From: a virus
Direction: 5' to 3' (one strand)
Virus record (IMG/VR): IMGVR_UViG_3300037264_003921
Coordinates: 61,264-125,263 of that record
Length of the DNA: 64,000 bases
Of this stretch, positions 1-64,000 are shown one piece after another. The notes beneath the pieces were generated by a model that was given only the letters and a program-made list of their open reading frames with translations, did no database searches and was not told where the DNA came from. A program made the translations under genes and the position numbers. How positions within the stretch are numbered: position 1 is the stretch's first letter; the number at the start of each line of letters is the position of its first letter.

Positions 1-652
1 ACGGGTTAGTTCTATAGGATCCCTGACGAACTCCCATTCGACATTGAGCTTGATCGACTAATATTTCACAATTCTCAGTTGTAATACTTATCGTCGCTTG
101 TAATTGTGGGATTATTGGAGCAATACGATTAAAATCAAAATCATAAAGTGGCAAAGGCATTAGCCCGACTTCTAAAGTCCTGATTTCTGGTTTTCTAAAT
201 ATTCTATCAAGAGCTTCGAATCCTATCCGTGGAACAACCAATCCGTCATCTAAGTAAAATCCCTCTGGAAATACAAAAAATTTATTACATTGCGAGTGCC
301 ATAATGTTTCATTATCTAAATCGAAATCAGAACCATTACTTGGTCCTGGATCTGACCCTAAAAATCTCCATACATCAATGTACGCCGATGGAGCAACAAA
401 ATCTGATGGAATATCAAACACAATAGAAAACGCCCCTAGTTTATCAGCAACTGGGGTCAATGGTGCTGGATACGATGGGTCGTCAGGGCCGACAATTGGT
501 ATCTGCGCGACTAAGCTCTCAGGCTTTTCTGACCCTTGATATATATCAATTCTTCTTATCGCAAATGGGTCTGTCGGGATCCCATTCTTATAAAATGTTA
601 CATTTAGTTCTACTGGCCCGCCAGTGCTTGATGATATTCTTGATGCTACCAT
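1..652 (-). CDS. Partial virion-associated hypothetical protein (C-terminus outside the window)
   Basis: The reading frame is open from an ATG at 652 leftward through the window edge (about 217 residues seen). It begins MVASRISSSTGGPVELNV and reads like a beta-rich structural protein with an early phrase of the type PVELNVTFYKNGIPTDPF. It follows the small gp26-associated gene in the same direction, 36 bases after that gene's stop, so it is probably a tail or baseplate component. No family was recognised. The frame is also open upstream to the preceding stop, but without another ATG, so 652 is the simplest start. Confidence 0.6.
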   Translation of the reverse strand, partial: MVASRISSSTGGPVELNVTFYKNGIPTDPFAIRRIDIYQGSEKPESLVAQIPIVGPDDPSYPAPLTPVADKLGAFSIVFDIPSDFVAPSAYIDVWRFLGSDPGPSNGSDFDLDNETLWHSQCNKFFVFPEGFYLDDGLVVPRIGFEALDRIFRKPEIRTLEVGLMPLPLYDFDFNRIAPIIPQLQATISITTENCEILVDQAQCRMGVRQGSYRTNP

Positions 653-688
653 ATAGTCTTGCGTATCTTTGCTATCAAAAAATACGGA

Positions 689-898
689 TTATATCGGCGG
701 ATTACCTGGGCTCTTTGGTATCTTGCCAGTGGCAGCTGCTGGCGCGGTAGTATTATCTCTCTTATGCTCTTTGTCGGCTCTTTTCAACCACCACTCTCTC
801 TCTTCTGCTGTCATATTAAATTGTTCGTCTAAACTGAGATTGGCAAAATGTTTAAGCAGAAACGATTCTTCCATTAGATGTCCCCACTCATTTTCCAT
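689..898 (-). CDS. Small protein following the baseplate gp26-like gene
   Basis: This 69-residue protein overlaps the end of the gp26-like gene by about 11 bases, which indicates translational coupling. It contains the phrase TAEEREWWLKR, a Trp-Trp motif that I associate with small proteins encoded next to the baseplate or tape-measure genes of myophages. The C-terminus is Ala/Pro-rich. A role in baseplate hub assembly (gp51-like position) is an inference from gene order only. Confidence 0.65.
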   Translation of the reverse strand: MENEWGHLMEESFLLKHFANLSLDEQFNMTAEEREWWLKRADKEHKRDNTTAPAAATGKIPKSPGNPPI

Positions 899-1769
899 CG
901 CTTCTGGAGACCGTTGGGCGAAAAAAGCTCTCCGTAATCGGAAGCTCCATTCTCATCTCATTAGAGCATGATATGCATTTTATAGTTATCGTAGTGTCTA
1001 TACTAGGAGACGCTGTACGTAGAAATTCCCTTATTGTAGCAGTGTCAGATGCATGCATTCGATGGCTAATTAAATCCTTAATCTTAGACCGATCAGCAGA
1101 TCCCATTGCTTCCATAACGAGCATATTAAGACTTTCCTCTAATGTGTCATCGATCGATTCAACTTGCCTATTTGGACCTTGGATCTTCTTGGTTGTCTTA
1201 CGTGTATTGATCATAGCTTGCATATCATACCCACGCATTAGACGTACTTTAACCCAAAATTCCGCACCGGCTTTTTTCGTTAAATGCGGTAGTACTACTT
1301 TAAACGGCTCTTCTCCTAGTTCTGGTTTTGGTCTATTAATTGTTTCTGACAATCTATTAAAATCATATTCATGTGTGCTTGCTTCACCACAATCTTCATT
1401 CGTACACTTCACGATGAATTCATATATATTGCCATATGTGATGCCACGAAGATAATACAGTAAAAATACTCTATCTCCTGCCAATAGATTTAGTGGATCA
1501 AAATTTTGACCAGGAAATTTAACACATTTCTTAAATAAATGGTCGATCGACTTACCAGATTGGGCAAGACGTTGTGTAGCAAGAATCTTTTCAGCAGCTA
1601 AGCCCATAGGACGAACCTCAACACGACCATCTGGGACTGCGCCATTATAATACAGTCCCTTACTTGGAAGAATAACTTCCTCCCATGGCATAACCTGGTC
1701 TTCAGGCATCCGTAACACTAAGTCAAGTAAATCTTGTGGCTTTGATTCTACTGGTTTGTCTTCTGACAT
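888..1769 (-). CDS. T4 gp26-like baseplate hub protein
   Basis: The 293-residue protein resembles the T4-type baseplate family that includes gp26, with an N-terminal segment reading LPSKGLYYNG and then a conserved core. Two pairs of cysteines (CTNEDC near residue 125 and CISCSN near residue 272) probably bind a metal, a feature of the longer versions of this family. The frame extends 7 codons upstream to a TTG, but an AGGAG ribosome-binding site lies 7 bases before the ATG at 1769, so that start is chosen. It heads a short coupled run with the small gene downstream. Assignment is by motif recall, not a search. Confidence 0.72.
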   Translation of the reverse strand: MSEDKPVESKPQDLLDLVLRMPEDQVMPWEEVILPSKGLYYNGAVPDGRVEVRPMGLAAEKILATQRLAQSGKSIDHLFKKCVKFPGQNFDPLNLLAGDRVFLLYYLRGITYGNIYEFIVKCTNEDCGEASTHEYDFNRLSETINRPKPELGEEPFKVVLPHLTKKAGAEFWVKVRLMRGYDMQAMINTRKTTKKIQGPNRQVESIDDTLEESLNMLVMEAMGSADRSKIKDLISHRMHASDTATIREFLRTASPSIDTTITIKCISCSNEMRMELPITESFFRPTVSRSDGK

Positions 1770-1826
1770 ATACAAACTCCTATGATTCAAAATTATTTAT
1801 CTATGATACTATTGTTGTAGCTTGGA

Positions 1827-2351
1827 TTATTGTGGCTGTGATGGAGCTTCAATCTCTGCCCAATCATATGACAATATCATGTTAATCAACTTTATCTCAC
1901 TATTGTCATATGACAACTCACTGTGTGAAATGCTCTTCGGCCAACTATTCTTCAAAGTAAAAGTAGGCCCAGTTGATTCACCAACTCCATCTGTTAAAAT
2001 AAAAGAGCTCGTTTTCTTGTAGTCATTAGCAGAATTTATTCCTTCGCCGTTTGTATATACTTTATCTTGCCATGTCCTCATATCGCCTATCATACCCATC
2101 ACATCATAAAATGACAGAGATACATCTTCCCAATTAACTGTTTTAGCGAATTTGTATTTAATCGATGCACCGACAACAATCTCTTCTTCGATAGAAAATC
2201 CTGGTAATTGTATGCTTTTAGCGTATAACATCGTAGGCTTATTAATTAATCCCTCTCCAAGAGATGTGATACGCCACCGATGTGATCTGTGTGTAGTTAC
2301 GGTAATTGACGCTTCTGATGATGCATCAGATCCAATGTTAAATCCAGGCAT
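1827..2351 (-). CDS. Tail tube protein (gp19-like), paralogue 2
   Basis: This 174-residue protein begins MPGFNIG and contains the HRWRITSLG and SLSFYDV phrases of the T4 gp19 tail-tube family. It is clearly related to the adjacent 177-residue tube protein: both share MPGFNIG, an H-R/K-HRW segment, a WE-x-(V/I)-SL-x-(F/W)-YD segment and a (S/A)-(F/L)-x-(L/M)-TDG segment. It is separated from that gene by a 13-bp inverted repeat, so its expression may be lower. It may be a minor tube protein or a specialised tube terminator; which of the two is the main tube protein is inferred from ribosome-binding sites. Confidence 0.85.
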   Translation of the reverse strand: MPGFNIGSDASSEASITVTTHRSHRWRITSLGEGLINKPTMLYAKSIQLPGFSIEEEIVVGASIKYKFAKTVNWEDVSLSFYDVMGMIGDMRTWQDKVYTNGEGINSANDYKKTSSFILTDGVGESTGPTFTLKNSWPKSISHSELSYDNSEIKLINMILSYDWAEIEAPSQPQ

Positions 2352-2357
2352 TTTATA

Positions 2358-2395
2358 TAGTATTCCTATTGTTATGTCTGATAATAGGAATACTA
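2358..2395 (-). terminator. 13-bp inverted repeat between the two tail tube genes
   Basis: Arms TAGTATTCCTATT and AATAGGAATACTA are perfectly complementary, with a 12-base loop. The repeat fills nearly all of the 48-base gap between the tube genes. It has no clear T-run, so it may be an attenuator or an RNA-processing or stability site rather than a full terminator. Confidence 0.6.
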
Positions 2396-2399
2396 ATGT

Positions 2400-2933
2400 T
2401 TATTGATCTCTTGTAGCTCTATCGAAGCGCATAGTAACTTCAACTAGTTGGATATCTGTATTTGTGTAATCAAGATCTCCCCAATTAGTCTGTTGTGGCC
2501 ATACGCCTTTCAATGTCCATTGTTCAGATGTAGCACCTGTACCATCAGTCATTGACAGTTTCGCTTCTTTTTTATATGCTCCTGGTGTGGCAACTGATAT
2601 AGGGCCTCCACCAGCACCAATGCCACTTGTCGTGACTGTTGTCACCCACTTAAACATCTGCTCTGATACATCTGGATTCTGTTCAGCGTCATACCATGCT
2701 AGGCTGATTGGCTCCCATGACTGTTTACCAGCGAAATATGCTTGCTCTTGGTCATGGTGCATTATTGCTTCTTCATATTTAAATTGCGGTCTAGACGCTT
2801 TTTGCAAAAACAGCAAAGCCTCACGCTGTATTGGACCAATTGTTTCAAATAGCCAACGATGTTTACGTCGAGTTTCTGTGACGTTGGATGGTTCGTTACC
2901 ACCACCACCGCCTCCAATGTTAAATCCAGGCAC
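2400..2933 (-). CDS. Major tail tube protein (gp19-like)
   Basis: A 177-residue protein of the T4 gp19 tail-tube family, starting with PGFNIGGGGGG and containing the HRWLFETIG and SLAWYDAEQ segments. It forms the inner tube that the sheath contracts around. The start codon is GTG, preceded by a good GGAGG site about 10 bases upstream. The gene follows the sheath gene and its terminator-like hairpin, so it probably has its own promoter in the approximately 180-base gap to the right. A paralogue lies directly downstream. Confidence 0.88.
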   Translation of the reverse strand: MPGFNIGGGGGGNEPSNVTETRRKHRWLFETIGPIQREALLFLQKASRPQFKYEEAIMHHDQEQAYFAGKQSWEPISLAWYDAEQNPDVSEQMFKWVTTVTTSGIGAGGGPISVATPGAYKKEAKLSMTDGTGATSEQWTLKGVWPQQTNWGDLDYTNTDIQLVEVTMRFDRATRDQ

Positions 2934-3074
2934 TTTAGCTTAGCCTCCTTAACCAAACATAAAAACGACATTATTGTCATTAATATTTTGATCAATGTAT
3001 TTCATAATTACAGCATATTTTTGACGCGTGATGTATAAACAAATATTGCGATTGTAAGGTTGATTATATACAGA

Positions 3075-3104
3075 AAGAGCCTGAGTATTACTACCCAGGC
3101 TCTT
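3075..3104 (-). terminator. Terminator after the tail sheath gene
   Basis: AAGAGCCTG and CAGGCTCTT form a perfect 9-bp stem with a 12-base loop just after the sheath stop codon. On the minus strand the stem is followed by TCTGTATAT, a weak T-rich tail. This would separate the sheath transcript from the tail tube genes. Confidence 0.7.
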
Positions 3105-3114
3105 GTAAATCTTA

Positions 3115-5958
3115 TTATACTGTACTGGCACCAACAACGACCCCAGCCGCTGCAAGGACTTCTTCAGCAGCAAAACTCTGCTCTGTACGTAGAATCACCA
3201 AATTCAACACGATGAATTCAGCAGCGCGTGTTGGCTTTAGAAGAATTGCCACATGAAGTTCGTTTCTATCAATGCGTTCAGGCGTGTTATTAGTCGAATC
3301 GCATATTACCTTAAATGCCTGCAATCCCCTACGCGCCATTATATCTTCAAGGAATGGGGTTATAGCAGACCTTACTTCTGCAAACAATAGCTTGTCTATC
3401 GGCTCAAACAAGAAGAATCTCAATAGGCGAACAAGATTCTTCTTTAAGAATATCAATAACATACGCACATTTACTCGATCAAGAGCCGTCTGACGACGTT
3501 GTAGTGTTCTCTGTCCGAAAACCGTAATGCCATCCTGTGGGAATTTAACTATTGGATTGACAGCGTTGCCACTACCATACAATAGATCACGTTCACCTTG
3601 TGTAGCATTAAATTCAACATCAAGAGCTGTCAATAAATGGCCTCTCTGTAATCCTGCTGGAGCAAACCACTGCTCACGCTCTCTTGCAGTTCTTGCAAAG
3701 ACACTGGCCGCAAATCCTGATGGCGGAACGAATAATTCCTCACCTGAGAATTGGTTGAAGATCTTCAGCCATGGCCAATATAATGCGCCATAACTAGAAT
3801 TAATAGCCGCAGAAAGGTCACTAAGCAGCATACCGTTATGCCAATCAACAGCCTGTTGTGGCCTCAAGCCAAACGGACTATCAACTAGATAAAGCATATC
3901 CCCACGGCCTTCACACAACTGGAGTGCCTGACCAATTACAGAGCCAGAGCTTACACCAGGAATGCATAGCAAATTAGTGTCGAATACTTCAGGATTCTGG
4001 AATGCAAATAAGCCAGTGGAAGTAGCTGGATTGCCAATTATGGCACGATCAAGCTCTGAACTAAATACTGGATCCGTTGGAATACCATTAGCCTGGCCAG
4101 AGAATATTCTATTCGTAACAGGCGTTGGGTTACGGACCTCAAAGCTTGGATCAGATGGATCATTATTCAAATATGATGGACGTGCTTCCCATTCAACAAA
4201 TGGGTTACCATTTACACCACCTAACGTGCTTCCTGCATTCAGGACGTTGGCAAGGTATCTAGCTTCACTTGAATCGAAGCTGAGATCGTCTACCCTATCA
4301 ACCTCAACACCGCTCTGGAACACTCTAATTGAATATCTGTCACCAATACTATTAAACAATTCAACGGTCACCCTTAGTGGGTCTACCCATGTTCCTGGAG
4401 TCTTAGCAACTAGGAATCCAACTATATTTTCATAATATGAAGTATCAGCCTCGCATGTATCACTTGCTGGATCAAGCTCACAGCTTAATGGTATTGATGG
4501 TGTTACTGTGCCAGGTGCTGGTAATGAAACACGTGGATCAGAGAATCCACGGTAATTTCTAGTATACGGGAATGGAATGTCAAGCTCTTCAGCAAACTTT
4601 AAAGTTTTAATATATGAGAAGGTTGCTTGTATCTTCAAAATTGCCAATTTTACGTCATCAGATGAAATTATAACAACTCTCGACTCACCATCTGCAACTT
4701 GCAATGCGAAACTGTCATAATAACGGTTCCCAGCCTTGACGCCGCCAAGATTCAACGCATCAGAAACTTCAGTGGTGTCAAGAGTACCATTTGGAATAGA
4801 CATTTCAAGATCAACAGTTGCATCAACACCTATCGATGAAATCCTGACACGATTGTTCGCGTTATTGATTATATATGGACCAGGATCATTACTTAACAAA
4901 TAGCTTCTTGGAATATCAAACACAAATTGTGAAACGCCAACTTCGAGAGCCCATGCTTCAATAGCCATTAGTTGTATACGATCGCCAGCTAGCTTTGTTA
5001 CTATTTCAGGGATTCCGCCAACATTTTGGGCAAGATAGTCTTCACCGCTACCGACCAATACATTGAATGCATCAACAAACGTATCGGTGTCTGTGAATGA
5101 TACTGTACCAAAAGAAAAACTTGGTGCTGCGCCACCTTGGACTGAAAAAGAGAAAGTTCTATTATCAGGACGAGTCTTAAACGAGAATGAATCATCAAGC
5201 TCAAGCGGGTTCGACCCAGTAACAACTATAGCAAATATTAACCCACAATCATTATCGCCAGTGCCAACCAATATTGGTTCTGAAGTGCCCAACGTACCAC
5301 TTTCTACAACGGCCCCTGAATTTGTCGTCACTCCATCACTGTTTCTGACTATCTCAAATCTAGCATCATCCATCACCGATCCACTGCTAGGAGGTGGAGC
5401 CTGAGTGATTAATACAGTAAAACTATCATCAATAGCATCTAAATAAGTGTCACTCAAACCAGCGCCGGTAAAATCTAATGTCGCAACAGTGATTTCTGAT
5501 CCGCCATCGATATCAGTAAAACTTATATCGAATACAGAGCCATCATGGAATTCAAAAGGTGCATCAGCACTTGGTGTACGAAGCAATATGCGGCCATGAT
5601 CAATACCTTTAAACAATGGGATACGACCCCATCCTTCAATTTTTAAACCACTCGTATCAATAGCGATGGCGGCAAGCTCATCTGGCTGGCCATCCTCGGC
5701 TTCAACACCTACTCGCAATATATATGCTTGATTGCCTTCTTCCATATAGTTAAGAACAGCGAATCCAAGAGAAGATTCTCTTATTGGCTCTCCAAATGTA
5801 TCGATGAACTGCTGAGAATTTGACACAAATGTTGGGGTATTTACTGGACCTTTTTTGGCTGTTCCAATAAATACTGGCCTAAGCGGCCCAACTGCTGTTG
5901 GCAGTGCACTGAGGTCTATCTCTCGTGGAAAAACTCCCGGGGAAAGGAAAACCGCCAT
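3115..5958 (-). CDS. Contractile tail sheath protein (gp18-like)
   Basis: A 947-residue sheath protein, much longer than T4 gp18 (about 660 residues). The N-terminus reads FLSPGVFPREIDLS followed by PVFIGTAKKGP, the usual sheath opening. The C-terminal part has the conserved arginine-rich phrase RQTALDRVNVRMLL and ends in FIVLNLVILR-like strands that in the family mediate subunit linkage. The extra length is in the middle (about residues 100-550) and probably forms surface domains. A clear AGGAG site precedes the ATG. It is followed by a hairpin terminator and then the tube genes, the usual sheath-tube order. Confidence 0.93.
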   Translation of the reverse strand: MAVFLSPGVFPREIDLSALPTAVGPLRPVFIGTAKKGPVNTPTFVSNSQQFIDTFGEPIRESSLGFAVLNYMEEGNQAYILRVGVEAEDGQPDELAAIAIDTSGLKIEGWGRIPLFKGIDHGRILLRTPSADAPFEFHDGSVFDISFTDIDGGSEITVATLDFTGAGLSDTYLDAIDDSFTVLITQAPPPSSGSVMDDARFEIVRNSDGVTTNSGAVVESGTLGTSEPILVGTGDNDCGLIFAIVVTGSNPLELDDSFSFKTRPDNRTFSFSVQGGAAPSFSFGTVSFTDTDTFVDAFNVLVGSGEDYLAQNVGGIPEIVTKLAGDRIQLMAIEAWALEVGVSQFVFDIPRSYLLSNDPGPYIINNANNRVRISSIGVDATVDLEMSIPNGTLDTTEVSDALNLGGVKAGNRYYDSFALQVADGESRVVIISSDDVKLAILKIQATFSYIKTLKFAEELDIPFPYTRNYRGFSDPRVSLPAPGTVTPSIPLSCELDPASDTCEADTSYYENIVGFLVAKTPGTWVDPLRVTVELFNSIGDRYSIRVFQSGVEVDRVDDLSFDSSEARYLANVLNAGSTLGGVNGNPFVEWEARPSYLNNDPSDPSFEVRNPTPVTNRIFSGQANGIPTDPVFSSELDRAIIGNPATSTGLFAFQNPEVFDTNLLCIPGVSSGSVIGQALQLCEGRGDMLYLVDSPFGLRPQQAVDWHNGMLLSDLSAAINSSYGALYWPWLKIFNQFSGEELFVPPSGFAASVFARTAREREQWFAPAGLQRGHLLTALDVEFNATQGERDLLYGSGNAVNPIVKFPQDGITVFGQRTLQRRQTALDRVNVRMLLIFLKKNLVRLLRFFLFEPIDKLLFAEVRSAITPFLEDIMARRGLQAFKVICDSTNNTPERIDRNELHVAILLKPTRAAEFIVLNLVILRTEQSFAAEEVLAAAGVVVGASTV

Positions 5959-6006
5959 ATTATTCTCCTAATGCTTTATCATCATCATGTGTATATTTGC
6001 AATCAC

Positions 6007-7554
6007 CTATTTTTGCAACCATCTCACATAACGAAGCTTTTCTTTCCCAAGCACCTTATGCATCCCATATTTAATAGCATATTGATTTTCATCTAATTTA
6101 AGCCTAGCTGCATGATCCCACACAGTCTTCTTATGATACCAAGCGTTGTTAGCATCAACATACCAATAGTCAGGCTTTACAAACCCATCAAACTTCCATC
6201 CTGCAGCCCTATAGATTGTCCCTTCATGAGCATAAGTCGTATCGGCAAATGTATAGATCACCTTAACCAATGGCTTGTTACCTTTAATAAATCGTATAGC
6301 CTTTCCCAACAACATAGAAGCTAAATTCTTTTTTTGATATTGTGGATGTATCACAAATCTAGTCAGCTCTAATGCATGTTTAGAAAGTACATTAAGGCGT
6401 TTAGCACTTTGCTCTCTTGTAGGATGAGAGAAAACGGCAGATGCAATAATTTTATTATTCAGCTTAGCAACATATCTAACTGAACCAAATCTGCCAATAT
6501 TAGCCATATAATGGTACTTAGCAAACAAACTTCTTAATTCATCTGTAACATCGGCGCATTCAAATATGATATCACTAAAGTTGAAATCAATGATTTCATA
6601 TGGTTTATTAAGCCCAAGCTTTTCGCGAATAATATTTTCTACAAGTTGTCTACTACGGAACTCATAATCCCAAATTGCTAAAAGATCATAATCTTCACCA
6701 AAATAAGTTTTAAGGAATGTTGCTTTTGCATTATCATTAGCTTGTTTGTTCTTTGTATAATGCCAATAGCCTTGGCATTCAATCATCAAATTTTTCTGCA
6801 TCGACCCATGTTTCGGTATCTTGCAGTCGAATATATAGCCAGTAAAACGGCTATTCGTAGTAACAATTGGACCAACAGTGGTTTGAGCACCCTCAGCAAA
6901 GTATGGCACTTTAAGATCATCTAGTATTGAATATAAAGTTGTTTGTAGTGAAGACACTTTATTAGTATGCCACGAAGATAATCTAGCTTTATCCAGCACA
7001 TTGATCATTTTGTTTCTATATTCAGGCGACTGCCAAAGCTCCTTTGAGCGCTTAGAAGCAGCAGCGTAATATTTAGACTCAGATCTAAGCTCATGCTGTC
7101 GTTTGGCATAATCCTTATCAGCCCAAGCTTTTTTGCTGGTGTTACTAATATTCGTTTTGCCTTTATCAGAGCGCCGCCAGTGTAATCTTCGTTCACGCTC
7201 ACTAGCAGAACAATTTTCCCAACTACGTCGCTGGCTATATGCTATTTTACGCTTTATATTATTATTATGGACTTTTGCTGCATAATCAGGATCATCATGC
7301 AAATTAGCAAATTTCTTGCAATATGTCGGGTCCTTATATATTGGATTTGCACGCGACTCAGCTGCAAGTATTGGTTTCAAGCATTTATTGCATACCCATT
7401 GACCAGGCCTACGACGCTTCCTACGCCGATAATTCCCAACAGTTGTGCTTAATACAGCATAGCAAACAGCACATTTTAGTGTCAAATATGCAGCACTATC
7501 CAAAGATGCTGGCTGTTCAATAACCTGCTGATCTACAATGCCTTTAGATTTCAC
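6007..7554 (-). CDS. Fusion of Vsr-like nuclease and Mom-like GNAT domain, copy 1
   Basis: The 515-residue protein has four visible parts. A zinc ribbon is formed by C28/C31 and C55/C58. Residues 110-185 hold repeated helical units of the type W-x-(D/S)-x-(D/E)-Y-(A/R), like NUMOD-type DNA-binding repeats of homing endonucleases. Residues 200-310 look like a PD-(D/E)XK/Vsr-type nuclease (IFDCKIP with D243, LMIECQGYWHY with E259). Residues 345-515 match the phage Mu Mom family: KYHYM, LTRFVIHP, and FADTTYAHEGTIYRAAGW. Mom converts DNA adenine to N6-methylcarbamoyl-adenine in phage Mu. The gene sits between the sheath gene and a small neck-region gene. A second copy is on the plus strand 4.3 kb to the right. 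Single-chain restriction-modification or homing activity is an inference. Confidence 0.8.
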   Translation of the reverse strand: MKSKGIVDQQVIEQPASLDSAAYLTLKCAVCYAVLSTTVGNYRRRKRRRPGQWVCNKCLKPILAAESRANPIYKDPTYCKKFANLHDDPDYAAKVHNNNIKRKIAYSQRRSWENCSASERERRLHWRRSDKGKTNISNTSKKAWADKDYAKRQHELRSESKYYAAASKRSKELWQSPEYRNKMINVLDKARLSSWHTNKVSSLQTTLYSILDDLKVPYFAEGAQTTVGPIVTTNSRFTGYIFDCKIPKHGSMQKNLMIECQGYWHYTKNKQANDNAKATFLKTYFGEDYDLLAIWDYEFRSRQLVENIIREKLGLNKPYEIIDFNFSDIIFECADVTDELRSLFAKYHYMANIGRFGSVRYVAKLNNKIIASAVFSHPTREQSAKRLNVLSKHALELTRFVIHPQYQKKNLASMLLGKAIRFIKGNKPLVKVIYTFADTTYAHEGTIYRAAGWKFDGFVKPDYWYVDANNAWYHKKTVWDHAARLKLDENQYAIKYGMHKVLGKEKLRYVRWLQK

Positions 7555-7561
7555 ACTTTAT

Positions 7562-7831
7562 TTATTCTAAACTTCCTGATACAATCGATATCCTGCCAGC
7601 CTTTTGATGGTTAACAATTTGCTCACGTATCAAACGTGATACTGGAAACTTACCAGTCTTGCCACAATGCAGTATAACTGTCTGTTCGCCAATATAAAAA
7701 TCGACACCATTTGGAGCTCTCAATTGGATCGATACTGGCTGATTAGTAGTCTTATTACATAATGTTACATATGCCAAGCTACTATTTTTAGCCTTTGTGA
7801 TTTCCCTTTGTGTTATTGGTCTCTTTGCCAT
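7562..7831 (-). CDS. Hypothetical protein in the tail/neck operon
   Basis: An 89-residue basic protein (MAKRPITQREITKAK...). The middle reads like a small beta-rich domain (VDFYIGEQTVILHCGKTG). A T-rich run of 20 bases separates it from the gp15-like gene, and an AGG-type site precedes its ATG. It lies among tail-completion genes, so a virion or assembly role is likely, but no family was recognised. Confidence 0.6.
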   Translation of the reverse strand: MAKRPITQREITKAKNSSLAYVTLCNKTTNQPVSIQLRAPNGVDFYIGEQTVILHCGKTGKFPVSRLIREQIVNHQKAGRISIVSGSLE

Positions 7832-7851
7832 CTTATACCTCCAATTTATTT

Positions 7852-8691
7852 TTATTTAGCAGGTTTAAAAAATTCTTCATTTATAACACTTCGTAACGGC
7901 TCAACAGCTTCAAGGAATTTGCCAGTCCTTTCATGCAAAGAAGTAACTTTTCCAAGTACTGTTGGAAGTATTTTTTCCGGCAATGGTAACCACCCTTCCA
8001 TTGTTACAGAAACATCATAACGCACTTTTGCTAATTCCTCAGCACCAATGTCAATATCTGAATTGTCTGTTGAGTCACCAAATCTTAGTTGAACATTACC
8101 ACGTAACCCAGACTCATCATCTATTTTAAATTCAGCCAATGGATGGAATCTAGTCATAATCTGATGCATAATATATTCAACATCACGCTTTCGTTCGGTC
8201 CAGACCGATAGCGTATAATCAATTAAAGCAGGCCATGGACGATATGTTAGTATAATTTTTGAACCATCATCATGGGCGAATCGTCTAGTCATGTTAATAT
8301 GTGGTGGACTAAATTTTTCCACATTGAAACGCCAGCCAGTACGGTTAATTGACATAACTGGCAATTTTATACGTCCAGATCTCAAATCTTGTTGCCATAT
8401 TAATAAGGTTTTATCCCCACCAGCAATCCTTACAGTCAAATCTCGCACTGAATCTTGTGTTGGCACTTTAATGTCTTCAAAATATCTCTTCATTCCAGTA
8501 TCCATTGAATAGAAACCACGCACAAGTACAGATCTAATGTCTTCTGGTTGGTTGAGATTGACATCACTATTAGTTAATTCATCTTTCTCTACTAGGTCTG
8601 GTTGTGTTGGTAGTGTTGATGATATCAACGGAGCTCGCTCTGTAGCTAAGTTCTTATTTGATCGTGGCAAAAATGTGAAGTTGTGAATCAT
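7852..8691 (-). CDS. Tail sheath stabiliser/completion protein (gp15-like)
   Basis: The 279-residue protein resembles T4 gp15, which caps the tail and joins it to the neck. Matches to the family pattern include GFYSMDTGMKRYFEDIKV near residue 60, the PVMSINR segment, and RPWPALIDYTLSVWT followed by IMHQIMTRFHPLAEF, corresponding to the T4 segment in which a structural beta strand precedes EQILPYFQP. The start codon overlaps the stop of the preceding gene (TAATG). It belongs to the coupled gp14-like/unknown/gp15-like run. Confidence 0.72.
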   Translation of the reverse strand: MIHNFTFLPRSNKNLATERAPLISSTLPTQPDLVEKDELTNSDVNLNQPEDIRSVLVRGFYSMDTGMKRYFEDIKVPTQDSVRDLTVRIAGGDKTLLIWQQDLRSGRIKLPVMSINRTGWRFNVEKFSPPHINMTRRFAHDDGSKIILTYRPWPALIDYTLSVWTERKRDVEYIMHQIMTRFHPLAEFKIDDESGLRGNVQLRFGDSTDNSDIDIGAEELAKVRYDVSVTMEGWLPLPEKILPTVLGKVTSLHERTGKFLEAVEPLRSVINEEFFKPAK

Positions 8692-9110
8692 TACTTTGCC
8701 TTCGCTTTCATTCCACCAATACCAAGCGCTTTAATAATACGATTCACATGATCGATGTTTTGCATTTCAACACGAATCTTTTGCCATGGCCTACCACCAT
8801 ATAATTCGTGCATACGGGCTGATTTATCGGCTTCTGTGTTAGGTGGTATATAAACAATCGCACGATCATTAACTATAAGTTTAGTAATAAACTTAGCAAT
8901 TTCAGATGGTTGCATACTATCTAATGGCTGCTTGGTATGTGGATTTTTCAGCGGATAGTACAACTGTTGGACACGTCTAATATAGTCCTCAATGACAGAT
9001 GATTTTACATAATCAGACAATGAATCAATAACAGAGCGACCAGCCCTCATTATGTTGGTCTTAAGCTCTAATTCCAATTCATCGGCATTTTTTACATTTA
9101 TTAACGGCAT
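8691..9110 (-). CDS. Hypothetical neck-region protein
   Basis: A 139-residue, lysine- and arginine-containing protein coupled by overlapping stop and start codons to the gp14-like gene before it and the gp15-like gene after it. The N-terminal 60 residues look helical (DELELELKTNIMRAGRSV) and the C-terminus ends GIGGMKAKAK. Position suggests a head-completion or tail-terminator role, analogous to small connector proteins, but no family is recognised. Confidence 0.65.
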   Translation of the reverse strand: MPLINVKNADELELELKTNIMRAGRSVIDSLSDYVKSSVIEDYIRRVQQLYYPLKNPHTKQPLDSMQPSEIAKFITKLIVNDRAIVYIPPNTEADKSARMHELYGGRPWQKIRVEMQNIDHVNRIIKALGIGGMKAKAK

Positions 9111-9697
9111 TATTTAACTCTAACTTTCAATGTATCGTCACCAGTGATCAATTCACAAATTGCATTGACATATAACCATCTATATTGAAAAAATCCATCT
9201 TCTTTAGAATTCAAAATACGAAACATAAGAGGGCCAGTATCATATGGCGTTGGCAAATTATATGGTGCTTCTATCACATCACCAGGTTGTACCAACCTCT
9301 CATTTATAGACCCATCCATCATTAAACTCGCTCTCGAGAATACAACAGTTATTCTTAATGGTGTATCAACGCCCCATCTTGTTAATTCTGTCATCACTGG
9401 TTCTGGCTTGAAATAAGCTTTCATCTTTTTGCCAGCTCGATATATCGGGTCAGCATCCTCATCCCAAATTTCAAGCTCTTGTGAGTCACCCTTAGGTTCT
9501 TTTATAAATAGTGTAATCCATGCGCCTGAAATATTGATCATTTCTTCAGCTAAACGTTCAGCGTATGCTATATCAGGCTTGCCATGATTATATGTTGATA
9601 ATGGCGTGAATTGTTTTTCAACATCTGAGCGATGGTCTGGAATACTATCTATAGTAACAAATTGTTCACGCATTGCATCAAAGTTGTGTATTGCCAC
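9110..9697 (-). CDS. Neck protein, gp14-like
   Basis: The 195-residue protein follows the pattern of T4 gp14 (256 residues), which with gp13 forms the neck. The matching order is an early TPLSTYNHGKPD segment followed by AERLAEEM, then LTRWGVDTPLRITVVFSR, the (Q/K)PGDVIEAP turn that corresponds to KEGDLIYFP in T4, and GFFQYRWLYVNAICEL near the end. It lacks the C-terminal tail of T4 gp14. The gp13-like partner lies apart, on the plus strand at 13.3 kb. Confidence 0.68.
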   Translation of the reverse strand: MAIHNFDAMREQFVTIDSIPDHRSDVEKQFTPLSTYNHGKPDIAYAERLAEEMINISGAWITLFIKEPKGDSQELEIWDEDADPIYRAGKKMKAYFKPEPVMTELTRWGVDTPLRITVVFSRASLMMDGSINERLVQPGDVIEAPYNLPTPYDTGPLMFRILNSKEDGFFQYRWLYVNAICELITGDDTLKVRVK

Positions 9698-9726
9698 AAA
9701 GTATATTTGGATAGGACTATTTTAAA

Positions 9727-10080
9727 CTATGCTCTAGGTGGTAGATCTTCAGGTGTGATGTTATCAAAATCAATTGTAGTTGGAATTGGATAAGTTGGGT
9801 CATCATTGTTACCAAGGCCGCCATCATACCAACCTGTTGATCCTTTTGTACGAAACACAATCATATCATAGATAAATTTAAATTCAACTTCTGGAAATCT
9901 TTCTATGAGCATTCTGATATCTGGAAAATTAGTAAATCCGCCCATATAACCATGACTATCAAACCTCGTCGAACCAAAAGCATCATTGGCATCAACTAGA
10001 TTTACAAGTTCATCATAAACATTGGCAATCAGATCTTGATTTTCAACAGATTTTATGTCATCTTCTCCCGGAATAGCCAT
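9727..10080 (-). CDS. Hypothetical protein in the neck operon
   Basis: A 117-residue acidic protein (MAIPGEDDIKSVENQD...). It is rich in Gly, Asp and aromatic residues (FDSHGYMGGFTNFPDIRM). The C-terminus is proline-rich. It lies 3 bases downstream of the 409-residue gene and just before the gp14-like gene, so it is probably a virion protein. No family recognised. Confidence 0.65.
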   Translation of the reverse strand: MAIPGEDDIKSVENQDLIANVYDELVNLVDANDAFGSTRFDSHGYMGGFTNFPDIRMLIERFPEVEFKFIYDMIVFRTKGSTGWYDGGLGNNDDPTYPIPTTIDFDNITPEDLPPRA

Positions 10081-10083
10081 TCT

Positions 10084-11313
10084 TTACCTTGTGATATTCT
10101 TTATCCTGCGCTGCACTGATTCAATCATGTTGCTAATATCATCATAATGCAATGAACTGGCAATAGTTGAGGCTTTTGTTAGTTCTGTCGGACTTAACAA
10201 TTCAACATCAAATGGTTCACTAAATCCGGCGTTTTTAACCATATAGTCACTCAATGCCACTTGAACAGGCAATTCATCAACGTCGCCCTCTACAGCTATC
10301 CTTCCAACTGCTGCATCCCACATGCTAGTCAGTTTTATAGGACTCAAATCAATTTGTTTTTGTTGTTGTTGTTTCCCAATGACTGGAGGTGCCTTACCGC
10401 GTTCTTTAGCATACGTAACAATATCATCAAGGCTTAATGTTTTGACAATATCAATAGCTCTTGTAAGATCCGTTGGCTCCATGAGATCAACATTAAATGG
10501 ATATGGAAATCCATGTTTCATAGCAAGACATTCACCAACAAGTGATGCTAGGTGAATATAGCTAGTTCTACCAGCCGCCAATTCTTGCATAGTCGCTTTC
10601 CACCGATCGCGGTTTTCTTCTTTGTGTTTAGCAATTATTGTAGCTCTATCACGCCATCCATCTGGTTCATCAATTTCAACATTTACAGAGATAAACCAAT
10701 TATTATCATGACCTGGCATTATCTTAAACCATCCAGGAGTCGTTGCATCCTTCATAAGCTCATTCCATTTTTTCGTAGCCTCATCTTGATCGTTTCCGAG
10801 TGAGCTTATGACAAATGTCACATCACGTTTTATATCATATCCAGGGGCGTATTCAGCTATTTTAGACAGTACGCCCCTAAATTTCATACCAGTCATTTTT
10901 TGATGTGTAACACTTTCACCATATTTTCTTACTCTTTTGCCATGAGGCTTTAACTGACCATATGGCACTTTTAAGTCGCCAAATCCTTTATATGCCATTG
11001 GATTAAGATTAGATTCACGTAAGAATCCCCATAACCAATCAACAAACGATATCCATGGTGGAGGATTGCTCATGCCAGTCGCTGATAATCCAGGCAATCC
11101 AATAATTTTCCATGCCCCAACATCCTCATCACCTTCAGCACCAAATCCAGTGGCTTCTCTCGACATAGCTTTATCAAAACCATATACACGTAAATATGAT
11201 TCATACTCAGCATGTTTACCAGACAATACTTCCATTGCCACTATTGAATGTGGTTGTACACTTTCAAAAAGAATTAACCTAACGGCACGCCTTATATCAT
11301 CAATGGTGCTCAT
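10084..11313 (-). CDS. Hypothetical protein with two C-terminal helical repeats
   Basis: This 409-residue protein starts IDDIRRAVRLILFES, an N-terminal helix of a type common at the start of small T4-like virion-associated proteins. Two related segments of about 28 residues occur near residues 272 and 366 (PFNVDLMEPTDLTRA and PFDVELLSPTELTKA, each followed by an S-L-x-x-D-D-I phrase). A run of five Gln/Lys residues lies between them. An AGGA site 8 bases upstream favours the second of two closely spaced ATGs. The function is unknown; context suggests a structural or packaged protein. Confidence 0.68.
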   Translation of the reverse strand: MSTIDDIRRAVRLILFESVQPHSIVAMEVLSGKHAEYESYLRVYGFDKAMSREATGFGAEGDEDVGAWKIIGLPGLSATGMSNPPPWISFVDWLWGFLRESNLNPMAYKGFGDLKVPYGQLKPHGKRVRKYGESVTHQKMTGMKFRGVLSKIAEYAPGYDIKRDVTFVISSLGNDQDEATKKWNELMKDATTPGWFKIMPGHDNNWFISVNVEIDEPDGWRDRATIIAKHKEENRDRWKATMQELAAGRTSYIHLASLVGECLAMKHGFPYPFNVDLMEPTDLTRAIDIVKTLSLDDIVTYAKERGKAPPVIGKQQQQKQIDLSPIKLTSMWDAAVGRIAVEGDVDELPVQVALSDYMVKNAGFSEPFDVELLSPTELTKASTIASSLHYDDISNMIESVQRRIKNITR

Positions 11314-11687
11314 TAGCATAATCCTATTGGAAACGTATCACATTCACCAGGTTTTGCTGCTGCCGTTGTTGGGGGCTTAGAAGGAGCAGCGTCTCTTAAC
11401 AATTGATAAAAATCATCAATTGACATGCATATATTGCAACCAGGCCTTGTTGGGGGGCCAGCTGGTAAAACAAAAAACAATTTTCTTGGATTACTAAATG
11501 CCTCCAATGTTGCGTCTGGTATCGCCATCAATGCATCACGTAATGTTATAGTAGAAGCATTACAATCCATATTAACAGCCAAAGAGGTAGCAGTAAATCC
11601 AGTCACAGGTTCACATCCAGGAATCGAAATCAAATTTCCTGACATGACCTCCAATTTATTTGCAATATTAATGGTATCGCTAATCAT
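11313..11687 (-). CDS. Hypothetical cysteine-containing protein
   Basis: A 124-residue protein, first gene of the minus-strand virion operon, whose end overlaps the start of the next gene. It contains scattered cysteines (CEPV, DCNA, CNIC, ECDT, GLC) and an Ala/Pro-rich C-terminal stretch. The 170 bases between this gene and the divergent gene at 11858 are AT-rich and must hold promoters for both directions. No family recognised. Confidence 0.6.
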   Translation of the reverse strand: MISDTINIANKLEVMSGNLISIPGCEPVTGFTATSLAVNMDCNASTITLRDALMAIPDATLEAFSNPRKLFFVLPAGPPTRPGCNICMSIDDFYQLLRDAAPSKPPTTAAAKPGECDTFPIGLC

Positions 11688-11857
11688 GTAATATATCTTT
11701 GGTTACAAACACGTTCCACAATATATTATCACAGACATGTCTACGTGCGGCTTCTATCAATAGTAAAAACTGCTGCCGCCTTCAAGAATCGACGAAAGAT
11801 GCATAGAGTAGATTTGAGAGTATAGCTTTATAATTCAAACATAATCAATACATTTAA

Positions 11858-13321
11858 ATGTATTTTATACTTATGGACCTTAGTAATTATAAAACAAACG
11901 ATATAATAGACATACAATGTAATAAATGCAATAAACCATATTCTCGTAAAAAACGTAGTCTAATTAAAGCCATCAAAAAGCATAGAACATTTTTATGTGC
12001 CTCATGTATAATGTACATGCAATCTGATAAATTAAGTTACAGAATTAAACTATTAAATGCTGATCCTGAATGGCACCGCAAAGTATCAGATGGCGTACAT
12101 CGTGCTCACATTGATGGAAAATTTAAAAATAAGTCGGCTATAGTCAAGGATAGATGGAAAACTAATCCAAAATCATTCAATATATCACAATCACCAGAAC
12201 GTTCAGAACATATATCATCTTCATTGAAAAAACATTATAAAGTTAAAGCCAACCGCGATAGAACCTCAACAATAAGCAAAAAATTATGGAAAGATCCAGC
12301 ATATCGAGTTAGACGCGCCATATCTCTAGCAAAATCATGTTCTACCAATGAATACAAATTAAAATTGTCCAATGCCAGTAAAAAGATGTGGAGTGATCCA
12401 AATTACAGAAGGAAAATTCAACAATCAGCCAGCCAAAATACAACAAGCATTTTAGAGGATTTAGCTTTTAATTTAATAAAACAACTAGACCCATCATCTG
12501 AGCAATGGTTTAAACATGGTGGATGGACATTCGATATATATTCGCCAATGATGAATACATTAATAGAAATTAATGGAGACTATTTTCACTCAAAGCCTGA
12601 GACATTAAATAGAGATAAAATCAAAAAGGACTATTTTAATAAAAACTTAGCCAATAAATTTAACCTTGAATATATTAATGAATACGAATTTTATGCTATT
12701 GGCAAACTGAAAGATCGTATTAATAAAATATTCAAAATCACAAATTCGCCATTGCTTGACTTTGAACTGTCAAATGTTGATGTAAAGATGTGTACTGACA
12801 TCAGTAGTAAGACATTTTTAAGTAAATACCATTACTTATCAAAATATCGATACGGTGTCCATATTGGTGCATTTCTTAATAGCGAATTAATTGCCGTAGC
12901 TGTCTTCTCGCCAATAACACGCCAAGAAACAGCTAATCGATTAAAATTATCGTCAAATGAAATCATGGAATTATCTCGTCTATGCATCCATCCACAACGA
13001 CATAAACTCAATTTTGCTAGTTGGTTTATTGCACATGCAACAAAATTATTAAAATCAACAAAAGAATTAAAGGCTTTAATCACCTTTGCCGACACAACAC
13101 TAGGACATGATGGCACAATTTACAAAGCTGCAAATTGGCAGTATGATGGCGACACAAAGCCAACTTACTGGTACATTGATAATAATGGTCATTATTACCA
13201 TAAAAAAAGCATATGGGACCAAGCATCACGTTTAAAAATGACAGAAAATGCGTATGCAGAAAAATTTAGGCTAATTAAAATAAATGGCAAAAAATTACTA
13301 CGCTTCATTAAAAAATTATAA
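11858..13321 (+). CDS. Fusion of Vsr-like nuclease and Mom-like GNAT domain, copy 2
   Basis: A 487-residue paralogue of the fusion at 6007-7554 with the same four parts: zinc ribbon (C21/C24, C47/C50), helical repeats of the type W-x-DP-x-YR near residues 145-190, a PD-(D/E)XK/Vsr-like nuclease (FDIYSP then LIEINGDYFHSKPE), and a C-terminal Mom-like domain (KYHYLSKYRYG, LSRLCIHP, FADTTLGHDGTIYKAANW). The two copies are diverged throughout, so this is not a recent duplication. It lies on the strand opposite copy 1, divergent from the virion operon and just upstream of the gp13-like gene. An internal ATG five codons in is an alternative start. Confidence 0.8.
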   Translation: MYFILMDLSNYKTNDIIDIQCNKCNKPYSRKKRSLIKAIKKHRTFLCASCIMYMQSDKLSYRIKLLNADPEWHRKVSDGVHRAHIDGKFKNKSAIVKDRWKTNPKSFNISQSPERSEHISSSLKKHYKVKANRDRTSTISKKLWKDPAYRVRRAISLAKSCSTNEYKLKLSNASKKMWSDPNYRRKIQQSASQNTTSILEDLAFNLIKQLDPSSEQWFKHGGWTFDIYSPMMNTLIEINGDYFHSKPETLNRDKIKKDYFNKNLANKFNLEYINEYEFYAIGKLKDRINKIFKITNSPLLDFELSNVDVKMCTDISSKTFLSKYHYLSKYRYGVHIGAFLNSELIAVAVFSPITRQETANRLKLSSNEIMELSRLCIHPQRHKLNFASWFIAHATKLLKSTKELKALITFADTTLGHDGTIYKAANWQYDGDTKPTYWYIDNNGHYYHKKSIWDQASRLKMTENAYAEKFRLIKINGKKLLRFIKKL

Positions 13322-13338
13322 CTCAAATTATATAATAG

Positions 13339-14082
13339 ATGGCTATTTTAGGACCAGCACAACTGCCTGTTGTGCTGAAGACAGACAGTAATCCGCTTAA
13401 AATGCATGCCATTAGTCAATTGGGCCACCCGGTGGTCCTTGTTGAACTAATGGAACCGCAGATGGAACAAGTTTTAAGATCAACTGGTGATTGGATAGCT
13501 CAATATTTTCCATTAGAAGAACGTTACGCTTTTTTTATGACACAGCCACTTCAAGCTGAATATCCATTACCTGATGGCGCATATTGGATTAGGAATGTTA
13601 AATGGGACCCAGCTACTACCCGCATTGACGACATCTTCGGTGCAGAATCATTCCTATTCAACATCGGAAATATCTCAGGTATCCAAAATATATTGACAGA
13701 TTACCACCTTCTTCAAGCATATAGAAAGTTTAGCCAAAGAATTTTAGGTAATGAAGGCCAGTGGGAGTTTAAAGTTGAGTCGAATACAATTAGATTGTTC
13801 CCAGTTCCAAAGGGCTCTTTCCCAGTCGTTGTCGAATATCTTCCATCTGTTACCGAATTTAAATCGCCACAAGCACGTGAAATCACATATCGTGCATTTT
13901 TGGCTCGTATGAAAGAAGCACTCGGCCACGCTAGACGCAAATTTGGTGGCATCCCAGGCCCTGATGGATCAACCATCAACTTTGATGGGGAGGCTTTAGT
14001 AAACGAAGGGCGCGAAGAGTATGAGAAAGCTCAACAGGATGCCATCTTACTTGGTGAGCCCTTGGGTCCTTATGTTTGGTAA
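13339..14082 (+). CDS. Neck protein, gp13-like
   Basis: The C-terminal 45 residues align well with T4 gp13: a KFGG-x-PGPDGSTINFDG segment and REEYEKAQQDAILL, then PLGPYVW, corresponding to the SIDGQRILDEAR...LLDPPFG end of the T4 protein. The N-terminal half has the pattern WIAQYFPLEERYAFF and YPLPDGAYWIRNVKW seen in neck proteins. At 247 residues it is shorter than T4 gp13 (309). It is on the plus strand with only the nuclease/Mom-like fusion gene upstream, away from the gp14-like partner gene on the other strand. Confidence 0.78.
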   Translation: MAILGPAQLPVVLKTDSNPLKMHAISQLGHPVVLVELMEPQMEQVLRSTGDWIAQYFPLEERYAFFMTQPLQAEYPLPDGAYWIRNVKWDPATTRIDDIFGAESFLFNIGNISGIQNILTDYHLLQAYRKFSQRILGNEGQWEFKVESNTIRLFPVPKGSFPVVVEYLPSVTEFKSPQAREITYRAFLARMKEALGHARRKFGGIPGPDGSTINFDGEALVNEGREEYEKAQQDAILLGEPLGPYVW

Positions 14083-14103
14083 AATATTAAACTAATTTTA
14101 AGT

Positions 14104-14364
14104 TTAAATATTTAAAGTTTTAAATAATGAGCCATCAGCATTAAATAAAGAGACAGTGCCAAATAAATCATCTGGTTTTGCCAATTTCAAATCTTTCAAC
14201 GTCGCTATAGCTAATACTCTCAATTCTCCAGAATCAGAAATAGGCACATCATATTCAGGCGCACCAATTTGATGCTTCTCAGTATGGTCGAATTCGAAAG
14301 TTTCAAATTCAGCCGTCGTTTTCTTACTAAAGTCGTTATCCAGTTCTATTATTGCTAAATACAT
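14104..14364 (-). CDS. Hypothetical small acidic protein
   Basis: An 86-residue acidic protein converging on the gp13-like gene with a 21-base gap. It contains an FETFEFDHTEKHQIG segment and looks beta-rich. It is last in a minus-strand run of small genes. Function unknown. Confidence 0.55.
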   Translation of the reverse strand: MYLAIIELDNDFSKKTTAEFETFEFDHTEKHQIGAPEYDVPISDSGELRVLAIATLKDLKLAKPDDLFGTVSLFNADGSLFKTLNI

Positions 14365-14427
14365 TTGATCATCATCACTAAGATTATTATTGATTAGACC
14401 GAAATGCTGACTAAGTCCACCAAACGA

Positions 14428-14562
14428 CTACTCAACCCATAATGGGATTATTTTACCACCAATTGGAATCATACCTTCTTTTGTCTTAGCTTCGAAACTA
14501 CGGCCAGCAACCCATTTATAAACTATCTTATTCAACTGCTCATATAAAACTGACAATTGCAT
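14428..14562 (-). CDS. Hypothetical 44-residue protein
   Basis: A short frame reading MQLSVLYEQLNKIVYKWVAG and ending in PLWVE. It lies 6 bases after the preceding gene in the same strand and composition, and its amino-acid sequence looks like a normal small helical protein. Function unknown. Confidence 0.5.
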   Translation of the reverse strand: MQLSVLYEQLNKIVYKWVAGRSFEAKTKEGMIPIGGKIIPLWVE

Positions 14563-14568
14563 GACGGT

Positions 14569-14856
14569 CTACTTTATTGATCTATTAAAGTCTTGTGAAT
14601 TTAGTTTCAATACTGAGTCTAAATAAACTATTTCGCCATTTGGTAGTTCAAATAGCATCTTATCAGCAGTATAATGATTGCCACCAACCGACACACCAGT
14701 TGGTGATACAACGACTTGGTCAATTTTTATCAGCTTCTTATCAGCCTTACCACGTCTATCACGTTCTTCTTGTGTATCTAATGGCTCTACATTACCCCAA
14801 TCTGCAAAACTCTCATCAGCTTCCATTAACTCAGCAATTTTATCAGTAATTGACAT
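14569..14856 (-). CDS. Hypothetical 95-residue protein
   Basis: Begins MSITDKIAELMEADESF, a helical and acidic start, followed by a charged stretch (EERDRRGKADKK) and a beta-like C-terminal half with a GGNHYTADKMLF segment. It is 3 bases from the nucleotidyltransferase-like gene and so is probably co-transcribed with it. Function unknown. Confidence 0.6.
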   Translation of the reverse strand: MSITDKIAELMEADESFADWGNVEPLDTQEERDRRGKADKKLIKIDQVVVSPTGVSVGGNHYTADKMLFELPNGEIVYLDSVLKLNSQDFNRSIK

Positions 14857-14859
14857 ATA

Positions 14860-15429
14860 TTATTTTTGAGACGCAAGCATTCCAAATAGCTGTTTCATCA
14901 ATTCATCGCTGATTTTATAAATTGAACACAGAGCAAGAACTTGTTCTGGCTTATAGTTAATACCAATTCGATTATGATACTTCAACATCCTTCTAGCGGT
15001 TCTTTCTGGCCAGATTATGTTCTCAACATACAAATCAGACATACCAGATTCTAAGGCTTCTGCAGCTTGGCTGGTGATTTCATTATACCCACTATCATAC
15101 AAATTACACATAACCACAGACATATCATGTAATTCATGCGGTTTATCAAAATACCAACATATATCAAACCTATCATCGTCATACACTAGATTATATGCCT
15201 TAATATATGCATCGTCATTATTAAAATAAAAATCTAAATCTTTAGTTTTATAGCCTAAATGATATGCTAGTGCAGCGCCTCCACTAATAATGCCACCATA
15301 ATCAAATAATTGACGAATTGTCGATGTTAATTGTAACTCATGCTTGATTAATGGTCGTTTGGTAAGTGACACCAATCTGTTTACACGATTAGACGTAGCT
15401 AGCCTAAGATCTTTGCTGACAGAATTCAT
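14860..15429 (-). CDS. Nucleotidyltransferase-fold protein (AbiEii-like)
   Basis: The 189-residue protein contains IISGGAALAYHLGYKTKDLDFYF near residue 45 (shown in parts: GGAALAYHLG then DLDFYF), the GG...DxD signature of the minimal nucleotidyltransferase fold as seen in AbiEii-type toxins and related NTases. A third acidic residue may come from DDRFDICWY about 35 residues later. It could be a toxin-like or antiphage defence enzyme carried by the phage, or a modifying enzyme; no antitoxin partner was recognised next to it. The gene starts just after a proline-rich small ORF. Confidence 0.6.
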   Translation of the reverse strand: MNSVSKDLRLATSNRVNRLVSLTKRPLIKHELQLTSTIRQLFDYGGIISGGAALAYHLGYKTKDLDFYFNNDDAYIKAYNLVYDDDRFDICWYFDKPHELHDMSVVMCNLYDSGYNEITSQAAEALESGMSDLYVENIIWPERTARRMLKYHNRIGINYKPEQVLALCSIYKISDELMKQLFGMLASQK

Positions 15430-15543
15430 CTATTCGTGTGGACCATGTGGCCGACCATATGGATCTGGCGGCACAGGTGGTACATCGCTCGCACGTATTT
15501 TAGCACGTTGGGCGAGATGTGGAGGTCCCCATACGCTATACAT
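15430..15543 (-). CDS. Short proline-rich C-terminal ORF, probably the end of an interrupted gene
   Basis: A 37-residue frame (MYSVWGPPHLAQRAK...) ending in VPPVPPDPYGRPHGPHE, directly before the start of the nucleotidyltransferase-like gene. A second frame overlapping it upstream (about 15545-15715) reads like AT-rich phage coding DNA without a start codon, including GSEWDYNKPLTDAVKEVE. Together these look like the distal parts of a virion gene. Whether this ORF is translated alone is uncertain. Confidence 0.35.
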   Translation of the reverse strand: MYSVWGPPHLAQRAKIRASDVPPVPPDPYGRPHGPHE

Positions 15544-15719
15544 CTATGTTCAATCGCCTTAGCAATTAAATTACCGTCAAGCCCGAAGATTCTCCCCACA
15601 TTTTCAACTTCCTTGACTGCATCAGTCAGTGGTTTATTGTAATCCCATTCACTACCAATTAATGCTTGTGATGATAATTGTGATGGTGTTGTTATTGATC
15701 TAGGTGGTGACTGATCTTC

Positions 15720-16140
15720 ATTTCGGCAGCAGGCACACGAGTGCGAAGATCATTTGTCCTCCTTATGGATATATTCGGTGAGAGCTTCTTCGAGTAGTCC
15801 CATTCGCTTGCTTAAGGCTGTTGCAAGCTCTACGTCCGTGGGAAAGGGAGGCGCACGGTGGATGAATGTAGCAAGCGCAGTCCCTAGTGAGTGAGTACCG
15901 TACAATGCGAGGTACTTGTCAAGCAGTGCCATGGTTCGTTTCCTCCTTTGCCGCAGCGAGCGAGGTGGCGGGCAGGTGCCACAGTACCACGTCGCGTATT
16001 GTTGCGTTCATATAGGTATGACGACGAGCAACGGAATCTGTTTCATCGAAAATTCGGTGAGAAGTGGCAGGTGGTAGGCGTTACTGTCAGGTAACGGCGG
16101 CCGGTCGAGGAGCTGGGAGAGGGTCGTCCCTACATGATGC
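15720..16140 (-). other. GC-rich islet 1, apparently inserted into a phage gene
   Basis: About 420 bases are clearly richer in G and C than the AT-rich surroundings. On the right the AT-rich start of a minus-strand gene (MDDFIENLAKI) runs into GC-rich sequence at about 16140. On the left an AT-rich coding frame without a start codon resumes near 15715. The islet holds one small ORF with a strong ribosome-binding site. No terminal repeats were seen, so the boundaries are approximate. Confidence 0.5.
15750..15932 (-). CDS. Small ORF of GC-rich islet 1
   Basis: A 60-residue protein (MALLDKYLALYGTHSLG...) with a perfect AAAGGAGG ribosome-binding site 8 bases before the ATG. Its codons prefer G or C in the third position, unlike the phage genes around it. 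It is mostly helical and ends in EYIHKEDK. It resembles no family I know; the composition suggests recent acquisition from a GC-richer genome. Confidence 0.55.
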   Translation of the reverse strand: MALLDKYLALYGTHSLGTALATFIHRAPPFPTDVELATALSKRMGLLEEALTEYIHKEDK

Positions 16141-16181
16141 GGGAGCATAATTTTAGCAAGATTTTCAATAAAATCGTCCAT
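16008..16181 (-). pseudogene. 5' remnant of a phage gene cut by the GC-rich islet
   Basis: The frame begins MDDFIENLAKIM at 16181, 13 bases after the stop of the preceding gene and with an AGGA site, so it looks like the authentic start of an operon gene. After about 12 codons the composition switches to GC-rich and the frame ends after 57 residues with no sign of a normal domain. It is probably the truncated start of the gene whose distal part lies at about 15430-15715. Confidence 0.4.
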
Positions 16182-16194
16182 TTAGTTATCCTAA

Positions 16195-16731
16195 CTATTG
16201 TGGGAAACCCATAAATCCTTTTAGATTTGGCAACTGTCCATATTTAACACCATTATAGCTGATATAGAATATGTCGATCCCAGGAGATGCAGTCTCTAGT
16301 GCTACTTTCAAATCAGCAACGTCATTTTGATTTTTAGTAGTAGGCAAATCCCCCCATCCCTGTGTTCCCTGCACTGGCGTCATAACAGACGTTTTCTCAG
16401 CATCCGTTGAACCACTATGTATGATTTTCGCAGTTGGTACAACTGGTGGGCGTGTAGAATCAGAGCTAGCCACAAATCCAACAATAGTCAGACGTGCGGG
16501 TGCTTGCCCAACTTGTGGTACGAACAATACGGGTGCTGCAACATTAAATCCAGCATCGATCAAATCATCTTCAACTTTTTGTGCTTTCTTCTCTAAATCT
16601 CTATGGTACTCGGCTTTGCGGCCGAACGCTCTTGATGGAACAACTTTTGCATATGCTACGAATGGTTCATATTTAGTGCCTTGAGGCCCACTAAGAGCTG
16701 GCATTCTTGTAGATGTAGAATAAAGTGTCAT
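16195..16731 (-). CDS. Hypothetical protein
   Basis: A 178-residue protein (MTLYSTSTRMPALSGPQ...). The N-terminal half has a helical EYHRDLEKKAQKVEDDLI segment followed by FVPQVGQAPARLTIVGFV. The C-terminal half reads PGIDIFYISYNGVKYG. It is AT-rich, in the phage's own composition, and was probably co-transcribed with the interrupted gene downstream. No family recognised; a virion role is possible. Confidence 0.6.
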   Translation of the reverse strand: MTLYSTSTRMPALSGPQGTKYEPFVAYAKVVPSRAFGRKAEYHRDLEKKAQKVEDDLIDAGFNVAAPVLFVPQVGQAPARLTIVGFVASSDSTRPPVVPTAKIIHSGSTDAEKTSVMTPVQGTQGWGDLPTTKNQNDVADLKVALETASPGIDIFYISYNGVKYGQLPNLKGFMGFPQ

Positions 16732-16810
16732 ATATTATATTTGATGATACTATCAAAATTATGATAGACGAAATTTCCGCCCATTCCTATATTGTGCCAG
16801 TCCGCACAAA

Positions 16811-17068
16811 TTAACACACACACGATAGCGCTGATATCGATGACGACGAAATGGATATGGGATTTGTCCGAGCCACTTCTAAAATATGCTTATGTAGATC
16901 TTGGCTTGAACGACCTCGCCCTAATGAATCGTAACAAACGCGACAAGCCAATTCACTCAACTGCTCATATTGAGTGCCGATCATTTGACCATCAGATGGC
17001 TTATCCATTTCTTCAGGAATTAAAACTTCGCCGCCATCATACACCAATTTAGCAATAATATGTTCCAC
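16811..17068 (-). pseudogene. thyX: N-terminal fragment of flavin-dependent thymidylate synthase (ThyX)
   Basis: The first 62 residues match the start of phage ThyX proteins: a leading beta strand, then GTQYEQLSELACRVCYDSLG and GRSSQDLHKHILEV (the family has an RVCYDS...HxxHIxEV pattern here). In ThyX this is followed by a HxSVxEH segment and the RHRxxSxxxxSxR signature. Both are missing: the frame continues as a Ser/Ile-rich tail and stops at 85 residues. The rest of thyX was not found anywhere in the window. It is therefore probably a remnant and inactive. Confidence 0.6.
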
Positions 17069-17099
17069 AATTGCTAAAATACATGTTTAGATATAGTTT

Positions 17100-17122
17100 G
17101 GGCCAGCAATTTCTGCTGGCCC
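17100..17122 (-). terminator. Hairpin after the 125-residue gene
   Basis: GGGCCAGCA and TGCTGGCCC form a perfect 9-bp GC-rich stem with a 5-base loop, 11 bases after the stop codon. There is no T-run on either side, so termination may be factor-assisted. Confidence 0.6.
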
Positions 17123-17133
17123 ATCCCATTCAG

Positions 17134-17511
17134 TTATACTGATCTCAACTCGTCGTGTAGATCATCAGTGAGAGACCCAACCTTCTTGAGTAAGAAGATG
17201 TCCCTGCCGATACGCTTCGGCATCGCCAAATCGGCGATACCAACAACTGCCTGCGCAGCTGTCACTACATCACGTAATTCACGAACTATTGGTAACCCAA
17301 CTCTGTTATTGTCAACAGATGTCGTTACGATGTCATCCGATGCATCACGGGTTTCCGTAACCAGATCCTCATGACCTGGAACCGACATGACTGCTCCACG
17401 CATGCCAGGGAATCCCAGCAATGGAAGAATCGCCTCATGACGTAGATCCTGACGATACGCACGTACGGTGTATTCCACCGAAATCAGTGTGTTCGCTGGT
17501 TGACTTGCCAT
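17134..17511 (-). CDS. Hypothetical, probably highly expressed small protein
   Basis: A 125-residue protein starting MASQPANTLISVEYTV. A GTG three codons upstream keeps the frame open, but AGGAGG lies 8 bases before the ATG at 17511, which decides the start. The gene is isolated: a hairpin in the leader and a strong hairpin after the stop. Its GC content is somewhat higher than the neighbours'. These are features of a strongly expressed monocistronic gene such as a virion or decoration protein, but no family is recognised. Confidence 0.65.
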   Translation of the reverse strand: MASQPANTLISVEYTVRAYRQDLRHEAILPLLGFPGMRGAVMSVPGHEDLVTETRDASDDIVTTSVDNNRVGLPIVRELRDVVTAAQAVVGIADLAMPKRIGRDIFLLKKVGSLTDDLHDELRSV

Positions 17512-17534
17512 TAATATCACCTCCTAAACGGCTA

Positions 17535-17551
17535 AGAGCCACAATGGCTCT
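17535..17551 (-). promoter_or_regulatory. Small hairpin in the leader of the 125-residue gene
   Basis: AGAGCC and GGCTCT form a 6-bp stem with a 5-base loop about 15 bases before the AGGAGG site. It may protect the 5' end of the transcript or end the upstream transcript. Confidence 0.4.
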
Positions 17552-17590
17552 GTCCTACTGTAAATTTGACTAAATATTATTAAAATACCG

Positions 17591-17980
17591 TTAAGGTTTA
17601 GATGCGCGTTCTCTTATATGAACAGTTTCAATAGATTTAATATTGTGTACCGTCATACCATCACCAATTAAGGAATCACATTCTATAATAATGGCGATCT
17701 CAGGATGCTTTAAAGATTCAAACAATTTCTTAGCATCATCAAATAACTCTATGTCAGCAATTATTTCATCATTAAATAATCTTATATCATTCACTTTATG
17801 TGTAATGATTCCATCAACTGAATTAAAAGTCATTCTATCAAAGATGCCACCAAATACCTGCCCACCACTCAATCTACGCCTAAGATCCTCATCCTTTAAT
17901 GCAGATTCAATCGTTGCTTTCGGATATAAATTACCACGGCTTGTTGGAAAGTCTACATATATTCCAGAGCCAATTATCAT
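17591..17980 (-). CDS. Hypothetical protein, weakly prohead-protease-like
   Basis: The 129-residue protein has an NLYPKATIESAL segment, GGQVFGGIFDR, an ITHKVNDIRL segment and DIELFD. The order recalls the fold of S80-type prohead proteases and related proteins (a YP near the start, then a histidine in an SH/TH-x-V phrase), but no catalytic serine motif is visible and the protein is short. It lies just downstream of purZ in the same direction. Function unknown; the protease likeness is weak. Confidence 0.5.
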   Translation of the reverse strand: MIIGSGIYVDFPTSRGNLYPKATIESALKDEDLRRRLSGGQVFGGIFDRMTFNSVDGIITHKVNDIRLFNDEIIADIELFDDAKKLFESLKHPEIAIIIECDSLIGDGMTVHNIKSIETVHIRERASKP

Positions 17981-18014
17981 CTAATCTCTCGTATTATATT
18001 CGTCTATGGCAATA

Positions 18015-19163
18015 TTAGTCAACAAATATATAGTCATTATGATTTGGACCTGTCCCAATCATTACAACTGGTATACCTGCGGTCTCTTCCATCTTATCAA
18101 TAAATTTTCTAACCTTAATTGGCAGTTTATTAAACTGCGTTCTGCCGCCATGCATCTGATACGCAGACCAGTCAATATATTGTGGAAAATTTAATATCTG
18201 TTTAGTAGCCCCGCAGAATGAAGCGGATTCTTTAAGCAATTGCCATGAGAATGTAAACACACGTCTAATCTTCTTAGTAACTGTGGTACGTTCTTTTTCT
18301 GCCAACACTGATATCTCTGATTCAGGCATACCAGCTTCCCTGCCAATCTGATCCCATGTTAATTCATGTTGATCAGACATACAATCACCAGAGTATCCAG
18401 TTTGTTTCCCATCTCTATAATTATTACCAACACGAATAGGGAATGTTCTGACGTTTAGATACACGTCACCAACCATATTTGGTAATATGCCAAGATCAGA
18501 ATATGCTTGTTGTGGTGTGCAGTCTCTGAACGTACAATATGGATAGTGTGTGCCATGATTGACAGATAAAGCAAATCCTTGTGATACTTCATGCATAATT
18601 GAGTGCCCATCGCTTAACGTTCTGCGCACAGTATCAACAAATTGCATAGGCGTCAAAGTACTCATAACGTCGCTAGCTAACGTTGTCTCCGGTCTGCGCA
18701 TTGATTTCTCTGAAAATGCAGCTCCTGAGCCAGACATTGTTGAAGAAACTCTTTCTGTTGATTGAGATCCATTAGGAGATTCAATATCAATATGCCGCTG
18801 GCTCATAATAACAGCGCGTTGATGGATTTTGACAAGTTTATCATTTATTTTATAGCCAGTTTGTTCAAGTTCCTTATTAAATTGTTCAATCATAAATCCA
18901 GATCCTGGACCAACAAATAAATTCAAATTGCTAAATCTGTCTGCTTTAGTCTTATGAAGAATCGCTGAAGTTGGAACTACTTTTGCAACAAATTTGACAT
19001 TACCATCTAATCCATCAATGATGGCAGTATGTCCAGCATTTGCATAATTACATGTTGAAACATTATTAATATTATATATATCAACAAGCCGCGTTGATGC
19101 AGCTCCTTTTGCAGAGCTACCCCAGGCTGAGTCAACAATACAATTAAGTTTACCCTTTTGCAT
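18015..19163 (-). CDS. purZ: PurZ-type adenylosuccinate synthetase (2-aminoadenine pathway)
   Basis: The 382-residue protein belongs to the PurA/PurZ family. PurA has a WGDEGKGK loop whose Asp is catalytic; here the loop reads WGSSAKG (residues 14-20), with Ser16 in place of the Asp. This Asp-to-Ser/Gly change is the hallmark reported for phage PurZ, which uses dGMP instead of IMP and makes N6-succino-2-aminodeoxyadenylate. Other PurA landmarks remain: NAGHT (H45), SGSGAAFSEKSMRR, SQGF...NHGTHYPY, and a C-terminal IGTGPNHND. Cellular PurB and kinases would then give dZTP. The gene has a GGAGG site. A DatZ-like gene lies at 41.2 kb. A short, otherwise normal PurA is the alternative, but the missing Asp argues against it. 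Confidence 0.85.
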   Translation of the reverse strand: MQKGKLNCIVDSAWGSSAKGAASTRLVDIYNINNVSTCNYANAGHTAIIDGLDGNVKFVAKVVPTSAILHKTKADRFSNLNLFVGPGSGFMIEQFNKELEQTGYKINDKLVKIHQRAVIMSQRHIDIESPNGSQSTERVSSTMSGSGAAFSEKSMRRPETTLASDVMSTLTPMQFVDTVRRTLSDGHSIMHEVSQGFALSVNHGTHYPYCTFRDCTPQQAYSDLGILPNMVGDVYLNVRTFPIRVGNNYRDGKQTGYSGDCMSDQHELTWDQIGREAGMPESEISVLAEKERTTVTKKIRRVFTFSWQLLKESASFCGATKQILNFPQYIDWSAYQMHGGRTQFNKLPIKVRKFIDKMEETAGIPVVMIGTGPNHNDYIFVD

Positions 19164-19249
19164 AATCCCTCCTGCCTACTGTATGAAATGCTTTACCATA
19201 TTTAGCGAGTGTTTCATTAATATCTACATTCACTCATTGTGTACAGTAA

Positions 19250-19576
19250 TTATAACTTGGATGCATGATCAATTGACATACGGAATGGCCAACACCTCCA
19301 ACAGCGTGTGCATCGAACGGCCTTCCTGCCGTCGCGGGTAAACCGGTGTGAACAGGGGCTTGATCCGTCCGGGATGATATAGCCCTTGGCGTCCAAATGC
19401 ACTGGCCATAACTCTTCGACCCATTCCTTCGCCTTACAACCCATCCATTGGCATTCACGACGATAGCCGCCGCCGACAAATTCCTCGATGGCATACCACT
19501 GACTCCATGCATGGTGAATAGTGCCATTGGTGCATCGCTTAAGACGCTTTTTCTTGTTCACCTTACGCATGCCCAT
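19250..19576 (-). CDS. Zinc-ribbon-like ORF of GC-rich islet 2
   Basis: About 108 residues, lysine-rich at the start (VNKKKRLKRC), with cysteines in C...CQWMGC and CTRCWRC arrangements and several tryptophans, typical of a small zinc-binding protein. The codons are GC-rich in the third position, in contrast to the genes on both sides, so this is one of the acquired islets (about 19.25-19.58 kb). The frame also has a GTG six codons upstream, close to the preceding stop codon; the ATG is preferred. No known family. Confidence 0.55.
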   Translation of the reverse strand: MGMRKVNKKKRLKRCTNGTIHHAWSQWYAIEEFVGGGYRRECQWMGCKAKEWVEELWPVHLDAKGYIIPDGSSPCSHRFTRDGRKAVRCTRCWRCWPFRMSIDHASKL

Positions 19577-19597
19577 GAGATATTCTCTTATCACAAT

Positions 19598-20326
19598 TCA
19601 TAGACATTTAATGTATTTGGCCTGCCAGCCATTTTTAGACGTCGCCAAAGCAACATATTTGTCAACTAATGATTCTGGAACGTTATCCTTAATCCATTTT
19701 CTCTCGATCCATTTGAATCCAGCTTTTTTCAAAAACTCTTTTTGCAAATTAAAATCGGCATCGTCAAAATTAGGCTTGCCACTAAACCAGGCTTCAACCT
19801 TACAACGTGGCTCATTCATAATCTTCATAGCATGTTCTAAATTGTGCTTCGCCGCTAACTCACAACATGTTAATGCATCCCATAATGCTCTATGTCTCCT
19901 ACCTGAATCTACGCCATAATCAACAGCAAGGTGTTGTAGTCTTGTTGAATTAACATTACCAACAATCTTTTCATGTGGTAAATCATTTTTAGTGCATATC
20001 CATGGCAACGATAAAAACTCTGGCCACCTCTTTGTTATTAATCCTTTATCATAATCTTTATTATGTGCAACAATAACCACTGGTTTATAATGCTCTACTA
20101 ATTTCCATGGATTAAATTCACAACTATAACCATTATTAGATACGTCACGTTTAATTTTGTGTATAACTTCCGCTTCATTTGACCATTTTGTTGTTTTAAG
20201 AATATCAGAATGCATTGCTACAACCTGACTGTGGGTCGTATCATATACGACCATGCCGATCTCTACTATTTCATCAACATCAATGTTGAGACCAGTGCTC
20301 TCTACGTCAACAGATAAAATAATCAT
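19598..20326 (-). CDS. DnaQ-like 3'-5' exonuclease
   Basis: The protein (about 242 residues) has the three exonuclease motifs: SVDVESTGL (Exo I, DxE) near the N-terminus, VIVAHNKDYDKGL (Exo II, with the His-Asn before the Asp), and HRALWDAL (Exo III with H and D five apart, DEDDh type). The C-terminal 80 residues are extra and lysine/tryptophan-rich. It could proofread for the DnaE- or PolA-type polymerases, which here lack exonuclease domains, or degrade DNA or RNA. The ATG at 20326 is preferred over a TTG five codons upstream. Confidence 0.8.
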   Translation of the reverse strand: MIILSVDVESTGLNIDVDEIVEIGMVVYDTTHSQVVAMHSDILKTTKWSNEAEVIHKIKRDVSNNGYSCEFNPWKLVEHYKPVVIVAHNKDYDKGLITKRWPEFLSLPWICTKNDLPHEKIVGNVNSTRLQHLAVDYGVDSGRRHRALWDALTCCELAAKHNLEHAMKIMNEPRCKVEAWFSGKPNFDDADFNLQKEFLKKAGFKWIERKWIKDNVPESLVDKYVALATSKNGWQAKYIKCL

Positions 20327-20351
20327 TAACCACAAAGCCAATTATATCGTT

Positions 20352-20717
20352 TTAATTCCATGGAATTTTCTCCACCCAATGTTGTGGGACCCATAATAAT
20401 GACCCATCATTAAACTCGACACGATAATGCTTGTGGTCTCGTTTAGTTACTCTAGCTGGTTCCATATATTTTACATGTTCTTTATTAATTACTATAATCC
20501 ATGTACCCTCATTGAGTTCTGGGATTTGTGTTTTAAAAACTGGTATTCTATTGACTATCGCCAATTCACTATTTGACAGTCTGGCCCAAAACAAATTTGT
20601 GCATTTTATGCATATGATCGGTACATAGCCAACCTTCTCCCATGAAGAAGATACAGCTTTATTTTGCACATTACAAAATGGACAATTGAAATCGTCTGTT
20701 ATAGACTCATTTGACAT
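20352..20717 (-). CDS. Hypothetical zinc-ribbon protein
   Basis: About 121 residues with FNCPFC and IICIKCTNLFW forming a likely four-cysteine zinc ribbon near the N-terminus. The second half is beta-rich with a YRVEFNDGSLLWVPQHWVEKI segment, like a small SH3-type or Tudor-like barrel. A start at 20783 would add a lysine-rich leader but would overlap the DeoC-like gene by 77 bases; the later ATG, with an 11-base overlap, is chosen. Function unknown. Confidence 0.6.
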   Translation of the reverse strand: MSNESITDDFNCPFCNVQNKAVSSSWEKVGYVPIICIKCTNLFWARLSNSELAIVNRIPVFKTQIPELNEGTWIIVINKEHVKYMEPARVTKRDHKHYRVEFNDGSLLWVPQHWVEKIPWN

Positions 20718-21426
20718 CTGGACCCAACGTGTCGACGGCTTTTTCTTTGGCTGGCTCTTGCGTTTTTTGCGTTTCTTGCTCATTATAAAACCTAATTATA
20801 TTACTAGCTTGGTTTAGATTAACATCAAATCGCATATTTCTATCAGATTTAAATGCTTCAATTGTCTCATATGTCACATTACATGATATCTTTATCGGAG
20901 TAACGATCTTATTACGAACAACAGCAATCGCTTTCTTATGATCCTCCAATCCAACGCCATTCTTCAATGTATATGGATCTAATCTAACCCAATTACATGG
21001 ATATTTCACAATGGCATCAATATGCTGTTCAGATATACCACGGCCATAAGACCCAACTATCCATCTAATTTCAGCAACTGGGTTCACAGATTTTAAAAAT
21101 TCAGAAATTAATCTAACTTCATTGTCAATCTCTTTCCCAGTATGGCCATTTGAATACATTATATCGAATCCATCCGCAGCCAACGCATCCTCAGAAAGAT
21201 CACGCAATTTTTGCATTGCAAAATTCTTGCCATCAGGATAGTCAATAACAGCAATAATTTTATACTTACCACGTTTTGAAACCCTATCAGCGATAAATGG
21301 GGCAACTAAGCTAGGCACAGTAACTATTGCAGGGCAACTGTGTTTAAATACAAATGCGCCAACACGTACTGGATTTACCATTTTATCTAAAGCATTTAAT
21401 TCTAATCGTGTAGTAATTTGCAACAT
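20707..21426 (-). CDS. DeoC-like (TIM-barrel aldolase) protein
   Basis: The 239-residue protein resembles deoxyribose-phosphate aldolase-type barrels: VRVGAFVFKHSCPAIVTVP, then VIDYPDGKN, then ALAADGFDIMYSNGHTGKE, corresponding to the family order in which a Gly-rich phosphate turn and the (G)ADEIDMV strand occur. The catalytic lysines cannot be placed with confidence. Its start overlaps the end of the deoxyribosyltransferase-like gene, so the two are coupled. A role in deoxyribose or deoxynucleoside salvage is an inference. The C-terminal 25 residues are Glu/Lys/Gln-rich. Confidence 0.5.
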   Translation of the reverse strand: MLQITTRLELNALDKMVNPVRVGAFVFKHSCPAIVTVPSLVAPFIADRVSKRGKYKIIAVIDYPDGKNFAMQKLRDLSEDALAADGFDIMYSNGHTGKEIDNEVRLISEFLKSVNPVAEIRWIVGSYGRGISEQHIDAIVKYPCNWVRLDPYTLKNGVGLEDHKKAIAVVRNKIVTPIKISCNVTYETIEAFKSDRNMRFDVNLNQASNIIRFYNEQETQKTQEPAKEKAVDTLGPDVK

Positions 21427-22001
21427 TTCTTTTCCTTTTCATTTGTAAAACCATCATAACATACTGAAAACCATTTCAATGGGTCCATCTTAATACTGCC
21501 ATTATCCAATTTATCAACATGCCCAATTAATTGATCCCATGTTCTGAAAAACACATGATCCATATCTTGTGGCGTTGAAAACCTCTGTAATACCCATGTT
21601 GATGCAATCCCATCTGGCATACAAAATAAGACTGGTTTATCTATATCAGCTGCTAGATATATCTCTTCGAACGTGCCTGCGGTATACTTAATTGGCATCC
21701 AACATATAATCCAATCAGCAGACGACACCATTTTCAAACAAACTTGACGTAATTCTTTATTTGCATCGAATACATCATTTATTGTTATCCCAACAGGCTC
21801 ACCATTTAGACTTTTACGATATAATTTTGGGTCTACTTTTGAAATATCAGACAACCAACTAGGTTTAACTAATGGATCATATACTTTGACATTATATTTT
21901 AATAAACTACTAGTTATTTGGGTACGCCAATCTTTTGCATGGTCATCATGTTCAACTGGACCTGCTAAATATACTCGCGTGCCACCCAATAAATTCCCCA
22001 T
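21402..22001 (-). CDS. Nucleoside 2-deoxyribosyltransferase-like protein
   Basis: The 199-residue protein begins TRVYLAGPVEHDDHAKDWR, the typical strand-and-turn start of the nucleoside 2-deoxyribosyltransferase family, followed by VKVYDPL, DVFDANKELRQ, ADWIICWMP and AGTFEEIYLAA (the family's catalytic-Glu region), then KPVLFCMP. Such enzymes exchange or hydrolyse the base of deoxynucleosides. Next to PurZ and with a DatZ-like enzyme in the genome, it may recycle deoxyadenosine released from dATP; that is an inference. It is coupled to the DeoC-like gene. Confidence 0.72.
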   Translation of the reverse strand: MGNLLGGTRVYLAGPVEHDDHAKDWRTQITSSLLKYNVKVYDPLVKPSWLSDISKVDPKLYRKSLNGEPVGITINDVFDANKELRQVCLKMVSSADWIICWMPIKYTAGTFEEIYLAADIDKPVLFCMPDGIASTWVLQRFSTPQDMDHVFFRTWDQLIGHVDKLDNGSIKMDPLKWFSVCYDGFTNEKEKKCCKLLHD

Positions 22002-22030
22002 ACAGCTATTTACGCAGTATAGATACTTAG

Positions 22031-22201
22031 TTATGGCATTTCGTTCTTAGTACTTTCTCCAGGTTTATTCTTCTTTTTAAATCCCTGACCAAGCATAAAC
22101 TTTGGGTACTTTACTTTCTGTTCGTGATGTTGAGTGCCGCCGCCATGTGCCCCTTTGCTACTGTGCTTTGATTTACCAAAATTCACCTTTTTTTCTGCCA
22201 T
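22031..22201 (-). CDS. Hypothetical 56-residue basic protein
   Basis: A small, Gly/His/Lys-rich protein (MAEKKVNFGKSKHSS...) with a GAGGT site before its ATG. It has a GAHGGGTQHH segment and a GQGFKKKNK tail, and has the look of an unstructured nucleic-acid-binding protein. It lies between the DUF115-like and deoxyribosyltransferase-like genes. Function unknown. Confidence 0.6.
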   Translation of the reverse strand: MAEKKVNFGKSKHSSKGAHGGGTQHHEQKVKYPKFMLGQGFKKKNKPGESTKNEMP

Positions 22202-22209
22202 AATTACCT

Positions 22210-23181
22210 CTATTCTATAGTTTTTAATTCATTCAATATTATATCTACAGCTGTCTTCTGATCAAGTTTGCCAAAATACTCAGCAAACTTATATTTATTA
22301 TATGATGAACAAAAAAATATCTTCTGTCGTTCTTCAGGTGTCAGTACATTTACAGCTGACATATAACTTTCTGCCTCACTATCAAATCGTTTTAGACGTA
22401 CATCATTAGCTACATCTGGGTTTTGTCCATAAAAATGTAACTTACCACTCACAGAACACATATCGACACCAAAGATGTAAATTTTATCATATTGCATCCA
22501 AACAGCTGTTTGAATATTTGCATATGTTGATGATCTACCAACATGATACCCTCTTACTAGATCTCTAGAAAACCCCTTTCCAGATAAACTCTTTATCAAA
22601 ACTTGGTTCTTATGTGGTGCTCGCACAGATGACGCATTTAATGTAGTACCATTATATTTTTCCCATATTTGTTTATTCCTTGTATATTGACTCTGATCGC
22701 AAAATGCCCAATAGCGTGATGGCCATATTCTGCTATCTGGTCTATTAATACACATTATGTCTATTTTCTTGTTATCTTTCAACTTTTCCAATGGCGCTTC
22801 AAGAACAGATGGTCCACATGCTACAATCACTAATATTCTACCACGCCCAATGCCACGCAATCCTTCAATCGCTGCTCTAAATTGCGCTACTCTATTTGAA
22901 TTGAGCCTATTTACACTACTGCTTATTAGACGTGGTTTATGTTCTCTTATTGGGAAGTTTACTCTAACATCTCTCTTTTGCTTAGGCTGCTGTTTGATTA
23001 TTGGTTTCGCAGCTTTAACCAACACTACCTGTGGCACTCTTGGTTGTATAATTTTTTGTTCAATATTTTGAGTCCTATTCGGTTTATTAACTTTAATGTG
23101 GACTCTCTGAATTGGTAGTTTATTCAATGATCTATAATTATGTGCCACAAAATATCTTTGGCATAAATTACAACCAACCAA
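22210..23181 (-). CDS. DUF115/MptE-like Rossmann-fold protein
   Basis: The 323-residue protein has an N-terminal CNLCQRYF and a basic Pro/Lys-rich leader of about 80 residues. A Rossmann-type core follows: ILVIVACGPSVLEAP, then a GRSSTYANIQTAVWM helix and YDKIYIFGVDMCS, with HFYG shortly after. This order is that of the DUF115/MptE-like group often found in phages and flagellin- or surface-glycosylation clusters. It may transfer a nucleotide or sugar. The frame begins with TTG and no better start is visible, so the N-terminus is uncertain. Confidence 0.6.
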   Translation of the reverse strand: MVGCNLCQRYFVAHNYRSLNKLPIQRVHIKVNKPNRTQNIEQKIIQPRVPQVVLVKAAKPIIKQQPKQKRDVRVNFPIREHKPRLISSSVNRLNSNRVAQFRAAIEGLRGIGRGRILVIVACGPSVLEAPLEKLKDNKKIDIMCINRPDSRIWPSRYWAFCDQSQYTRNKQIWEKYNGTTLNASSVRAPHKNQVLIKSLSGKGFSRDLVRGYHVGRSSTYANIQTAVWMQYDKIYIFGVDMCSVSGKLHFYGQNPDVANDVRLKRFDSEAESYMSAVNVLTPEERQKIFFCSSYNKYKFAEYFGKLDQKTAVDIILNELKTIE

Positions 23182-23216
23182 TCACCGTAAGTTGTATAAA
23201 ATAATAGTATTAATAA

Positions 23217-23606
23217 TTAATTTTCATTAACCTCTACAGTATGGTCGCCAACAAGCCTCTTCTTAAGATTAGCTAAAACAACTTTTCTACGTGATTCTTT
23301 ATTCATTTTAGAATATAAATGTCTAAATACCGTAGTAGTCAAAAGATTAAAAACTGGGGCACGACCAGGAGTAAATTTCAACCTCCCATCACTTATTTTG
23401 GCAATTGTAAGAACAAATGCCTCATGGGCAAACTCGTGGTGTTCATCCTCATCGTGTGGATGAAAATGTATAGCAACACCATAGCATATTTTATATATGC
23501 CATCAAGCAAATGTTTCCAAGATTCTTCATTATGGTTATCAAGCCATTTTGTCCAATGCTCTTCAAGCAATTTAGAGTCTACATAGTACTTTTTAATACT
23601 TGCCAT
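23217..23606 (-). CDS. Late-transcription sigma factor, gp55-like
   Basis: The 129-residue protein matches the sigma-region-2-like core of T4-type gp55: EESWKHLLDGIYKICYG, EFAHEAFVLTIAKISDGRL, and FTPGRAPVFNLLTTTVFRH. It should direct host RNA polymerase to late promoters. It is shorter than T4 gp55 (185 residues), missing much of the C-terminal sliding-clamp-binding part; no clamp gene is in this window. It is divergent from a possible second sigma factor gene 57 bases away. Confidence 0.8.
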   Translation of the reverse strand: MASIKKYYVDSKLLEEHWTKWLDNHNEESWKHLLDGIYKICYGVAIHFHPHDEDEHHEFAHEAFVLTIAKISDGRLKFTPGRAPVFNLLTTTVFRHLYSKMNKESRRKVVLANLKKRLVGDHTVEVNEN

Positions 23607-23663
23607 ATCGTTGCTCCTGTGATATTGTAGGCATCTAACTCAAATACATTTATTGGAGGAAAC

Positions 23664-24791
23664 ATGGGCGGACAACTTGCACGGTTATTCTTACGTGGAT
23701 CATTGATGAGTGATACAGCAAAATTGCTAACAAAGAGTGAAATCTCAATGGTTGAATCCTTAATGAAGGAAGCATGGGACGATCCAGCCCTCCAAAGCCA
23801 AAAAATGGAGTTCTGCCTCGCATTAGGTAGAACCATAGGTAATGAATATAAAGACATAGAAGCTGGCAAAGCCGATGCATTAATCACATTTTGGAAAGCA
23901 GCATTACTCGTGCTGTTTCATGAATCGAAACAATGCAAGAATCAATCATGCAAAAAACATCACATCACCACACACATAAAAATAGATAAATGCATTGACT
24001 GTGGTAGCGATCTTATAATTAAATGGTCTCCAAAACCTCAAATTGCAGAAGATCCAATAAAGCGGAAAAAGTTTTTCCAAGCCGTTATGTTTAACTATCT
24101 TCGTCAAATTTTTAGGGAGAATAAACCACCTTCTATGAAAAACATACAAACAGAAGACGGAGCAGCAACTGATGTTGCAACAAAAGTTATTACATCAATT
24201 ATTGACAAACTTAAAAATGTCCAATACACAACAGAAAACACTGACGATGACCACCACATAATTCATTGTGAAACATCACTAATACCACTTAAAACAATAA
24301 AACAAATCGCTGATATAAAATCCGAATTTGAGCAACATGGAGTACAAATAACTGTTGACTGGGCTACAATCGATATTGTGTCGGCTCTTGAGGTTCCACC
24401 TATAATAAGTTATGCGATTATTAATAAAGTATATACTAAATTTACAAGCCTAGATAATAGTGCATCAAACGACTCAGACTATAATTTCAAAGACATATAC
24501 GAGCATAAAGCAATTTCAATAGCCGATGAAAAAACACAACAGGACGAGTCAGACCTCAATGAGTCATTAAGGGTAGTTCGTAGTAGATTGTCAGATGCAG
24601 CACAAAAATTATTTGATGTTATCGTAGACACACCAGATGATTATATCAATAAGTTCAAAACAAGCAAATTACATAAATCGCATTTAGCAGCATATTTTGG
24701 AGTAGACCAGAAAGAAATAGACTCCCTAAAAGAAAGTATCAAACTTCATTGTCTTGCTGTAGATATTGGAACAAATGACGATCATGTATGA
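23664..24791 (+). CDS. Possible RNA polymerase sigma-type factor with zinc motif
   Basis: The 375-residue protein has an N-terminal helical region, a zinc motif of the type C-x4-C...CIDCGSDL near residues 93-113, an FFQAVMFNYLRQIFREN helix that resembles sigma region 2, and a C-terminal region (RSRLSDAAQKLFDVIVD ... HLAAYFGVDQKEIDSLK) that resembles a region 4 helix-turn-helix. The ATG is preceded by a strong GGAGGAAAC site. It is divergent from the gp55-like gene, so the pair may form an expression switch. No direct family match was recalled; the sigma assignment is inference. Confidence 0.5.
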   Translation: MGGQLARLFLRGSLMSDTAKLLTKSEISMVESLMKEAWDDPALQSQKMEFCLALGRTIGNEYKDIEAGKADALITFWKAALLVLFHESKQCKNQSCKKHHITTHIKIDKCIDCGSDLIIKWSPKPQIAEDPIKRKKFFQAVMFNYLRQIFRENKPPSMKNIQTEDGAATDVATKVITSIIDKLKNVQYTTENTDDDHHIIHCETSLIPLKTIKQIADIKSEFEQHGVQITVDWATIDIVSALEVPPIISYAIINKVYTKFTSLDNSASNDSDYNFKDIYEHKAISIADEKTQQDESDLNESLRVVRSRLSDAAQKLFDVIVDTPDDYINKFKTSKLHKSHLAAYFGVDQKEIDSLKESIKLHCLAVDIGTNDDHV

Positions 24792-24919
24792 TATAAACAA
24801 TCAGAAAGACGAGCATAAGCTATGCAGGTAACAGATGTTTACATTTCACGCTTGATGTGAGCTAATATTACGGTCTTGGCATATGAAGCAGTCGGTGATA
24901 CGATGAAGAAGGTGAAGCG

Positions 24920-25024
24920 ATGGGAAATATGAAGCGGTGCGAGTGTGGCCGATGGATGCGGATTGTGCATGAGCTGGGCCAATCCTATTGGAAGTGCATC
25001 TGCGGAAAAGTGGAGTCGCTTTAG
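24920..25024 (+). CDS. 34-residue zinc-ribbon protein (islet 3)
   Basis: Reads MGNMKRCECGRWMRIV and then YWKCICGKVESL, so CxC-G and CxC-G knuckles about 18 residues apart form a minimal zinc ribbon. Codons are GC-rich. A GAAGGTGAAGCG sequence before the ATG may serve as ribosome-binding site. Function unknown. Confidence 0.5.
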   Translation: MGNMKRCECGRWMRIVHELGQSYWKCICGKVESL

Positions 25025-25028
25025 GTTT

Positions 25029-25238
25029 GAAAGGTGAACAGGATGAACGACACAGCGAAGCACACGGGTATAAGGTGAGGCCTCTTTGATTCGTCGGAGG
25101 AAAGATGGAAGATAACCTGAAAAAGTGTTGCCCGGAGTGCGGGGGATTCATGATGTTCAACGTGAACTGGTATTGGATTTGCCCCATCGACGGGACGCGA
25201 CTACAGGCTTGATTCGAAAGGTGAACAGGATGGACGAC
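25029..25238 (+). repeat. Direct repeat of a ribosome-binding-site and start module
   Basis: Positions 25029-25051 and 25216-25238 carry the same 23-base sequence with one mismatch (GAAAGGTGAACAGGATG then A/G then ACGAC). Each copy provides an AGG-type site and an ATG, the first opening an 11-codon ORF and the second the 45-residue ORF. It may be a duplicated gene-start cassette. Confidence 0.6.
25105..25212 (+). CDS. 35-residue zinc-ribbon protein (islet 3)
   Basis: Reads MEDNLKKCCPECGGFMMF and then YWICPIDGTRLQA. CPEC and a lone cysteine (C followed by PIDG, as in truncated zinc ribbons) are visible. A GGAGGAAAG site precedes the ATG by about 5 bases. Codons are GC-rich. Function unknown. 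Confidence 0.5.
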   Translation: MEDNLKKCCPECGGFMMFNVNWYWICPIDGTRLQA

Positions 25239-25367
25239 GAAAAGCGCGATGCGATGCAATGGAAGGCGCAGATGCGCCCGATCACCTGTGCCGGAATCAC
25301 GACGGATCTGGACGGGGCGAATGTCAGCCCTACGTGGAAAGACAACGCCTTAAGAGTTAATAATTAA
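25230..25367 (+). CDS. 45-residue ORF at the right end of islet 3
   Basis: Reads MDDEKRDAMQWKAQMRP and continues into a TDLDGANVSPTW segment. The last few codons (RVNN) lie in AT-rich DNA and overlap the converging gene by about 11 bases, so the original C-terminus may have been lost at the islet boundary. Codons before that are GC-rich. Function unknown. Confidence 0.4.
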   Translation: MDDEKRDAMQWKAQMRPITCAGITTDLDGANVSPTWKDNALRVNN

Positions 25368-25884
25368 CCTTACTACGTTCATAATATCCACCAGAGATAC
25401 TAGGCCCAATTCTTCCACTACGTGGAGAAATTGGCATGGACACCTGTGACGTTGGTTGGATTACACCGCTCTTATTTGCAGCCATCACTTTCGTAACAAA
25501 TTCTATGATCTCTGATGGCGATTTTTGCATTGTTGCAACACTAGACGGTGTTGGACCATATATAGATCTTTGGAATTCAGACATATTATTATGCGACGAA
25601 TCACCAAGTGACATTCTGTGTGTTCCAAGAACGAACATATTCCATCCAACAACAACCTGACCAGTAGCAGGATTTAAATCCTTAACATATGGCACAATTT
25701 CAACTTTACTAACTAATTCTGGGACACGAACAGCAACATCCTGCAACATTGGTGCATATATTGGCCGATTAAAATTGTCAAATCCTTTATCTTCAACAAA
25801 ATACCTAGTTAAAGACCTCTTTATTAGTTCTGTATTTAATGCACGCCTAATATTTTCTACAAGATCTCTATCATTTGACAGCAT
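25357..25884 (-). CDS. Hypothetical protein downstream of SbcC
   Basis: A 175-residue protein starting MLSNDRDLVENIRRALNTEL, with a beta-rich middle (VAVRVPELVSKVEIVPYV; VVVGWNMFVLGTHRM) and a Ser/Pro/Gly-rich C-terminal 50 residues. It is AT-rich, like the phage core, and is last in the run of the gp47- and gp46-like genes with a 13-base gap. The pattern looks more virion-like than enzymatic. No family recognised. Confidence 0.6.
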   Translation of the reverse strand: MLSNDRDLVENIRRALNTELIKRSLTRYFVEDKGFDNFNRPIYAPMLQDVAVRVPELVSKVEIVPYVKDLNPATGQVVVGWNMFVLGTHRMSLGDSSHNNMSEFQRSIYGPTPSSVATMQKSPSEIIEFVTKVMAANKSGVIQPTSQVSMPISPRSGRIGPSISGGYYERSKVNY

Positions 25885-25897
25885 ATAATATATTTTA

Positions 25898-28039
25898 TTA
25901 ACTTACTATTCGTGAAAAGCCATCGATATCTTGCAATACTGTTATCTGATTTGAGAATTGATCCGCCATTTCAGCTTTATGACTTATAACCAATATAGTA
26001 TCGGGCTTATCAGGACGATCACCAGAGAAATCATTATGAATGACATCAACAAATGCCCTAACTCCATGCTGATCAAGACTACCATCTATTTCATCTAAAA
26101 CCATCACATTACACTGCTGGCCATACATCGAGATATATAAATCATATATTGCAAACATTATGGCAAGATCTATCCGTTTTTGCTGCCCACCGGAATGAAA
26201 GTCATAATCCCATTTTGATGTCTCTATAGATAATGTTGATGTAAATCTCAACTGTAAGTCGCATTCAAAAGCATTAAGATAATATTCTATTCGCTGATTG
26301 AGATATCCGACTAATTCCGATATTACAAACATTTTAATTTTATTTCTATCATGATAACTACGTCTAATATATTCATATTGTTTTATTAAATTGTCGAATT
26401 TTGTAATATTTAATAATGTATCACTTAATTTATTTTGTGAATCATTCAAATCACATAGAAATGTTGACTTAATGTCTAAATATGGATTCTGCCTACTACT
26501 TTCTTCGGCAATACGCTCATCTAGGTCTGTAATTGATTTGTGAATTTCAGAATATCGTAAGTGCACCCGCTCGGCATTCATTAATCCAATTTCAACATCA
26601 TCTAGTTTTATCTCTTCACTTAGCTCATGTACTAAATCTAAAATCCGTGAATTAACATCAATAAGTTTAGTCTTATAATCTAATTTTTGTGATATTTTAT
26701 CATCTATGTCGGCAATTTCTAATTTAATGCTATTCTTATCATTAAGTGTTCTAATCGCTTCATCGACAGTCATTGATGGCCTATTAATGATTATATCCTT
26801 TATCATAGCCATAATAGATGCAATTGCTTTGTTGATTTTTTCCAACTTAGAACACAATTCTGGCAGTTTGTCAACATATGGTTTACATAAGTCAGTTGTG
26901 TGTTCATTTGTAATAAGCTGTTGGCACGATGGGCATTTTGTCCCATTCTTGTTATTCCATTCAAATATCGTTTCATTTGTTGATGTAATGTCTTGTTTGA
27001 TCTTACGTTGTTCTAACACAAAAATAGACAATTTGCTGTTCAGGTCATTGTAGAGATTAACTAATCTGTCAGCATTTTTATGTGATTCAACTAATTCATT
27101 AACGTCTACAACTTTGATTGTATCGAATTTAGTCTTATAATTTACTAAAGATCTCTTTAGTCTTTCTATATCTATATTAAGTTGTGTTAATGCGGTGTCA
27201 GCCTTTAATAACTTGATCTTATTGTCTGATAATTTTGTTATTTTTTGTTTATATATTAAATAGTTAGATTTTATCAGTTCTAAATCTGGCAACACAATCG
27301 TCAATGCTTCATCATTGAGCTTCTTTATCTGTGCTTTAAAATGTATGGTCTTATTAGATCTTTCTTGTTCAAATCCTTCAATCTTTTGCTCAGCATGTGA
27401 TGCTTGATCTGTGAGTCTTTTAATGTCATTTTTAAATATATCAGCAACAGCACACAATTTCTGCTGCTCTATTTCTATAGCTGTCCGTTTTTCTTTAGCT
27501 ATATCACCCCACACGTTAAGTCTATTAAGACCAAGCATCCTTTCAAGGGCTGATTTTCTTTTGACATCGCTCATATCTAAAAACGATTGTGTACGTTGCC
27601 CAAAGAACATACTTGATGTAAATATTTCGTAATCAAGATTGAATAATTTATTCAATAATTGTTGTGCATTTTTATTCGTCGATAATGTTATATCCTTACC
27701 ATCTTTATTAATTAATAGATCATCATGTCCGTTTAGATTCCTGGTGCGGGTTATTGTCCATCCATCAGTTGTTGTTATTCGAACATAACATTCTTTTTTA
27801 GTCGTAAAATTTATTACTTTATCGCCTGGTGATGATTTTCTCGGCGTTCTTCCAAAGAGACACCATATTATAGCAATGGTTATCCCTGATTTACCTGTAC
27901 CATTAGACTCATCAGGCCGACCATCTTTACTTCCAATAATCAATACAGGCCCTAAAGATAATAAATCTAATGATGACTCATAGTCGCCATAACTTAAAAA
28001 GTTAGACCATTCTAGTTTATTTATGCGTAATATGGCCAT
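25898..28039 (-). CDS. SbcC/Rad50-like ATPase (gp46-like)
   Basis: The 713-residue protein has the SMC/Rad50 layout: Walker A (ESNGTGKSGI, near residues 42-51), long coiled coils on each side of a zinc-hook CPSCQ near residue 367, then the ABC signature (HSGGQQKRIDLA, near 615) and Walker B (NVMVLDEIDG, near 646). With the adjacent SbcD-like nuclease it should form the DNA-end resection complex used in T4-like recombination-dependent replication and in host DNA breakdown. The gp47-like gene is 12 bases upstream, so they form an operon. Confidence 0.93.
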   Translation of the reverse strand: MAILRINKLEWSNFLSYGDYESSLDLLSLGPVLIIGSKDGRPDESNGTGKSGITIAIIWCLFGRTPRKSSPGDKVINFTTKKECYVRITTTDGWTITRTRNLNGHDDLLINKDGKDITLSTNKNAQQLLNKLFNLDYEIFTSSMFFGQRTQSFLDMSDVKRKSALERMLGLNRLNVWGDIAKEKRTAIEIEQQKLCAVADIFKNDIKRLTDQASHAEQKIEGFEQERSNKTIHFKAQIKKLNDEALTIVLPDLELIKSNYLIYKQKITKLSDNKIKLLKADTALTQLNIDIERLKRSLVNYKTKFDTIKVVDVNELVESHKNADRLVNLYNDLNSKLSIFVLEQRKIKQDITSTNETIFEWNNKNGTKCPSCQQLITNEHTTDLCKPYVDKLPELCSKLEKINKAIASIMAMIKDIIINRPSMTVDEAIRTLNDKNSIKLEIADIDDKISQKLDYKTKLIDVNSRILDLVHELSEEIKLDDVEIGLMNAERVHLRYSEIHKSITDLDERIAEESSRQNPYLDIKSTFLCDLNDSQNKLSDTLLNITKFDNLIKQYEYIRRSYHDRNKIKMFVISELVGYLNQRIEYYLNAFECDLQLRFTSTLSIETSKWDYDFHSGGQQKRIDLAIMFAIYDLYISMYGQQCNVMVLDEIDGSLDQHGVRAFVDVIHNDFSGDRPDKPDTILVISHKAEMADQFSNQITVLQDIDGFSRIVS

Positions 28040-28051
28040 ATTTTAATGCTA

Positions 28052-29146
28052 CTACGACATCTCACCGTCTTGCTCTTCAGTAGATGCTATACGTTCAATA
28101 CCGTCTTCTACTATTTGTTTATTCAGATTTAATACTTCATTCGTATCAATATTTTCTGGCATATCATGTTTTATCCATTGTTCAAATAACACAGATCCAT
28201 CCCCAAGATTTGATTTTGTCACATTTGATATGCTAGTATCTTCTTCTTGTTTGGTCTTCATCCATTTTACTACTTTGGCACCATTCGACAATATTTTATT
28301 GCGTAATTCAGTCAATTCATTACTAGTATAATCTCTAGATAAACATACTCTAATATGATTATCGCGTACATTAATCTTCTCTACATCAGAGTCAACACAC
28401 GTAATATAATCAGGAGCATGCTCCTGATTAGGTAATAATAGTTTACCTACATCAAATGTTTTAATAAACTTGTGGTCCATTGTCTCAGTATCAAATTCAA
28501 TGAACCCATGGTCAACTAACCCTTCATCAAATCTGAATGGTATTGGACTTCCAGTGTACCATGTTTTATCACCAACTTTTTGATGGCAATGAAAATGCCC
28601 AGAATATATCCTATGAAATTTAGTCTGTGAAAAATCAACAACACTCCAATGTTTTAATAAAAAACATTCATTAAGCGATGCTCCAGCTACTCCAATATGC
28701 GTCAATAACACATCTTTATCAGTTGCCTTTGACTCTATCGCCTTCACAACTTCCATATATGCAGATTCATAATGAACAAATGGCAATATCCAAAATTTAA
28801 CACCACCATATTGAAGAGCTTTCACATCCTCTATTATTGTTACAACTCTACTAAGTGGTCTAACAGAATTAACTTCCCATGAGTTCTTAAGATACATATC
28901 ATGGTTGCCAGGAAAGACTGCCCATTCTTGATTATAATTTTTTTCAGTGTCATCAAAAAAGTCATATGCAGTTGTCAACACCTGAATATTCAGGCTAGTC
29001 CTATCATGAAACAAATCACCAAGGACTATGACAACACCAATATCATTTTTAGATGCATATTCTCTTATGACTTTAGATGCCCACAACGAATGTTCTAATT
29101 TATTCGGGACACCAAAATGAATATCAGATGTAAGAATTAAACGCAT
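28052..29146 (-). CDS. SbcD/Mre11-like nuclease (gp47-like)
   Basis: The 364-residue metallophosphoesterase has the expected motifs: SDIHFGVPN near the N-terminus, VLGDLFHDR, PGNHDMYL, THIGVAG and a GHFHCHQKV near residue 188. These bind two metal ions. It is the nuclease subunit of the complex with the SbcC/gp46-like protein encoded next. The C-terminal 60 residues are acidic and may bind the ATPase partner. Confidence 0.92.
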   Translation of the reverse strand: MRLILTSDIHFGVPNKLEHSLWASKVIREYASKNDIGVVIVLGDLFHDRTSLNIQVLTTAYDFFDDTEKNYNQEWAVFPGNHDMYLKNSWEVNSVRPLSRVVTIIEDVKALQYGGVKFWILPFVHYESAYMEVVKAIESKATDKDVLLTHIGVAGASLNECFLLKHWSVVDFSQTKFHRIYSGHFHCHQKVGDKTWYTGSPIPFRFDEGLVDHGFIEFDTETMDHKFIKTFDVGKLLLPNQEHAPDYITCVDSDVEKINVRDNHIRVCLSRDYTSNELTELRNKILSNGAKVVKWMKTKQEEDTSISNVTKSNLGDGSVLFEQWIKHDMPENIDTNEVLNLNKQIVEDGIERIASTEEQDGEMS

Positions 29147-29171
29147 TTATTAATGAAATACTGCAACAACA

Positions 29172-29765
29172 TTATTTATACTTGCCTTCTCTAAACCATT
29201 TTGTTGCAGCCCACTTTTCGCCGCTTTTAACTGGTAGCGATGCGTGCATCATATTTCTATCTATAATCCCATTAATCGAATTTCTGAATAGTATTGCTAG
29301 TCCAGTTTGTGGTGAAATTTTTATGCCAAGTTTTGAAAACAATAATTCGCCACCATCGTCAACATTATTCAGATACATACTTACAGTAAATGTACGCTGA
29401 CCTCCCCTGCTTAATGATTTTAAAGAACTTTTAAACATAGGATCAAACCAATCATAATGTTGTTTATATTCCTCACCAGATCCATATTTTAATATTTGGA
29501 TGCCCTCACTATTATCGATTGGCATTTTGATCATAGATGATATCCTATCCTCTATTGACGATATAATATCATCAAATCCATTATTAAAAAATGCAGCACT
29601 GCTACTTCTATAATCAGTTATTATACCATCCCCAGTTGCATAATCAACAACTGATGATTTTACCAATTTCGTGCGTGCTAGATTTATTAAATGGGTGCAT
29701 TCTTCATTGCTTAAGAATTTTTTTATAGTCCATATATTAGCATATTGTGTTACACGTTCTATCAT
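29172..29765 (-). CDS. 2OG-Fe(II) oxygenase, prolyl 4-hydroxylase type
   Basis: The 197-residue protein contains the iron-binding HYDWFDP (H-x-D), a TVSMYLNNVDDGGELLF segment, the second iron-binding histidine in MMHASLPV, and the 2-oxoglutarate-binding basic residue in KWAATKWFREG. This is the pattern of the small prolyl 4-hydroxylase group. Its start overlaps the end of the large fibre-like gene by 4 bases, and a collagen-like, proline-rich protein lies in the same operon, so it may hydroxylate proline in a virion protein; that target is inferred. Confidence 0.85.
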   Translation of the reverse strand: MIERVTQYANIWTIKKFLSNEECTHLINLARTKLVKSSVVDYATGDGIITDYRSSSAAFFNNGFDDIISSIEDRISSMIKMPIDNSEGIQILKYGSGEEYKQHYDWFDPMFKSSLKSLSRGGQRTFTVSMYLNNVDDGGELLFSKLGIKISPQTGLAILFRNSINGIIDRNMMHASLPVKSGEKWAATKWFREGKYK

Positions 29766-32497
29766 GCTTCAGCACACTGATCTATACTCTTATCTATTGC
29801 AAAATGAACAAATAATATATTCCTAATCCCACAATCATTATCTTCACATGGATTAAAACCAGTAACAATCTGATCAGCTGCCGAGATCATAAACGTATCG
29901 AAATTAAGCTCTGTATTAAATGGTAACACAATATCATAATCACCAGGCGTACCATCATCTGTTACAGACCCAATAACTGGGATCCCAGTCTCATCATCTT
30001 CTGGTATGACAAAACTCCCATTACCCTGTTTTAATGCTACAGTGTACAATGCTACATTTGATAGGCTTCCACTTATTGATGCAAGTGAAAACACTCCATT
30101 CCTATCACCACTCGGTTTTCCTAATGGCAAATTTCTTGGAATAACTCCTGATATTATTGGCCCATTTGAAAACATCTTCTGTTGATTATCAAACACCATT
30201 AAACAACCAACATCACCGCTAGAGCTACCAATAATTCCAAAATTCATCCACATGAATCTATCATTAGACACAGTCGGTTTAAATAAGTTGATGGCATCTA
30301 CAGTCCCAGATGATATAGCAGAACTTAGATCAGCTGCATATGTATTAACATCAAATCCCGTCGACACTTCAACTTTAATTGTTTCACCTGACATAAACCA
30401 TGATACAATCTCATCATCGTTAATCATAATGCTTTGAGCAGAAAAATCAGATGCCGTTACAGCGCCACCAACATTTGAAAATATGATCGTATCATCAATT
30501 GGGTCAAATATTATTCTTAATGTCTGTGACGTAGATGATTTTACACCAGTCAATATTATTACAGGCAGCCCATCCCATACGCCAGATGCTAATGTAACAA
30601 AGCTATCAGTTATATTAACATCATCAAACGTTGTTGAAAATGATGACATTGACAATGATGGCCAATTCACTGTTAATTTAGCAAGCTTCAATTCACCAGA
30701 ATCAGAAAAGGCATAATAAATAGAATTTCCATCAGATAATGGTTTTGTTTCAAGCAATTCACCATTTGCAAATGGGTTAGTTAGTTCTAATTCATTATAT
30801 CCAGAAACCGTATCATTTAATTTCTGTAATTTGACATGCAGATCCACGCCAGACCCAGACCCTGCGATTCCTATTATTAGTCCACTTTCATGATATACTG
30901 CATTCTCAATAAACTCAGATTCATTTGATGATGTATAATTACATGAATAAATAGCATCCCTACCATCAATAGATGTGTCTGTTGCTGGTGGTGCAACCTG
31001 TGCAATATTTAAACATTTACCAAAAACATACGGAAAATCAACACCAGCGTGTCTATTGATAGTTTTCATCATTACATTAAGAACACCAATTTTATTCTCT
31101 GATTGTTTTATCTGACAGTTAATTGGTGGGAAACAATCACCAAATATATCAATATTATCGACGCTCGCGTCCTCTAATCTAACTAATAATTCTGGCATTG
31201 TTATTGTCAGTTTATCAGATGAACTCAGTGTTGCACCATGCGATGTTGGTATGAATAGCCTAATAAAATTAGTGCCTTGTAATGCAACCAAAAACACAGA
31301 GCCATCCCAATCATTTAAAACTGTAGATTCTACATCAGCGATTATACCTTTAGTAATGTCAAATAATATTGATCTCTGACTATCAAACGGATTTGATGAA
31401 TCTGCAATAAAATCACCGTCACCAACTATATCCGTCATTAATAAATCAAACATTGTTCCATTTGAATCACTACTAGGAAATTCCCCACTACCATGGAATT
31501 CTATCTTAAATTCTGGTATTACATTACATTGTCCATCTTGAGTCAATAATTTTTTATCAGATGAGTATACTCTTATATGTCTAATTGTCGGCAATGTAGG
31601 TGTTCCATAATCATCAATTATAGCGGTGCCAATTGTTATATCATTTCTCTGTAGCTCTACAATTCCACCATTAACCATTTCAGATGAATTATCATTATCA
31701 TAAAATATCTGTTGCCTGTTTTTCACAAAAAACAATTCATTGCTGCTTATAATCCGCGATCCAATAATGATTTTATATTCAGTATTATTACCTAAGAATA
31801 AATTTTCATCATTAAAATAGACACTAACATGCGATACGGATGAATCATCATAATTTTTTGTAATTATAGCTTTATTGCCTATATTCCATACATCGACTGA
31901 TTCAGATAATTCACTAACACTTGCAATTGACACACCATTTCTATCATATGCAATTGTAATATTACCATATAAGTTTGTTGTATTATAGTTATCCGATACA
32001 AGAGATTTTGGATTTAAATCACTAAATAGGTCTATTTCAATCGCACCATCGCCTTGTGATGGACCCATATTATTAATGCCAATAGCCCATAAACTTATAG
32101 TATTATAAGAAGAATCATCGGAAGATTTCAATGACCCTTGATATAATACGCGATATCTATCATTATTATCTTTCGTACCGATAAACAGCAACCCATTATT
32201 AAATCTATCGCTGCGAACTAACTTACCGCTATCAGCAATTGATTGTGTCACGGTACATGATCCAGATTGTGCAAAATATGTCCCATTACCAAATGGTCCA
32301 TCTATTGTAACATTCTGCGTCTGAAATTCTAAATCTTTTATTGTTATTAAGATATTACCATCTAATTGATCAATCGCCGATGGCAACACAGACCCAACTC
32401 TATTATCATGAACATCAATCCGTATACGATTAGTACGATGTGCAAGAATGTCAGCTTCTTTCACTAAAAATCTAGACATAAATTCACCATTTATCAT
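29762..32497 (-). CDS. Large fibre-like hypothetical protein
   Basis: A 911-residue protein of low complexity in Ser, Asp, Asn, Gly and Thr, with many short beta strands and no transmembrane segment or enzyme motif that I can place. It begins MINGEFMSRFLVKEAD. Its start overlaps the collagen-like gene's stop by four bases (ATGA), and its end overlaps the oxygenase gene, so three products are made together. A receptor-binding or decorative fibre protein is the best guess from composition and neighbours. Confidence 0.6.
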   Translation of the reverse strand: MINGEFMSRFLVKEADILAHRTNRIRIDVHDNRVGSVLPSAIDQLDGNILITIKDLEFQTQNVTIDGPFGNGTYFAQSGSCTVTQSIADSGKLVRSDRFNNGLLFIGTKDNNDRYRVLYQGSLKSSDDSSYNTISLWAIGINNMGPSQGDGAIEIDLFSDLNPKSLVSDNYNTTNLYGNITIAYDRNGVSIASVSELSESVDVWNIGNKAIITKNYDDSSVSHVSVYFNDENLFLGNNTEYKIIIGSRIISSNELFFVKNRQQIFYDNDNSSEMVNGGIVELQRNDITIGTAIIDDYGTPTLPTIRHIRVYSSDKKLLTQDGQCNVIPEFKIEFHGSGEFPSSDSNGTMFDLLMTDIVGDGDFIADSSNPFDSQRSILFDITKGIIADVESTVLNDWDGSVFLVALQGTNFIRLFIPTSHGATLSSSDKLTITMPELLVRLEDASVDNIDIFGDCFPPINCQIKQSENKIGVLNVMMKTINRHAGVDFPYVFGKCLNIAQVAPPATDTSIDGRDAIYSCNYTSSNESEFIENAVYHESGLIIGIAGSGSGVDLHVKLQKLNDTVSGYNELELTNPFANGELLETKPLSDGNSIYYAFSDSGELKLAKLTVNWPSLSMSSFSTTFDDVNITDSFVTLASGVWDGLPVIILTGVKSSTSQTLRIIFDPIDDTIIFSNVGGAVTASDFSAQSIMINDDEIVSWFMSGETIKVEVSTGFDVNTYAADLSSAISSGTVDAINLFKPTVSNDRFMWMNFGIIGSSSGDVGCLMVFDNQQKMFSNGPIISGVIPRNLPLGKPSGDRNGVFSLASISGSLSNVALYTVALKQGNGSFVIPEDDETGIPVIGSVTDDGTPGDYDIVLPFNTELNFDTFMISAADQIVTGFNPCEDNDCGIRNILFVHFAIDKSIDQCAEA

Positions 32498-34833
32498 GCG
32501 AATACAACCTTAGTAAATGGTGGTGAAGGACATGCCCCTGGATCAAATGAGCCTGTAACGCTAACTGTCATAGTGTCTGTATTTAGTACTGCATCAGTTA
32601 CAGTTATATCAACAGATGATGACAATACAGTAACTAACGCTCCATTCAAATTGCCAGTTAAGAGTCCTAGAGATACCGTTAATGGTAATGTACCAACTGT
32701 CACAGTAAACGAGTATGGTGGAACGCCACCAGTTGCACTAGCCCATGCCGGTACTGAGATAGAACCGCCAATACAACCCTGTACTGGCAATGTCAGTGAT
32801 AATTGTAGCGCCGCTGGTGGAGGCGGTGGAGGCGGTGGAAGTGATGGTGGCGGCGATGATAGAGTAGTGGTAGGCGACTGTGGAGTCTCTACATTTTCGA
32901 ATCCTACGAAAGAAAATCCAGATGGTACTGTAGGTTGTGTCGGCTCTGGTGGTCCAACAGAACCTGGTGTCGGCTCTGGCGGTGGTTCAACAGTACCTGG
33001 TGGTGGTAGTTGTGAAACTGGCGGGTCAGGTATACCAGGACCGCCACCAGTTGGACACACACACTGCACTGATGTCTCAACCTTATATCCTCTACAACAA
33101 TTTATTTGATCCTCATTAACGATTAATTTTAACGCAAATGTCTTCTTTGGACAGAATGACTCTTCGTTGCCATTGACAAACCCAGTATCTCCCGAAAATT
33201 CATATGTGATTGGCATATTACCAGACTTCACATCATCATTTATAGATGCTTTTGTCTTAACCTGACAATTATCAACATATCCTGGTTTATTACGCTGTTC
33301 TTTACATAGTTCATCATCAAATGAAACTTTTACTGTAACCTTCCAGCCACCAGCTACGCTTATTTGTTCATTAAATTGATCAACACTACCACCTATCACA
33401 CTAGAAACAGATCCTGAAGACAATGGGCCGTTCGGGCAATTAATTGGAGGTAATGTAAAACCACCATTCTGTAACTCAAATGCAATTGGAGAATCACATT
33501 CGCAAAAGTCCAATCCAGGAGATCCAGTTAAATGAGGTTCAAACGTTACAGGTGGGTCAATCTTACCACTAATACCACATGTATTGTCACCAATATTAGG
33601 ACACCAGAAAAAGTCTTCTTCACAACATTGTTCTGGCGGTCTTGGATCTGTTGCAATCTTAAACATATATCTTGGATTTACTCTTTCGAACCAATTAAAT
33701 CTACGCACATTATAATGTCCAGCGTCACAACAGTCAGGTGTTGGAGTCCATGCAGGTAAGTCAAGCTTCGGCTGAATAAATTCATCGGGAATAAATTTAA
33801 ATTTTCCAATGTCCTTACATTGCTTAGATGTCACGCTAACAGCAACAAGTGATGCTTTGTCTATTTTGCCCATAGGCATCACACCACTATGTAACAAATT
33901 AAATGAGCATACGTCTTCGAACATCGGCTTTTTAACAAACAAAACGTTGTCAGTCGTAAATGGTTTTCTTAATGACACCATAGCATCAGTAGACCGCAAC
34001 AACGGATCATCAAAAAATTGTTCAATTATTTGAAAAAAACTACTGCCATTATCGCCTTTCTCGCCTTTTAGACCAATCTGCCTAGCTTTATACTTCCATG
34101 TTCCTATATCATCAGCACCAGATGTAAATCTTATTGTTCCAGATAAATGTTGAGTAACCACATCATATGTCATGATTAATGATGACATCTCTACTTCAGG
34201 ACTATCTTCAAACTGGATTACTGTAACCTCATCAGTATCACCAATTGGGATTAACAGTTCAAGTATTGTTATATCACTTCTAAAAATCCTCAATGATATG
34301 CGTGTGTCTAATGGCGTTGAAACTGTAGTTTCAAACCTTAATTCATTGTCCTCAGCAAATATTGGATCTAAAAATTTTTCATTGCCAGCTTTAATTCCAT
34401 CACGTCCTTGTTTCCCTTGAAGGCCTATTTTCCCTTTAGGACCCCTACAACATGTTTTCGTAATTTTAGACAACATCCTTGCCCTATCAATTTCTACCCT
34501 TAACTTATTTTGTGATTCAGGATAGAACCGTACTAAATCATCTGACGAATAAAAGAAATAAAAATATGGTGACAACCCATCAACATCTATTTTAAATTGG
34601 TCGAATTTAACACCATTTTTTATCAGCTTGTTGATTAAATTTAGTTTCTCAAATATTTTAGGTGTGATGATACCTGGATTTTCTTGTGAAACTATTGGAG
34701 GAGTTTGTATTATGCCATGATATATCCAAGTACGCTCTTCGGCATCAAATTCATATCGATTACCTGAATCGTCTATAACCTGATCACCATCTAGAGCACC
34801 AACTAATGGCAATTTTATTACTTGTTTAGGCAT
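32494..34833 (-). CDS. Collagen-like and proline-rich virion/fibre protein
   Basis: The 779-residue protein has an N-terminal domain that starts with a GDQVIDDSGNRYEFD tail-fibre-like stretch. Short collagen-like Gly-X-Y runs occur near residue 134 (GPKGKIGLQGKQGRDG) and 250 (GLKGEKGDNG). A cysteine-rich middle follows (CCDAGHY, CCEEDFFWCP, CPKK, CCRGYK, CVCPTGG). Then comes a proline-rich linker of about 100 residues, including a run of eight prolines, and a C-terminal Ig-like domain. It is probably an extended fibre or appendage. A prolyl-hydroxylase-type gene is two genes downstream. Its start overlaps the end of the actin-like gene. Confidence 0.7.
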   Translation of the reverse strand: MPKQVIKLPLVGALDGDQVIDDSGNRYEFDAEERTWIYHGIIQTPPIVSQENPGIITPKIFEKLNLINKLIKNGVKFDQFKIDVDGLSPYFYFFYSSDDLVRFYPESQNKLRVEIDRARMLSKITKTCCRGPKGKIGLQGKQGRDGIKAGNEKFLDPIFAEDNELRFETTVSTPLDTRISLRIFRSDITILELLIPIGDTDEVTVIQFEDSPEVEMSSLIMTYDVVTQHLSGTIRFTSGADDIGTWKYKARQIGLKGEKGDNGSSFFQIIEQFFDDPLLRSTDAMVSLRKPFTTDNVLFVKKPMFEDVCSFNLLHSGVMPMGKIDKASLVAVSVTSKQCKDIGKFKFIPDEFIQPKLDLPAWTPTPDCCDAGHYNVRRFNWFERVNPRYMFKIATDPRPPEQCCEEDFFWCPNIGDNTCGISGKIDPPVTFEPHLTGSPGLDFCECDSPIAFELQNGGFTLPPINCPNGPLSSGSVSSVIGGSVDQFNEQISVAGGWKVTVKVSFDDELCKEQRNKPGYVDNCQVKTKASINDDVKSGNMPITYEFSGDTGFVNGNEESFCPKKTFALKLIVNEDQINCCRGYKVETSVQCVCPTGGGPGIPDPPVSQLPPPGTVEPPPEPTPGSVGPPEPTQPTVPSGFSFVGFENVETPQSPTTTLSSPPPSLPPPPPPPPAALQLSLTLPVQGCIGGSISVPAWASATGGVPPYSFTVTVGTLPLTVSLGLLTGNLNGALVTVLSSSVDITVTDAVLNTDTMTVSVTGSFDPGACPSPPFTKVVFA

Positions 34834-35866
34834 TTATTGGTTCTTCGTGTAATTCAGAAGCGATTAAACATCCCTCAGCTATTGCATATAATGGTTCTTC
34901 TGATCTTATTATTGCACCTATTTCAAATGGCATTTTCTGAGTCGACAACACACTCTTAAATAAATCTAAGAATCCATTTGGCATTGAAGTCCCACCAGCA
35001 CAAACAATTGGCATTGGACGTTCAGCTCTTGCTTTTGATTCATTATGTCTGAATCCATCTGCAATTGCTTTTGCAACATTCTCTATCAATATTTGATAAT
35101 TGATAAATATTGCTTTTTCTAAATTAGTATCAGGCATGCCATTGCCTAAGTTGATCTTTTCCTTAGCTTTAGTCACAAGAACCTTTGGTTTTTCAGTTCC
35201 ACCTTCAACCTTTTCTAAGTTGCCTGTAACACGTGCGCTCTCGATATCAACCCAATCACCAGAGCCAACAATAGAAAACTCATAAATAGGCATTCCATAT
35301 AAACAATATGATATATTGACCATGCCAGCCCCAAATGAAATTCCTATCCCAGTCCTATCAGGAATCTGCGAAACAACTATTGCTCTTGCTTCATTAATTG
35401 GGAATGCTCTTACAGTTCTACCTTCTGTAGTTTTATATGAATCTAAGATTGCTTGTACGACTTTCTGATGATATCGTACATTGACATTAGCATTTATTGC
35501 CGATCCTGGAACACAATAATACATTATAGCGTCTTCATCTAATTTCCATATCAAACTCTTAATTATTACAGCCATTATTTTCATCGCTTCTTCTTCACCA
35601 ATAGCCAAAACACCGTTTTCCATTGGCCTGCGTAGGACCTTCCCAAAATGATATGCTATTTCCTCAGCTTTCATACCGAGAGCAGTGAACTTATCATCCC
35701 TTTCTATAAATGGAATGCCCTGTGATGTCAAAATCTGTTTTATGAATCCATCACCTTTGACTATATCGACAAACCCATTCACTTCTCTTTTAAACTTAAG
35801 CTTTCCTTGTCTTCTTTCAGCAAGAACTATATTCTTAGTTCCTATATCTAATCCTAATTTCTTCAT
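34826..35866 (-). CDS. Actin-like ATPase (ParM/MreB-type)
   Basis: About 346 residues. The N-terminus MKKLGLDIGTKNIVLAERR is the actin-family phosphate-1 loop; INEARAIVVSQ and GIGISFGAGMVNISYC supply the central loop and phosphate-2, and PIVCAGGTSMPNG supplies the adenosine loop near the C-terminus. The frame is open upstream for another 82 codons, but AGGAG before this ATG and a separate gene in another frame upstream favour this start. Actin-like filaments segregate plasmids and position phage DNA. It heads the operon encoding fibre-like proteins and the oxygenase, an odd company. Confidence 0.8.
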   Translation of the reverse strand: MKKLGLDIGTKNIVLAERRQGKLKFKREVNGFVDIVKGDGFIKQILTSQGIPFIERDDKFTALGMKAEEIAYHFGKVLRRPMENGVLAIGEEEAMKIMAVIIKSLIWKLDEDAIMYYCVPGSAINANVNVRYHQKVVQAILDSYKTTEGRTVRAFPINEARAIVVSQIPDRTGIGISFGAGMVNISYCLYGMPIYEFSIVGSGDWVDIESARVTGNLEKVEGGTEKPKVLVTKAKEKINLGNGMPDTNLEKAIFINYQILIENVAKAIADGFRHNESKARAERPMPIVCAGGTSMPNGFLDLFKSVLSTQKMPFEIGAIIRSEEPLYAIAEGCLIASELHEEPINA

Positions 35867-35888
35867 TACACCACTCCTATATGATTGC

Positions 35889-36299
35889 CTACGGAGATAT
35901 CTTATGATCTTGTTTTGGAGTTTTCTTGGTATTCTGTTCAACTTCAGTTCCGAAGCTAACCTTAGTCGGACCGGTGCTGGCAAAGAATTCAGGTCCGATA
36001 TGCTCTTCAGCTCTCTTATCGTCTCCAGTACTTCCTTTAGCATCTTTGGCGGAAGTAGAAGCGTTGATAGGTCCTTGTACAATTCCAGTGGTATGTCTTT
36101 GTCTATCCTCATTTTTTATTACTATCAATCCATCTATATGTAGATTTACATCACGTAACCGTTTAATTGGATGTCTCAAGTACAACAATTCCATACAAAC
36201 GTCACACGACAGTAAATGTTCAGCACGTCTCAACTCATAAGCATTAAAACAATAATTATTATTATTAACAAACAAATTCTTAAGCCATTTAAATATCAT
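35889..36299 (-). CDS. Hypothetical protein upstream of the actin-like gene
   Basis: A 136-residue protein starting MIFKWLKNLFVNNNN, with a CDVC pair near residue 33 and a long hydrophilic, Lys/Glu/Thr-rich C-terminal half. It ends 22 bases before the actin-like start. It covers the same DNA as the in-frame extension of the actin-like ORF; this frame is favoured because of the ribosome-binding site that follows it. It could be an actin regulator by position; that is a guess. Confidence 0.5.
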   Translation of the reverse strand: MIFKWLKNLFVNNNNYCFNAYELRRAEHLLSCDVCMELLYLRHPIKRLRDVNLHIDGLIVIKNEDRQRHTTGIVQGPINASTSAKDAKGSTGDDKRAEEHIGPEFFASTGPTKVSFGTEVEQNTKKTPKQDHKISP

Positions 36300-36365
36300 T
36301 ATATGGTATCTTTGATCTATGTAATAATATATTTAGTATTTTATATACGTCTAACTAAATAAAAT

Positions 36366-36866
36366 ATGCATATCCTGATATACCAAGATAGTAGACTAAC
36401 AGACACAAATCTGCCAATAGCTAAATGGACAAACGAGCTAGACGACATGACCAAGGAAATGTTTAAATTAATGTATAGAACAGATGGCGTAGGACTTGCA
36501 GCCCCGCAGGTCGGTAAAAACTTACAAATGTTTGTTATGAATATATCTGGGGATCCATCAAATAAAAGTTCTGAACGAATATATTTCAATCCTCAGGTCA
36601 AGCTATCAAAAGAAAAAGAGACTAATATAGAGGGATGCCTTAGTTTTCCAGGTATGGTTGGATGGATATTAAGAAGTATTGATGTTGAAATAAGTGCTGA
36701 TACCCCAACTGGCCATATTGTTGAACAATTTTCCGGGTTAACAGCTAGAGTAATACAGCATGAAATGGACCATATCAATTCTATATTATTCATAGAAAAG
36801 ATGAGTCAAGCCGATCTAAGACGTAATGACCCGATACTCAGAAAACTGAAAAGTATGAGGAAATAA
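36366..36866 (+). CDS. def: Peptide deformylase
   Basis: The 166-residue protein has all three deformylase motifs: GVGLAAPQVG (residues 41-50), EGCLSFPG with metal-ligand C91, and QHEMDH with metal ligands H132 and H136 and catalytic E133. It removes the formyl group from nascent proteins and is a known auxiliary gene in marine myophages. It is divergent from the minus-strand operon and overlaps the following small gene at ATGA. Confidence 0.95.
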   Translation: MHILIYQDSRLTDTNLPIAKWTNELDDMTKEMFKLMYRTDGVGLAAPQVGKNLQMFVMNISGDPSNKSSERIYFNPQVKLSKEKETNIEGCLSFPGMVGWILRSIDVEISADTPTGHIVEQFSGLTARVIQHEMDHINSILFIEKMSQADLRRNDPILRKLKSMRK

Positions 36867-37147
36867 TGAAGCTGAAACTTGTTTTTGGGCTTTCATTAAT
36901 TTATGTTGGTTTGTTTACAATGTTGATCAACCAGATACCAGTTATTAAGGAAACTTCTCATTATGCTAACATAACAGAAGTAATACCATGGGTGGGTGGA
37001 CATATAGTACACAAAGCTACATGTCAATGTGGCAGGGCTATAATGTGGCTCTCTGAGGATCTAAATATTAAAGTTGGTATGAAAATAATGATTAGAGTTG
37101 ATGAAATGTATGAACATACGGTTGTGTATACTGGCAATGAGAATTAA
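36866..37147 (+). CDS. Membrane-anchored small protein
   Basis: The 93-residue protein begins with a single hydrophobic segment (LKLVFGLSLIYVGLFTML) and then has an exported or soluble domain with ATCQCGRAIMW. It has the phage's AT-rich codon use. It is translationally coupled to the deformylase gene. Function unknown. Confidence 0.65.
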   Translation: MKLKLVFGLSLIYVGLFTMLINQIPVIKETSHYANITEVIPWVGGHIVHKATCQCGRAIMWLSEDLNIKVGMKIMIRVDEMYEHTVVYTGNEN

Positions 37148-37158
37148 GAGGTGGGGCC

Positions 37159-37554
37159 ATGGACGAACACACTAGCGGAAACGGTGGATGCGGGAACCAA
37201 TCAACTAGCTCAGCTCTTCCAGGCCAGGCGTTCGGTATCAGCGACGTGGCGGCCGGGAAACTCAAGTCGATCATGGAGCAGGAAAAGAAGGATCCCGCGA
37301 CGATCGGCCTGCGCATCGGCGTACAGGGCGGCGGATGCTCCGGGCTCCAGTACTTGATGGATTTCGACGAGAAGCGCGCCGACGATCGCGTCTTCGAGAA
37401 CGGCGGCATGAAAGTTTACATCGATCCGCGCAGCGTCCTGCACGTGTCGGGCTCGATTCTCGAATACCAGGACGGCCTCATGGGCTCCGGCTTCGCGATC
37501 AAGAATCCGAACGTCAAGGGTAACTGCGGCTGCGGGAAGTCGTTTTCGACGTAG
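37159..37554 (+). CDS. A-type iron-sulfur carrier (IscA/ErpA/HesB family), GC-rich
   Basis: The 131-residue protein has the three family cysteines: GGGCSGLQY near residue 60 and CGCGKSF at the C-terminus. ISDVAAGKLKSIM and the VYIDPRS / FAIKNPN segments complete the pattern. An N-terminal Gly/Ser/Cys-rich extension of about 25 residues is unusual. The codons are strongly GC-rich (third positions mostly G or C), in contrast to the AT-rich genes on both sides, so it was probably acquired from a bacterial host recently. A GAGGTGGGG site precedes the ATG. It may mature a phage or host Fe-S protein such as the family-4 uracil-DNA glycosylase encoded here; that is an inference. Confidence 0.9.
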   Translation: MDEHTSGNGGCGNQSTSSALPGQAFGISDVAAGKLKSIMEQEKKDPATIGLRIGVQGGGCSGLQYLMDFDEKRADDRVFENGGMKVYIDPRSVLHVSGSILEYQDGLMGSGFAIKNPNVKGNCGCGKSFST

Positions 37555-37556
37555 AA

Positions 37557-38210
37557 TTAATCAACAAATTTAGCTATCTCATTTATCCAGTCTAATCCTT
37601 CGTTTTCAACATCTAAGTGTTTCAAACCTCTTTCTGGATCGATTCTATTACTGGTCTTTTTGCCATTTATTGAAATTATATTATCTAGATTAATAGATAG
37701 GATTTTATTAAATTTTTTAGTGATAATATAATTAGTATGTCTATCATTAGTATCATACACCCTACTATTCTTTACATCATAAAATTCTGGGTTGTTTTTA
37801 CGGATTTGTAATGATTTGCCGTGGGATCTTGGCCTGCTTGTAATAGCCCTAACTTCTGATTCACGATGTGTTGGGTCTATACCGGCTAATAATGTTCCAC
37901 CATCAATCACTTTAACAAAATCAGCATAAATGACTCGTTGTTTTGCATTAGGATCGTTTTCTAATTTTAATAGATTAGCTTTATGTGTTTTAAGCTCCGG
38001 ATAGATTTCCTGTAAATCGTATTCAAGATGGTAAATGTAATTATCACGATCACGTTTGGTCCAATAGGCGAATTTGCAAATCCTTGATAACAATTTAGAT
38101 AATTGGCTTTGTTTATATTGGATTTGGCTGGTAATAAAGCGGATCTTTTTTAACAAATAAGCTTGTTCATTGGATAATGGCTTTAATATGATTGTATATG
38201 CTTTAGGCAT
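37557..38210 (-). CDS. Hypothetical protein next to a nuclease-fold gene
   Basis: A 217-residue, lysine-, arginine- and isoleucine-rich protein. The N-terminal 100 residues are helical (PKAYTIILKPLSNEQAYLLKK). The middle has an SRPRSHGKSLQIRK segment and the end is acidic. It directly follows the nuclease-fold gene with no gap, so the two are coupled. It converges on the GC-rich iron-sulfur gene with a two-base gap. Function unknown. Confidence 0.6.
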   Translation of the reverse strand: MPKAYTIILKPLSNEQAYLLKKIRFITSQIQYKQSQLSKLLSRICKFAYWTKRDRDNYIYHLEYDLQEIYPELKTHKANLLKLENDPNAKQRVIYADFVKVIDGGTLLAGIDPTHRESEVRAITSRPRSHGKSLQIRKNNPEFYDVKNSRVYDTNDRHTNYIITKKFNKILSINLDNIISINGKKTSNRIDPERGLKHLDVENEGLDWINEIAKFVD

Positions 38211-38765
38211 CTATAATAGATTTGGCGTGGGGATGGAGTTGCGAGCGTGGATTAAAAAATCCTCATATGTTCCTTCTGGATGTGTTCTAATCCACTTTTC
38301 AAATCGATTATATAGGATTGTGTTTGGTTGTCGATTAATATAATTGCCTATCGCTCTTGTTGATTTTTTGCGCGGGAGATTACGTAATTGCTTAACATAT
38401 TCTTGTCCTTTAGACTCAAGAGTCACACTTTGTGGGTCATTTAATGAAACTGGTGGCAACTTTACCTTACCATACCATCTTGATAATTTTCTGATTCTAT
38501 TATATATGCGATTCATCAGTTTGAGTTTTCTAAGGTCAAATGGCGTAACCTTAACTAGACCAACATTGTTGAGGTGACATAGTTTGATTTTCTGGGAGGA
38601 TGTTGGCGTGTAATGTTCTTGAAATTCTATACCAACTCTCAAGTCTTGGTAGTAAAAATCTAATCCTAATTTTTGTGGCCAGTCGGGCCTATAATTTACA
38701 AGTAGGGGTGTGGTTGGGAGGAACAGTTTCAGCCATTTAGCTGTCAAATCTTGACCATAGGGCAT
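38211..38765 (-). CDS. Possible PD-(D/E)XK/Vsr-type endonuclease
   Basis: The N-terminal 80 residues contain GLDFYYQDLRVGIEFQEHYT, the LDFxxxxxxxxIEFQ pattern of restriction-endonuclease-fold proteins of the Vsr/DUF559 type, followed by IKLCHLNNVGLVKVTP, a strand that in this fold follows a catalytic lysine. The remaining 100 residues are basic. It may be a free-standing homing or recombination nuclease. It lies directly beside the dyad-rich non-coding region. Confidence 0.55.
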   Translation of the reverse strand: MPYGQDLTAKWLKLFLPTTPLLVNYRPDWPQKLGLDFYYQDLRVGIEFQEHYTPTSSQKIKLCHLNNVGLVKVTPFDLRKLKLMNRIYNRIRKLSRWYGKVKLPPVSLNDPQSVTLESKGQEYVKQLRNLPRKKSTRAIGNYINRQPNTILYNRFEKWIRTHPEGTYEDFLIHARNSIPTPNLL

Positions 38766-39343
38766 GTTGATTAAATACTATACATATAGAGGGTGGGATT
38801 AGGATTGGGGGATCCTATCAATCTTCTCTATCCGGGAGCCAGGGTAGGCTTTCCCCTTAGATGGATTGGAGGATTGGATTGTTATCCTTAGTCTTATAGA
38901 TTAGAATGGGTTCAATCTTCTCTATCCGGTTTGCCAGAAGCTTAAAATCCCCGTCTCTAATGGAGACGTTTGTAGGCTGCGCGTATTACATACCACTACT
39001 GTGGAGGATTTTACCCCTCTCTCTTTCGAGAAGCGATGCTATTCATCTACTGCAAATAGTCACGACCAATAAGTCCAGCAGGGGGTCCATAAATGGTGAA
39101 TCTCTAAATCACTTCGACTAGGATAACAAATTGTAAAGAACCAATTTTATTGGCCGTAAGGCGACATAAGTACATTGCACATAAATTACCCGGCCAAATT
39201 ATTAGCTATATCATGTTATTAATGCCCGGCTATTTCGGCGATTGATGATAGCTTATTAATGCCATAGCCGTTATCGGCGATATTATGCACCAATTAAGTA
39301 CTCATCCGTATGGCGTGACGAGTATTTAAGATATAATTATGGT
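38766..39343. other. Non-coding, dyad-rich region; possible replication origin or regulatory region
   Basis: About 580 bases between divergent genes hold no credible ORF. An 18-base sequence (TCAATCTTCTCTATCCGG) occurs twice, near 38818 and 38911. Several inverted repeats are visible: CGTCTC...GAGACG near 38952, TTGGCCG...CGGCCAA near 39150-39200 spanning about 50 bases, and TACTCATC...GACGAGTA near 39300. Two similar 15-base stretches ending TCGGCGAT lie near 39225 and 39270. The strand polarity of the genes changes here. Origin, promoter cluster and structured RNA are all possible. Confidence 0.45.
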
Positions 39344-39349
39344 GTGATT

Positions 39350-39655
39350 ATGAAGACAAAAGCGAGACAATTTGCTGTTGCTGCAAAGGATTGTGGAAAT
39401 GTCAGTGATTGGTTTGCATTTGTCGATAAATCACAACGTATTAAAATTGACTGTACTCTGAGTGGCAAGATAGATTCAGCAATTAAAATATTACGCAAAA
39501 AACCAAATACATATGATAGCCTTCTTATGACAGAGAATGAAGTTCAAGTGGTGTTAAAATGGTTTTCTATGGTGCCACAAATAGTTATAGATAATAGCGA
39601 CATTAAACTTAATAATGCTATGAACATGTTTTTGTCTAACAACACTAAGGAGTAA
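39350..39655 (+). CDS. Hypothetical protein, first gene of the plus-strand block
   Basis: About 101 residues, lysine-rich with a mix of helix and strand (KARQFAVAAKDCGNVSDWF...). A GTG two codons upstream of the chosen ATG is an alternative. It lies 4 bases before the GroES gene. Function unknown. Confidence 0.6.
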   Translation: MKTKARQFAVAAKDCGNVSDWFAFVDKSQRIKIDCTLSGKIDSAIKILRKKPNTYDSLLMTENEVQVVLKWFSMVPQIVIDNSDIKLNNAMNMFLSNNTKE

Positions 39656-39659
39656 TATT

Positions 39660-40004
39660 ATGGGATTCAGACCATTCGCCGACAGGGTGCTTGTAAAGCT
39701 GCACGACCAAAAAGAAGTAAAAACACCAAGTGGTATAGTTTTGCCAGAATCATCTGCGAAATTTAGGACAGCTGAGGTGGTAGCTATTGGAAGAGGTCAA
39801 GTTTCTGCGGAAGGTACAATTACACCGCTGGAAGCTAAAGTCGGCGACATAGTGCAGCTTATAGCGCATGGTGGCGACGATATGACAATTGGGAGTGATA
39901 AGTTTTTGCTAGTATCAGAAAGACTTATTGTTGGGATCATTGACGATAAAACACAAAAACCTGCACCAAAAATGGTAAGACTTTTATCTGAATCTAAGTC
40001 TTAA
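39660..40004 (+). CDS. GroES-type co-chaperonin
   Basis: The 114-residue protein has the GroES pattern RPFADRVLVKL at the N-terminus, then the mobile-loop segment with TPSGIVLPESS, AEVVAIGRGQ, KVGDIVQL and the C-terminal strand. T4 gp31 plays the same role with host GroEL in capsid folding, but this protein is closer to the bacterial type in its motifs. It is 10 bases upstream of kdsA. A C-terminal Lys/Pro-containing tail of about 20 residues is extra. Confidence 0.88.
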   Translation: MGFRPFADRVLVKLHDQKEVKTPSGIVLPESSAKFRTAEVVAIGRGQVSAEGTITPLEAKVGDIVQLIAHGGDDMTIGSDKFLLVSERLIVGIIDDKTQKPAPKMVRLLSESKS

Positions 40005-40013
40005 TCTATAGGT

Positions 40014-40799
40014 GTGGGTGATTTTACATGGATATTGGGTCCTTGTTCTATGGAGGATTATAATAATTATATCAACACCGCTCAATCATTGAATGATATA
40101 ATGGGGAATAGGGATTGGTATTATAAGGCATCATTTGATAAAGCAAATAGAAAAACAATAACAAGCAGCCGTGGTCCTGGGTTAGAATTGGGATTAGAGT
40201 TTATTTCATCATTAAAGCGAATCCTGCCTAATATAAAATTAACAACTGATGTCCATGATTGCAGCCAAGTGGAGAGATTAGTTGGCTACGTTGATTTAAT
40301 TCAAATCCCTGCATTCTTATGTAGGCAAACTGATTTGTTAGTTGAATGCGGCAAATATTTTAATATTGTAAATGTTAAACGTGGACAATGGGTGAGCCCT
40401 AAAGACACAGCATATTTTGCCAGCAAGATTAAGTCTAAAAACAACAAAGCTACAGTTTGGATCACAGATCGTGGTACAATGTTTGGATATGACAAATTAC
40501 TGGTTGATTTTGACGCAGCATCTGAGATTAGAAATCATTGTGATAAAGTATTATTAGATTGTACGCATTCTACTCAGGTTAGAGATGGCCAAAAGACAGG
40601 CGGTAATAGAGCGTTAGCTGAGAAATATTTATTGGCATCATCTGTGTTTAATTATGGTGGAGTATTTGCTGAAGTACATGGAAACCCACCAACAGCTATT
40701 TCTGATAGTGATTCACAAATATATCTTAGCAGAATTAGTGGACTAATAAAATTGAGAGAGAAGCTAGTTAACGATCTTAGCAATAGTATAATTGAATAA
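40014..40799 (+). CDS. kdsA: KDO-8-phosphate synthase (KdsA)
   Basis: The 261-residue protein follows the KdsA family along its length: ILGPCSMED, KASFDKANR, SSRGPGLELGL, TDVHD, QIPAFLCRQTDLL, VNVKRGQWVSP, DRGTMFGYDKLLVD, DCTHSTQ and EVHGNPPTAISD. The enzyme joins phosphoenolpyruvate and arabinose-5-phosphate to give 3-deoxy-D-manno-octulosonate 8-phosphate for lipopolysaccharide. The start is GTG. In a phage it is an auxiliary gene that could sustain or alter host LPS, or supply a sugar for virion glycans. It uses the phage's AT-rich codons, so it has been in phage for a long time. Confidence 0.9.
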   Translation: MGDFTWILGPCSMEDYNNYINTAQSLNDIMGNRDWYYKASFDKANRKTITSSRGPGLELGLEFISSLKRILPNIKLTTDVHDCSQVERLVGYVDLIQIPAFLCRQTDLLVECGKYFNIVNVKRGQWVSPKDTAYFASKIKSKNNKATVWITDRGTMFGYDKLLVDFDAASEIRNHCDKVLLDCTHSTQVRDGQKTGGNRALAEKYLLASSVFNYGGVFAEVHGNPPTAISDSDSQIYLSRISGLIKLREKLVNDLSNSIIE

Positions 40800-40812
40800 A
40801 AATATTATAACT

Positions 40813-41160
40813 ATGGCTGATTTTGAGACCAAATTAAACCAATGCTTTAGGATAATCACTGAAGATATGGATACATTTATATCAATAATGGAAAAGCCTT
40901 GGAATGTAAAGATTGACAAATTAGAAAAATATTTGCAAAATGCGACTGAAGATGAATTAATAGATTGGGTAAATTCACTTGAAATTGCAGTTTTAGATCG
41001 TGGAGAGCAGACACGTTGGACCTTGAGTTTGGCCGAGATGACACAAAGGCTTAAATTACCACAGTCGATAAAATTAGTATTGACAAGTGTGCTTGAAGCA
41101 TTACATGCTGCTCCATGGCAAAGTGTTGAAAAACATGACGATGATATGACATCAGTGTAA
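40813..41160 (+). CDS. Hypothetical protein
   Basis: About 115 residues, mostly helical (ADFETKLNQCFRIITEDMDTF...), with acidic start and end. The ATG at 40813, 13 bases after kdsA, is preferred to a TTG seven codons upstream. Function unknown. Confidence 0.6.
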   Translation: MADFETKLNQCFRIITEDMDTFISIMEKPWNVKIDKLEKYLQNATEDELIDWVNSLEIAVLDRGEQTRWTLSLAEMTQRLKLPQSIKLVLTSVLEALHAAPWQSVEKHDDDMTSV

Positions 41161-41176
41161 TGTCATTAATTTAAGT

Positions 41177-41214
41177 TCTAGGCGTATGTAATATATAATG
41201 AGAACACGCCTAGA
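41177..41214 (+). promoter_or_regulatory. Hairpin holding the datZ start codon in its loop
   Basis: TCTAGGCGT and ACGCCTAGA form a perfect 9-bp stem around a 20-base loop that contains the ATG of the DatZ-like gene. No clear ribosome-binding site precedes that ATG. The hairpin could end the upstream transcript or control initiation. Confidence 0.5.
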
Positions 41215-41800
41215 CGATACAGTTTTAGACACTGGACAGTGTTACAATAATGGTGATGGTTTAACTATTGGCTGTTTTTACGCTTTAGACTTCGTGAAAC
41301 ATTTCGGCAGGGTACAAACAGGGTCTAACATTTCGATTGCCATGCATAGCTATTTAGCAGCAATGATTGGTAGTGCGTGGTACACATATACAAAAAATGA
41401 TAAAAATTGGTCAATCAGCCAGCATGAATTTACTACGCTATGTCTTTTCCACGATGTTGCTGAAGCTCTTGTTGGGGATGTTTGGCGACCAGCAAAGACA
41501 AAAGAGGTAAGAGATCAAGAAGAAAAAGTTCACAATGCTATAATGAAGTTTATTACTATAGATACGAAAATTGCAAATGAATTTAAACATGAACAGGAAA
41601 AGATTGATAATTGTGCTCAATTTGTTGAATTAATCAGATATCTTGAAATAAGCCCAGGGCACAAGGTCTTTACTGAAATAGGCACACAGATGGCTAAAAC
41701 GATGGTTACAGAAGGCATGGAGGATTTTTGTTTGATAAATTTAGGGCTGTCTGAACATGAAATTGCAGTGGCACTACTAACAAAAGCAAAGGAGAAATAG
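41198..41800 (+). CDS. HD-domain nucleotide hydrolase, DatZ/YfbR-like
   Basis: The 200-residue protein has an HD-domain pattern: H50 in SIAMHSY, LCLFHDVAEALVGDV with H85, D86, E89 and D94, then the RPAKTKEVRDQEEK stretch and a distal Asp in the NCAQFVELIRYLE helix. This is the YfbR/DatZ group. DatZ removes the triphosphate from dATP in phages that replace adenine with 2-aminoadenine. Its presence with a PurZ-type synthetase is the basis for that assignment. A plain 5'-nucleotidase of the YfbR type is the alternative. Confidence 0.75.
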   Translation: MRTRLDDTVLDTGQCYNNGDGLTIGCFYALDFVKHFGRVQTGSNISIAMHSYLAAMIGSAWYTYTKNDKNWSISQHEFTTLCLFHDVAEALVGDVWRPAKTKEVRDQEEKVHNAIMKFITIDTKIANEFKHEQEKIDNCAQFVELIRYLEISPGHKVFTEIGTQMAKTMVTEGMEDFCLINLGLSEHEIAVALLTKAKEK

Positions 41801-42301
41801 ATGGTAAGTGATTATATTTTTATGCAAAATAATGTAGCCTCATGGAGCTGGAGTGACTCAAACACTGTAGGCCAAATAATTACGGCTCCAAGTGTGACTC
41901 CAGCTGGGACTTATACCATTCCAAGCGTGACTCCAAGTGTGACTCCAAGTGTGACTCCAAGTGTGACATCAACTGGGACTTATCCCACCTTTGGAATTTA
42001 TACCCATTATGCCCCACCACAAATTTCAAAGAATGGCAATAAAGCTGAAATATTGTCTGATTTCTTCAGTCCTGGGGTTAATGCGCTTGTGATTATGGGT
42101 AATGATGGAGCTAGATTTATACCATTTATGGATAAATTTGGCATGATTTGGATGCAAAATGGCAATGCATGGTTTGCATTTGACAAGAAAGCATTTTTAG
42201 AATTTGTTGATAATGATAGTATTGATACTTTCTCTGAGTCAGCATTGTCAAAAGACGATGTCTTAAAGAAATTATACAATCCAGAAGTGAAGCATGAATA
42301 G
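41801..42301 (+). CDS. Hypothetical protein with TPSV repeats (paralogue 1)
   Basis: The 166-residue protein starts immediately after datZ, with an AGGAG site in the end of that gene. Residues 30-60 contain a run of Thr-Pro-Ser-Val units. The C-terminal 100 residues (NKAEILSDFFSPGVNALVI ... FMDKFGMIWMQ ... WFAFDKKAF) are related to the next gene. It is probably a small multimeric domain with a flexible N-terminal linker. Function unknown. Confidence 0.6.
   Translation: MVSDYIFMQNNVASWSWSDSNTVGQIITAPSVTPAGTYTIPSVTPSVTPSVTPSVTSTGTYPTFGIYTHYAPPQISKNGNKAEILSDFFSPGVNALVIMGNDGARFIPFMDKFGMIWMQNGNAWFAFDKKAFLEFVDNDSIDTFSESALSKDDVLKKLYNPEVKHE
41921..41968 (+). repeat. Four 12-bp tandem repeats within a coding region
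   Basis: Units CCAAGTGTGACT (first unit with one change, last with one) encode Thr-Pro-Ser-Val repeats. A flanking pair of related 24-base stretches (GTGAC-TCCAGCTGGGACTTA and GTGAC-ATCAACTGGGACTTA types) lies at about 41893 and 41963, so the array has expanded by duplication. Confidence 0.8.
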
Positions 42302-42650
42302 TTGGCCTGGATCGTCGGCGACGATGTCTGCTGTGTTTTCTACATCTATTAAAGAAATGATAATATCAACGCCAGATTCTCCATTAAAATTCTTTAAAAG
42401 TGGTGGGATTAAAATCGATGTATTAACTTCATTCTTCGGCGATGGGATGCATGCAGTTTTCTTCGGTGGAGAGCATTCCATCGTTATGCCATTTATTGAT
42501 CGATTAGGGTTGATTTGGATATCAACACATATTGGTTGGATCCCAGTTGATAAGAACGAATTTGATAATTTTACTACAAATGACGATTGTGTAGAATTAA
42601 AAGCTTGTGATCATAAGACTACAATCTCTAAGATGTCGATTCCAACGTAG
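42294..42650 (+). CDS. Hypothetical protein (paralogue 2)
   Basis: A 118-residue protein that overlaps the previous gene by 8 bases and resembles its C-terminal domain: KIDVLTSFFGDGMHAVFF, then PFIDRLGLIWIS, then WIPVDKNEFDNF. It lacks the TPSV linker. The pair arose by tandem duplication and then diverged. Function unknown. Confidence 0.6.
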   Translation: MNSWPGSSATMSAVFSTSIKEMIISTPDSPLKFFKSGGIKIDVLTSFFGDGMHAVFFGGEHSIVMPFIDRLGLIWISTHIGWIPVDKNEFDNFTTNDDCVELKACDHKTTISKMSIPT

Positions 42651-42668
42651 ATAGGCAGATAAAATCAC

Positions 42669-44078
42669 ATGAACGTTGACGATGATTTAGCTGGAGTAGA
42701 ACTTGCAGCTAAAAAGTATGCTGGACCTAGCGACTTTACACATTTACACACACACAGTCTGTTTTCTACACTTGATGGGGTGTCAACACCTGAACAATAC
42801 ATTAAAAGATGTGCACAAGTCGGCATGAAGAATTTTGCGCTCACAGACCATGGGAGCATGGCAGGTTTGCCAGATGCATATTGGGCTTCGAAAGAACATG
42901 GAATAAAACTGGCGGCAGGTTGTGAGATATATCTAAATGACTTTCATTTAAAAATGAAGGAATATCAAAATAAAGGGATTCAATTAAACACTTTAAAAAT
43001 TACAGATAAAGAATTTGTTGATCGATATCGTCGCAATAGGCATGTCACTGTAATTTGCAAAAACATGACTGGATATAAAAATCTAATCAATATACTGCAT
43101 GATGGCTATGAAATGGGTTTGTATTATAATAAACCAAGAACGTGGTTTGACCAACTTGTTAAATATAAAGAAGGATTAATAATCCTCTCTGGATGTCTAA
43201 ATGGGCCAGTTTGCCATGAATTAAGACTAGGCTCAGAAAAAAGGGACAACAATGATAGCAGTGCTACTGTTTATTATAAGAAGGCCGTTGATTATGTTAA
43301 TAAATTCAAAGGAGCATTTGGTGAGGATTTCTACTTAGAATTGCAAATGCCAGGTGAGTCAATAGCACGAGCAAAAGAAGTATTTTATCAAGTTTCTGCT
43401 ATTTCTCAGAAGACAGGTATAAAAGCTGTGATGACTGGTGATATCCATTATCTTCATCGTGCAGATTTTGAATTACAAAAGGCTATGATGGCTGTTGAGC
43501 AAGGAACAACAGTTGACGACCCAAATCTGTTCCATGTAGATTCAGATGAGGGGTTTTTTAAAACAAGAGCCCAATTCAGACAGACGTTCATAGAACATAG
43601 CTATAACAAATATGATCAAATAGGTTGGTTTGAAAAGTCATGCGACAACACAATGGAAGTTGCTGAGAAATGTAAGCAATTTGAGCCCGATCTGACACCT
43701 AAATTGCCTGAAATACAAGGAGCAGATCAAAAGATTAAACAATTGGTTGCTGAGTCATTAATAAAAAAAGGATTGCATAATAATCAAACTAAATATGTTG
43801 TTGATGGATGTATGGTTACATATGTTGAGCAAGCTAAGATAGAATTAGCGAGAATTATAGAGAAAAAATTTTCATCATACTTTTTAATAACAAGAAATTT
43901 AGTGCATTTCGCTAGGGATAATAAATATGATGTTGGTCCTGCACGTGGTAGTGCTGGCGGTAGTTTAATTTGTTATTTATTGGGGATTCATGAGCTTGAC
44001 CCGCTTTTGTGGGGATTAAGTTTTGATAGATTTTTAAGCCCAAGTAGAGGTGGATTTATGTTGAATGTGAAGATGTAA
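42669..44078 (+). CDS. dnaE: DNA polymerase III alpha (DnaE), N-terminal part
   Basis: The 469-residue protein is the first part of a DnaE-type polymerase. The PHP domain starts HLHTHSLFSTLDG with LTDHGSMAG following. The palm begins after about residue 380 with KKFSSYFLITRNLV, VGPARGSAGGSL (the Gly-rich nucleotide-binding loop of DnaE) and LDPLLWGLSFDRFLSPSRGG. It ends soon after, at NVKM, just before the position of the catalytic Asp pair. The rest of the palm, fingers and C-terminal domains are encoded from 44866 to 47670. Two separate polypeptides must assemble to make an active enzyme. Confidence 0.88.
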   Translation: MNVDDDLAGVELAAKKYAGPSDFTHLHTHSLFSTLDGVSTPEQYIKRCAQVGMKNFALTDHGSMAGLPDAYWASKEHGIKLAAGCEIYLNDFHLKMKEYQNKGIQLNTLKITDKEFVDRYRRNRHVTVICKNMTGYKNLINILHDGYEMGLYYNKPRTWFDQLVKYKEGLIILSGCLNGPVCHELRLGSEKRDNNDSSATVYYKKAVDYVNKFKGAFGEDFYLELQMPGESIARAKEVFYQVSAISQKTGIKAVMTGDIHYLHRADFELQKAMMAVEQGTTVDDPNLFHVDSDEGFFKTRAQFRQTFIEHSYNKYDQIGWFEKSCDNTMEVAEKCKQFEPDLTPKLPEIQGADQKIKQLVAESLIKKGLHNNQTKYVVDGCMVTYVEQAKIELARIIEKKFSSYFLITRNLVHFARDNKYDVGPARGSAGGSLICYLLGIHELDPLLWGLSFDRFLSPSRGGFMLNVKM

Positions 44079-44079
44079 T

Positions 44080-44484
44080 ATGAATGAAATTACTAACGAA
44101 CATATTAAACAACTGGCCGCTGAAGCACAATCCACAACAGCGCTGCTAACTTTATTCACAAGCGGAATGCGCCAGAATGAGAACGAAGAAGTATCGTTGG
44201 TTCCATATTATCTCAAATGGATTGATGTAACAAACATAGCATTAGCTAATATGAGTGAAACTATCGACCAAGATACAAAAAAGAAATTAGCTGATGATTT
44301 AATTGCATTAATGACAATACCATTAAACGGGATGATGCGCGCTATTATTCAACACGCTAATAATAAATCTATAAATCTACCACCAATGCCACAACCATTA
44401 CCAGCAGGAGTTTTTGAGTATAAAAAATGGGCGGTTGATTACATTAAGCAGTCATTAGCGGCTATAAAGGAGCATATAAAATGA
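44080..44484 (+). CDS. Hypothetical protein inserted between the dnaE parts
   Basis: A 134-residue helical protein (MNEITNEHIKQLAAEAQST...) that starts 2 bases after the first dnaE part and overlaps the following gene by 4 bases. A NKSINLPPMPQPLPAG linker precedes the last helix. No nuclease or intron-encoded motif is visible. Function unknown; conserved position beside a polymerase would suggest a replication accessory. Confidence 0.6.
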   Translation: MNEITNEHIKQLAAEAQSTTALLTLFTSGMRQNENEEVSLVPYYLKWIDVTNIALANMSETIDQDTKKKLADDLIALMTIPLNGMMRAIIQHANNKSINLPPMPQPLPAGVFEYKKWAVDYIKQSLAAIKEHIK

Positions 44485-44873
44485 AAATTGAAGGAACAGT
44501 GTATGGATACTCTAATAATGGGAAAACTGCGTTTGGTGTGATGATGGAATGTGGTGATACTAAATATGAAAAAATCATCGCACTAAAATCTGGAAATTTG
44601 AATGTAGCAGAATTGCATGCTGCTGAATACGCATTTAAGTGTATAGCAAATAAGGATTCAGAAGTGTCAATTATGACATGTAATACATACCTGAAGAGGA
44701 TGCTTGATAAGAATGATGAAAAACAATTCAAGTCGAAGCCTGAAAAAAACATTGATTTAGTCAATGCTGTCAGGAATGCTGCCAATGAATTCAAGAATTT
44801 AGTTATAAACATTGGCAAGTCAGATTCTCTACGTAGAATACAAGAGTCAACTAGAGCTTTATGTAATGAATAA
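44481..44873 (+). CDS. RNase HI-fold protein lacking catalytic aspartates
   Basis: The 130-residue protein has the RNase HI outline: TVYGYSNNGKTAFGVM for the first strands, VAELHAAEYAFKC for the Glu-bearing helix, and VSIMTCNTYLKRM for the strand that normally carries TDS. The first Asp is replaced by Tyr-Gly-Tyr and the TDS Asp by Cys, so only the Glu remains. It is probably an inactive, binding-only relative. It overlaps the start of the next dnaE piece. Low-confidence fold assignment. Confidence 0.5.
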   Translation: MKIEGTVYGYSNNGKTAFGVMMECGDTKYEKIIALKSGNLNVAELHAAEYAFKCIANKDSEVSIMTCNTYLKRMLDKNDEKQFKSKPEKNIDLVNAVRNAANEFKNLVINIGKSDSLRRIQESTRALCNE

Positions 44874-45270
44874 CAAATCTAAGAAGCTGATTTCATGGGA
44901 TGAATTAAAAAAAACAGCCATAAGCAAATGTAGTGGTTATTCTCATGAATATTTAAATCGCCTTAAATTTGAGATAATTGAAATCGAAAAACAGGGAGCC
45001 TCAGATTATTGGATAGATATAGCCATATCTGATAGGAAATTCAACGATAATAAAAACGGGCTGGTTTTACCATTTTTGTTAGATGTAACAGATGTTGACC
45101 CAATAAAAAAGCGAACGTTCGTATTAGATAATTCCGGGGTTGAATGTGATATTACAATATTGACACTAGATGACGGTAAAAAAATTACAATACCAAGTAA
45201 ATGCACAATACAAACACCAAATGGGCCAAAATCTGTGATTAGTTTGCAAGTTGGTGATGAACTCGTTTAG
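44866..45270 (+). CDS. dnaE: dnaE second part, fragment a
   Basis: The 134-residue ORF reads ISWDELKKTAISKCSGYS, then EIIEIEKQGASDYWID and NGLVLPFLLDVTDVDPI. I recognise this as the opening of the second polypeptide in phages with split DnaE, which runs directly into a DFPDxDID motif. Here a beta-rich segment (TILTLDDGKKITIPSKC, TPNGPKSVISLQVGDEL) follows and the frame stops. The next pieces are in other frames. Confidence 0.6.
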   Translation: MNNKSKKLISWDELKKTAISKCSGYSHEYLNRLKFEIIEIEKQGASDYWIDIAISDRKFNDNKNGLVLPFLLDVTDVDPIKKRTFVLDNSGVECDITILTLDDGKKITIPSKCTIQTPNGPKSVISLQVGDELV

Positions 45271-45364
45271 CGTCAGTGGCGATGGTAATATTTTGACAAA
45301 TCTGTGGATTGAATTGCCACAGTTACATAAGTCAGTAATAGATTATAAGGACGTTAATGTCTAA
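45257..45364 (+). CDS. dnaE second part, fragment b (35-residue ORF in +1 frame)
   Basis: The ATG lies inside the end of fragment a (overlap 14 bases) and the stop overlaps the start of fragment c. It reads MNSFSVSGDGNILTNL and ends YKDVNV. It contains a short dyad (CTGTGG...CCACAG). It may be a coupled small gene, or the +1-shifted continuation of the region before it. Confidence 0.35.
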   Translation: MNSFSVSGDGNILTNLWIELPQLHKSVIDYKDVNV

Positions 45365-45500
45365 AATTGTTAATATATCAATAGAGAAAGGTAAGTGCCG
45401 GGAAGTTATATCAGATGGATATTCAATCCAAAATGTGAGTGTAATCGGTGTTGGGATTAGTCACATGATTGAATACCAGACTGACTTCCCGGATGTTTGA
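45357..45500 (+). CDS. dnaE second part, fragment c, ending DFPDV
   Basis: A 47-residue ORF (MSKIVNISIEKGKCREV...) whose last residues are MIEYQTDFPDV. In DnaE proteins DFPD(I/V) directly precedes the catalytic Asp-x-Asp. The frame stops with TGA in GTT TGA C, and the next frame continues with GAC ATT GAT (Asp-Ile-Asp). Reading on by a +1 shift would give FPDVDIDLLPG, the conserved motif. Confidence 0.5.
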   Translation: MSKIVNISIEKGKCREVISDGYSIQNVSVIGVGISHMIEYQTDFPDV

Positions 45501-47670
45501 CATTGATCTATTGCCTGGTACGCGAGAAAAAGTTGAAGCTTTTGCTGCAAAAGAATATGGCAGTGACAAAGTATGTAGCGTCGGGCTGTGGCAGACATAT
45601 AAGCCAAAACTTGCGCTACAAGATGCTGCGAGGGCGCTTGGATATGATGTTGAAAATGTAATAAGATTAACAAAGAATTTACCTGATGAATTTGATGATC
45701 TTGAATATAAAGAAGCAATTGCTGAATATAATGATTTCAGAGTTTTTGCAGAAACAAATTCGCAATTAGTAAAAATGGCCTACAGGATGGTAGGTGGAAT
45801 AAAGGCACAAGGAAGACACGCAGGCGGACTAATTATATCAAGTGTCCCAATAAAAGACCATATTCCAATGACTATCTGTAGTGAACGATGGACAAGCGCG
45901 TGGACAGAAGGATATAGCCCACAATTATCAAAATTTGGATTTGTGAAATTTGATTTGCTTGGATTGAAAACTTTACTATATATAAAAACGTGCTTGGAAC
46001 TTATTGAAAAAAACCGTGGTATTAAAATAGAATGGTCAGATATAAATCCAGCAGAAGACCGAGCTGGATGGTTAATTGACCAACAAGGTAAACGAAGTGC
46101 TATATCATTGAATGATGAAGAGTCTCTAGATTTAGCTAGACAACTGCGTACAGAAACAGTGTTTCAGTTTGAGACTGAGTTAGCTAAAAGCATCTTAGCA
46201 AAAGGTGGTGTCAAATCGTTTAATGATTTGGTTGTGTACACGTCGCTTGGACGTCCTGGACCGCTGCCAATGGTCGAATCATATATTAGAAGGCGTGACG
46301 GCGATGAAAAATGGGAAGACGATGAGCATCCAGAAATAACAGAACGTTTACGTAGTACATTTAATGTATGCTGTTACCAAGAACAATTGGCATCATTGTG
46401 GAGGGGCATAGCAGGATTTACTGTTCCTGAAGCAGAGGCTGCTAGGAAGGCTGTTTCTAAAAAATGGACTGACAAATTAGCACCGATTAAAGACAAGTGG
46501 GTGGCTGGAGCATCAAAAACCATTGGGGTTGAACGAGCTGAAGAATGGTGGGTAAAAATGGAAACATTCGGCCGTTATGCATTCAACCTCAGCCATGCAA
46601 CTGCATATATATTGATTACTCATAGATGTTTATATCTAAAAGCTCACTTCCAAGCTGAATGGTGGGCGGCCGTCATGTCTGATTGCGATACAGATAGATT
46701 ATCAAAGTATATGGGATACGCAAGAGCAGAAGGGGTGTCATTTGGGTCAATTGATATTGATAATCTAAGCATGAAATTTGTTATTAATAAAGAAATAGTA
46801 ACGCCGGGCTTGACTAGTATCAAAAACATGAATGGTGAATTAGCAGAAAATCTTTCTAAAAAATCTTCAAATGGCGTTAAATATAAAGATATTGATGATT
46901 TCGTATTACAAACTAGCAAGAATAAAATTGCATGTGAGCGATTAATTAAGCTTGGTGCATTTGATAATAAACATAGCAATCGCAAAGCATTATGGACGTG
47001 GTATCAATATCAATATGGAAGCGACGATGAGAGTAAGGAAATGCGAAGATTTATCAAATGTGCGTATGCATGGCCGATGGATAAAATTGAAGTAGAGAGA
47101 AAACGTCAGGCTGATGAATTTAGGAAACAATATCCAACTAGGAAAGTAATACCACCAAAGATCGCTAAATGGCTACCAAAGATGTTATTTCGGCGTGATG
47201 AATATGTAATACCTAACGTCATTGACGATGCTGTTTATGAATCAGCAAAGTATCTGCAATTAACTAGGGACAATGTGATGTCATTGGTCAACAGTGACTT
47301 CGCATTGAAGGAACTGCTTCAATTTGAAAGACAATATCTAGGATATTGCATTCATTCGCCAATGAATTTATTCAAGCATGGGTACGACACAACAATATCA
47401 GACGCACGCGAGAAAGGCATATTAGAAGCGTACATTGAAAAATTTACCATTCGTCAGAAAAAAACAGAATTCGCTGAGTTAATAGTCACAGATGGAACTG
47501 AGAATGCAAAGGTGATGGTTTGGTCTGATGATTTGTTATCGAATGGTCAAGACACATTACATGAAGGAAAAGGTGTTCGGATGCGTGTATCTTGGAAGGA
47601 TAAATTTAAGAGTTTTAGTCTTCGCTCAGGAAGTATAGTCATACCATTGGAGCCGGTCGATGCTACTTAA
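45493..47670 (+). CDS. dnaE: DNA polymerase III alpha (DnaE), main C-terminal part
   Basis: About 725 residues from the ATG that overlaps the stop of the previous ORF (ATGTTTGA). It carries the catalytic Asp pair (FDIDLLPG at its very start), then REKVEAFAAKEYG and VGLWQTYKPKLALQDAARALG, and the third catalytic Asp in FVKFDLLGLKTL, followed by fingers, a helix-hairpin-helix-like region and an OB-type domain near the end (FAELIVTDGTENAKVMVW). It lacks the beta-clamp and tau-binding tail of long DnaE. No ribosome-binding site is visible, so translation must be coupled, or reached by a frameshift from upstream. Confidence 0.9.
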   Translation: MFDIDLLPGTREKVEAFAAKEYGSDKVCSVGLWQTYKPKLALQDAARALGYDVENVIRLTKNLPDEFDDLEYKEAIAEYNDFRVFAETNSQLVKMAYRMVGGIKAQGRHAGGLIISSVPIKDHIPMTICSERWTSAWTEGYSPQLSKFGFVKFDLLGLKTLLYIKTCLELIEKNRGIKIEWSDINPAEDRAGWLIDQQGKRSAISLNDEESLDLARQLRTETVFQFETELAKSILAKGGVKSFNDLVVYTSLGRPGPLPMVESYIRRRDGDEKWEDDEHPEITERLRSTFNVCCYQEQLASLWRGIAGFTVPEAEAARKAVSKKWTDKLAPIKDKWVAGASKTIGVERAEEWWVKMETFGRYAFNLSHATAYILITHRCLYLKAHFQAEWWAAVMSDCDTDRLSKYMGYARAEGVSFGSIDIDNLSMKFVINKEIVTPGLTSIKNMNGELAENLSKKSSNGVKYKDIDDFVLQTSKNKIACERLIKLGAFDNKHSNRKALWTWYQYQYGSDDESKEMRRFIKCAYAWPMDKIEVERKRQADEFRKQYPTRKVIPPKIAKWLPKMLFRRDEYVIPNVIDDAVYESAKYLQLTRDNVMSLVNSDFALKELLQFERQYLGYCIHSPMNLFKHGYDTTISDAREKGILEAYIEKFTIRQKKTEFAELIVTDGTENAKVMVWSDDLLSNGQDTLHEGKGVRMRVSWKDKFKSFSLRSGSIVIPLEPVDAT

Positions 47671-48103
47671 AACAAAAGATGGGATATCTTGTGACACTTG
47701 TGGCACAATTTTTAAAAATAATTTCACATATTACTCATTTGAATCCAGCAGGATTGTTGTTAATGTAGGTCTTTCTGCCAACCAAGGTAACGACCTTGAT
47801 ATCGACGTATGCGAAAAATGTTATCTAGATACAGAGACTAAAGTTCGTAAATTTATAATATCGAAAGTAGACCAAACATCAATAAAATGCGACTATTGCC
47901 CGAAATTATTACGTGGAACGTTTGTATATCATAGAATGTTGATTCATAAAGTTGTTGTTGATAAAGAAAAGAAAGAGGATGGACCGTTATTTATACAGAA
48001 AAATTTTATGGATTTTAACATTGACGATGTTTGTTTCACTGATTTATCGAACACTGCCATGTCAATACGTCAAAGCGTAAAACAAAAAGGAGATTGGTCA
48101 TGA
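47660..48103 (+). CDS. Hypothetical protein with two zinc knuckles
   Basis: A 147-residue protein overlapping the end of dnaE by 11 bases. It has two CxxC pairs in each half: CDTCG with CEKCYLD, and CDYCPKLL with a later lone Cys. Each half looks like a treble-clef or ribbon. It may be a replication accessory by position only. No family recognised. Confidence 0.6.
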   Translation: MLLKTKDGISCDTCGTIFKNNFTYYSFESSRIVVNVGLSANQGNDLDIDVCEKCYLDTETKVRKFIISKVDQTSIKCDYCPKLLRGTFVYHRMLIHKVVVDKEKKEDGPLFIQKNFMDFNIDDVCFTDLSNTAMSIRQSVKQKGDWS

Positions 48104-48396
48104 ACATATTCGATCTATTAGATATTATAGTAAAAGATCACAAAACCACAGCAAGACCAGTTGAGTGGGTAGAATCTAGTGGGGCTCCAACAAAGTATGT
48201 TACAACATGTCCATATTGTTCACAATTGTTGATGTTTTCACCGTCCGATCTATATGAATGTAATAATTCACAATCAAATGTGATGTGCACTGAATGTGGT
48301 ATTGGTGCGCCAAAAATATTAGAATGCAACATGCAGTTACCAACATTTGTTGATCCAATCGCAGATAAGTTATTATCAACTGACAATTATGCCTAG
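48100..48396 (+). CDS. Hypothetical zinc-binding protein
   Basis: About 98 residues with CPYC and CTECG pairs separated by about 25 residues, forming a probable zinc ribbon. An AAGGAG site lies before the ATG at 48100; a TTG two codons earlier is less likely. It overlaps both neighbours slightly. Function unknown. Confidence 0.6.
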   Translation: MNIFDLLDIIVKDHKTTARPVEWVESSGAPTKYVTTCPYCSQLLMFSPSDLYECNNSQSNVMCTECGIGAPKILECNMQLPTFVDPIADKLLSTDNYA

Positions 48397-49294
48397 ACGG
48401 TTTATTCTTGGCAGTGGTATTGGTGGCTTGCTTGCTAGGGAAATTCTTGGCGATGGTTGGCAATTAATCCCATTCGGCAAGTCAAGATTTTATTCGCATT
48501 CGCCACCAATAGCTGATGATTTTATCACCCGCACGGACGATACAGTGAAGCTATTATCAAATATCGGGCGTTCGACAGACGCACGCCATTATCAGATGGC
48601 ATACTCATTTTGTGGTGAATTGATATTTTCAGATGAATCATTTGTTAAATTAGAATTTATCGATAAATTATTTGGACAGGATGAGCATCCACTCGCACAA
48701 CGACTATTGCGCAGTGAATTAGTTGTGCATACAACTAAAGCCAGCGATTTATATGGACTATTATTTGAAAAATTCAAAACAGAAATATTAACATCAATAG
48801 AAAAATTTGGGGTAGTCGACAAAATACGTGATCATTGTTTGAAGATGCAAAATGGCACGTTTGAATATGATCATATTATTAGCACTATTCCTTTAGATGT
48901 ATTGTATGAATATGTTGGTAATAACGCAGTATTGCCATACAAAGACTGTTGGTATTATCATATAAAAACGCCATCATTAAATTTTGAGGGGGCGCAACAA
49001 GTATATGTCGCAGATAAGTTATTTGATTTCTATAAAGTTAATAGGATCAGTGATAATGAGTATATATTCCATTGTTTACGTGATTTGAACGAACCATTGA
49101 GATACCTTGGAGCATTTTTAAAGGACAAATTAGAAATATTAAACACTACGTCTCTTAAAAAGGCAATCCCAGTTGGTGCGCCACCAATAGTAAAACTTGA
49201 TGATATATCACCAATTGGCTGTCATGCACAGTGGGATTATTTTGTTGATATTGCGTCCACAATTAAACGCATCTGTAAATTGCAAATAGGATAA
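48389..49294 (+). CDS. FAD/NAD-binding Rossmann protein
   Basis: About 301 residues starting MPRRFILGSGIGGLLAREIL, a GxGxxG dinucleotide-binding fold, and later HIISTIPLDVLYEYVG, which is typical of the FAD-linked amine-oxidase or UDP-galactopyranose mutase type. The C-terminal Gly-rich and ISPIGCHAQWDY segments could close the FAD site. Substrate unknown. It overlaps the previous gene's stop by 8 bases and precedes the uracil-DNA glycosylase gene. Confidence 0.65.
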   Translation: MPRRFILGSGIGGLLAREILGDGWQLIPFGKSRFYSHSPPIADDFITRTDDTVKLLSNIGRSTDARHYQMAYSFCGELIFSDESFVKLEFIDKLFGQDEHPLAQRLLRSELVVHTTKASDLYGLLFEKFKTEILTSIEKFGVVDKIRDHCLKMQNGTFEYDHIISTIPLDVLYEYVGNNAVLPYKDCWYYHIKTPSLNFEGAQQVYVADKLFDFYKVNRISDNEYIFHCLRDLNEPLRYLGAFLKDKLEILNTTSLKKAIPVGAPPIVKLDDISPIGCHAQWDYFVDIASTIKRICKLQIG

Positions 49295-49296
49295 AT

Positions 49297-49992
49297 ATGG
49301 ATTTTAATCACAGACAAGACCGATCTATGAGAGAAATAGAATATCATGATTGGAATAGACAGAACCGTGATAGACTTTCAGAAGATCAGCTTGAGAAATT
49401 GTTGATGCTGCGGCCATTACGTGCAACATGTAAATCATGTACTATGTGCAGATTAGGTCGCATGCAGCATGAACATGATAACAAACTTGAGGAATGTCAT
49501 GTATTTAGCAACATGAATCCATCAAGATATATGGTAGTAGCACAAAACCCCGGATATAATGAATGTATTGGTGATGAGCCATTAATTGGCGATTCTGGTG
49601 AGATATTTGATGAAATAATAGAACGAAACGGATTATCAAGAAGTACATTTTATATAACAAACGTTGTTAAATGTTATTCACCGTCAAATAGAAAGCCAGA
49701 AATTGATGAAGTTGTGGCTTGCGAACCGTTCTTAACGATAGAACTTAAATTATTAAGACCAATTATTGTTGTGTCGCTTGGGGCTGTAGCATTTGAATCA
49801 TTATGTCCATCATTGTCATTTTCGGACAGCCTTGGTAAGATAGTTAAATCAAAATTTGATGTGAATGTATATCCTGTCTATCATCCATCACCAAGAAATA
49901 TGGCTGATAAACATAGAAAGAAAAGATTTGAAGCTGATATGCGAGTTTTATGTGAGATGATCAAGAGGTTGAATAAAAATGGACAAACATAA
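49297..49992 (+). CDS. Family-4-type uracil-DNA glycosylase
   Basis: The 231-residue protein has CKSCTMCRLG (cluster cysteines) near residue 45, VVAQNPGYNECIGDEPLIGDSGE (shown in parts in the family as an active-site loop with a conserved Gly-x-Glu), YITNVVKCYSP, and a C-terminal VYPVYHPSPRN. This is the pattern of Fe-S family-4 uracil-DNA glycosylases. It removes uracil from DNA. It could need the A-type Fe-S carrier encoded at 37.2 kb. Confidence 0.82.
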   Translation: MDFNHRQDRSMREIEYHDWNRQNRDRLSEDQLEKLLMLRPLRATCKSCTMCRLGRMQHEHDNKLEECHVFSNMNPSRYMVVAQNPGYNECIGDEPLIGDSGEIFDEIIERNGLSRSTFYITNVVKCYSPSNRKPEIDEVVACEPFLTIELKLLRPIIVVSLGAVAFESLCPSLSFSDSLGKIVKSKFDVNVYPVYHPSPRNMADKHRKKRFEADMRVLCEMIKRLNKNGQT

Positions 49993-50149
49993 AGTCAATC
50001 AAGCCGCGTCAAGACATAAAGCACAATTTTTTGATTCATTTTGGTATGGTGCGACGGCATTGATAACCGCATTTTGGGCTGTAGCGCTTATGCTCACTGT
50101 TGGATTTGCAATTGGATTAGTAATAAATTGGCTAAGAGAACCTCTTTAA
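49979..50149 (+). CDS. 56-residue membrane protein
   Basis: A small protein with an N-terminal basic half and one long hydrophobic segment (ALITAFWAVALMLTVGF), then WLREPL. It overlaps the glycosylase gene by 14 bases and the converging gene by 18. The topology suits a single-pass inner-membrane protein. Function unknown. Confidence 0.6.
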   Translation: MDKHKVNQAASRHKAQFFDSFWYGATALITAFWAVALMLTVGFAIGLVINWLREPL

Positions 50150-50545
50150 TGCATAGGTTCTTTTGTGGCGAGAATTGCCAATTATGACTACAAATTTGCC
50201 AAGCTTAGATTCTCTTAAGAATTTCTTAAATTTAGTTAAAATAGCCCCTAACTGGTCTGCTGTGATCTCTAAAATGCTTACAACCGTTTCTTTACTGATG
50301 TCTGGTAATGGTAATAGACTGTCTAGTGGGGCCATAATTTGGAATAATTTTTCAAATTTATCATTCCATTCGACATCTTTTTGGCTTATCTTCTTATCAG
50401 GGGTACGAATCTTTGCGCGATTAACTATATTATTAATTTTAGCGCGGGTTGTGTGGTCAATGGTTGATTGTTTTTTAATTTCTGCATCGATGTCGATATC
50501 AAGATTAACATTTATTATTTCAATTTTTTTTCTTTGAGATGTCAT
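50132..50545 (-). CDS. Hypothetical minus-strand protein
   Basis: A 137-residue lysine-rich helical protein (MTSQRKKIEIINVN...), running against the surrounding plus-strand genes. It contains a PDKKISQKDVEWNDKFEKLF helix and ends with KRTYALKRFS. Its AT-rich codons fit the phage. It may act as an antisense or late gene; function unknown. Confidence 0.6.
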   Translation of the reverse strand: MTSQRKKIEIINVNLDIDIDAEIKKQSTIDHTTRAKINNIVNRAKIRTPDKKISQKDVEWNDKFEKLFQIMAPLDSLLPLPDISKETVVSILEITADQLGAILTKFKKFLRESKLGKFVVIIGNSRHKRTYALKRFS

Positions 50546-50581
50546 ACAATTAGTTACGCGTACAATATAATGAGGATTTTT

Positions 50582-51298
50582 ATGAACAAATGTATATTTT
50601 GCGATTCAATAGAAAATTTAACAAGTTCAATACAAATTACCACCAAGCTAGGCGCTAAAACAGTTCACATATGCCAATCACACGAGGAGACTGCATCACC
50701 AAAGCTGGTCAGAGAGGCTGTCGAACAAAGAGAGTCTACAATAGTGGAATTAGAACGGAAAGCCGCTGAGATTGGATATACTTTAGTACCAATAAGTAAA
50801 ATTGTTACACAAGAATCTATAAAAACAGCCACAATGCCAGAACAAGAACAAAGACAGGCAAAGCCACAAGCCGTCCCCGTTAAAACTCTACGAAAAGTGA
50901 ATGTAAGACCTGTCAACGTGCCAATCGTTGCCAAAGGGGCAAATGGTGACGTAAATTTGGATTCACATCAACCATATGATATATCTGATGATGCACCTGG
51001 TATAATTGAACATGAAGAGCAAACCATTTCTGGTCGTGCAGGAACACCGACAGCAATACCAAAGAAGATAGTAAGCGAAGCTGGTACAACCGAAATAAAT
51101 GTTGTGAATACTGGTGGTGACAAAGCTTTACAAGAAAGATTTAAAGCACTTGCTCATGGGTCTCAATCAAATGTAAAATCACCAGATTTCAGAAGCGGAT
51201 ATGCTATTCGTGAATGTGCAGTATGTAGAGGTACTGGAACAACTAAAATAGGGAACAAAACTTGCCCAAAATGTAATGGTAGTGGGATAATGTCATAA
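50582..51298 (+). CDS. Hypothetical protein with N- and C-terminal zinc knuckles
   Basis: The frame is open from 50468, but GAGG 7 bases before the ATG at 50582 favours that start (about 238 residues). It begins MNKCIFCDSIENL with a later CQSH, and ends CAVCRGTGTT...CPKCNGSG, a DnaJ-type CxxCxGxG zinc motif. A variable, Pro/Val-rich linker of about 130 residues joins them. It may act in folding or nucleic-acid binding. Function unknown. Confidence 0.6.
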   Translation: MNKCIFCDSIENLTSSIQITTKLGAKTVHICQSHEETASPKLVREAVEQRESTIVELERKAAEIGYTLVPISKIVTQESIKTATMPEQEQRQAKPQAVPVKTLRKVNVRPVNVPIVAKGANGDVNLDSHQPYDISDDAPGIIEHEEQTISGRAGTPTAIPKKIVSEAGTTEINVVNTGGDKALQERFKALAHGSQSNVKSPDFRSGYAIRECAVCRGTGTTKIGNKTCPKCNGSGIMS

Positions 51299-51579
51299 TG
51301 GCAGATTTTTACAAAATCAATGGGAATAGATTCAGAAAACTTACAGATGAAGAGTTAAAATCTCCTGGGGTAAAGCCTTGGATTGGGATCGAATTCACTG
51401 AATTAGGTGGTCTGCCAATTAAAAAATTGTATATTACAGATAGCGAGTTAACGTATGAAGTATACAAGGCTCCACCAATCAGTGGTGGTGCGTATATCTA
51501 TCAAATAGTCAACGAAATTACCATAGAAGAAAATCCATTCCTAAGTGCGCTTATTAAAGAAAAATTAGACTCGCTCTAA
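51298..51579 (+). CDS. Hypothetical protein
   Basis: A 93-residue protein (MADFYKINGNRFRKLTDEEL...), coupled to the gene before it by overlapping stop and start. Beta-rich with a GAYIYQIVNEITIE stretch. It converges on the minus-strand gene at 51576. Function unknown. Confidence 0.6.
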   Translation: MADFYKINGNRFRKLTDEELKSPGVKPWIGIEFTELGGLPIKKLYITDSELTYEVYKAPPISGGAYIYQIVNEITIEENPFLSALIKEKLDSL

Positions 51580-51971
51580 AGTCGCAATCTTGGTTTCTGA
51601 CCAGAAATGGCTTGGTTCCCAAATGCCTTGCGTGCTTTTTTCTCTATCTGTTTGTCTTCTGGTGTTTGATCTATTGGGTATTTAAGATTGTCTGTATCTT
51701 CTATTGATTTAGCACGTCTTGAGCTTGTATTGTCTATTTCTCCATATCCTATCTTATTTGCCGTACCAATAGGCGAATTAAAGTAATCACGTAATCTAGG
51801 TGTTAATGGAGTGTCTTGATTACCAGATCTCTGTGGTAATAATTTAGATGCAGCATTCCCTGATTTCTCTGGACGAAGCGGATCAGCTAATTTTTTAAAA
51901 AATCGTTTCCCGATAGCTGAGATCAATTTGTCACTCAATGAGTCTTCGTATAATGCTACTAATTTCATCAT
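51576..51971 (-). CDS. Hypothetical protein, third gene of a minus-strand island
   Basis: About 131 residues beginning MMKLVALYEDSLSDKLIS, rich in Arg/Lys, Pro and Asn after residue 40, so largely disordered. Several ATGs lie close together at the overlap with the preceding gene; the one at 51971 is a compromise between spacing to GAGG and overlap. The N-terminal phrase recalls short neck-region or scaffold-associated peptides of T4-like phages. Function unknown. Confidence 0.5.
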   Translation of the reverse strand: MMKLVALYEDSLSDKLISAIGKRFFKKLADPLRPEKSGNAASKLLPQRSGNQDTPLTPRLRDYFNSPIGTANKIGYGEIDNTSSRRAKSIEDTDNLKYPIDQTPEDKQIEKKARKAFGNQAISGQKPRLRL

Positions 51972-52441
51972 GCCTCTTGGCATTTTTCTCTAATATTATA
52001 TCTTAACGGCCCAGGATCATTGCCAGAAACTTTACCACCATGTTTTTCATTTACAATGTCAACTATTTCTTTGTATAAACTACCGCCAGCGATTGCATTG
52101 CAAATAACAGGACTGATAATGTCTATATTATCAGTAGTCCAGCTTTCTTTTTTTGTTGTTTTGTCAGCTCCACGGCGATCTAAACGAATTAAACATTCAT
52201 TTTTATCAACGGATAATTTTGCAACAATTGCTTGTTGCCATTCGTCAGCTGTATGATTTAGAGTAAATGATACAACATCAATTATCTCAAATGGGCCAGA
52301 ATAATGCTGTGCTCCAGGGCCGAGTTTCGGAGGCTGTTCTGTTATAACCTCTTCTTCACCGTTATTACGATCTGGTGTACGACCAGAAGTTGGTGGGACG
52401 TCTTCATTAAATATGGATTCAAGATCTTCTTTGATTCCCAT
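51968..52441 (-). CDS. Hypothetical protein, second gene of the minus-strand island
   Basis: A 157-residue acidic protein (MGIKEDLESIFNEDV...). The N-terminal 50 residues are disordered; the rest is a mixed fold with EIIDVVSFTLNHTADEWQ, a CLIRLDRRGADKTT segment and an NAIAGGSLYKEIVDIVNEKH segment. It is 1 base after the preceding gene. Function unknown. Confidence 0.6.
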   Translation of the reverse strand: MGIKEDLESIFNEDVPPTSGRTPDRNNGEEEVITEQPPKLGPGAQHYSGPFEIIDVVSFTLNHTADEWQQAIVAKLSVDKNECLIRLDRRGADKTTKKESWTTDNIDIISPVICNAIAGGSLYKEIVDIVNEKHGGKVSGNDPGPLRYNIREKCQEA

Positions 52442-52442
52442 A

Positions 52443-52955
52443 TTATTTCATCTTCATGTCTCTACTACCATCTGGAGCTGGACCACCACCTGTGAAGGGT
52501 TCTGTCATTTTTGCGGTACGAGTGTCTGCATGTGAAGTGATATCGACTATTTCAGCTAGATGTGGGCTCCATCCCGCATCCTGTTCATTTGGTTTTTTTG
52601 CTGATAAATCTTCAACTATATTATCAACATGCTTGAGACAATCTTCACGTACTGCTGTTGGAATAGCTCTTGCTTTCATCTCTTTATCAAATGATAATTT
52701 AAAAGTTGGATGATCTATATATTTATGACTATGAACTGCGAAAAATGCTGAAGTAGCTGCATCTTTAAATGGGCTGCCAGCGACTTTTAGCGTAAATAAA
52801 TCGTCTATGCCTTCCCATCTAAATTGTGAATGGTGATCAGTGGTTTTATTAAATCCAACGGCTCCTGTATGAATAGAAAGACCAAGTTTAGCATCTTGCT
52901 GGAGCATGCCTGCAACAGCTTCGAGAATAAGCTTTTCTGTACTATTAAGGGCCAT
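52443..52955 (-). CDS. Hypothetical protein, first gene of the minus-strand island
   Basis: A 170-residue protein (MALNSTEKLILEAVAGML...), with HTGAVGFNKTTDHHSQF and a C-terminal tail rich in Gly, Pro, Asp. It is divergent from the plus-strand gene at 52997 (41-base gap). The three-gene island faces against the replication genes and looks like a late virion-type unit. Function unknown. Confidence 0.6.
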   Translation of the reverse strand: MALNSTEKLILEAVAGMLQQDAKLGLSIHTGAVGFNKTTDHHSQFRWEGIDDLFTLKVAGSPFKDAATSAFFAVHSHKYIDHPTFKLSFDKEMKARAIPTAVREDCLKHVDNIVEDLSAKKPNEQDAGWSPHLAEIVDITSHADTRTAKMTEPFTGGGPAPDGSRDMKMK

Positions 52956-52996
52956 ATTAGTCCTCTATCAATACTCACGATATCTTTGATTAGATA

Positions 52997-53428
52997 ATGG
53001 AAAACCAAAATAATAATACTATCAATCAGTTTGATGTTGTTAGATTAATTACATCAAAAAATGTCAGATATTTGTCTGGGCCAACTGGTAGAGCTACCTC
53101 ACCACAGGGAGAATGGTCCGTAGTCGGGTTTGTTGACGGTGAAGCATTACTAGCAAAACAAACAACAATAATAAAAGTACCAATATCAGATATAGCTATC
53201 ATAGCATCATATGACATAAATAACATTAAGAATCATCTTGTCGATAATATTGCTAGCATAGATATTGTAATAAGCGTAACACGGCTTATGAATGTTACAT
53301 ATGAGCATGCTTTGAGTATATGCAAAAAGTTTAAAATTCCATTACGGGTCGATTCAAAAGAATATGAAGAAAAGGCACTACAAAAATTGAAAGAGTGTTT
53401 AAATAAACAGAATAAAATTGGAGAATAA
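52997..53428 (+). CDS. Hypothetical protein upstream of recA
   Basis: A 143-residue protein starting MENQNNNTINQFDVVRL. The first half is beta-rich (VRYLSGPTGRATSPQGEWSVVG; KQTTIIKVPISDIAII), like a small SH3-type domain, and the second half is helical. It ends one base before the recA ATG. Function unknown. Confidence 0.6.
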   Translation: MENQNNNTINQFDVVRLITSKNVRYLSGPTGRATSPQGEWSVVGFVDGEALLAKQTTIIKVPISDIAIIASYDINNIKNHLVDNIASIDIVISVTRLMNVTYEHALSICKKFKIPLRVDSKEYEEKALQKLKECLNKQNKIGE

Positions 53429-53429
53429 A

Positions 53430-54488
53430 ATGGCACAAAAAGAACCAAAACAAGAGCCAAAGGGCCTTGATGAAGTATTGGCAAGCATTAAAAAAGATTA
53501 TGGGGATGGAGCTGTTATACAAGGGGACTATGTCGTTAAAGGTGTAGAAGGAATATCAACTGGTGCATTCACATTAGACGTAGCGCTTGGTATAGGTGGG
53601 ATTCCAAAAGGTAGAATAACAGAAATATATGGTCCAGAAGCCAGTGGAAAGACTACTTTATGTCTTGAAATAATTGCAAATGTTCAGAGGGCTGGTGGGA
53701 AAGCGGCATTTATTGATGCCGAACACGCGTTAGATATACTGTATGCAAGAAGTGGCCCTGGGGTAGACACTACTAAATTATTGTTGAGTCAACCAAATTC
53801 TGGCGAAGAAGCTTTAGATATTTGTGAGCGTCTTGCAAAATCTGGGGAAGTATCTCTGGTAGTAGTAGACTCTGTTGCTGCTCTAGCACCACAGGCAGTT
53901 ATCGACGGTGAAATGGCTGACCACAATCCAGGTGCACAAGCTCGTCTTATGAGCAAGGCGTTGTGCAGATTGAAAAGCATTTTAAATAAGACAAATACAG
54001 CTGTCGTATTCACCAATCAATTGCGCGAAAAAATAGGTATGATGTTTGGCAACCCAGAAGTTACGCCAGGTGGTCGTGCATTAAAATTCTATGCTAGCGT
54101 TAGAATTGATATTAGACGTCTCGAGGGTGTTCGCGAAAAAGGAGAAGTTTCACCATCTGGCAATTTAGTTCGTGCCAAAGTTGTGAAAAACAAAGTGGCA
54201 AGCCCATTTAGACAAGCTGAATTCGAGATTACTTATGGTAAAGGAATTAATAAACTTGGATGTTTAATTCAATCAGCTGAAGAACTAAATATTGTCAAAA
54301 AGGCTGGTTCATCGTTTAAATATGACAATAAAACTTTTATTGGACGAGCCAAATTAGTTGAATATTTTGAAAAAAATCCAGCATGCATCAGCTTACTGGA
54401 CACTGAGTTACGTGATCGGCTTAAATTAAAACAAGTAGCCGTTGCTGAAGAAATCCAAGCAGCTGAGAGTGCAATAGAAATTGAATAG
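53430..54488 (+). CDS. recA: RecA recombinase
   Basis: About 352 residues, bacterial RecA type rather than T4 UvsX. Walker A is YGPEASGKTTLCLE (about residues 67-80). The rest of the family pattern includes FIDAEHALD, VDSVAALAPQAVIDGEM, the L2 region FTNQLREKIGMMFGNPEVTPGG and RALKFYASVRIDIRR. It drives strand exchange and recombination-dependent replication. GGAG lies before the ATG at 53430; a TTG four codons upstream is ignored. Confidence 0.97.
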   Translation: MAQKEPKQEPKGLDEVLASIKKDYGDGAVIQGDYVVKGVEGISTGAFTLDVALGIGGIPKGRITEIYGPEASGKTTLCLEIIANVQRAGGKAAFIDAEHALDILYARSGPGVDTTKLLLSQPNSGEEALDICERLAKSGEVSLVVVDSVAALAPQAVIDGEMADHNPGAQARLMSKALCRLKSILNKTNTAVVFTNQLREKIGMMFGNPEVTPGGRALKFYASVRIDIRRLEGVREKGEVSPSGNLVRAKVVKNKVASPFRQAEFEITYGKGINKLGCLIQSAEELNIVKKAGSSFKYDNKTFIGRAKLVEYFEKNPACISLLDTELRDRLKLKQVAVAEEIQAAESAIEIE

Positions 54489-54535
54489 TATGAAAATATG
54501 TTAGATATCCATAATTAATAATATGAAAGTATAAT

Positions 54536-55183
54536 ATGTCAGCTCCAATATTCAGTCTTAATGAAATCGTCTATCTTGCAGAGTCGGCCTCTCTTGGTGA
54601 ACTTGAAGCCTATAGGATTGGTGCAATTAAACAAGCCTCTGCAGATGTTTGGCTCTATCAGATATTTATAGATCAAAAACCACCAGCTGAACAGACTGTT
54701 GGGGATAGAATAGACCTTAAAGAACCAGAGGAATTATTGTTTGAAGAATCTGAATTAATTGGACTATGCAGTGCTGTTAACACAGCAATCAAAAATGTTG
54801 AACAACGTATTAACAAAACACAAAATCTTATAGCTGAATGTGAAACCACTGGGTTGCCACCTGTAGTAATTGGTGCTCCAACGTTTGCAATTGGTGACAC
54901 TGTTTTTATAAAAGCGTCGGCTTCTATTGGGTTCATTGAAACATATAAAGTTGTTAGTATCCATAGAGTTCAAGATTCGCAAGAATTCACATATGAGCTC
55001 GACCTAACATCAGCTAGGTTTAACAACGGATTGCGTCAAACGATGCAACTCTTTTTTAAAGAGCGTGAATTAGTTGATAAGTGTACAGCATTAAACTTGT
55101 CGTTAGCAGCTTTAGATAGAAAAATAAGTAGACTATTAACCATAAAATTTAATCTCTGTACTAGTGAAGCAAGTGCCGTGTAG
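54536..55183 (+). CDS. Hypothetical protein with an internal duplication
   Basis: The 215-residue protein consists of two related halves: PIFSLNEIVYLAESASLGELEAYRI...LLFEESELIGLCSAV and PTFAIGDTVFIKASASIGFIETYKV...LFFKERELVDKCTAL. Each has a beta-rich first part and a helical second. It sits between recA and the helicase gene, so a role as a recombination or replication accessory is possible. No family recognised. Confidence 0.65.
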   Translation: MSAPIFSLNEIVYLAESASLGELEAYRIGAIKQASADVWLYQIFIDQKPPAEQTVGDRIDLKEPEELLFEESELIGLCSAVNTAIKNVEQRINKTQNLIAECETTGLPPVVIGAPTFAIGDTVFIKASASIGFIETYKVVSIHRVQDSQEFTYELDLTSARFNNGLRQTMQLFFKERELVDKCTALNLSLAALDRKISRLLTIKFNLCTSEASAV

Positions 55184-55194
55184 TAGCTAAGGAT

Positions 55195-56526
55195 ATGACA
55201 TCGGAATTAACACAAACAGAAATAATAGAAGAACGCCCATTTGGAATCAATGAAGAAAAGGCTATAATATCTTTAGCGTTCGATATGCCAGAATTCTTCA
55301 GCCAAATTGGTAGGCATATAAGCTGGAAGCATTTTCAAGCTAGAGAGCATAAATACGTTTACACAATAATCGAACAGCAATTCAAAAAACATGGCTGCGT
55401 ACCGACACGAGAGCTTGCTTTAGATATTGCTTGGAAAAGTTTGTCAGTTGACGATGATTGGGAGCCAATAATAAATGCAATCAAACGTGAATCAAACCAT
55501 AGAGAAATCCCAATAATTAAAGATACACTGTTACAATGGACGCAAAAAAAAGCATTTGGGCTTCTTTATGGCGATGAAGCATTTCAAGCGTTACAACATG
55601 GGGATTATGAGATTCTCGTTGATCTCTTCGAGAAAGCTAGACGAATAACTGATGTCAGCAATATCGGGCTTAAATTCTTTGAAAATGTGCATTTACTATT
55701 TCAGGCTGACACTGAAATAAAATTGACATGTGGAATTAACGCACTTGATTGCCATATTAATGAGGGCGGCCCGATTAAAGGGGACGTCTTTGTGTGGATT
55801 GCTCCAACTGGCGTTGGTAAGAGTTTGATGTTAGTAAATTCTGGTAGGATATGTGTTGAAAAAGGTTTGAAAGTGTTGCATGTGACGTTGGAAGATTCAG
55901 TAATTAAAACAATGCAACGTTATATGGGGTCTTTTACAGATGAAATAATAAAAACTAGGAATGATCGTCGAGAAGCGATAGAACAAAGACTTTTTAGACT
56001 TAAAAGTAGTACTACTGGAGACCTTAGAATAGTTGATTTTCCACAAGCAGAGATTACAGTTGATACGTTACATCAGTTAATCGCGACACTGAAGCGCACC
56101 AATAATTGGAGCCCAGACGTGTTAATTGTTGACTATCTAGAACAAATGATGCCAAGACGGCAGCGCAGGGATGATAAAGATTACAATTCTCAAGGTGACA
56201 TATCAGAGGAATTGTGCAGTTTGGCAAAAAAAGAGAAAGTTCTTTTATTCACTGCTACACAAACCAACAGAGATGGCATCGGAAACTATAAAAATGGTAA
56301 GTCTGACGCTGATGGAGAGGTAATAGGCGTTAATAAAATTGCTGAGTCGTATGCTAAAGCGATGCCAGTACATTATTGTGTAAGTATAAATCAAACACCT
56401 GATGAATACGAACGTGGAATTGTTAGACTGTATATTGCTAAAAATAGGAATGGTCCGAAATTTAAAACAGTAAGAGCACGAATCAACTATCCATCTATGC
56501 ATGTTAAACAAGATGAGGCAATATAA
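55195..56526 (+). CDS. dnaB: Replicative DNA helicase, DnaB family
   Basis: The 443-residue protein has an N-terminal helical domain (about residues 15-150) and a RecA-type core. Walker A is IAPTGVGKSLML near residue 203; the HVTLEDS-type strand follows; Walker B is VLIVDYLEQM near 310; and LLFTATQTNRDG provides a Q-x-N sensor. DnaB-family helicases unwind the template 5' to 3'. It is somewhat closer in layout to phage DnaB/gp41 proteins than to bacterial DnaB, which is longer. The primase is not visible in this window. Confidence 0.92.
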   Translation: MTSELTQTEIIEERPFGINEEKAIISLAFDMPEFFSQIGRHISWKHFQAREHKYVYTIIEQQFKKHGCVPTRELALDIAWKSLSVDDDWEPIINAIKRESNHREIPIIKDTLLQWTQKKAFGLLYGDEAFQALQHGDYEILVDLFEKARRITDVSNIGLKFFENVHLLFQADTEIKLTCGINALDCHINEGGPIKGDVFVWIAPTGVGKSLMLVNSGRICVEKGLKVLHVTLEDSVIKTMQRYMGSFTDEIIKTRNDRREAIEQRLFRLKSSTTGDLRIVDFPQAEITVDTLHQLIATLKRTNNWSPDVLIVDYLEQMMPRRQRRDDKDYNSQGDISEELCSLAKKEKVLLFTATQTNRDGIGNYKNGKSDADGEVIGVNKIAESYAKAMPVHYCVSINQTPDEYERGIVRLYIAKNRNGPKFKTVRARINYPSMHVKQDEAI

Positions 56527-56552
56527 GTATTGCCTATACAAAGGAGACTAAG

Positions 56553-56927
56553 GTGGCTTTTTATAATTATCAATGTTCTGCTAAATCCCCTTGTAAAGTT
56601 AAGCAACTTACACGCGGTATCAAAAAGTCTCTTGTGATTGAGAAGCATAAGGGTGGGGTATTAATATGGACTATACAACATGGGATGAATGAGACACCAA
56701 CAATAAAATGCCCAGTATGTAGTAAAAACGCAGTTAAAACTTTATATGGCGCAAACTTGACAACATGGGTTCGTGGAAATTGCTACCTAAATCGTAAAGA
56801 CTGCAAACGACAGATGGATTTAAGATTGCTTGAGTCTAATAATGACCCATATAAATCATCGCGGCAGTCTGGCGAAGTTGACGAATTAAAGAATACTCTG
56901 AGAAAAAAGAAGATACCGCGTAGATAG
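56553..56927 (+). CDS. Hypothetical zinc-finger protein between helicase and PolA-like genes
   Basis: A 124-residue basic protein with an N-terminal YQCSAKSPCKV, a CPVCSKNAVKTL ribbon and a NCYLNRKDCKRQMD segment. It ends in a Lys/Arg-rich tail (LRKKKIPRR). It could be a small zinc protein aiding primase or helicase work. Start ATG follows GGAGACTAAG. Function unknown. Confidence 0.6.
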   Translation: MAFYNYQCSAKSPCKVKQLTRGIKKSLVIEKHKGGVLIWTIQHGMNETPTIKCPVCSKNAVKTLYGANLTTWVRGNCYLNRKDCKRQMDLRLLESNNDPYKSSRQSGEVDELKNTLRKKKIPRR

Positions 56928-56931
56928 GCCG

Positions 56932-58074
56932 GTGCTTTACATCTACACAGCTTTCAAAAAACCATCAAAGCCATTAGCTACCATAGTGTACGATAGCATT
57001 AACAACACTGTAGACATATATGACTTATATCTACAAGGCTCTGGATTGAAATTATACGCTGTTGAACAGCGAAAGAAATACATCGCTTCGTTGTTTGATG
57101 GTGAAGTGGCTGTAAATGATTTTAAAGCACATTTATGTGCATTTGGTCTACCAACCAATAAAGATTATAAAACCTTTGATATACCATTCACAGATGACAC
57201 TAAACAATCAAATAATGATGAACTTAAGAAAATATTGATGTCAAAAATTATTGAAATTAAAACCCAGCCACATAAAGAAACGTGGCAGTCACTTCTGTCA
57301 AACGCAACCTTGGTGTATCAAGATCTTGAAAATCGTGGTGTGTTGTTTGAATCAATGTTAGTCCATCCGATATATGGAACTAACACATTTACTGGAAGGT
57401 CGTCTACATCTGATTTTAACATACAAGGAATGGGTGATGGACAGGATATTACTTCAGTATCATATGACAATGATATTTTTGTATATGCCGATTGGATAGC
57501 TGCTGATATGCGTATGGCGTCGATAATGTCTAACGACATTGAAATGCAAAAAGCATTTGAATTGTCTGATCCATATGAATATCTCGCAACCAAGATAAAC
57601 ACTGATGTCACACGAGACGAATGCAAGAAAGCGTTATTAAGTAGCATTTATGCTCTTAATTATGATAATACAATATTAGACTTATATCCACAGTTAAAAA
57701 ACTGGATCATTAGTTCATGTGAGAAGCTCGAAATAGATAAATATCTTTCATCTATTCTTGGTAGAAAATTTCATCTAAATAAAAACAACCATAGGTCGGT
57801 GTTCAACGCAACTATTCAAGGCAGTGTAGCACATGCTATGCAAAATGTCCTTATAAAGTTGCATCAAAAAATGCCGGAGTTAATTTTAACTGAAATGCAT
57901 GATTCAGTAATATTATGTTGTAGGAAAGATCTATTAAAAAAAACGGTCGAGTTTGTAAAAGACACGATGTTACATCCATTTAACGGCATAATAGATTCTA
58001 ATCCATTATTTCCTCTCAGAGTAAGTATAGGTAACAAATGGCGTAATTGGAAACTTTTTAAAACGTATAGGTAA
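56932..58074 (+). CDS. Minimal PolA-family DNA polymerase
   Basis: The 380-residue protein has the PolA palm and fingers motifs: NTFTGRSSTSDFNIQGM near residue 150, motif A as VYADWIAADMRM (Asp conserved; the usual Glu five residues later is Asp), motif B as RDECKKALLSSIYALNYD with the Arg, Lys and Tyr in place, and motif C as EMHDSV, where the usual HDE is HDS. There is no 3'-5' exonuclease domain and only 140 residues precede the palm, so it is much shorter than Pol I or DpoZ. Start is GTG. It coexists with a DnaE-type polymerase. It may fill gaps, act in repair, or favour Z-containing templates. Confidence 0.82.
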   Translation: MLYIYTAFKKPSKPLATIVYDSINNTVDIYDLYLQGSGLKLYAVEQRKKYIASLFDGEVAVNDFKAHLCAFGLPTNKDYKTFDIPFTDDTKQSNNDELKKILMSKIIEIKTQPHKETWQSLLSNATLVYQDLENRGVLFESMLVHPIYGTNTFTGRSSTSDFNIQGMGDGQDITSVSYDNDIFVYADWIAADMRMASIMSNDIEMQKAFELSDPYEYLATKINTDVTRDECKKALLSSIYALNYDNTILDLYPQLKNWIISSCEKLEIDKYLSSILGRKFHLNKNNHRSVFNATIQGSVAHAMQNVLIKLHQKMPELILTEMHDSVILCCRKDLLKKTVEFVKDTMLHPFNGIIDSNPLFPLRVSIGNKWRNWKLFKTYR

Positions 58075-58075
58075 T

Positions 58076-58561
58076 ATGTCTTGGTTTGACGATAATTTAG
58101 GCAATGATTTGGCTAGGCAGCTAATCAGGATTAATGTCAATATCGATGGTCAGATAATTGACAGAGATGTTCGACCAGACGTTGATATAAACTATGACAT
58201 GCTTGAGGAAGAACTACAAAACATATCTGCATCATTCTCATTTTGGGCTATACTGTTAGCGGAATGTAAAAAAATTGTAGCCATAATTGAAAGAAAAGTC
58301 AAAAGACGACGCGGAGAAGTTACCAATTTGCTATTAAACGAAGCGAAAAAAGAGGGCGTCAGACTACGTGGAACAGATGTCAAAGATCTTATTGAGACAG
58401 ATGATTTAATAGAAAAACTTGAAGCACAATTAATACTAGCAAATAGATCATTAAGTAAAATATTTGCAGTTGTAGATGCAATGCGGATGAAATCAGAGAT
58501 GCTGAGGAGTCTGGCTGGATTTAAGAAACAGGAAATGCGTGACTCTGATCAGAGTACATAA
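58076..58561 (+). CDS. Hypothetical helical protein, UvsY-like by position
   Basis: A 161-residue helical protein with long charged helices (EELQNISASFSFWAILLA; CKKIVAIIERKVKRRR) and an IFAVVDAMRMKSEMLRSLAGF C-terminus. Length and composition resemble phage recombination mediators (UvsY-type), and it lies directly before the ssDNA-binding protein gene. No signature motif was seen, so this is suggestive only. Confidence 0.5.
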   Translation: MSWFDDNLGNDLARQLIRINVNIDGQIIDRDVRPDVDINYDMLEEELQNISASFSFWAILLAECKKIVAIIERKVKRRRGEVTNLLLNEAKKEGVRLRGTDVKDLIETDDLIEKLEAQLILANRSLSKIFAVVDAMRMKSEMLRSLAGFKKQEMRDSDQST

Positions 58562-58591
58562 CTATCGAGTGAATTTTATTAGAGGGAATTT

Positions 58592-59671
58592 ATGGATCGT
58601 CAAGAAGCGTTAGAAGCAGTTCGGAAGAAGATGCGCGAAAAGAAGGGTACACGGGCTAAAGATCCTATGCAGTTTGTGCCACCGCAAGTCAAGCCGAATG
58701 AGGTTTTTAAGTATAAGTTTTATGTCTTACCACAGCTGCAAGCGGACGATGTTTGTGCTACTGGCAAGGCTTCTAGAAGCATGGACCTGTGGTATACTAC
58801 GGCTGGTACTCATTGGATTAATAAGAAGCCACTTGAATGTCCACGTATCCATGACAATGGTAAATGCAAATTTTGCCAATTAGGGTTTGACTTACTATCT
58901 GAAACCGATGATGAAGTCCAGCGCAAGAATATTGTTAAGACATATCTAGCGCGGTCATCTTATGTTGTCAACATTTATTTCCCGCCATATTCTAGCACCC
59001 CACAAGAATTGCGCGGGAAGGTCATGTGGTATGCAATGCCAAAGACAGTGTTTGATATCATGGAAGCGACAGTGATGCGTGATGCATCTGCCGATGAATT
59101 AGACCCACAGGCATATGGTCTATTCTATTCTCCTGAAAATGCTTATGTCTTCCAGCTAGAGATCAAGCATCAAGGCAACTACAATGATTATAAGCAGTCA
59201 AAATTCTTGCATAGTTCTTATGGACCTATGATAAAGAATAAAGATGGCGACCTAGATGCATCAATGCCAAAAGTTCTTGCACAGCGCCATGATTTGTTCC
59301 TGAAATTTGCTGAGCGTGATGGTGAAGCATTAGCAAAGCTCGCAGACCAGGTTTTGAAGGGTGAGCCTGAATCTGATAGATCGATGGCTGATGCATCTTC
59401 AACTACAGAAACTCAGCCTGTTAATGATACGTCTAGTGTGCCAAACACCACTAGTAGCGATTCGGGCACTTTAATAGATGAGCCAGAAGATACATCAGCG
59501 CAACAGAAAACGAAGCTAGCTACAACGCAGCAAAAACAAGTAGCGAAGCCAGCTACGACAGTAAAGCAAGCAACTCTAACAGCTCAGAGGCCTGTTCAAC
59601 AAAAACCGGCTTCTGACACACCAGACGATGAAGAGTTAACCAGACTGTTGGCTGACATCAGAGACAATTAA
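58592..59671 (+). CDS. gp32-like single-stranded DNA-binding protein
   Basis: The 359-residue protein has an N-terminal basic helix (MDRQEALEAVRKKMREKKG), an OB-type core with a zinc motif (H74, C81 and CKFC at about 91-94) as in T4 gp32, and a long acidic, Gln/Thr/Pro-rich C-terminal tail that ends DDEELTRLLADIRDN. It protects ssDNA and recruits replication proteins through the acidic tail. It is followed by a strong terminator hairpin and has GAGGG before its ATG, consistent with high expression. Confidence 0.88.
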   Translation: MDRQEALEAVRKKMREKKGTRAKDPMQFVPPQVKPNEVFKYKFYVLPQLQADDVCATGKASRSMDLWYTTAGTHWINKKPLECPRIHDNGKCKFCQLGFDLLSETDDEVQRKNIVKTYLARSSYVVNIYFPPYSSTPQELRGKVMWYAMPKTVFDIMEATVMRDASADELDPQAYGLFYSPENAYVFQLEIKHQGNYNDYKQSKFLHSSYGPMIKNKDGDLDASMPKVLAQRHDLFLKFAERDGEALAKLADQVLKGEPESDRSMADASSTTETQPVNDTSSVPNTTSSDSGTLIDEPEDTSAQQKTKLATTQQKQVAKPATTVKQATLTAQRPVQQKPASDTPDDEELTRLLADIRDN

Positions 59672-59675
59672 ATCA

Positions 59676-59712
59676 ATTGTGGCCGGACATCGTAATGGTG
59701 CCCGGCCACAAT
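59676..59712 (+). terminator. Terminator after the SSB gene
   Basis: ATTGTGGCCGG and CCGGCCACAAT form a perfect 11-bp stem with a 15-base loop, followed by AATATATG, which lacks a long T-run. It lies 5 bases after the SSB stop codon. Confidence 0.8.
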
Positions 59713-59717
59713 AATAT

Positions 59718-60620
59718 ATGAATCATGATAGTATGTTGATTGACGGGAAAAACAACATATATCGTAGTGTATTTGCTGGATATGCCGATGAACGATTTAA
59801 GAGTTCTGGCCATGATTATTTCATAATTTTCTTGAGATTCTTATCAAATTACATTAATAAATTCAGGCCAAAATCAGTACACATGTTTTGGGATGCACCA
59901 ATCCACACATTATGGAGGAAGCAACTATATCCAGCATATAAAGAACAACGTGTTGATGCTTATAATGATTATTATGGATTAGACGTCAAATCTGAGATTA
60001 AACGACAAATGGTTGTAACAATTCAGATGTTAAAGTATCTGAATGTAAGACAATATTTTAAAGACGGTCAAGAGGCCGATGATTTGATATATGCTTTTGT
60101 TCATTCAAATTTTAACAAACAAAATTTGATAGTATCTAGTGATGGCGATTTTCGTCAGATATTATTCAGATTTAACAATGCTTCGATGTATAATCCATTA
60201 AAGAAGAGTGGGAATGGATTAGAAGACAAACCAGAGCGCGATCCAGTTTTAATAAAATCGTTTATAGGTGATAAATCAGACAATATATCAGGATATTATC
60301 AAATTGGAAAGGTTAAAGTTAAGCCATTAGTGGATGATCTGTTGGCTAGAAAAAGATTCTTCGAATCTGATAAGGCCATTGCCACTGTAAATGGCGAACG
60401 TAAAGTAGCTGGCGACAGTGTGTTTAATTTAAATAGGCTAATAATCGACCTCGCATTGTGTCCTAGTCTTCATGACAATCTAGCGTTCGTTGAACGAAAA
60501 CAGACTGACAAAGTGTCATTTGACATGAAACAATTAGAGGATACAATACAGAGATGTAAATTGCGTGGAGTCATGTCTGAAATAAATAATTTAGCTGTGC
60601 CGTTTAAACATCTTCAGTGA
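59718..60620 (+). CDS. 5'-3' exonuclease, T4 RNase H/FEN type
   Basis: The 300-residue protein has the FEN-family acidic motifs: MLIDGKNN at the start, HMFWDAPIH with WRKQLYPAYKEQR, DGQEADDLIYAF, SSDGDFRQI and GDKSDNISG. It removes RNA primers and flaps during lagging-strand synthesis. It starts right after the SSB terminator, so it needs its own promoter or read-through. The C-terminal helical part is shorter than in the Pol I-linked type. Confidence 0.92.
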   Translation: MNHDSMLIDGKNNIYRSVFAGYADERFKSSGHDYFIIFLRFLSNYINKFRPKSVHMFWDAPIHTLWRKQLYPAYKEQRVDAYNDYYGLDVKSEIKRQMVVTIQMLKYLNVRQYFKDGQEADDLIYAFVHSNFNKQNLIVSSDGDFRQILFRFNNASMYNPLKKSGNGLEDKPERDPVLIKSFIGDKSDNISGYYQIGKVKVKPLVDDLLARKRFFESDKAIATVNGERKVAGDSVFNLNRLIIDLALCPSLHDNLAFVERKQTDKVSFDMKQLEDTIQRCKLRGVMSEINNLAVPFKHLQ

Positions 60621-60648
60621 TAAATATTGTTATTAGAAAGGAATCGTC

Positions 60649-61200
60649 ATGATAAAAATTATAGGATTGGTTGGGTTAATGCTATTCGCTGTGGCTGGTG
60701 TTGGATGTAAGACGACTGATGTTTCTGATGGAGATCTAGCAAATGAGGTCTACACAGTTTCAAAGTCAACATCTAGTCTTGTTGCTACTCTGATTTTCAA
60801 CAAGAATCCTGATAAGGTGGTTGCCCTTAAAGCTAATGCAGCTGTTGTGTCGTCTACGATTAGGACTCATGTAGTTCTAGTATTTTCTGGTGGCACCTCT
60901 GGGGACCTTTTAAAGTCGTCTGTCGATGCTGCTTTAGTGTTATTGTCCACTAAATTAGATCCATTATTGGTCGATGTAGTGAAATTAGCTATGGATCTTG
61001 CAGCAGACAGAATAGATCTCCCACAAAATCCAGCTGAAAAGTTGAGTGACAGAACGCGTATGGCATTATTGGCATTTTTTAATGGCGTAGCTGATGGCCT
61101 GGATGCTGCTGCTACTGCGGTTGTTCCAACTCAGTCTAGCGGATCTAACCAATTAAATCCGCATGGCATATATGAAATTATTAGATGGCCAAATAGGTAA
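60649..61200 (+). CDS. Lipoprotein 1
   Basis: The 183-residue protein has an N-terminal signal MIKIIGLVGLMLFAVAGVGCK with a lipobox (VAGVGC) and a helical, Val/Leu/Asp-rich body (VVKLAMDLAADRIDLP). An AAGGAAT site precedes the ATG. It is followed by a second lipoprotein 3 bases on. It could act in superinfection exclusion or host-lysis control, but no family is recognised. Confidence 0.75.
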   Translation: MIKIIGLVGLMLFAVAGVGCKTTDVSDGDLANEVYTVSKSTSSLVATLIFNKNPDKVVALKANAAVVSSTIRTHVVLVFSGGTSGDLLKSSVDAALVLLSTKLDPLLVDVVKLAMDLAADRIDLPQNPAEKLSDRTRMALLAFFNGVADGLDAAATAVVPTQSSGSNQLNPHGIYEIIRWPNR

Positions 61201-61203
61201 TCT

Positions 61204-61443
61204 ATGAAAAAATATCTGATTTGTTTGACAGCGCTGATTTGTTTGAGTGGATGCTCGAGTCTCGACAAGGTATTTGTAAATGCTGTTGATGCTTCGTATG
61301 TTGATGTAATCCATTCAAGGTATGTTGATTATATAACGAATGACCCAACGATCGATGTGAGTACTAAACTTATCAGAGCCAAAACAGCACATGATCTAAA
61401 AGACCTTATTGAACAAGCGAAAAAGAAGCTAGATAAGGATTAG
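61204..61443 (+). CDS. Lipoprotein 2
   Basis: The 79-residue protein has a signal peptide MKKYLICLTALICLSGCSS with the lipobox LSGC. The mature part of about 60 residues is helical with a Lys/Asp-rich end. It resembles outer-membrane-spanin-sized lipoproteins, but no matching inner-membrane spanin with a long coil was found nearby. Function unknown. Confidence 0.75.
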   Translation: MKKYLICLTALICLSGCSSLDKVFVNAVDASYVDVIHSRYVDYITNDPTIDVSTKLIRAKTAHDLKDLIEQAKKKLDKD

Positions 61444-61447
61444 ACGA

Positions 61448-61795
61448 ATGACATCTGTTGATTGGACGCCTCTAACCGCTAAGATTTTAGATATATTAAA
61501 AACAAGTCTAAAGGACTATTGGGATGCTGATGGCGTTCCTGCGTTTGTAGAAGACATGGCTGGACAATATGCGCGTTGGACCATATTGATAGCCAGCACT
61601 AATGATCCATTAAAGAAAAAAGAATATGAAGAGAACCTTAGAGATTTAAACGCACAAGTTCACATTAAAATAGCAAGTGCTGCAATGACACTGGACGACG
61701 CTGCAAGACAGACATTTGCTGCTGTCCTAAGAACTGTTGGTGGATTCATATTAAAGACATTTGCACCTGTGCTGTTAACGGCTTTTGGGTTATAA
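61448..61795 (+). CDS. Hypothetical helical protein after the lipoproteins
   Basis: A 115-residue protein, mostly helical, with an acidic first half and a hydrophobic C-terminus (FAAVLRTVGGFILKTFAPVLL) that could insert in the membrane. It is 4 bases after lipoprotein 2. It might be a holin-like or membrane-anchored partner, but this is weak. Confidence 0.6.
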   Translation: MTSVDWTPLTAKILDILKTSLKDYWDADGVPAFVEDMAGQYARWTILIASTNDPLKKKEYEENLRDLNAQVHIKIASAAMTLDDAARQTFAAVLRTVGGFILKTFAPVLLTAFGL

Positions 61796-61807
61796 TATGA
61801 GGATATA

Positions 61808-62125
61808 ATGATAAGAGAAGAAGTTTATAAACTGATCGATGGAGAGCGTGATTATCAAAATACTAAATGGAGCAGCCCACCTGACTTATTACACACTCCG
61901 ACAGAATTTATCCTATATATAGATGACTATGTTAGGCAGGGAATCAGTCAAGCAACTCGCAATACTAATCCAGAAGCAACACAAATATGTCTTGATACAA
62001 TACGCAAAATAGCAGCGTTGGCTGTTGCCTGTATGGAGCAGCATGAAACTCAAGCTAGAGCTATTGTAAAAAAGGATTATCCAAGTTGTGATTATTCCTC
62101 CGTTGCCAGCGACGGCTATTGCTAA
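61808..62125 (+). CDS. Phage protein of the ERDYQ...KW type
   Basis: The 105-residue protein has GERDYQNTKW at the start, an EFILYIDDYVRQGISQA helix and a DTIRKIAALAVACMEQH helix. I recall many phage proteins with this three-part pattern, likely an all-alpha fold resembling MazG-type pyrophosphatases, but no ExxE metal signature is obvious. It is too unlike the DUF5664-type MazZ to be assigned to the Z pathway. Function unknown. Confidence 0.6.
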   Translation: MIREEVYKLIDGERDYQNTKWSSPPDLLHTPTEFILYIDDYVRQGISQATRNTNPEATQICLDTIRKIAALAVACMEQHETQARAIVKKDYPSCDYSSVASDGYC

Positions 62126-62146
62126 GATATGGCTAGTGGAGGCCCA

Positions 62147-62302
62147 ATGAAAACGCGGCGATGCAGATCGTGGACCCCGCGCGAGGTAACGCGCGCGTGG
62201 GGCATGAAGCGCCGTGGGAAGTCAAACCGAGAAATAGGGAAAGCCTTAGGGCGGTCCGCTGCATCCGTGCACTACATGATCGGGGTCACTCATGACCAGT
62301 GA
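62147..62302 (+). CDS. Small helix-turn-helix protein of GC-rich islet 5
   Basis: A 51-residue basic protein (MKTRRCRSWTPREVTRAWG) with an SNREIGKALGRSAASVHYMI segment, a good helix-turn-helix of the GcrA/transposase-resolvase type. GGAGG lies before the ATG. The DNA is strongly GC-rich compared with its neighbours, and the islet spans about 62.13-62.31 kb. It may be a small regulator acquired from a GC-rich donor. Confidence 0.6.
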   Translation: MKTRRCRSWTPREVTRAWGMKRRGKSNREIGKALGRSAASVHYMIGVTHDQ

Positions 62303-62335
62303 GGAGATTTTCTTAGCATATTGCAAATATAAAGT

Positions 62336-62881
62336 ATGGCTAAGAAACGTTCGAAAAATTATAACCCAATAATGGCTGCTCGTCAAGCTTTGCGGAGGGC
62401 CTTTTCACGTTCACCTATAATTTTAGAATTGATGAAGGAAAATCGGCGTAAGGTTCCACGTTTTAAAAAGGATGGCTCCCGCCATAAGGTTGATGCAGTA
62501 GAACATTTGTGTGATGTTTGTAGTTGTTGGAAACGGTCGACTAAGGATTCTAAAATAGCCATTGATCATATTAAACCAGTAATAGACCCTGAAATTGGGT
62601 TTGTGGACTTGAATACTTATTTTGATAGGCTGTGGTGTCATCGTTCGAATTTGCGGAAGATCTGCCAGTCGTGTCATACAAGGAAAAATAATTCTGAAAG
62701 ATTTGTCAAAAAATTTAAAGAAGAACAAAAACTATTAACACGTTTAGAATTATGTCATAATAAAGACGAGATTAAAAATAGTCTTAAACGCTTTACTAAG
62801 AAGAAATTGTCAAAATTTCCATATCCGGATGAATTCAAACGAAGAATAGACGCCATTAGAAATGGTTTGAAGAATAAATAA
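62336..62881 (+). CDS. HNH endonuclease
   Basis: The 181-residue protein has the HNH pattern: CDVCSCWK, IAIDHIKPVID, a loop of about 25 residues, then NLRKICQSCHTRKNN. The first 50 residues and last 50 are basic. It is free-standing, AT-rich and downstream of the GC-rich islet. It may be a homing nuclease, or a terminase-associated type that nicks DNA. Confidence 0.8.
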   Translation: MAKKRSKNYNPIMAARQALRRAFSRSPIILELMKENRRKVPRFKKDGSRHKVDAVEHLCDVCSCWKRSTKDSKIAIDHIKPVIDPEIGFVDLNTYFDRLWCHRSNLRKICQSCHTRKNNSERFVKKFKEEQKLLTRLELCHNKDEIKNSLKRFTKKKLSKFPYPDEFKRRIDAIRNGLKNK

Positions 62882-62903
62882 ATTACATTTATAGGGTAAT
62901 TAT

Positions 62904-63080
62904 ATGGCGTGTGGCGGATGTGGAAATAGGAAGCCTCAACCACCACCAAAAAGCTCATCTAAGTCGTGTGTAAAATGTAGTTGGCCAACTCGTAAAGTTA
63001 ATAAATATAACATTAAATCGCGTAAAAATGATATAATGAATGTCTGTGTCAATGCTAGATGTAAATATTCATCGTCATGA
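62904..63080 (+). CDS. 58-residue cysteine-rich protein
   Basis: A short protein with MACGGCGN, CVKCSWP and CVNARCK cysteine pairs and a Pro/Ser/Lys-rich linker. The cysteines could bind zinc or a cluster. It overlaps the start of the next gene by 4 bases (ATGA). Function unknown. Confidence 0.6.
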   Translation: MACGGCGNRKPQPPPKSSSKSCVKCSWPTRKVNKYNIKSRKNDIMNVCVNARCKYSSS

Positions 63081-63436
63081 TTAACGAACTAATTTGTTTT
63101 GTGGCAATTGTAATATGCGTAGAAGCTATTACTGAGATTATAGTTAGTTCTGAATTAATGTTTAGTATTAGGGACATACTGTCAAGAATGTCTCCTAATT
63201 TTATGGGAAGATTATTAAACTGCGGTTATTGCACATCAGTATGGGTATCTGCATGCTTTGCACTATTTGCACCTAAATTATTTAATATATATATATTAGA
63301 CTACGTCATAAGCATGTTTGTAATACATAGATTGTCAAACATGTTACATGAATTATTTAAAAGATGGCTTGATAGAGTCCCATTTAATATTGTAATCCAC
63401 AAAATTTGGAGTAAAGATGATGCAAAAAGAGATTAA
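63077..63436 (+). CDS. DUF1360-like membrane protein
   Basis: The 119-residue protein has a hydrophobic N-terminus (ELICFVAIVICVEAI), then LLNCGYCTSVWVSACFALF, a C-x2-C-x-S-V-W phrase typical of small phage and bacterial membrane proteins of the DUF1360 type, and a third hydrophobic segment (IYILDYVISMFVIH). Function unknown. Confidence 0.6.
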   Translation: MINELICFVAIVICVEAITEIIVSSELMFSIRDILSRMSPNFMGRLLNCGYCTSVWVSACFALFAPKLFNIYILDYVISMFVIHRLSNMLHELFKRWLDRVPFNIVIHKIWSKDDAKRD

Positions 63437-63767
63437 AGGATTAGAAAAAGTAGTCGTAAAAAACAAAATGCAACTTGATGTTGCATTACAACCATTCATG
63501 AATGACACAACAATCAGGAAATTGTTAATTGAGGGCATGGACATTATAAAGCGCCAGAGCGAGTTCGTTGGTGTCAATGTTGATGATGAAGCTTTTGGTG
63601 GTTATAAGCCAGCTGCGCCAGCAATTGGACAGAGATATGTATGGGTTGACACGTTGATAGAAAAGCGGCTTGACGCTAAACGTGACGGATTGAAAATTGT
63701 ATGGAATTTAGCTGATGGGAAATTTGAGTTCGATCCGTGGGGTATGAAACTGGAACAGGTGAAGTAA
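63417..63767 (+). CDS. Hypothetical protein
   Basis: A 116-residue protein overlapping the preceding gene by 20 bases. Helical first half; a second half with AIGQRYVWVDTLIEKRL and a C-terminal KFEFDPWGMKLEQ. Function unknown. Confidence 0.55.
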   Translation: MMQKEIKGLEKVVVKNKMQLDVALQPFMNDTTIRKLLIEGMDIIKRQSEFVGVNVDDEAFGGYKPAAPAIGQRYVWVDTLIEKRLDAKRDGLKIVWNLADGKFEFDPWGMKLEQVK

Positions 63768-63777
63768 GTAGTGATAA

Positions 63778-63960
63778 TTGCAAAATTTGCACATCATTAG
63801 TGAAGTTGCGATAACTGGATTGGCCATTTCATCGTTAATGTACTGGTCATTGCTATTGTGCGGCCGAATAAGCAATGATAAACATTATATGAGATGGTGG
63901 TTAAAAATTATAGTTCCGCAAGGCGTAATTATAGCATTGGCTATTAAGATGATTATATGA
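63778..63960 (+). CDS. Small membrane protein
   Basis: A 60-residue frame with two hydrophobic segments (VAITGLAISSLMYWSLLLCG and KIIVPQGVIIALAI), starting with TTG and with no obvious ribosome-binding site. It overlaps the following gene by 4 bases (ATGA), which supports translation. Confidence 0.5.
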   Translation: MQNLHIISEVAITGLAISSLMYWSLLLCGRISNDKHYMRWWLKIIVPQGVIIALAIKMII

Positions 63961-64000
63961 AACAACTAACAGTTGATCTTGCACAATACGACTCAATAAT
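63957..64000 (+). CDS. Partial gene at the right edge
   Basis: The frame ATG AAA CAA CTA ACA (MKQLT...) starts at the ATGA overlap with the previous gene and is open to the window end. Fourteen codons are too few to name it. Confidence 0.45.
   Translation, partial: MKQLTVDLAQYDSI

Follow-up and report, generated by a model that had tools for sequence, protein, structure and literature searches.

Two genes in a 64,000-nucleotide stretch of viral DNA (the window; positions 61,264 to 125,263 of IMG/VR record IMGVR_UViG_3300037264_003921) are, taken as a whole, probably best explained as free-standing Hef-like homing genes, each encoding a Vsr-like (EDxHD) nuclease fused to a Mom domain that would protect the target. 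For homing itself our confidence is high; the protective role of the Mom domain is a tentative proposal, with prospects slightly short of even. The protein type was already known. Indeed, Mom domains fused to REase-fold endonucleases were reported in jumbo phages in 2021 (Iyer et al., section 3.4.7, PMC7824862), so the suggestion of the initial annotation that this combination might be undescribed was wrong. The homing interpretation and the observation of a nuclease exchange beside a kept Mom domain are added here, and both merit a test.

Domain make-up of the two fusion proteins

The two open reading frames recognized by the initial annotation are present, and the zinc ribbon that it described is found in both products as two CxxC pairs (Table 1). 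In each protein these pairs are followed by basic W-repeats, the nuclease and the C-terminal Mom domain, in that order. ORF1 and ORF2 are 34% identical over 418 aligned columns, the Mom domain being better conserved (44%) than the nuclease (24%). The interval between them (7562-11687) carries phage genes, including one for a tail sheath stabiliser. They are therefore two separate genes, and a single 7-kb element spanning both was ruled out. The GC content of ORF2 is low (31%) and that of ORF1 equals the window level (37%), giving no clear foreign signature for the pair. Around ORF2 and the adjoining adaptor gene, only weak and imperfect inverted repeats were detected.

Table 1. Features of the two fusion genes and of their surroundings (window coordinates).
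Feature	Position	Strand	Remarks
Insertion site A, occupied, between p89 and tail sheath	5959..7561	.	Same gap empty in L004-L008
Tail sheath gene flanking ORF1, probable target neighbourhood	3115..5958	-	
p89, small conserved gene on the other side of ORF1	7562..7831	-	
ORF1, nuclease-Mom fusion gene, GTG start	6007..7554	-	515 aa
ORF1 zinc ribbon, C28xxC31...C55xxC58	7381..7473	-	From sequence
ORF1 W-containing basic repeats (SKKAWADKDYAKR, SKELWQSPEYRNK), presumed DNA-binding region	6955..7245	-	From sequence
ORF1 Vsr-like/EDxHD nuclease domain (D243, E259, H265, D274, K277)	6619..6960	-	
ORF1 Mom/GNAT domain (H348-Y349, E396, R399, N410, D438, G445, Y448, H474)	6010..6540	-	
ORF2, nuclease-Mom fusion gene	11858..13321	+	487 aa
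ORF2 zinc ribbon, C21xxC24...C47xxC50	11918..12007	+	From sequence
ORF2 W-containing basic repeats (SKKLWKDPAYR, SKKMWSDPNYR)	12140..12427	+	From sequence
ORF2 Vsr-like/EDxHD nuclease domain (D226, E237, H244, D253, K256)	12443..12742	+	
ORF2 Mom/GNAT domain (H325-Y326, E371, R374, N385, S388, D412, G419, Y422, H448)	12755..13318	+	
p247, head-tail adaptor Ad2 gene flanking ORF2, probable target neighbourhood	13339..14082	+	

The C-terminal Mom-like GNAT domain proposed initially was confirmed by Pfam PF25680, which matches residues 342-515 of ORF1 (9e-21) and 308-484 of ORF2 (1.4e-28), in both cases far above the curated cut-off. PHROG 1384 ('Mom-like') gave 1e-28 for ORF1 and 5e-33 for ORF2, and PHROG families of homing and HNH endonucleases matched along the full length of the proteins. 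Single-protein scans of viral contigs yielded few relatives, and an alignment had to be used as query. When a profile of 49 relatives was compared with solved structures, adjacent stretches matched I-Bth0305I (PDB 3r3p, 7e-11, profile positions 215-313), in agreement with the Vsr-like nuclease of the initial annotation, and phage Mu Mom (PDB 8bv8, 1e-9). Pfam recognized REase_MTES_1575 in 27 of these 49 relatives and Vsr in four. The repeats had been called NUMOD-like. W-repeats are visible in the sequences, but the label is loose, because the Pfam model NUMOD3 matches only 2/49 relatives; no NUMOD model matches ORF1 or ORF2.

The residues expected at both active sites were then counted in the window's group (n = 51), in freestanding Moms including that of Mu (n = 22) and in classical Hef-like proteins (n = 96). 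With ORF2 numbering, the nuclease positions are nearly invariant in the window's group: D226 and K256 in all 51 sequences, D253 in 49, H244 in 48, and E237 in 48 with D in the other three. The same holds for the Mom domain, where H325, Y326, E371, R374, N385, D412, G419 and Y422 are found in 51/51, H448 in 50 and S388 in 47 (T in four). The Mom signature residues are also present in 22/22 freestanding Moms. Thus, the match to PF25680 and the signature in common with Mu Mom place the C-terminal domains in the Mom family, and the conserved D, E, H and D/K residues are those of a Vsr-like nuclease of the Hef-like/EDxHD type. As in the fusions already reported, Mom is joined to a predicted REase-fold endonuclease in a large phage. 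The Mom domain of ORF1 and ORF2 has the appearance of an intact enzyme that modifies adenine with an acyl-CoA, and its signature residues suggest that it may be catalytically active.

Relation to Hef-like endonucleases and to freestanding Mom

Hef-like homing endonucleases have long been known, and Hef of phage U5 cleaves nrdB (PMC2988022). The profile of the window proteins is co-linear with Hef-like proteins of K64-1, NCTC12673, AR9, PM2 and phiR1-37 across the nuclease and Mom regions (hhalign, 99.8%, 1.4e-29, 270 columns). Moreover, the C-terminus of Hef alone matches freestanding Mom (96%, 4.8e-9). A nuclease followed by a C-terminal GNAT domain is thus common to the window proteins, U5 Hef and the proteins of K64-1, AR9 and Campylobacter and Proteus phages. 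Their genes are also alike in being free-standing or inside other genes, beside conserved phage genes: known Hef-like genes split topoisomerase II or are located inside what is annotated as an RNA polymerase gene in three pieces, next to an ORF labelled group I intron VSR. With I-Bth0305I, the likeness is limited to the nuclease domain, the solved chain (105 aa) carrying no Mom domain. Conversely, Mu Mom has the homologous domain but is freestanding, lacks a nuclease and serves general genome protection.

The window proteins differ from the classical Hef-like group in keeping the Mom signature (HY, N, H). In the 96 classical proteins, three signature positions are altered, mostly Y326 to I/L, N385 to G and H448 to R/Q, so Mom chemistry is dispensable for some Hef. 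That these proteins nevertheless retain the domain would agree with an endonuclease that homes by means of a domesticated GNAT fold, able to bind or distort the target but no longer modifying DNA. For ORF1 and ORF2 we consider this unlikely, since their group keeps the near-invariant signature found in freestanding Moms, Mu included. In addition, a tree of the Mom/GNAT region groups its domains with freestanding Moms (support 99) and apart from Hef, the place of MuMom itself being unsure because of its long branch.

Two further Mom-fused proteins bear on the role of this domain. Those of L057 (3292-5256) and L061 (4107-6059) lack H244 and D253. Their nuclease region, which follows N-terminal helix-turn-helix arrays, displays instead a PD-(D/E)XK-type motif (PDFRLW...VEVK/VEIK). 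Judged from these motifs, the nucleases look like another type rather than dead versions of the first. The Mom site is intact in both proteins despite the different nuclease motif (PDF...ExK). Therefore, Mom seems to be a module with a job of its own, most likely that of protecting the target site.

Insertion sites and patchy presence

The flanking genes were used to find relatives of the window phage. The gap at site A is empty and measures 40-77 bp in L004, L005, L006, L007 and L008, whose sheath genes are 52-77% identical to that of the window. It is occupied by an ORF1-like gene in the window, in L003 (sheath 71%), in L009 and also in L038, a more remote relative (sheath 55%). On the upstream side of the adaptor gene, family members are present in the window, L007, L016 and L023, with the opposite orientation in the last three; L008 carries the end of a family member, and L006 and L009 are empty. 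A third hot spot lies downstream of the sheath gene (L025, L038, L039, L040, L042, L046 and L011). The insertion site is thus empty in close relatives of the window phage. Whole-record searches gave two copies in the record to which the window belongs. Among the other records, three from sister phages (54, 98 and 123 kb) had no family copy, and several held 2 to about 10.

Phylogeny follows the insertion sites. In a nuclease-plus-Mom tree, ORF1, L003 and L038 form a clade located entirely 5' of the sheath gene (support 100/99), and the clade of ORF2, L014, L015 and L032 lies entirely beside the adaptor gene (99/95). Only three site changes are required on this tree, against a mean of 7.3 after shuffling, and 0/200 shuffles were as low. 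Such an association could also arise from vertical inheritance with loss; the argument therefore also needs the absence of the gene from the closest sisters.

These data bear on the two functions between which the initial annotation had hesitated, a selfish mobile gene and a weapon. The former agrees with the patchy pattern of insertion next to the sheath and adaptor genes, the empty sister sites, the site-tracking clades and the homology to Hef. The latter corresponds to single-chain restriction-modification, in which Mom would place its modification widely in phage DNA, leaving unmodified host or competitor DNA to be destroyed by the fused nuclease. This is the published prediction for the Mom-REase fusions of jumbo phages (PMC7824862), which display the same domain combination in the same kind of host phage, and it is compatible with both active sites being intact. 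We found nothing here that supports it, and judge it improbable: the three sister records lack any copy, other records hold up to about 10 divergent copies, several in short gaps beside structural genes, clades follow insertion site, and the N-terminal DNA-binding parts vary. Among PADLOC defence systems, nothing was matched except 'homing endonuclease' (HEase). PA5oct is credited with five momylating enzymes (Iyer et al. 2021, PMC7824862), but profile searches detected two genes in this phage, both annotated as Hef-like homing endonucleases and one of them directly downstream of the sheath gene. The insertion pattern is less well explained by restriction-modification than by homing. A term search found homing endonucleases absent from the text of Iyer et al.; the window case differs from theirs in that homing is indicated by the pattern of insertion, by the empty sites and by clades that follow the site. 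Finally, a chance resemblance of domains or two misjoined proteins can be dismissed, since about 50 relatives on many separate contigs have this architecture, with many E-values below 1e-20.

Several observations were made on the surrounding DNA. ORF2 and p247 lie on the + strand of the window (11858-14082) and the neighbouring structural genes on the - strand; this segment of about 2.2 kb seems to be inverted, because p247 is co-directional with its neighbours in relatives. Inserts of 1.6-2.1 kb with HINT-like (intein-like) ends interrupt p247 near residue 108 in L008 (666-2808), L009 (1973-3579) and L016 (2499-4212). Those of L008 and L009 contain an ORF whose product has a PD-(D/E)XK-type motif, and in L008 this ORF lies on the opposite strand. 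The family member after the sheath gene in L011 (12413-14104) has an in-frame TGA between the zinc ribbon and the remainder, and is probably a decaying copy. Where other phages have homing genes upstream of the adaptor gene, L004 (7568-8982) and L005 (8176-8964) carry other accessory ORFs, glycosyltransferase-like by eye. Within the window, the reading frame of DNA polymerase III alpha seems to be interrupted, ending at 44078 and continuing near 45469. The interval (44079-45469) had no family match, and the end of an ORF inside it (44812-45270) resembles an intein start (CTIQTPNGPKSVISLQVGDELV). A small ORF at 38211-38765 (- strand) has a stretch (GLDFYY...VGIEFQEHY) that, by eye, is similar to the core of a Vsr-like nuclease; a weak HTH match comes after it.

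Proposed homing mechanism and its meaning

As free-standing homing genes, ORF1 and ORF2 would act as follows. The zinc ribbon and W-repeats would recognize a long site within a conserved structural gene or adjoining it, presumably the tail sheath gene for ORF1 and the head-tail adaptor gene for ORF2. The nuclease would then cut gene-free copies of a co-infecting phage, and their repair with the gene-bearing copy as template would pass the gene on. Meanwhile, the Mom domain would modify the target and spare the gene-bearing genome. Modification of the target is proposed because insertion beside the target leaves it intact: with the gene beside, and not inside, conserved coding sequence, its own genome needs some immunity, which the intact Mom domain could plausibly provide.

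Sandegren et al. are said to have found in 2005 that Hef of phage U5 is also able to cut the DNA of its own phage; self-protection would gain no support from this, if the test DNA was native. As a possible immunity based on sequence, fixed differences between gene-bearing and gene-free phages were searched for over the initial 300 nt of the sheath gene, in what is a weak test. Nothing above chance was found there, since the two fixed columns detected are equalled by 21 of the 84 possible triples. With less confidence than for protection in the window proteins, we suggest that there may be a class of homing genes with their own immunity, in which a Mom-type domain marks the homing site, the carrier is spared, and at least two nucleases have been combined with it (the Vsr-like one and the PDF...ExK one of L057 and L061).

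No paper joining Mom-REase fusions with Hef-like homing endonucleases was found in the open-access literature searched. The present analysis links these two groups, the 'restriction-modification' fusions and the homing endonucleases, described separately until now, as one protein family. On this basis, we suggest testing the published interpretation as a weapon against that of homing. If Mom protects the target of its carrier, this would explain how homing genes inserted beside their target spare their own genome.

Follow-up and report, generated by a model that had tools for sequence, protein, structure and literature searches.

A PurZ-type synthetase and its conserved operon suggest 2-aminoadenine DNA in large T4-type phages

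2-Aminoadenine (Z) is a stand-in for the DNA letter A. Z genomes have been described as a trait of small siphoviruses and podoviruses, most of which encode a polymerase dedicated to Z (PMC8599892, PMC8342488). Whether a T4-type phage might also build its DNA with Z is the question raised by the window analysed here, 64,000 nt (61,264 to 125,263) of IMGVR_UViG_3300037264_003921, a 125-kb contig that is a genome fragment. We propose that this phage synthesises deoxy-2-aminoadenosine nucleotides and builds Z into its DNA, and we give the proposal as a whole a probability of about 0.7. It begins with one gene and one of its codons:

18015..19163, minus strand: PurZ, predicted succino-2-aminodeoxyadenylate synthetase, 382 aa (profiles, tree, residues, fold)
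19116..19118, minus strand: Ser16 codon, at the position of the catalytic Asp13 of PurA (alignment with S-2L, phiVC8 and E. coli)

An earlier note had read a homologue of adenylosuccinate synthetase (PurA) in which Ser16 replaces the catalytic aspartate. Indeed, the serine is seen in the alignment, in an open reading frame that spans exactly 18015-19163 and reads ...IVDSAWGS16SAKG near its N-terminus. Asp13 of PurA is essential and ~99% conserved (PMC12884076). Every aligned row of the viral PurZ clade has Ser at this position, and Asp is found in Asp-type archaeal PurA and in E. coli PurA; sequences for this comparison were retrieved with two patterns, one including the Ser and the other without it. 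Judged from these alignments, the serine is not there by chance. The protein matches phrog_1211 (3e-50), PDB entry 6fm1 (1.6e-32) and Pfam family PF00709 (1e-24). Its score against the NCBIfam PurZ model (NF038379; 6.7e-58, 196 bits) is below the 300-bit cut-off, a threshold presumably derived from phiVC8-type sequences, yet this model ranks top of six families. Twenty-six of the 29 positions checked among the dGMP, aspartate-loop and adenine-nucleotide contacts of S-2L PurZ are identical; the changes are Y21 to W (W14 here), G25 to A (A18) and G130 to S (S140). The T-K-x-D of the PurA nucleotide pocket is N-F-x-Q, the same as in S-2L PurZ. The best Foldseek matches of the AF2 model (pLDDT 96) are the phiVC8 and S-2L PurZ crystals (6fko/6fm1/7odx at the top), and ranks 1-5 are all dGMP-specific PurZ crystals.

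The earlier note had called for a phylogeny with PurZ and PurA. In our tree of 83 sequences, the protein falls in a 35-row subclade (support 99/95) that is sister (94/75) to the clade with the tested PurZ of phiVC8 and S-2L. Both lie within a 68-row viral PurZ clade (100/97) that leaves out PurZ0, archaeal PurA, Rhizobium-plasmid paralogues and E. coli PurA, and thus not within cellular PurA. Phylogeny, contact residues and predicted fold strongly support a PurZ-type succino-aminodeoxyadenylate synthetase, which makes it a sound hypothesis that a T4-type phage has Z in its genome. Paralogues with the Ser are also found in DPANN archaea, in one Patescibacteria genome and on plasmids of Rhizobium.

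The earlier note had also described a contractile, T4-type phage, and the structural genes agree: a gp23-type capsid, tail sheath, tube, portal, terminase and baseplate wedge are all encoded (phrog_138, 3.5e-83; phrog_23, 4e-76; phrog_213; phrog_219; phrog_4542). This T4-type myovirus is probably of jumbo size.

3115..5958, minus strand: T4-type tail sheath, which marks a contractile tail (phrog_23, 4e-76)

Most members of the 35-row subclade come from large contigs, the longest of 427 kb. As a single-sequence query against IMG/VR, the window PurZ gave no match; an alignment query retrieved 536 contigs. Within the window's own T4-type lineage, whose contigs were gathered through the capsid rather than through PurZ, all eight contigs of at least 156 kb carry PurZ. 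Another 12 contigs, of at most 153 kb, do not; we did not count these as losses, since the distance from the capsid gene to purZ is ~50 to 140 kb. The window phage is no lone oddity, and PurZ is widespread in large phages. The window purZ belongs to a different subclade from the purZ of its syntenic relatives (forced grouping, p-AU 0.00012), and so the gene seems, from the tree, to have been exchanged while the locus retained a PurZ.

Around purZ lie a DnaQ-like exonuclease gene and a conserved operon of NDT, DERA-fold and purZ genes, both overlooked by the earlier note, with recombination nuclease genes upstream:

19598..20341, minus strand: DnaQ/RNase T-like 3'-5' exonuclease, adjoining purZ (PF00929, 5.6e-9; phrog_192, 1.3e-22)
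20707..21426, minus strand: DERA-fold (deoxyribose-5-phosphate aldolase-like) protein (fold search and synteny)
21402..22001, minus strand: nucleoside 2-deoxyribosyltransferase (NDT) superfamily protein (PF15891, 9e-9; PF05014, 1e-6)
25898..29146, minus strand: SbcC-like and SbcD-like recombination nucleases, the upstream part of the conserved block (phrog_77, 6e-81; phrog_100, 2e-38; synteny)

At 15 loci the DERA-fold gene is a conserved member of the purZ operon, and at 13 of these an NDT gene lies ahead of it; a homologue of the exonuclease likewise lies next to purZ in loci L017, L032 and L036. No Pfam family was found for the DERA-fold protein, and a PDB profile search and hhalign gave nothing solid. 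Nearly all top Foldseek matches of its AF2 model (pLDDT 88) are deoxyribose-5-phosphate aldolases (best E 1.3e-10). We rejected the family as a sequence-recognisable DeoC, the relation being visible by fold search only; and since the Schiff-base Lys appears, by motif register, to be Arg, we do not call the protein an active aldolase. The NDT protein has the catalytic Tyr and Glu of DmtZ (Y11 and E112, aligned) and is encoded near the synthetase, as DmtZ is. An hhalign comparison with two DmtZ domains was weak (probability 2% for A4, 28% for A3), and we regard the gene as DmtZ-like by position only. Nor is the NDT family specific to PurZ: the window NDT has a homologue in the record of a 595-kb phage where a PurZ search, run without a positive control alongside, gave no match.

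Replication would fall to the following genes:

42669..44078, plus strand: DnaE (Pol III alpha), N-terminal part with PHP and the beginning of the polymerase domain (PF02811, 1.3e-39; PF07733, 1e-25)
45469..47670, plus strand: DnaE, C-terminal part, palm, fingers and HHH (PF17657, 2e-32; PF07733, 1e-23; reading frames)
56932..58074, plus strand: compact family-A DNA polymerase domain, 380 aa, exonuclease-free (PF00476, 2.4e-16; phrog_17, 5e-18)

The split DnaE of the earlier note holds, with phrog_405 matches of 9e-106 and 5e-116 for the two reading frames, the second of which starts at the FDID catalytic motif. A known intron was rejected as the cause of the split, there being no Rfam match. 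DnaE is also the replicase of E. coli. E. coli with expressed datZ, mazZ and purZ incorporates Z (PMC8342488), and DnaE is therefore no bar to Z. The absence of a DpoZ-kind polymerase noted earlier is right for known DpoZ, defined here as a phiVC8-like family-A polymerase with a fused 3'-5' exonuclease, insertions and Phe in helix O, but the compact family-A polymerase had been missed. We rejected it as a known DpoZ, since it is a 380-aa domain without an exonuclease and has Tyr at the helix O Phe position. Its counterparts in the 11 other large PurZ contigs that we aligned are 34-42% identical and retain the catalytic motifs.

Several other readings must be weighed against our proposal. The window could encode a complete classical pathway, in which PurZ makes dZMP, a dATP-destroying DatZ removes the competitor and A is fully replaced. 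The earlier note had seen a DatZ/YfbR-like HD hydrolase 22 kb away, and a protein of that family is indeed present:

41198..41800, plus strand: HD_3/YfbR-family phosphohydrolase (PF13023 (HD_3), 2e-9; PF12917 (YfbR-like), 6.5e-8)

It keeps the equivalents of the metal ligands H34, H66, D67, E70 and D75 (that of D119 is uncertain in the alignment) and of P79 and K81, and it weakly matches a PHROG named dATP triphosphohydrolase (1.1e-6). However, R19, W20, I22 and Q29, which are strict or conservative in DatZ (PMC8065100), are H, F, R and I in this protein; in our alignment R19 is kept in E. coli YfbR as well as in seven DatZ of phages, and Q29 in all seven of these DatZ. No HD_3 protein was found in 13 PurZ-bearing relatives of the lineage, in a search that detected the DatZ of S-2L and phiVC8 as positive controls. 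The gene is also far from purZ, and there is no datZ-mazZ-purZ cluster. We therefore rejected the protein as DatZ, on pocket residues and on distribution, and consider the classical pathway improbable. As the earlier note had said, there is no recognisable MazZ: among the ORFs of the 125-kb fragment, nothing matched MazZ, DUF550 or MazZ-2 below E 0.04. A candidate at 61808-62125 (ERDYQNTKW), with homologues in Rhizobium myophages, was rejected as a MazG-type MazZ for want of Pfam, PDB or MazZ support. A stronger contender, though less likely than not, is that PurZ is active and Z is a partial or minor base, DNA made without dATP removal or a Z-selective polymerase being an A/Z mixture. Indeed, no relatives of DatZ, MazZ or DpoZ were found, and the PrimPol of S-2L accepts both A and Z, with DatZ excluding A there (PMC8065100). 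Against this, the pool of dA nucleotides could be drawn down by the operon partners, dATP can serve PurZ itself as energy donor (PMC8342488), and the genome is incomplete.

Two further readings would leave Z out of the genome. An auxiliary PurA of cellular type could boost ATP supply, with Ser16 incidental; the Pfam family is shared, but the loss of an essential Asp, the N-F-x-Q pocket and a tree position far from PurA make this very hard to credit. Alternatively, a PurZ-like enzyme may act on dGMP for a non-genomic use, such as nucleotide-pool or counter-defence chemistry. In its favour are the Ser-type paralogues of the DPANN archaea, Patescibacteria genome and Rhizobium plasmids mentioned above, none of which is known to go with a Z genome. 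The window protein lies within the viral PurZ clade, apart from those paralogues, and the purZ operon includes replication and recombination genes, so that we think this unlikely too.

Under our proposal, we infer that PurZ would join dGMP to aspartate, with ATP or dATP, giving succino-2-aminodeoxyadenylate, which host PurB would convert to dZMP and host kinases to dZTP. The two-ORF DnaE, perhaps with the compact family-A polymerase, would insert dZTP opposite T. Competition from A would probably be reduced by the operon partners rather than by a classical DatZ: the NDT-family enzyme may act on a deoxynucleotide such as dAMP, the DERA-fold partner on the freed sugar phosphate, and the DnaQ-like exonuclease perhaps also helps against A. 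Z is likely to be present in virion DNA; complete A-to-Z replacement is uncertain. Counting against the proposal are the NDT homologue in the 595-kb phage, the sub-threshold NF038379 score, the apparent Arg in the DERA-fold protein, and the finding of no DatZ, MazZ, DutZ or known DpoZ in the 125-kb fragment. More speculatively, and with clear doubt, jumbo T4-like phages may have a third route to Z-DNA, in which PurZ, an NDT-family dAMP N-glycosidase/transferase and a DERA-fold sugar-phosphate drain, with an exonuclease-free family-A polymerase and separate DnaQ-like exonuclease for Z-over-A selectivity, replace DatZ, MazZ and DpoZ.

The classical Z-cluster phages (S-2L, phiVC8, SH-Ab 15497, ZP6) share with the window the PurZ family, the Ser for Asp13, the fold, and the dGMP and ATP/dATP contact residues. 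However, they are of ~38 to 67 kb and sipho- or podovirus-type, with datZ and mazZ adjoining purZ and mostly a DpoZ, whereas the window comes from a large T4-type phage whose PurZ belongs to a separate subclade and whose purZ has NDT and DERA-fold genes as neighbours; none of the three partners was found in the fragment. In phages that combine PurZ0 with DmtZ and DutZ (Wayne, Ghobes, Beethoven, Galactica), an NDT-superfamily gene likewise accompanies the synthetase, and A18 in the P-loop is the same as in PurZ0; unlike in those phages, the window PurZ lies outside the PurZ0 clade, there is no dUTPase fusion, and the NDT is not demonstrably DmtZ. The closest isolated phage is Flavobacterium phage MaF61 (PQ858689, 168 kb; PMC13269007), a culturable, TEM-proven myovirus that is T4-like and contractile, like the window phage; its PurZ-like protein, with the motif GSSGKG, is a long-branched member of the 35-row clade. 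Unlike the window, it encodes PurB, and it has no match to the window DnaE and PolA-like genes.

We conclude that Z is probably used, in part or throughout, in the DNA of a whole group of giant phages, a trait not previously described for them. Because MaF61 is in culture, Z is directly testable within the large-phage PurZ clade. If the proposal is true, a large PurZ clade in T4-type and other giant phages would extend Z-DNA to genomes hundreds of kilobases long that DnaE-type replicases copy; jumbo phages would have a broader anti-restriction chemistry, and new enzymes would be on offer.

The window, positions 61264-125263 of a linear IMG/VR virus contig of 125,263 bases that is probably a genome fragment, encodes a PurA/PurZ homologue exactly where the earlier note had placed one. 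The features discussed first are:

18015-19163 (-), PurA/PurZ homologue, 382 aa, P-loop GSSAKG
20707-21426 (-), DERA-fold gene
21402-22001 (-), gene of the nucleoside 2-deoxyribosyltransferase (NDT) superfamily
41198-41800 (+), HD protein
44063-45475, interruption of DnaE, about 1.4 kb

In profile searches, the homologue matched the NCBIfam PurZ model at 6.7e-58, below that model's own cut-off, versus 2.3e-30 for PurA (TIGR00184); it also matched phrog_1211 (3e-50). Its best solved relatives are phiVC8 PurZ (1.6e-32), then Pyrococcus PurA and S-2L PurZ; E. coli PurA ranks well below these. PurZ of phiVC8 and of S-2L head the PDB ranking for its predicted structure (pLDDT 96). When the contact residues named for S-2L PurZ (PMC8342488) were mapped onto the protein, S23, N49, A50, T132, R146, Q190, Y203-C204-T205, R240, V241, T273-T276, R280, N305, F306, Q308, G335 and P336 were kept, and Y21, G25 and G130 were changed to Trp, Ala and Ser. 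Unlike the window protein, E. coli PurA and Asp-type archaeal PurA have Asp at position 13 and a T-K-x-D nucleotide pocket. We regard activity on dGMP as well supported.

The Ser that the earlier note had emphasised is not diagnostic alone, since non-phage paralogues carry it too. In an IQ-TREE phylogeny of 83 sequences, viral PurZ forms a 68-row clade (100/97) in which the classical group, with the biochemically tested enzymes, is sister (94/75) to a 35-row large-phage group (99/95) that includes the window protein. PurZ0, Asp-type archaeal PurA and Ser-type proteins of DPANN archaea and Rhizobium plasmids fall outside. The Ser-type synthetases outside the clade come from DPANN and Patescibacteria genome contigs (L097, L099, L101, L103, L112) and from Rhizobium/Sinorhizobium plasmids (L127:772-2376 and L128:1387-2427; GSEGKG), where they lie beside hypothetical genes. 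The protein of Flavobacterium phage MaF61 groups with the 35-row clade on a long branch, making its placement less sure.

An IMG/VR alignment query, using two retrieval patterns of which one itself selected for Ser, found PurZ relatives in 536 contigs; most of the best ~35 span about 50 to 427 kb. We gathered relatives of the window through the capsid protein, so that PurZ did not drive contig choice; this gave 138 contigs, the best 80 having capsids 72-85% identical to the window's. PurZ was found in all eight tested contigs of at least 156 kb but not in any of the 12 shorter contigs. Because the long contigs have purZ some 50 to 140 kb from the capsid gene, a short fragment would be expected to lack it. 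The window's lineage carries a T4-type capsid and sheath. Contigs L017-L025 encode PurZ of the same 35-row clade and had no match to either T4-type family; PurZ therefore occurs in more than one large-phage lineage. We found no description of PurZ in jumbo or T4-type phages in the literature searched. The consulted passages of the MaF61 paper (PMC13269007) describe a contractile tail and do not discuss Z.

We consider it likely, with a probability of roughly 0.7, that Z is present in the virion DNA. The split DnaE proposed previously is indeed two ORFs about 1.4 kb apart; the insert has a TTGAAT repeat at both edges, contains two ORFs, one of which (44812-45270) weakly resembles the DnaE region ahead of the break, and gave no Rfam intron match. 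DnaE frames in relatives are 737 to 1265 aa. A DnaE-type replicase is no obstacle to Z, since E. coli given datZ, mazZ and purZ incorporates Z into chromosomal DNA (PMC8342488). The earlier note overlooked a family-A polymerase domain of 380 aa, kept as a compact polymerase in 14 other large PurZ contigs; its catalytic motifs (TGR, D-W, R...K, HD) are intact, no exonuclease domain was found in it, and its sequence is not like that of phiVC8-type DpoZ. A DnaQ-like exonuclease gene adjoins purZ in the window and in contigs L017, L032 and L036. Because polymerase backtracking has been proposed as the basis of Z preference in phiVC8 DpoZ (PMC8599892), by analogy a separate exonuclease might bear on Z preference, which we offer as an idea only.

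The proposed DatZ/YfbR-like hydrolase is a true HD_3/YfbR family member, but DatZ residues R19, W20, I22 and Q29 are H, F, R and I. The protein had no match in the phage collection at 1e-5, and lineage relatives yielded no HD_3 protein in a search that matched known DatZ genes as a control. We rejected it as DatZ and treat it as a putative accessory phosphohydrolase. Having found no clear dATP-removing function, we consider that replacement of A could be complete or partial.

About 14 large contigs share with the window the gene order SbcC, unknown genes, NDT, DERA-fold gene, one or two genes, purZ. Of 15 loci (a set that includes near duplicates L045 and L047), 13 have an NDT gene ahead of the DERA-fold gene, and two different NDT subfamilies fill this position. 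All nine members of one subfamily, NDT132, match PF05014, and its profile most resembles nucleotide N-glycosidases of the blasticidin M/CMP hydrolase type, to which DmtZ has been likened (PMC12884076). The catalytic Tyr and Glu are conserved in the window NDT, whose profile comparison with DmtZ was too weak to demonstrate membership. The 239-aa DERA-fold family has no Pfam assignment, and the best fold matches of its model (pLDDT 88) are almost exclusively deoxyribose-5-phosphate aldolases (from E 1.3e-10). With the motif register set on predicted strands, Schiff-base Lys167 appears to be replaced by an invariant Arg and Lys201 kept. An NDT freeing deoxyribose 5-phosphate and an adjoining protein of a fold that binds it would make a coherent pair. 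In 10 large-phage loci (L039:11276-12106 and nine others), but not in the window, the gene after purZ encodes a xylose-isomerase-like TIM barrel (PF01261).

The contig has further genes:

34826-36112 (-), actin-like gene, notable in a phage of T4 type; its 428-aa product matches Volactin, a family of archaeal actins (PF25216, 6e-59)
37159-37554 (+), IscA/HesB-like gene (by eye), 59.6% G+C versus 37% for the window, reflecting either recent transfer or an assembly chimera
40014-40799 (+), KDO-8-phosphate synthase-like (KdsA) gene (NCBIfam, 9e-71), suggesting either that the host is Gram-negative or that the envelope is modified
L003:13852-18180 (-), upstream of the window, portal protein frame of 1442 aa that carries two insertions resembling inteins
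L002:16175-17638 (-), on this contig, reverse transcriptase-like ORF of 487 aa (by eye)

The window's purZ is closest to those of L017 (63%) and L018 (61%), unlike its operon and polymerases, which are closest to those of contigs L027 and L032. Constraining the syntenic lineage, a group picked after the tree was seen, to a single PurZ clade was rejected (p-AU 0.00012). Thus, purZ seems to have been swapped without the locus losing a PurZ, which argues that PurZ function is needed.

Follow-up and report, generated by a model that had tools for sequence, protein, structure and literature searches.

The window analyzed here comprised 64,000 nucleotides of a single viral contig (IMG/VR record IMGVR_UViG_3300037264_003921, positions 61,264 to 125,263), and its nucleotides 42,669 to 47,670 contained a DNA polymerase gene encoded in several pieces (Table 1). 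Judged by domain order and catalytic aspartates, the locus is a family C replicative polymerase (DnaE/Pol III alpha). The order PHP, palm, fingers and HhH was kept, with PF02811, PF07733 (in two parts), PF17657 and PF14579 distributed over the pieces N and C. A family A polymerase-like gene lies at 56932-58074 in the same phage; given this second gene, the DnaE might be dispensable, and its role is thus unproven.

Table 1. Pieces and neighboring features of the DnaE locus, in window coordinates.
Feature	Position	Strand	Description
N, chain 1	42669..44078	+	469 aa; PHP domain plus the initial portion of the Pol III alpha domain
P2, spacer gene separating the two chains	44080..44484	+	L108 and L013 have a homolog in the same position
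P3, spacer gene, RNase H-like	44481..44873	+	PF00075 E 0.00023, below the curated cut-off
P4	44866..45270	+	from ATG 44866; copy of a DnaE segment and predicted intein-fold tail
P4-P5 gap	45271..45356	+	86 nt; L018 has no gap
P5	45357..45500	+	47 aa, ending in TGA; aligned with seven relatives
Junction at the catalytic motif	45490..45505	+	P5 reads GAT GTT TGA; C reads ATG TTT GAC ATT GAT
C	45493..47670	+	M-F-D-I-D; remainder of the palm, then fingers, HhH and an OB-like end

N contained the motif GPARGSAGGS and matched PF02811 (E 1.3e-39) and PF07733 (E 1.1e-25). Its C-terminus, ...SPSRGGFMLNVKM, lay immediately ahead of the active-site motif, and the N chains of relatives ended alike; the initial annotation had correctly placed the end of this piece just ahead of the catalytic Asp pair. 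A further piece ends at 45270, as stated there, and the main piece takes up again with the Asp pair and runs to 47670. C matched PF07733 (E 1e-23), PF17657 (E 2.2e-32) and PF14579 (E 3.4e-11) and had no further stops, and its three catalytic aspartates (D3, D5 and D154) were invariant in an alignment with seven phage DnaE proteins. The likely start of C is ATG 45493; the mechanically called open reading frame starts at TTG 45469. Within the 1190 positions of phrog_405, N covered 42-439 and C covered 446-1051. N also covered positions 10-448 of phrog_7513 (461 positions), and this family of 'unknown function' is probably the first polymerase chain described here.

Window proteins used as sole queries found no relative in IMG/VR, and relatives were reached by alignments with distant phage DnaE proteins. 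About 24 related viral DnaE loci, on metagenomic contigs of large phages with roughly 37-66% identity in C, had a two-chain polymerase consisting of N, spacer genes and a second chain. Where chain 2 was uninterrupted, it began with the domain found in P4 and continued in an open frame into the motif PDIDID. The closest relative, L108, had 71% identity in N and 66% in C and no insert. P2 and P3 recurred as spacer genes in some relatives. The identity of P2 to its L108 counterpart was 38.6%, and Pfam and PHROG profile searches gave no significant family match for it; homologs of P3 occupied the same place in L108 (43%), L091, L097 and L017. The split between chains 1 and 2 is, by this comparison of loci, an old, lineage-wide trait separate from the later fragmentation, so the end of the first piece does not belong to the fragmentation to which the initial annotation had assigned it.

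An AlphaFold2 model of L108 chain 2 had a mean pLDDT of 84, and the Pol III alpha fold was found in it. Residues 80-94, which include PDVDID, had pLDDT below 50; the active-site linker is thus not placed in this model without chain 1. The insert and the stop described below both fall in this low-pLDDT linker, which may explain why breaks are tolerated there.

P4 had previously been taken as the simple head of a broken second polypeptide. The break itself is borne out, and the composition of the piece is different. Residues 1-82 of P4 duplicate, in diverged form, the DnaE segment that precedes the active site; they matched phrog_405 positions 347-427 (E 0.0025). Because N already covers these positions, the open reading frame ending at 45270 is a duplicated segment and not the missing middle part. 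In the model of P4 (AlphaFold2 from seven alignment rows, mean pLDDT 82), residues 5-82 superposed on residues ~279-384 of Escherichia coli Pol III alpha (Z 6-7; helical domain).

In eight lineages (the window, L013, L018, L092, L093, L094, L146 and L118), an insert interrupted the linker that joins the P4 domain to PDIDID; the L013 lineage also includes L101/L102, and the P4 of L118 would fall off its contig. P4 of these bearers extended for about 50 residues, ending mostly in L-x-x-G-D-E and a stop. Their P5 had 43-51 residues and ended in H-x-x-x-Y-x-x-D-x-P-D-(I/V) or close to it, followed by a stop and then C. In the window, P5 holds the residues leading into the active site (HMIEYQTDFPDV), and AAGGA lies 7 nt upstream of its ATG. 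The insert flanks looked native to each lineage, the window and L108 having TDFPDVDIDLLPGTREKVE in common.

The interval between P4 and P5 varied among bearers. The P4 stop overlapped the P5 start in L018 (ATGA); about 860 nt with a nuclease-like open reading frame on the opposite strand separated the two in L093 and L094 (DUF7487 above, TnsA-like below the curated cut-off); and L146 had a 497-aa open reading frame there that weakly matched the MTES_1575 restriction-endonuclease family. No homing endonuclease gene was found in the 86 nt of the window, which are possibly the remnant of a lost nuclease gene. Two small overlapping open reading frames had been reported between P4 and C. P5 is conserved in relatives, and the 35-aa frame at 45257-45364 that spans the gap had no convincing counterpart in them. 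The +1 steps in frame among 44866-45270, 45257-45364, 45357-45500 and 45493-47670 are real; the middle steps are probably not coding, because 45257-45364 lacks a counterpart and the pieces of L018 overlap directly.

Several sources of interrupted genes were rejected. A group I or group II intron was ruled out by Rfam, which at its gathering score found no known intron family in the window and the seven other bearers. An altered genetic code was ruled out since TAA, TAG and TGA all terminate genes in these loci. A suppressor tRNA was set aside because a scan of the window part of the record found no tRNA.

The beta tail of modeled P4 (residues 88-134) superposed on intein residues ~38-105 over 42-47 residues, with Z up to 5.5 and rmsd mostly of 1.3-2.5 (e.g., 6bs8, 4kl6, 6rix, 6riz, 4qfq, and 8ubs); a Z near 5 across 45 residues is modest. 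Foldseek alone gave no significant E-value for P4, Pfam and NCBIfam intein models did not match the P4 tail or P5, and searches of PDB sequences with P4 and P5 profiles returned chance matches only. With modest confidence, the model suggests that the P4 tail is an intein-fold stretch without the first ~45 residues of an intein. Block A was absent, since P4 goes from DPIKKR to a strand like that at intein residue 45 within a few residues and has no N-terminal Cys, Ser or Ala nucleophile, and IPSK replaced the TxxH of block B. HN followed by Cys, Ser or Thr was found near the P5 end in none of the eight bearers. An active split intein was rejected, as the missing residues exclude splicing in the known way. 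The HN near the P5 end in L146 and L118 was dropped as a candidate for intein block G because the uninterrupted L108 has IPHN at the same place. P5 is probably the remnant of the C-terminal intein half, as judged only by its position and length, and the P4 and P5 halves would still bind each other.

A stop at FPD(x) was present in 8/8 insert-bearing lineages and in 0/25 uninterrupted loci with junction sequence (L104, which ends at the junction, was left out), a pattern far beyond chance. In all eight, P5 ended after FP, PD or PDx, adjoining the catalytic (x)DxD. Compared with the uninterrupted gene, the extra sequence was 1 nt in the window, 2 nt in L018, L093, and L094, 6 nt in L092, 7 nt in L013 and L118, and 10 nt in L146. 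The window is one contig and its junction is a single nucleotide longer than the same codons in L108, as would be expected if the last junction of an otherwise split gene held a one-base sequencing or assembly error. The stop lies at the same place in seven other lineages with extra sequence of other lengths, one bearer junction (L013/L102) is identical in two IMG/VR records, and P4 would still be a separate open reading frame. A break shared at the same motif by eight lineages is inherited and not a sequencing error, and we give such an error the lowest probability of the explanations weighed here. The view that random assembly error is less likely had been taken from the window alone and is strengthened by the relatives, in which comparison of split DnaE shows the same three breaks recurring across the eight lineages.

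In the C-chain tree, bearers fell in several places, with six changes, and their union in one clade was rejected (AU p 3e-14); bootstrap values of this tree had not settled, and L152 and L022 were long branches. Three bearers had an uninterrupted sister, the pairs being window-L108 (100/99), L146-L145 (100/100) and L092-L155 (98/95). Bearer branches were not consistently longer than those of their sisters (0.19 vs. 0.35, 0.27 vs. 0.38, and 0.26 vs. 0.18, respectively). By a simple count near saturation, dN/dS was 0.06-0.24 in P5 among L018, L093 and L094, and across the initial 150 codons of C in this L018 clade it was 0.07-0.19; on these counts, P5 and C are under purifying selection in that clade. 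The patchy distribution is best explained by repeated gain of the insert, presumably via homing, the alternative being repeated precise loss.

These patterns also bear on whether chain 2 is a decaying pseudogene with another polymerase in charge. The several stops and the family A polymerase-like gene are what such decay would leave. However, stops recur at the same codon in eight lineages, bearer branches resemble those of uninterrupted sisters in length, dN/dS is low in P5 and C, and C has no more stops. Sister-like branch lengths and purifying selection make both error and decay unlikely, and with the catalytic residues kept, the decay that the initial annotation had entertained is highly improbable.

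With the break inherited, it has to be asked by what route the last piece is translated. In the window, the P5 stop (TGA 45498-45500) is overlapped by the frame of C that opens at ATG 45493, and no Shine-Dalgarno-like sequence was found ahead of this ATG. In five of the eight bearers (L018, L092, L093, L094, and L146), the stretch of the C frame that leads from the previous stop to DxD contained no ATG, GTG or TTG, so a plain reading of C as a separate chain does not serve all. In L018, L093 and L094, 22 codons lead from DxD to the first possible start; over these, ps was 0.79 and pn 0.18, and this contrast was lost in the other two frames. Purifying selection without a standard start argues that the stretch is translated by a route not visible in the sequence, which in the L018 clade could be hopping, frameshifting or initiation at ATA or ATT. 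Candidate readings are a coupled restart for C in the window and recoding or non-AUG starts in relatives.

The same cassette relic could instead have P5 and C made as one polypeptide by recoding, with the ribosome reaching the stop after PD(x) and resuming at the DxD codons through a short hop or frameshift, similar to T4 gene 60 except that here 1-10 nt would be crossed. The five lineages without a standard start and the selection on this stretch in the L018 clade favor this possibility. In L013 (GAC/GAC) and the L018 clade (ATA/ATA), the codon preceding the stop was the same as that preceding the resume point, and in L092 (ATA/ATT) and L146 (GAT/GAC) the two were synonymous. Resuming at these matched codons would yield the canonical PDxDxD. 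No such match exists in the window (GTT/TTT) or in L118 (CCA/CGT), and mere duplication of two bases could account for ATA/ATA. At the window junction, GTT TGA C is similar to the RF2 site (CUU UGA C); RF2-type +1 frameshifting includes a Shine-Dalgarno-like sequence just upstream, which was absent from the sequence upstream of the window junction, ACTGACTTCCCGGAT. A conserved programmed frameshift was rejected because offsets vary by lineage, and the junctions gave no consistent signal of RNA structure, with exceptions upstream in L013 (z -3.2) and L092 (z -2.1). Non-AUG starts (ATA, ATT) before DxD are possible in the five lineages, and in the window an ATG can serve. Recoding confined to the last junction is attractive for relatives without a start codon there; as a general account of P5 and C we regard it as somewhat unlikely. 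Staged frameshifting through three +1 steps, proposed earlier, is not supported, given relatives that break at the same codon in frame, at +1 or at +2/-1, and given the lack of conservation of the middle frame. For the window, the earlier suggestion of a multi-chain enzyme with translational coupling fits best, as relatives have two chains, the second of these is further fragmented in the window, and start/stop pairs overlap. The duplicated segment, the putative intein-derived insert and its homing-endonuclease context had escaped the initial annotation.

We therefore favor, with a probability of about 0.68, the reading of the locus as the relic of a homing intein cassette in a two-chain DnaE that is now encoded as four chains. 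A homing cassette with a split intein at its core would have entered chain 2 of the ancestral enzyme. This cassette then may have decayed, its intein halves losing the splicing residues and its nuclease gene disappearing with 86 nt left behind, and a single-base difference in length at the PDVDID codons would have placed a stop after PDV. The products would be N; P4, with the palm-copy domain and half an intein fold; P5, with the other intein half and the residues that run up to the active site; and C, which begins at the catalytic Asp pair and would be made by restart at ATG 45493 coupled to P5 termination. All chains are presumed to assemble into an active polymerase. If this reading is right, selection can be maintained on a replicative polymerase even when the break lies right at its catalytic motif, and a dead intein can persist within a working enzyme.

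Fractured genes, which Dassa and colleagues are said to have described in 2009, reportedly have an intein split into two halves, with a homing endonuclease gene standing free in the interval. Like these, the present locus is a replication gene interrupted at an intein-like segment, and L093, L094 and L146 have a nuclease-like gene between the halves. In contrast to them, the halves here are devoid of splicing residues and of ~45 residues at the N-terminus, P5 and C are parted by a stop, and the window has no nuclease gene. Cyanobacterial DnaE is encoded by two genes with active split intein halves at the break. The window resembles it in having putative intein halves at a break in a split DnaE; the cyanobacterial intein differs in being active and at another site, and the split between chains 1 and 2 here has no intein. 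In jumbo phage MIJ3, the split DNA polymerase B carries split intein halves that flank a homing endonuclease gene (PMC6892783). That phage polymerase is also interrupted by a split-intein-type segment, but it is of family B and its intein retains splicing blocks, including HNS at its end.

In T4 39/mobA/60, a nuclease split the topoisomerase gene, and a short, stop-bearing 50-nt insert is bypassed (PMC5009743; PMC2988022). Shared features of the layout are a replication gene that a nuclease has split (putatively so here), a stop-bearing short insert a little way downstream with its stop directly after the last codon read, parts that come from separate chains, and function that would be kept in spite of the insert. 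The present locus differs in having 1-10 nt at the catalytic motif that are specific to each lineage, an intein-derived segment and a bypass that is putative, and the take-off and landing codons of the window and L118 are unmatched. With no nuclease gene or splicing residues in the window, unmatched flanking codons and a putative bypass, the locus is a proven member neither of the fractured genes nor of T4 gene 60-type bypass. A 2016 review stated that no natural in-frame stop hopping was known (PMC5009743). A natural short hop over a stop at the catalytic motif as a recurrent cassette scar, together with a non-splicing split intein kept as a chain clamp, is an unlikely combination; the eight natural junctions with several offsets are material on the natural use of short hops over stops.

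A search mainly of openly accessible papers found no direct report of split DnaE in phages. The polymerase genes 43A and 43B of Aeromonas phages 25 and 44RR are split; the two pieces purify together and have activity, and phage 25 has a homing nuclease at the split site (PMC2988022). These too are phage replicative polymerases encoded in pieces; 43A/43B differ in belonging to family B and in having no duplicated segment, intein relic or stop at the catalytic motif.

The first chain of the split DnaE polymerase was matched over nearly its full length by phrog_7513 (E 3.2e-73), a PHROG family of 461 positions with no annotated function; among polymerases whose DnaE is split, this family probably represents chain 1. 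In the more distant related contig L152 (3053-6877), the first chain adjoins the second directly, and the second begins, as in other relatives, with a domain like P4, the diverged second copy of the DnaE segment that precedes the active site. The presence of this domain where the two chains are directly adjacent indicates that the duplicated segment predates the spacer genes.

Long, intein-looking insertions were detected in L021 (415-2235 and 3196-7308), in the first chain, and in the second chain of L105, L109 and L151, in the middle of C, the piece that starts from the catalytic Asp pair; the polymerase is thus a frequent target. In L020 (1817-3460 and 5857-7482) the second chain has a further break, which falls in the fingers; the two halves are separated by other genes, and an intact-looking intein C-half is present that ends in IIVHN-S. 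The end of P4 in L013 is duplicated in tandem (5235-5285; 24 nt, CTTAAGATTGGTGATGAGATCTGA twice), possibly the scar of a lost part of the proposed homing intein cassette.

The window also contains a family A DNA polymerase-like gene, and the phage therefore has two polymerase genes. Its motif C reads HDS in place of HDE, and its neighbours include RecA, DnaB-like, gp32-like and 5'-3' exonuclease genes.

Other genes detected in the window included a metabolic gene unusual in a phage (DAHP synthetase I family), a protein matched both by phrog_1384, a family of Mom-like DNA modification, and by the HNH/homing endonuclease families phrog_559 and phrog_3339, and a pair of small genes, the first of which contains repeated SVTP units.

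Additional genes in the window
Feature	Position	Strand	Match or remark
487-aa protein gene	11858-13321	+	phrog_1384, phrog_559, phrog_3339
DAHP synthetase I family gene	40014-40799	+	PF00793, E 1.4e-41
Two adjoining small genes	41801-42301 and 42294-42650	+	look like tandem paralogues
Family A DNA polymerase-like gene, 380 aa	56932-58074	+	PF00476, E 2.4e-16
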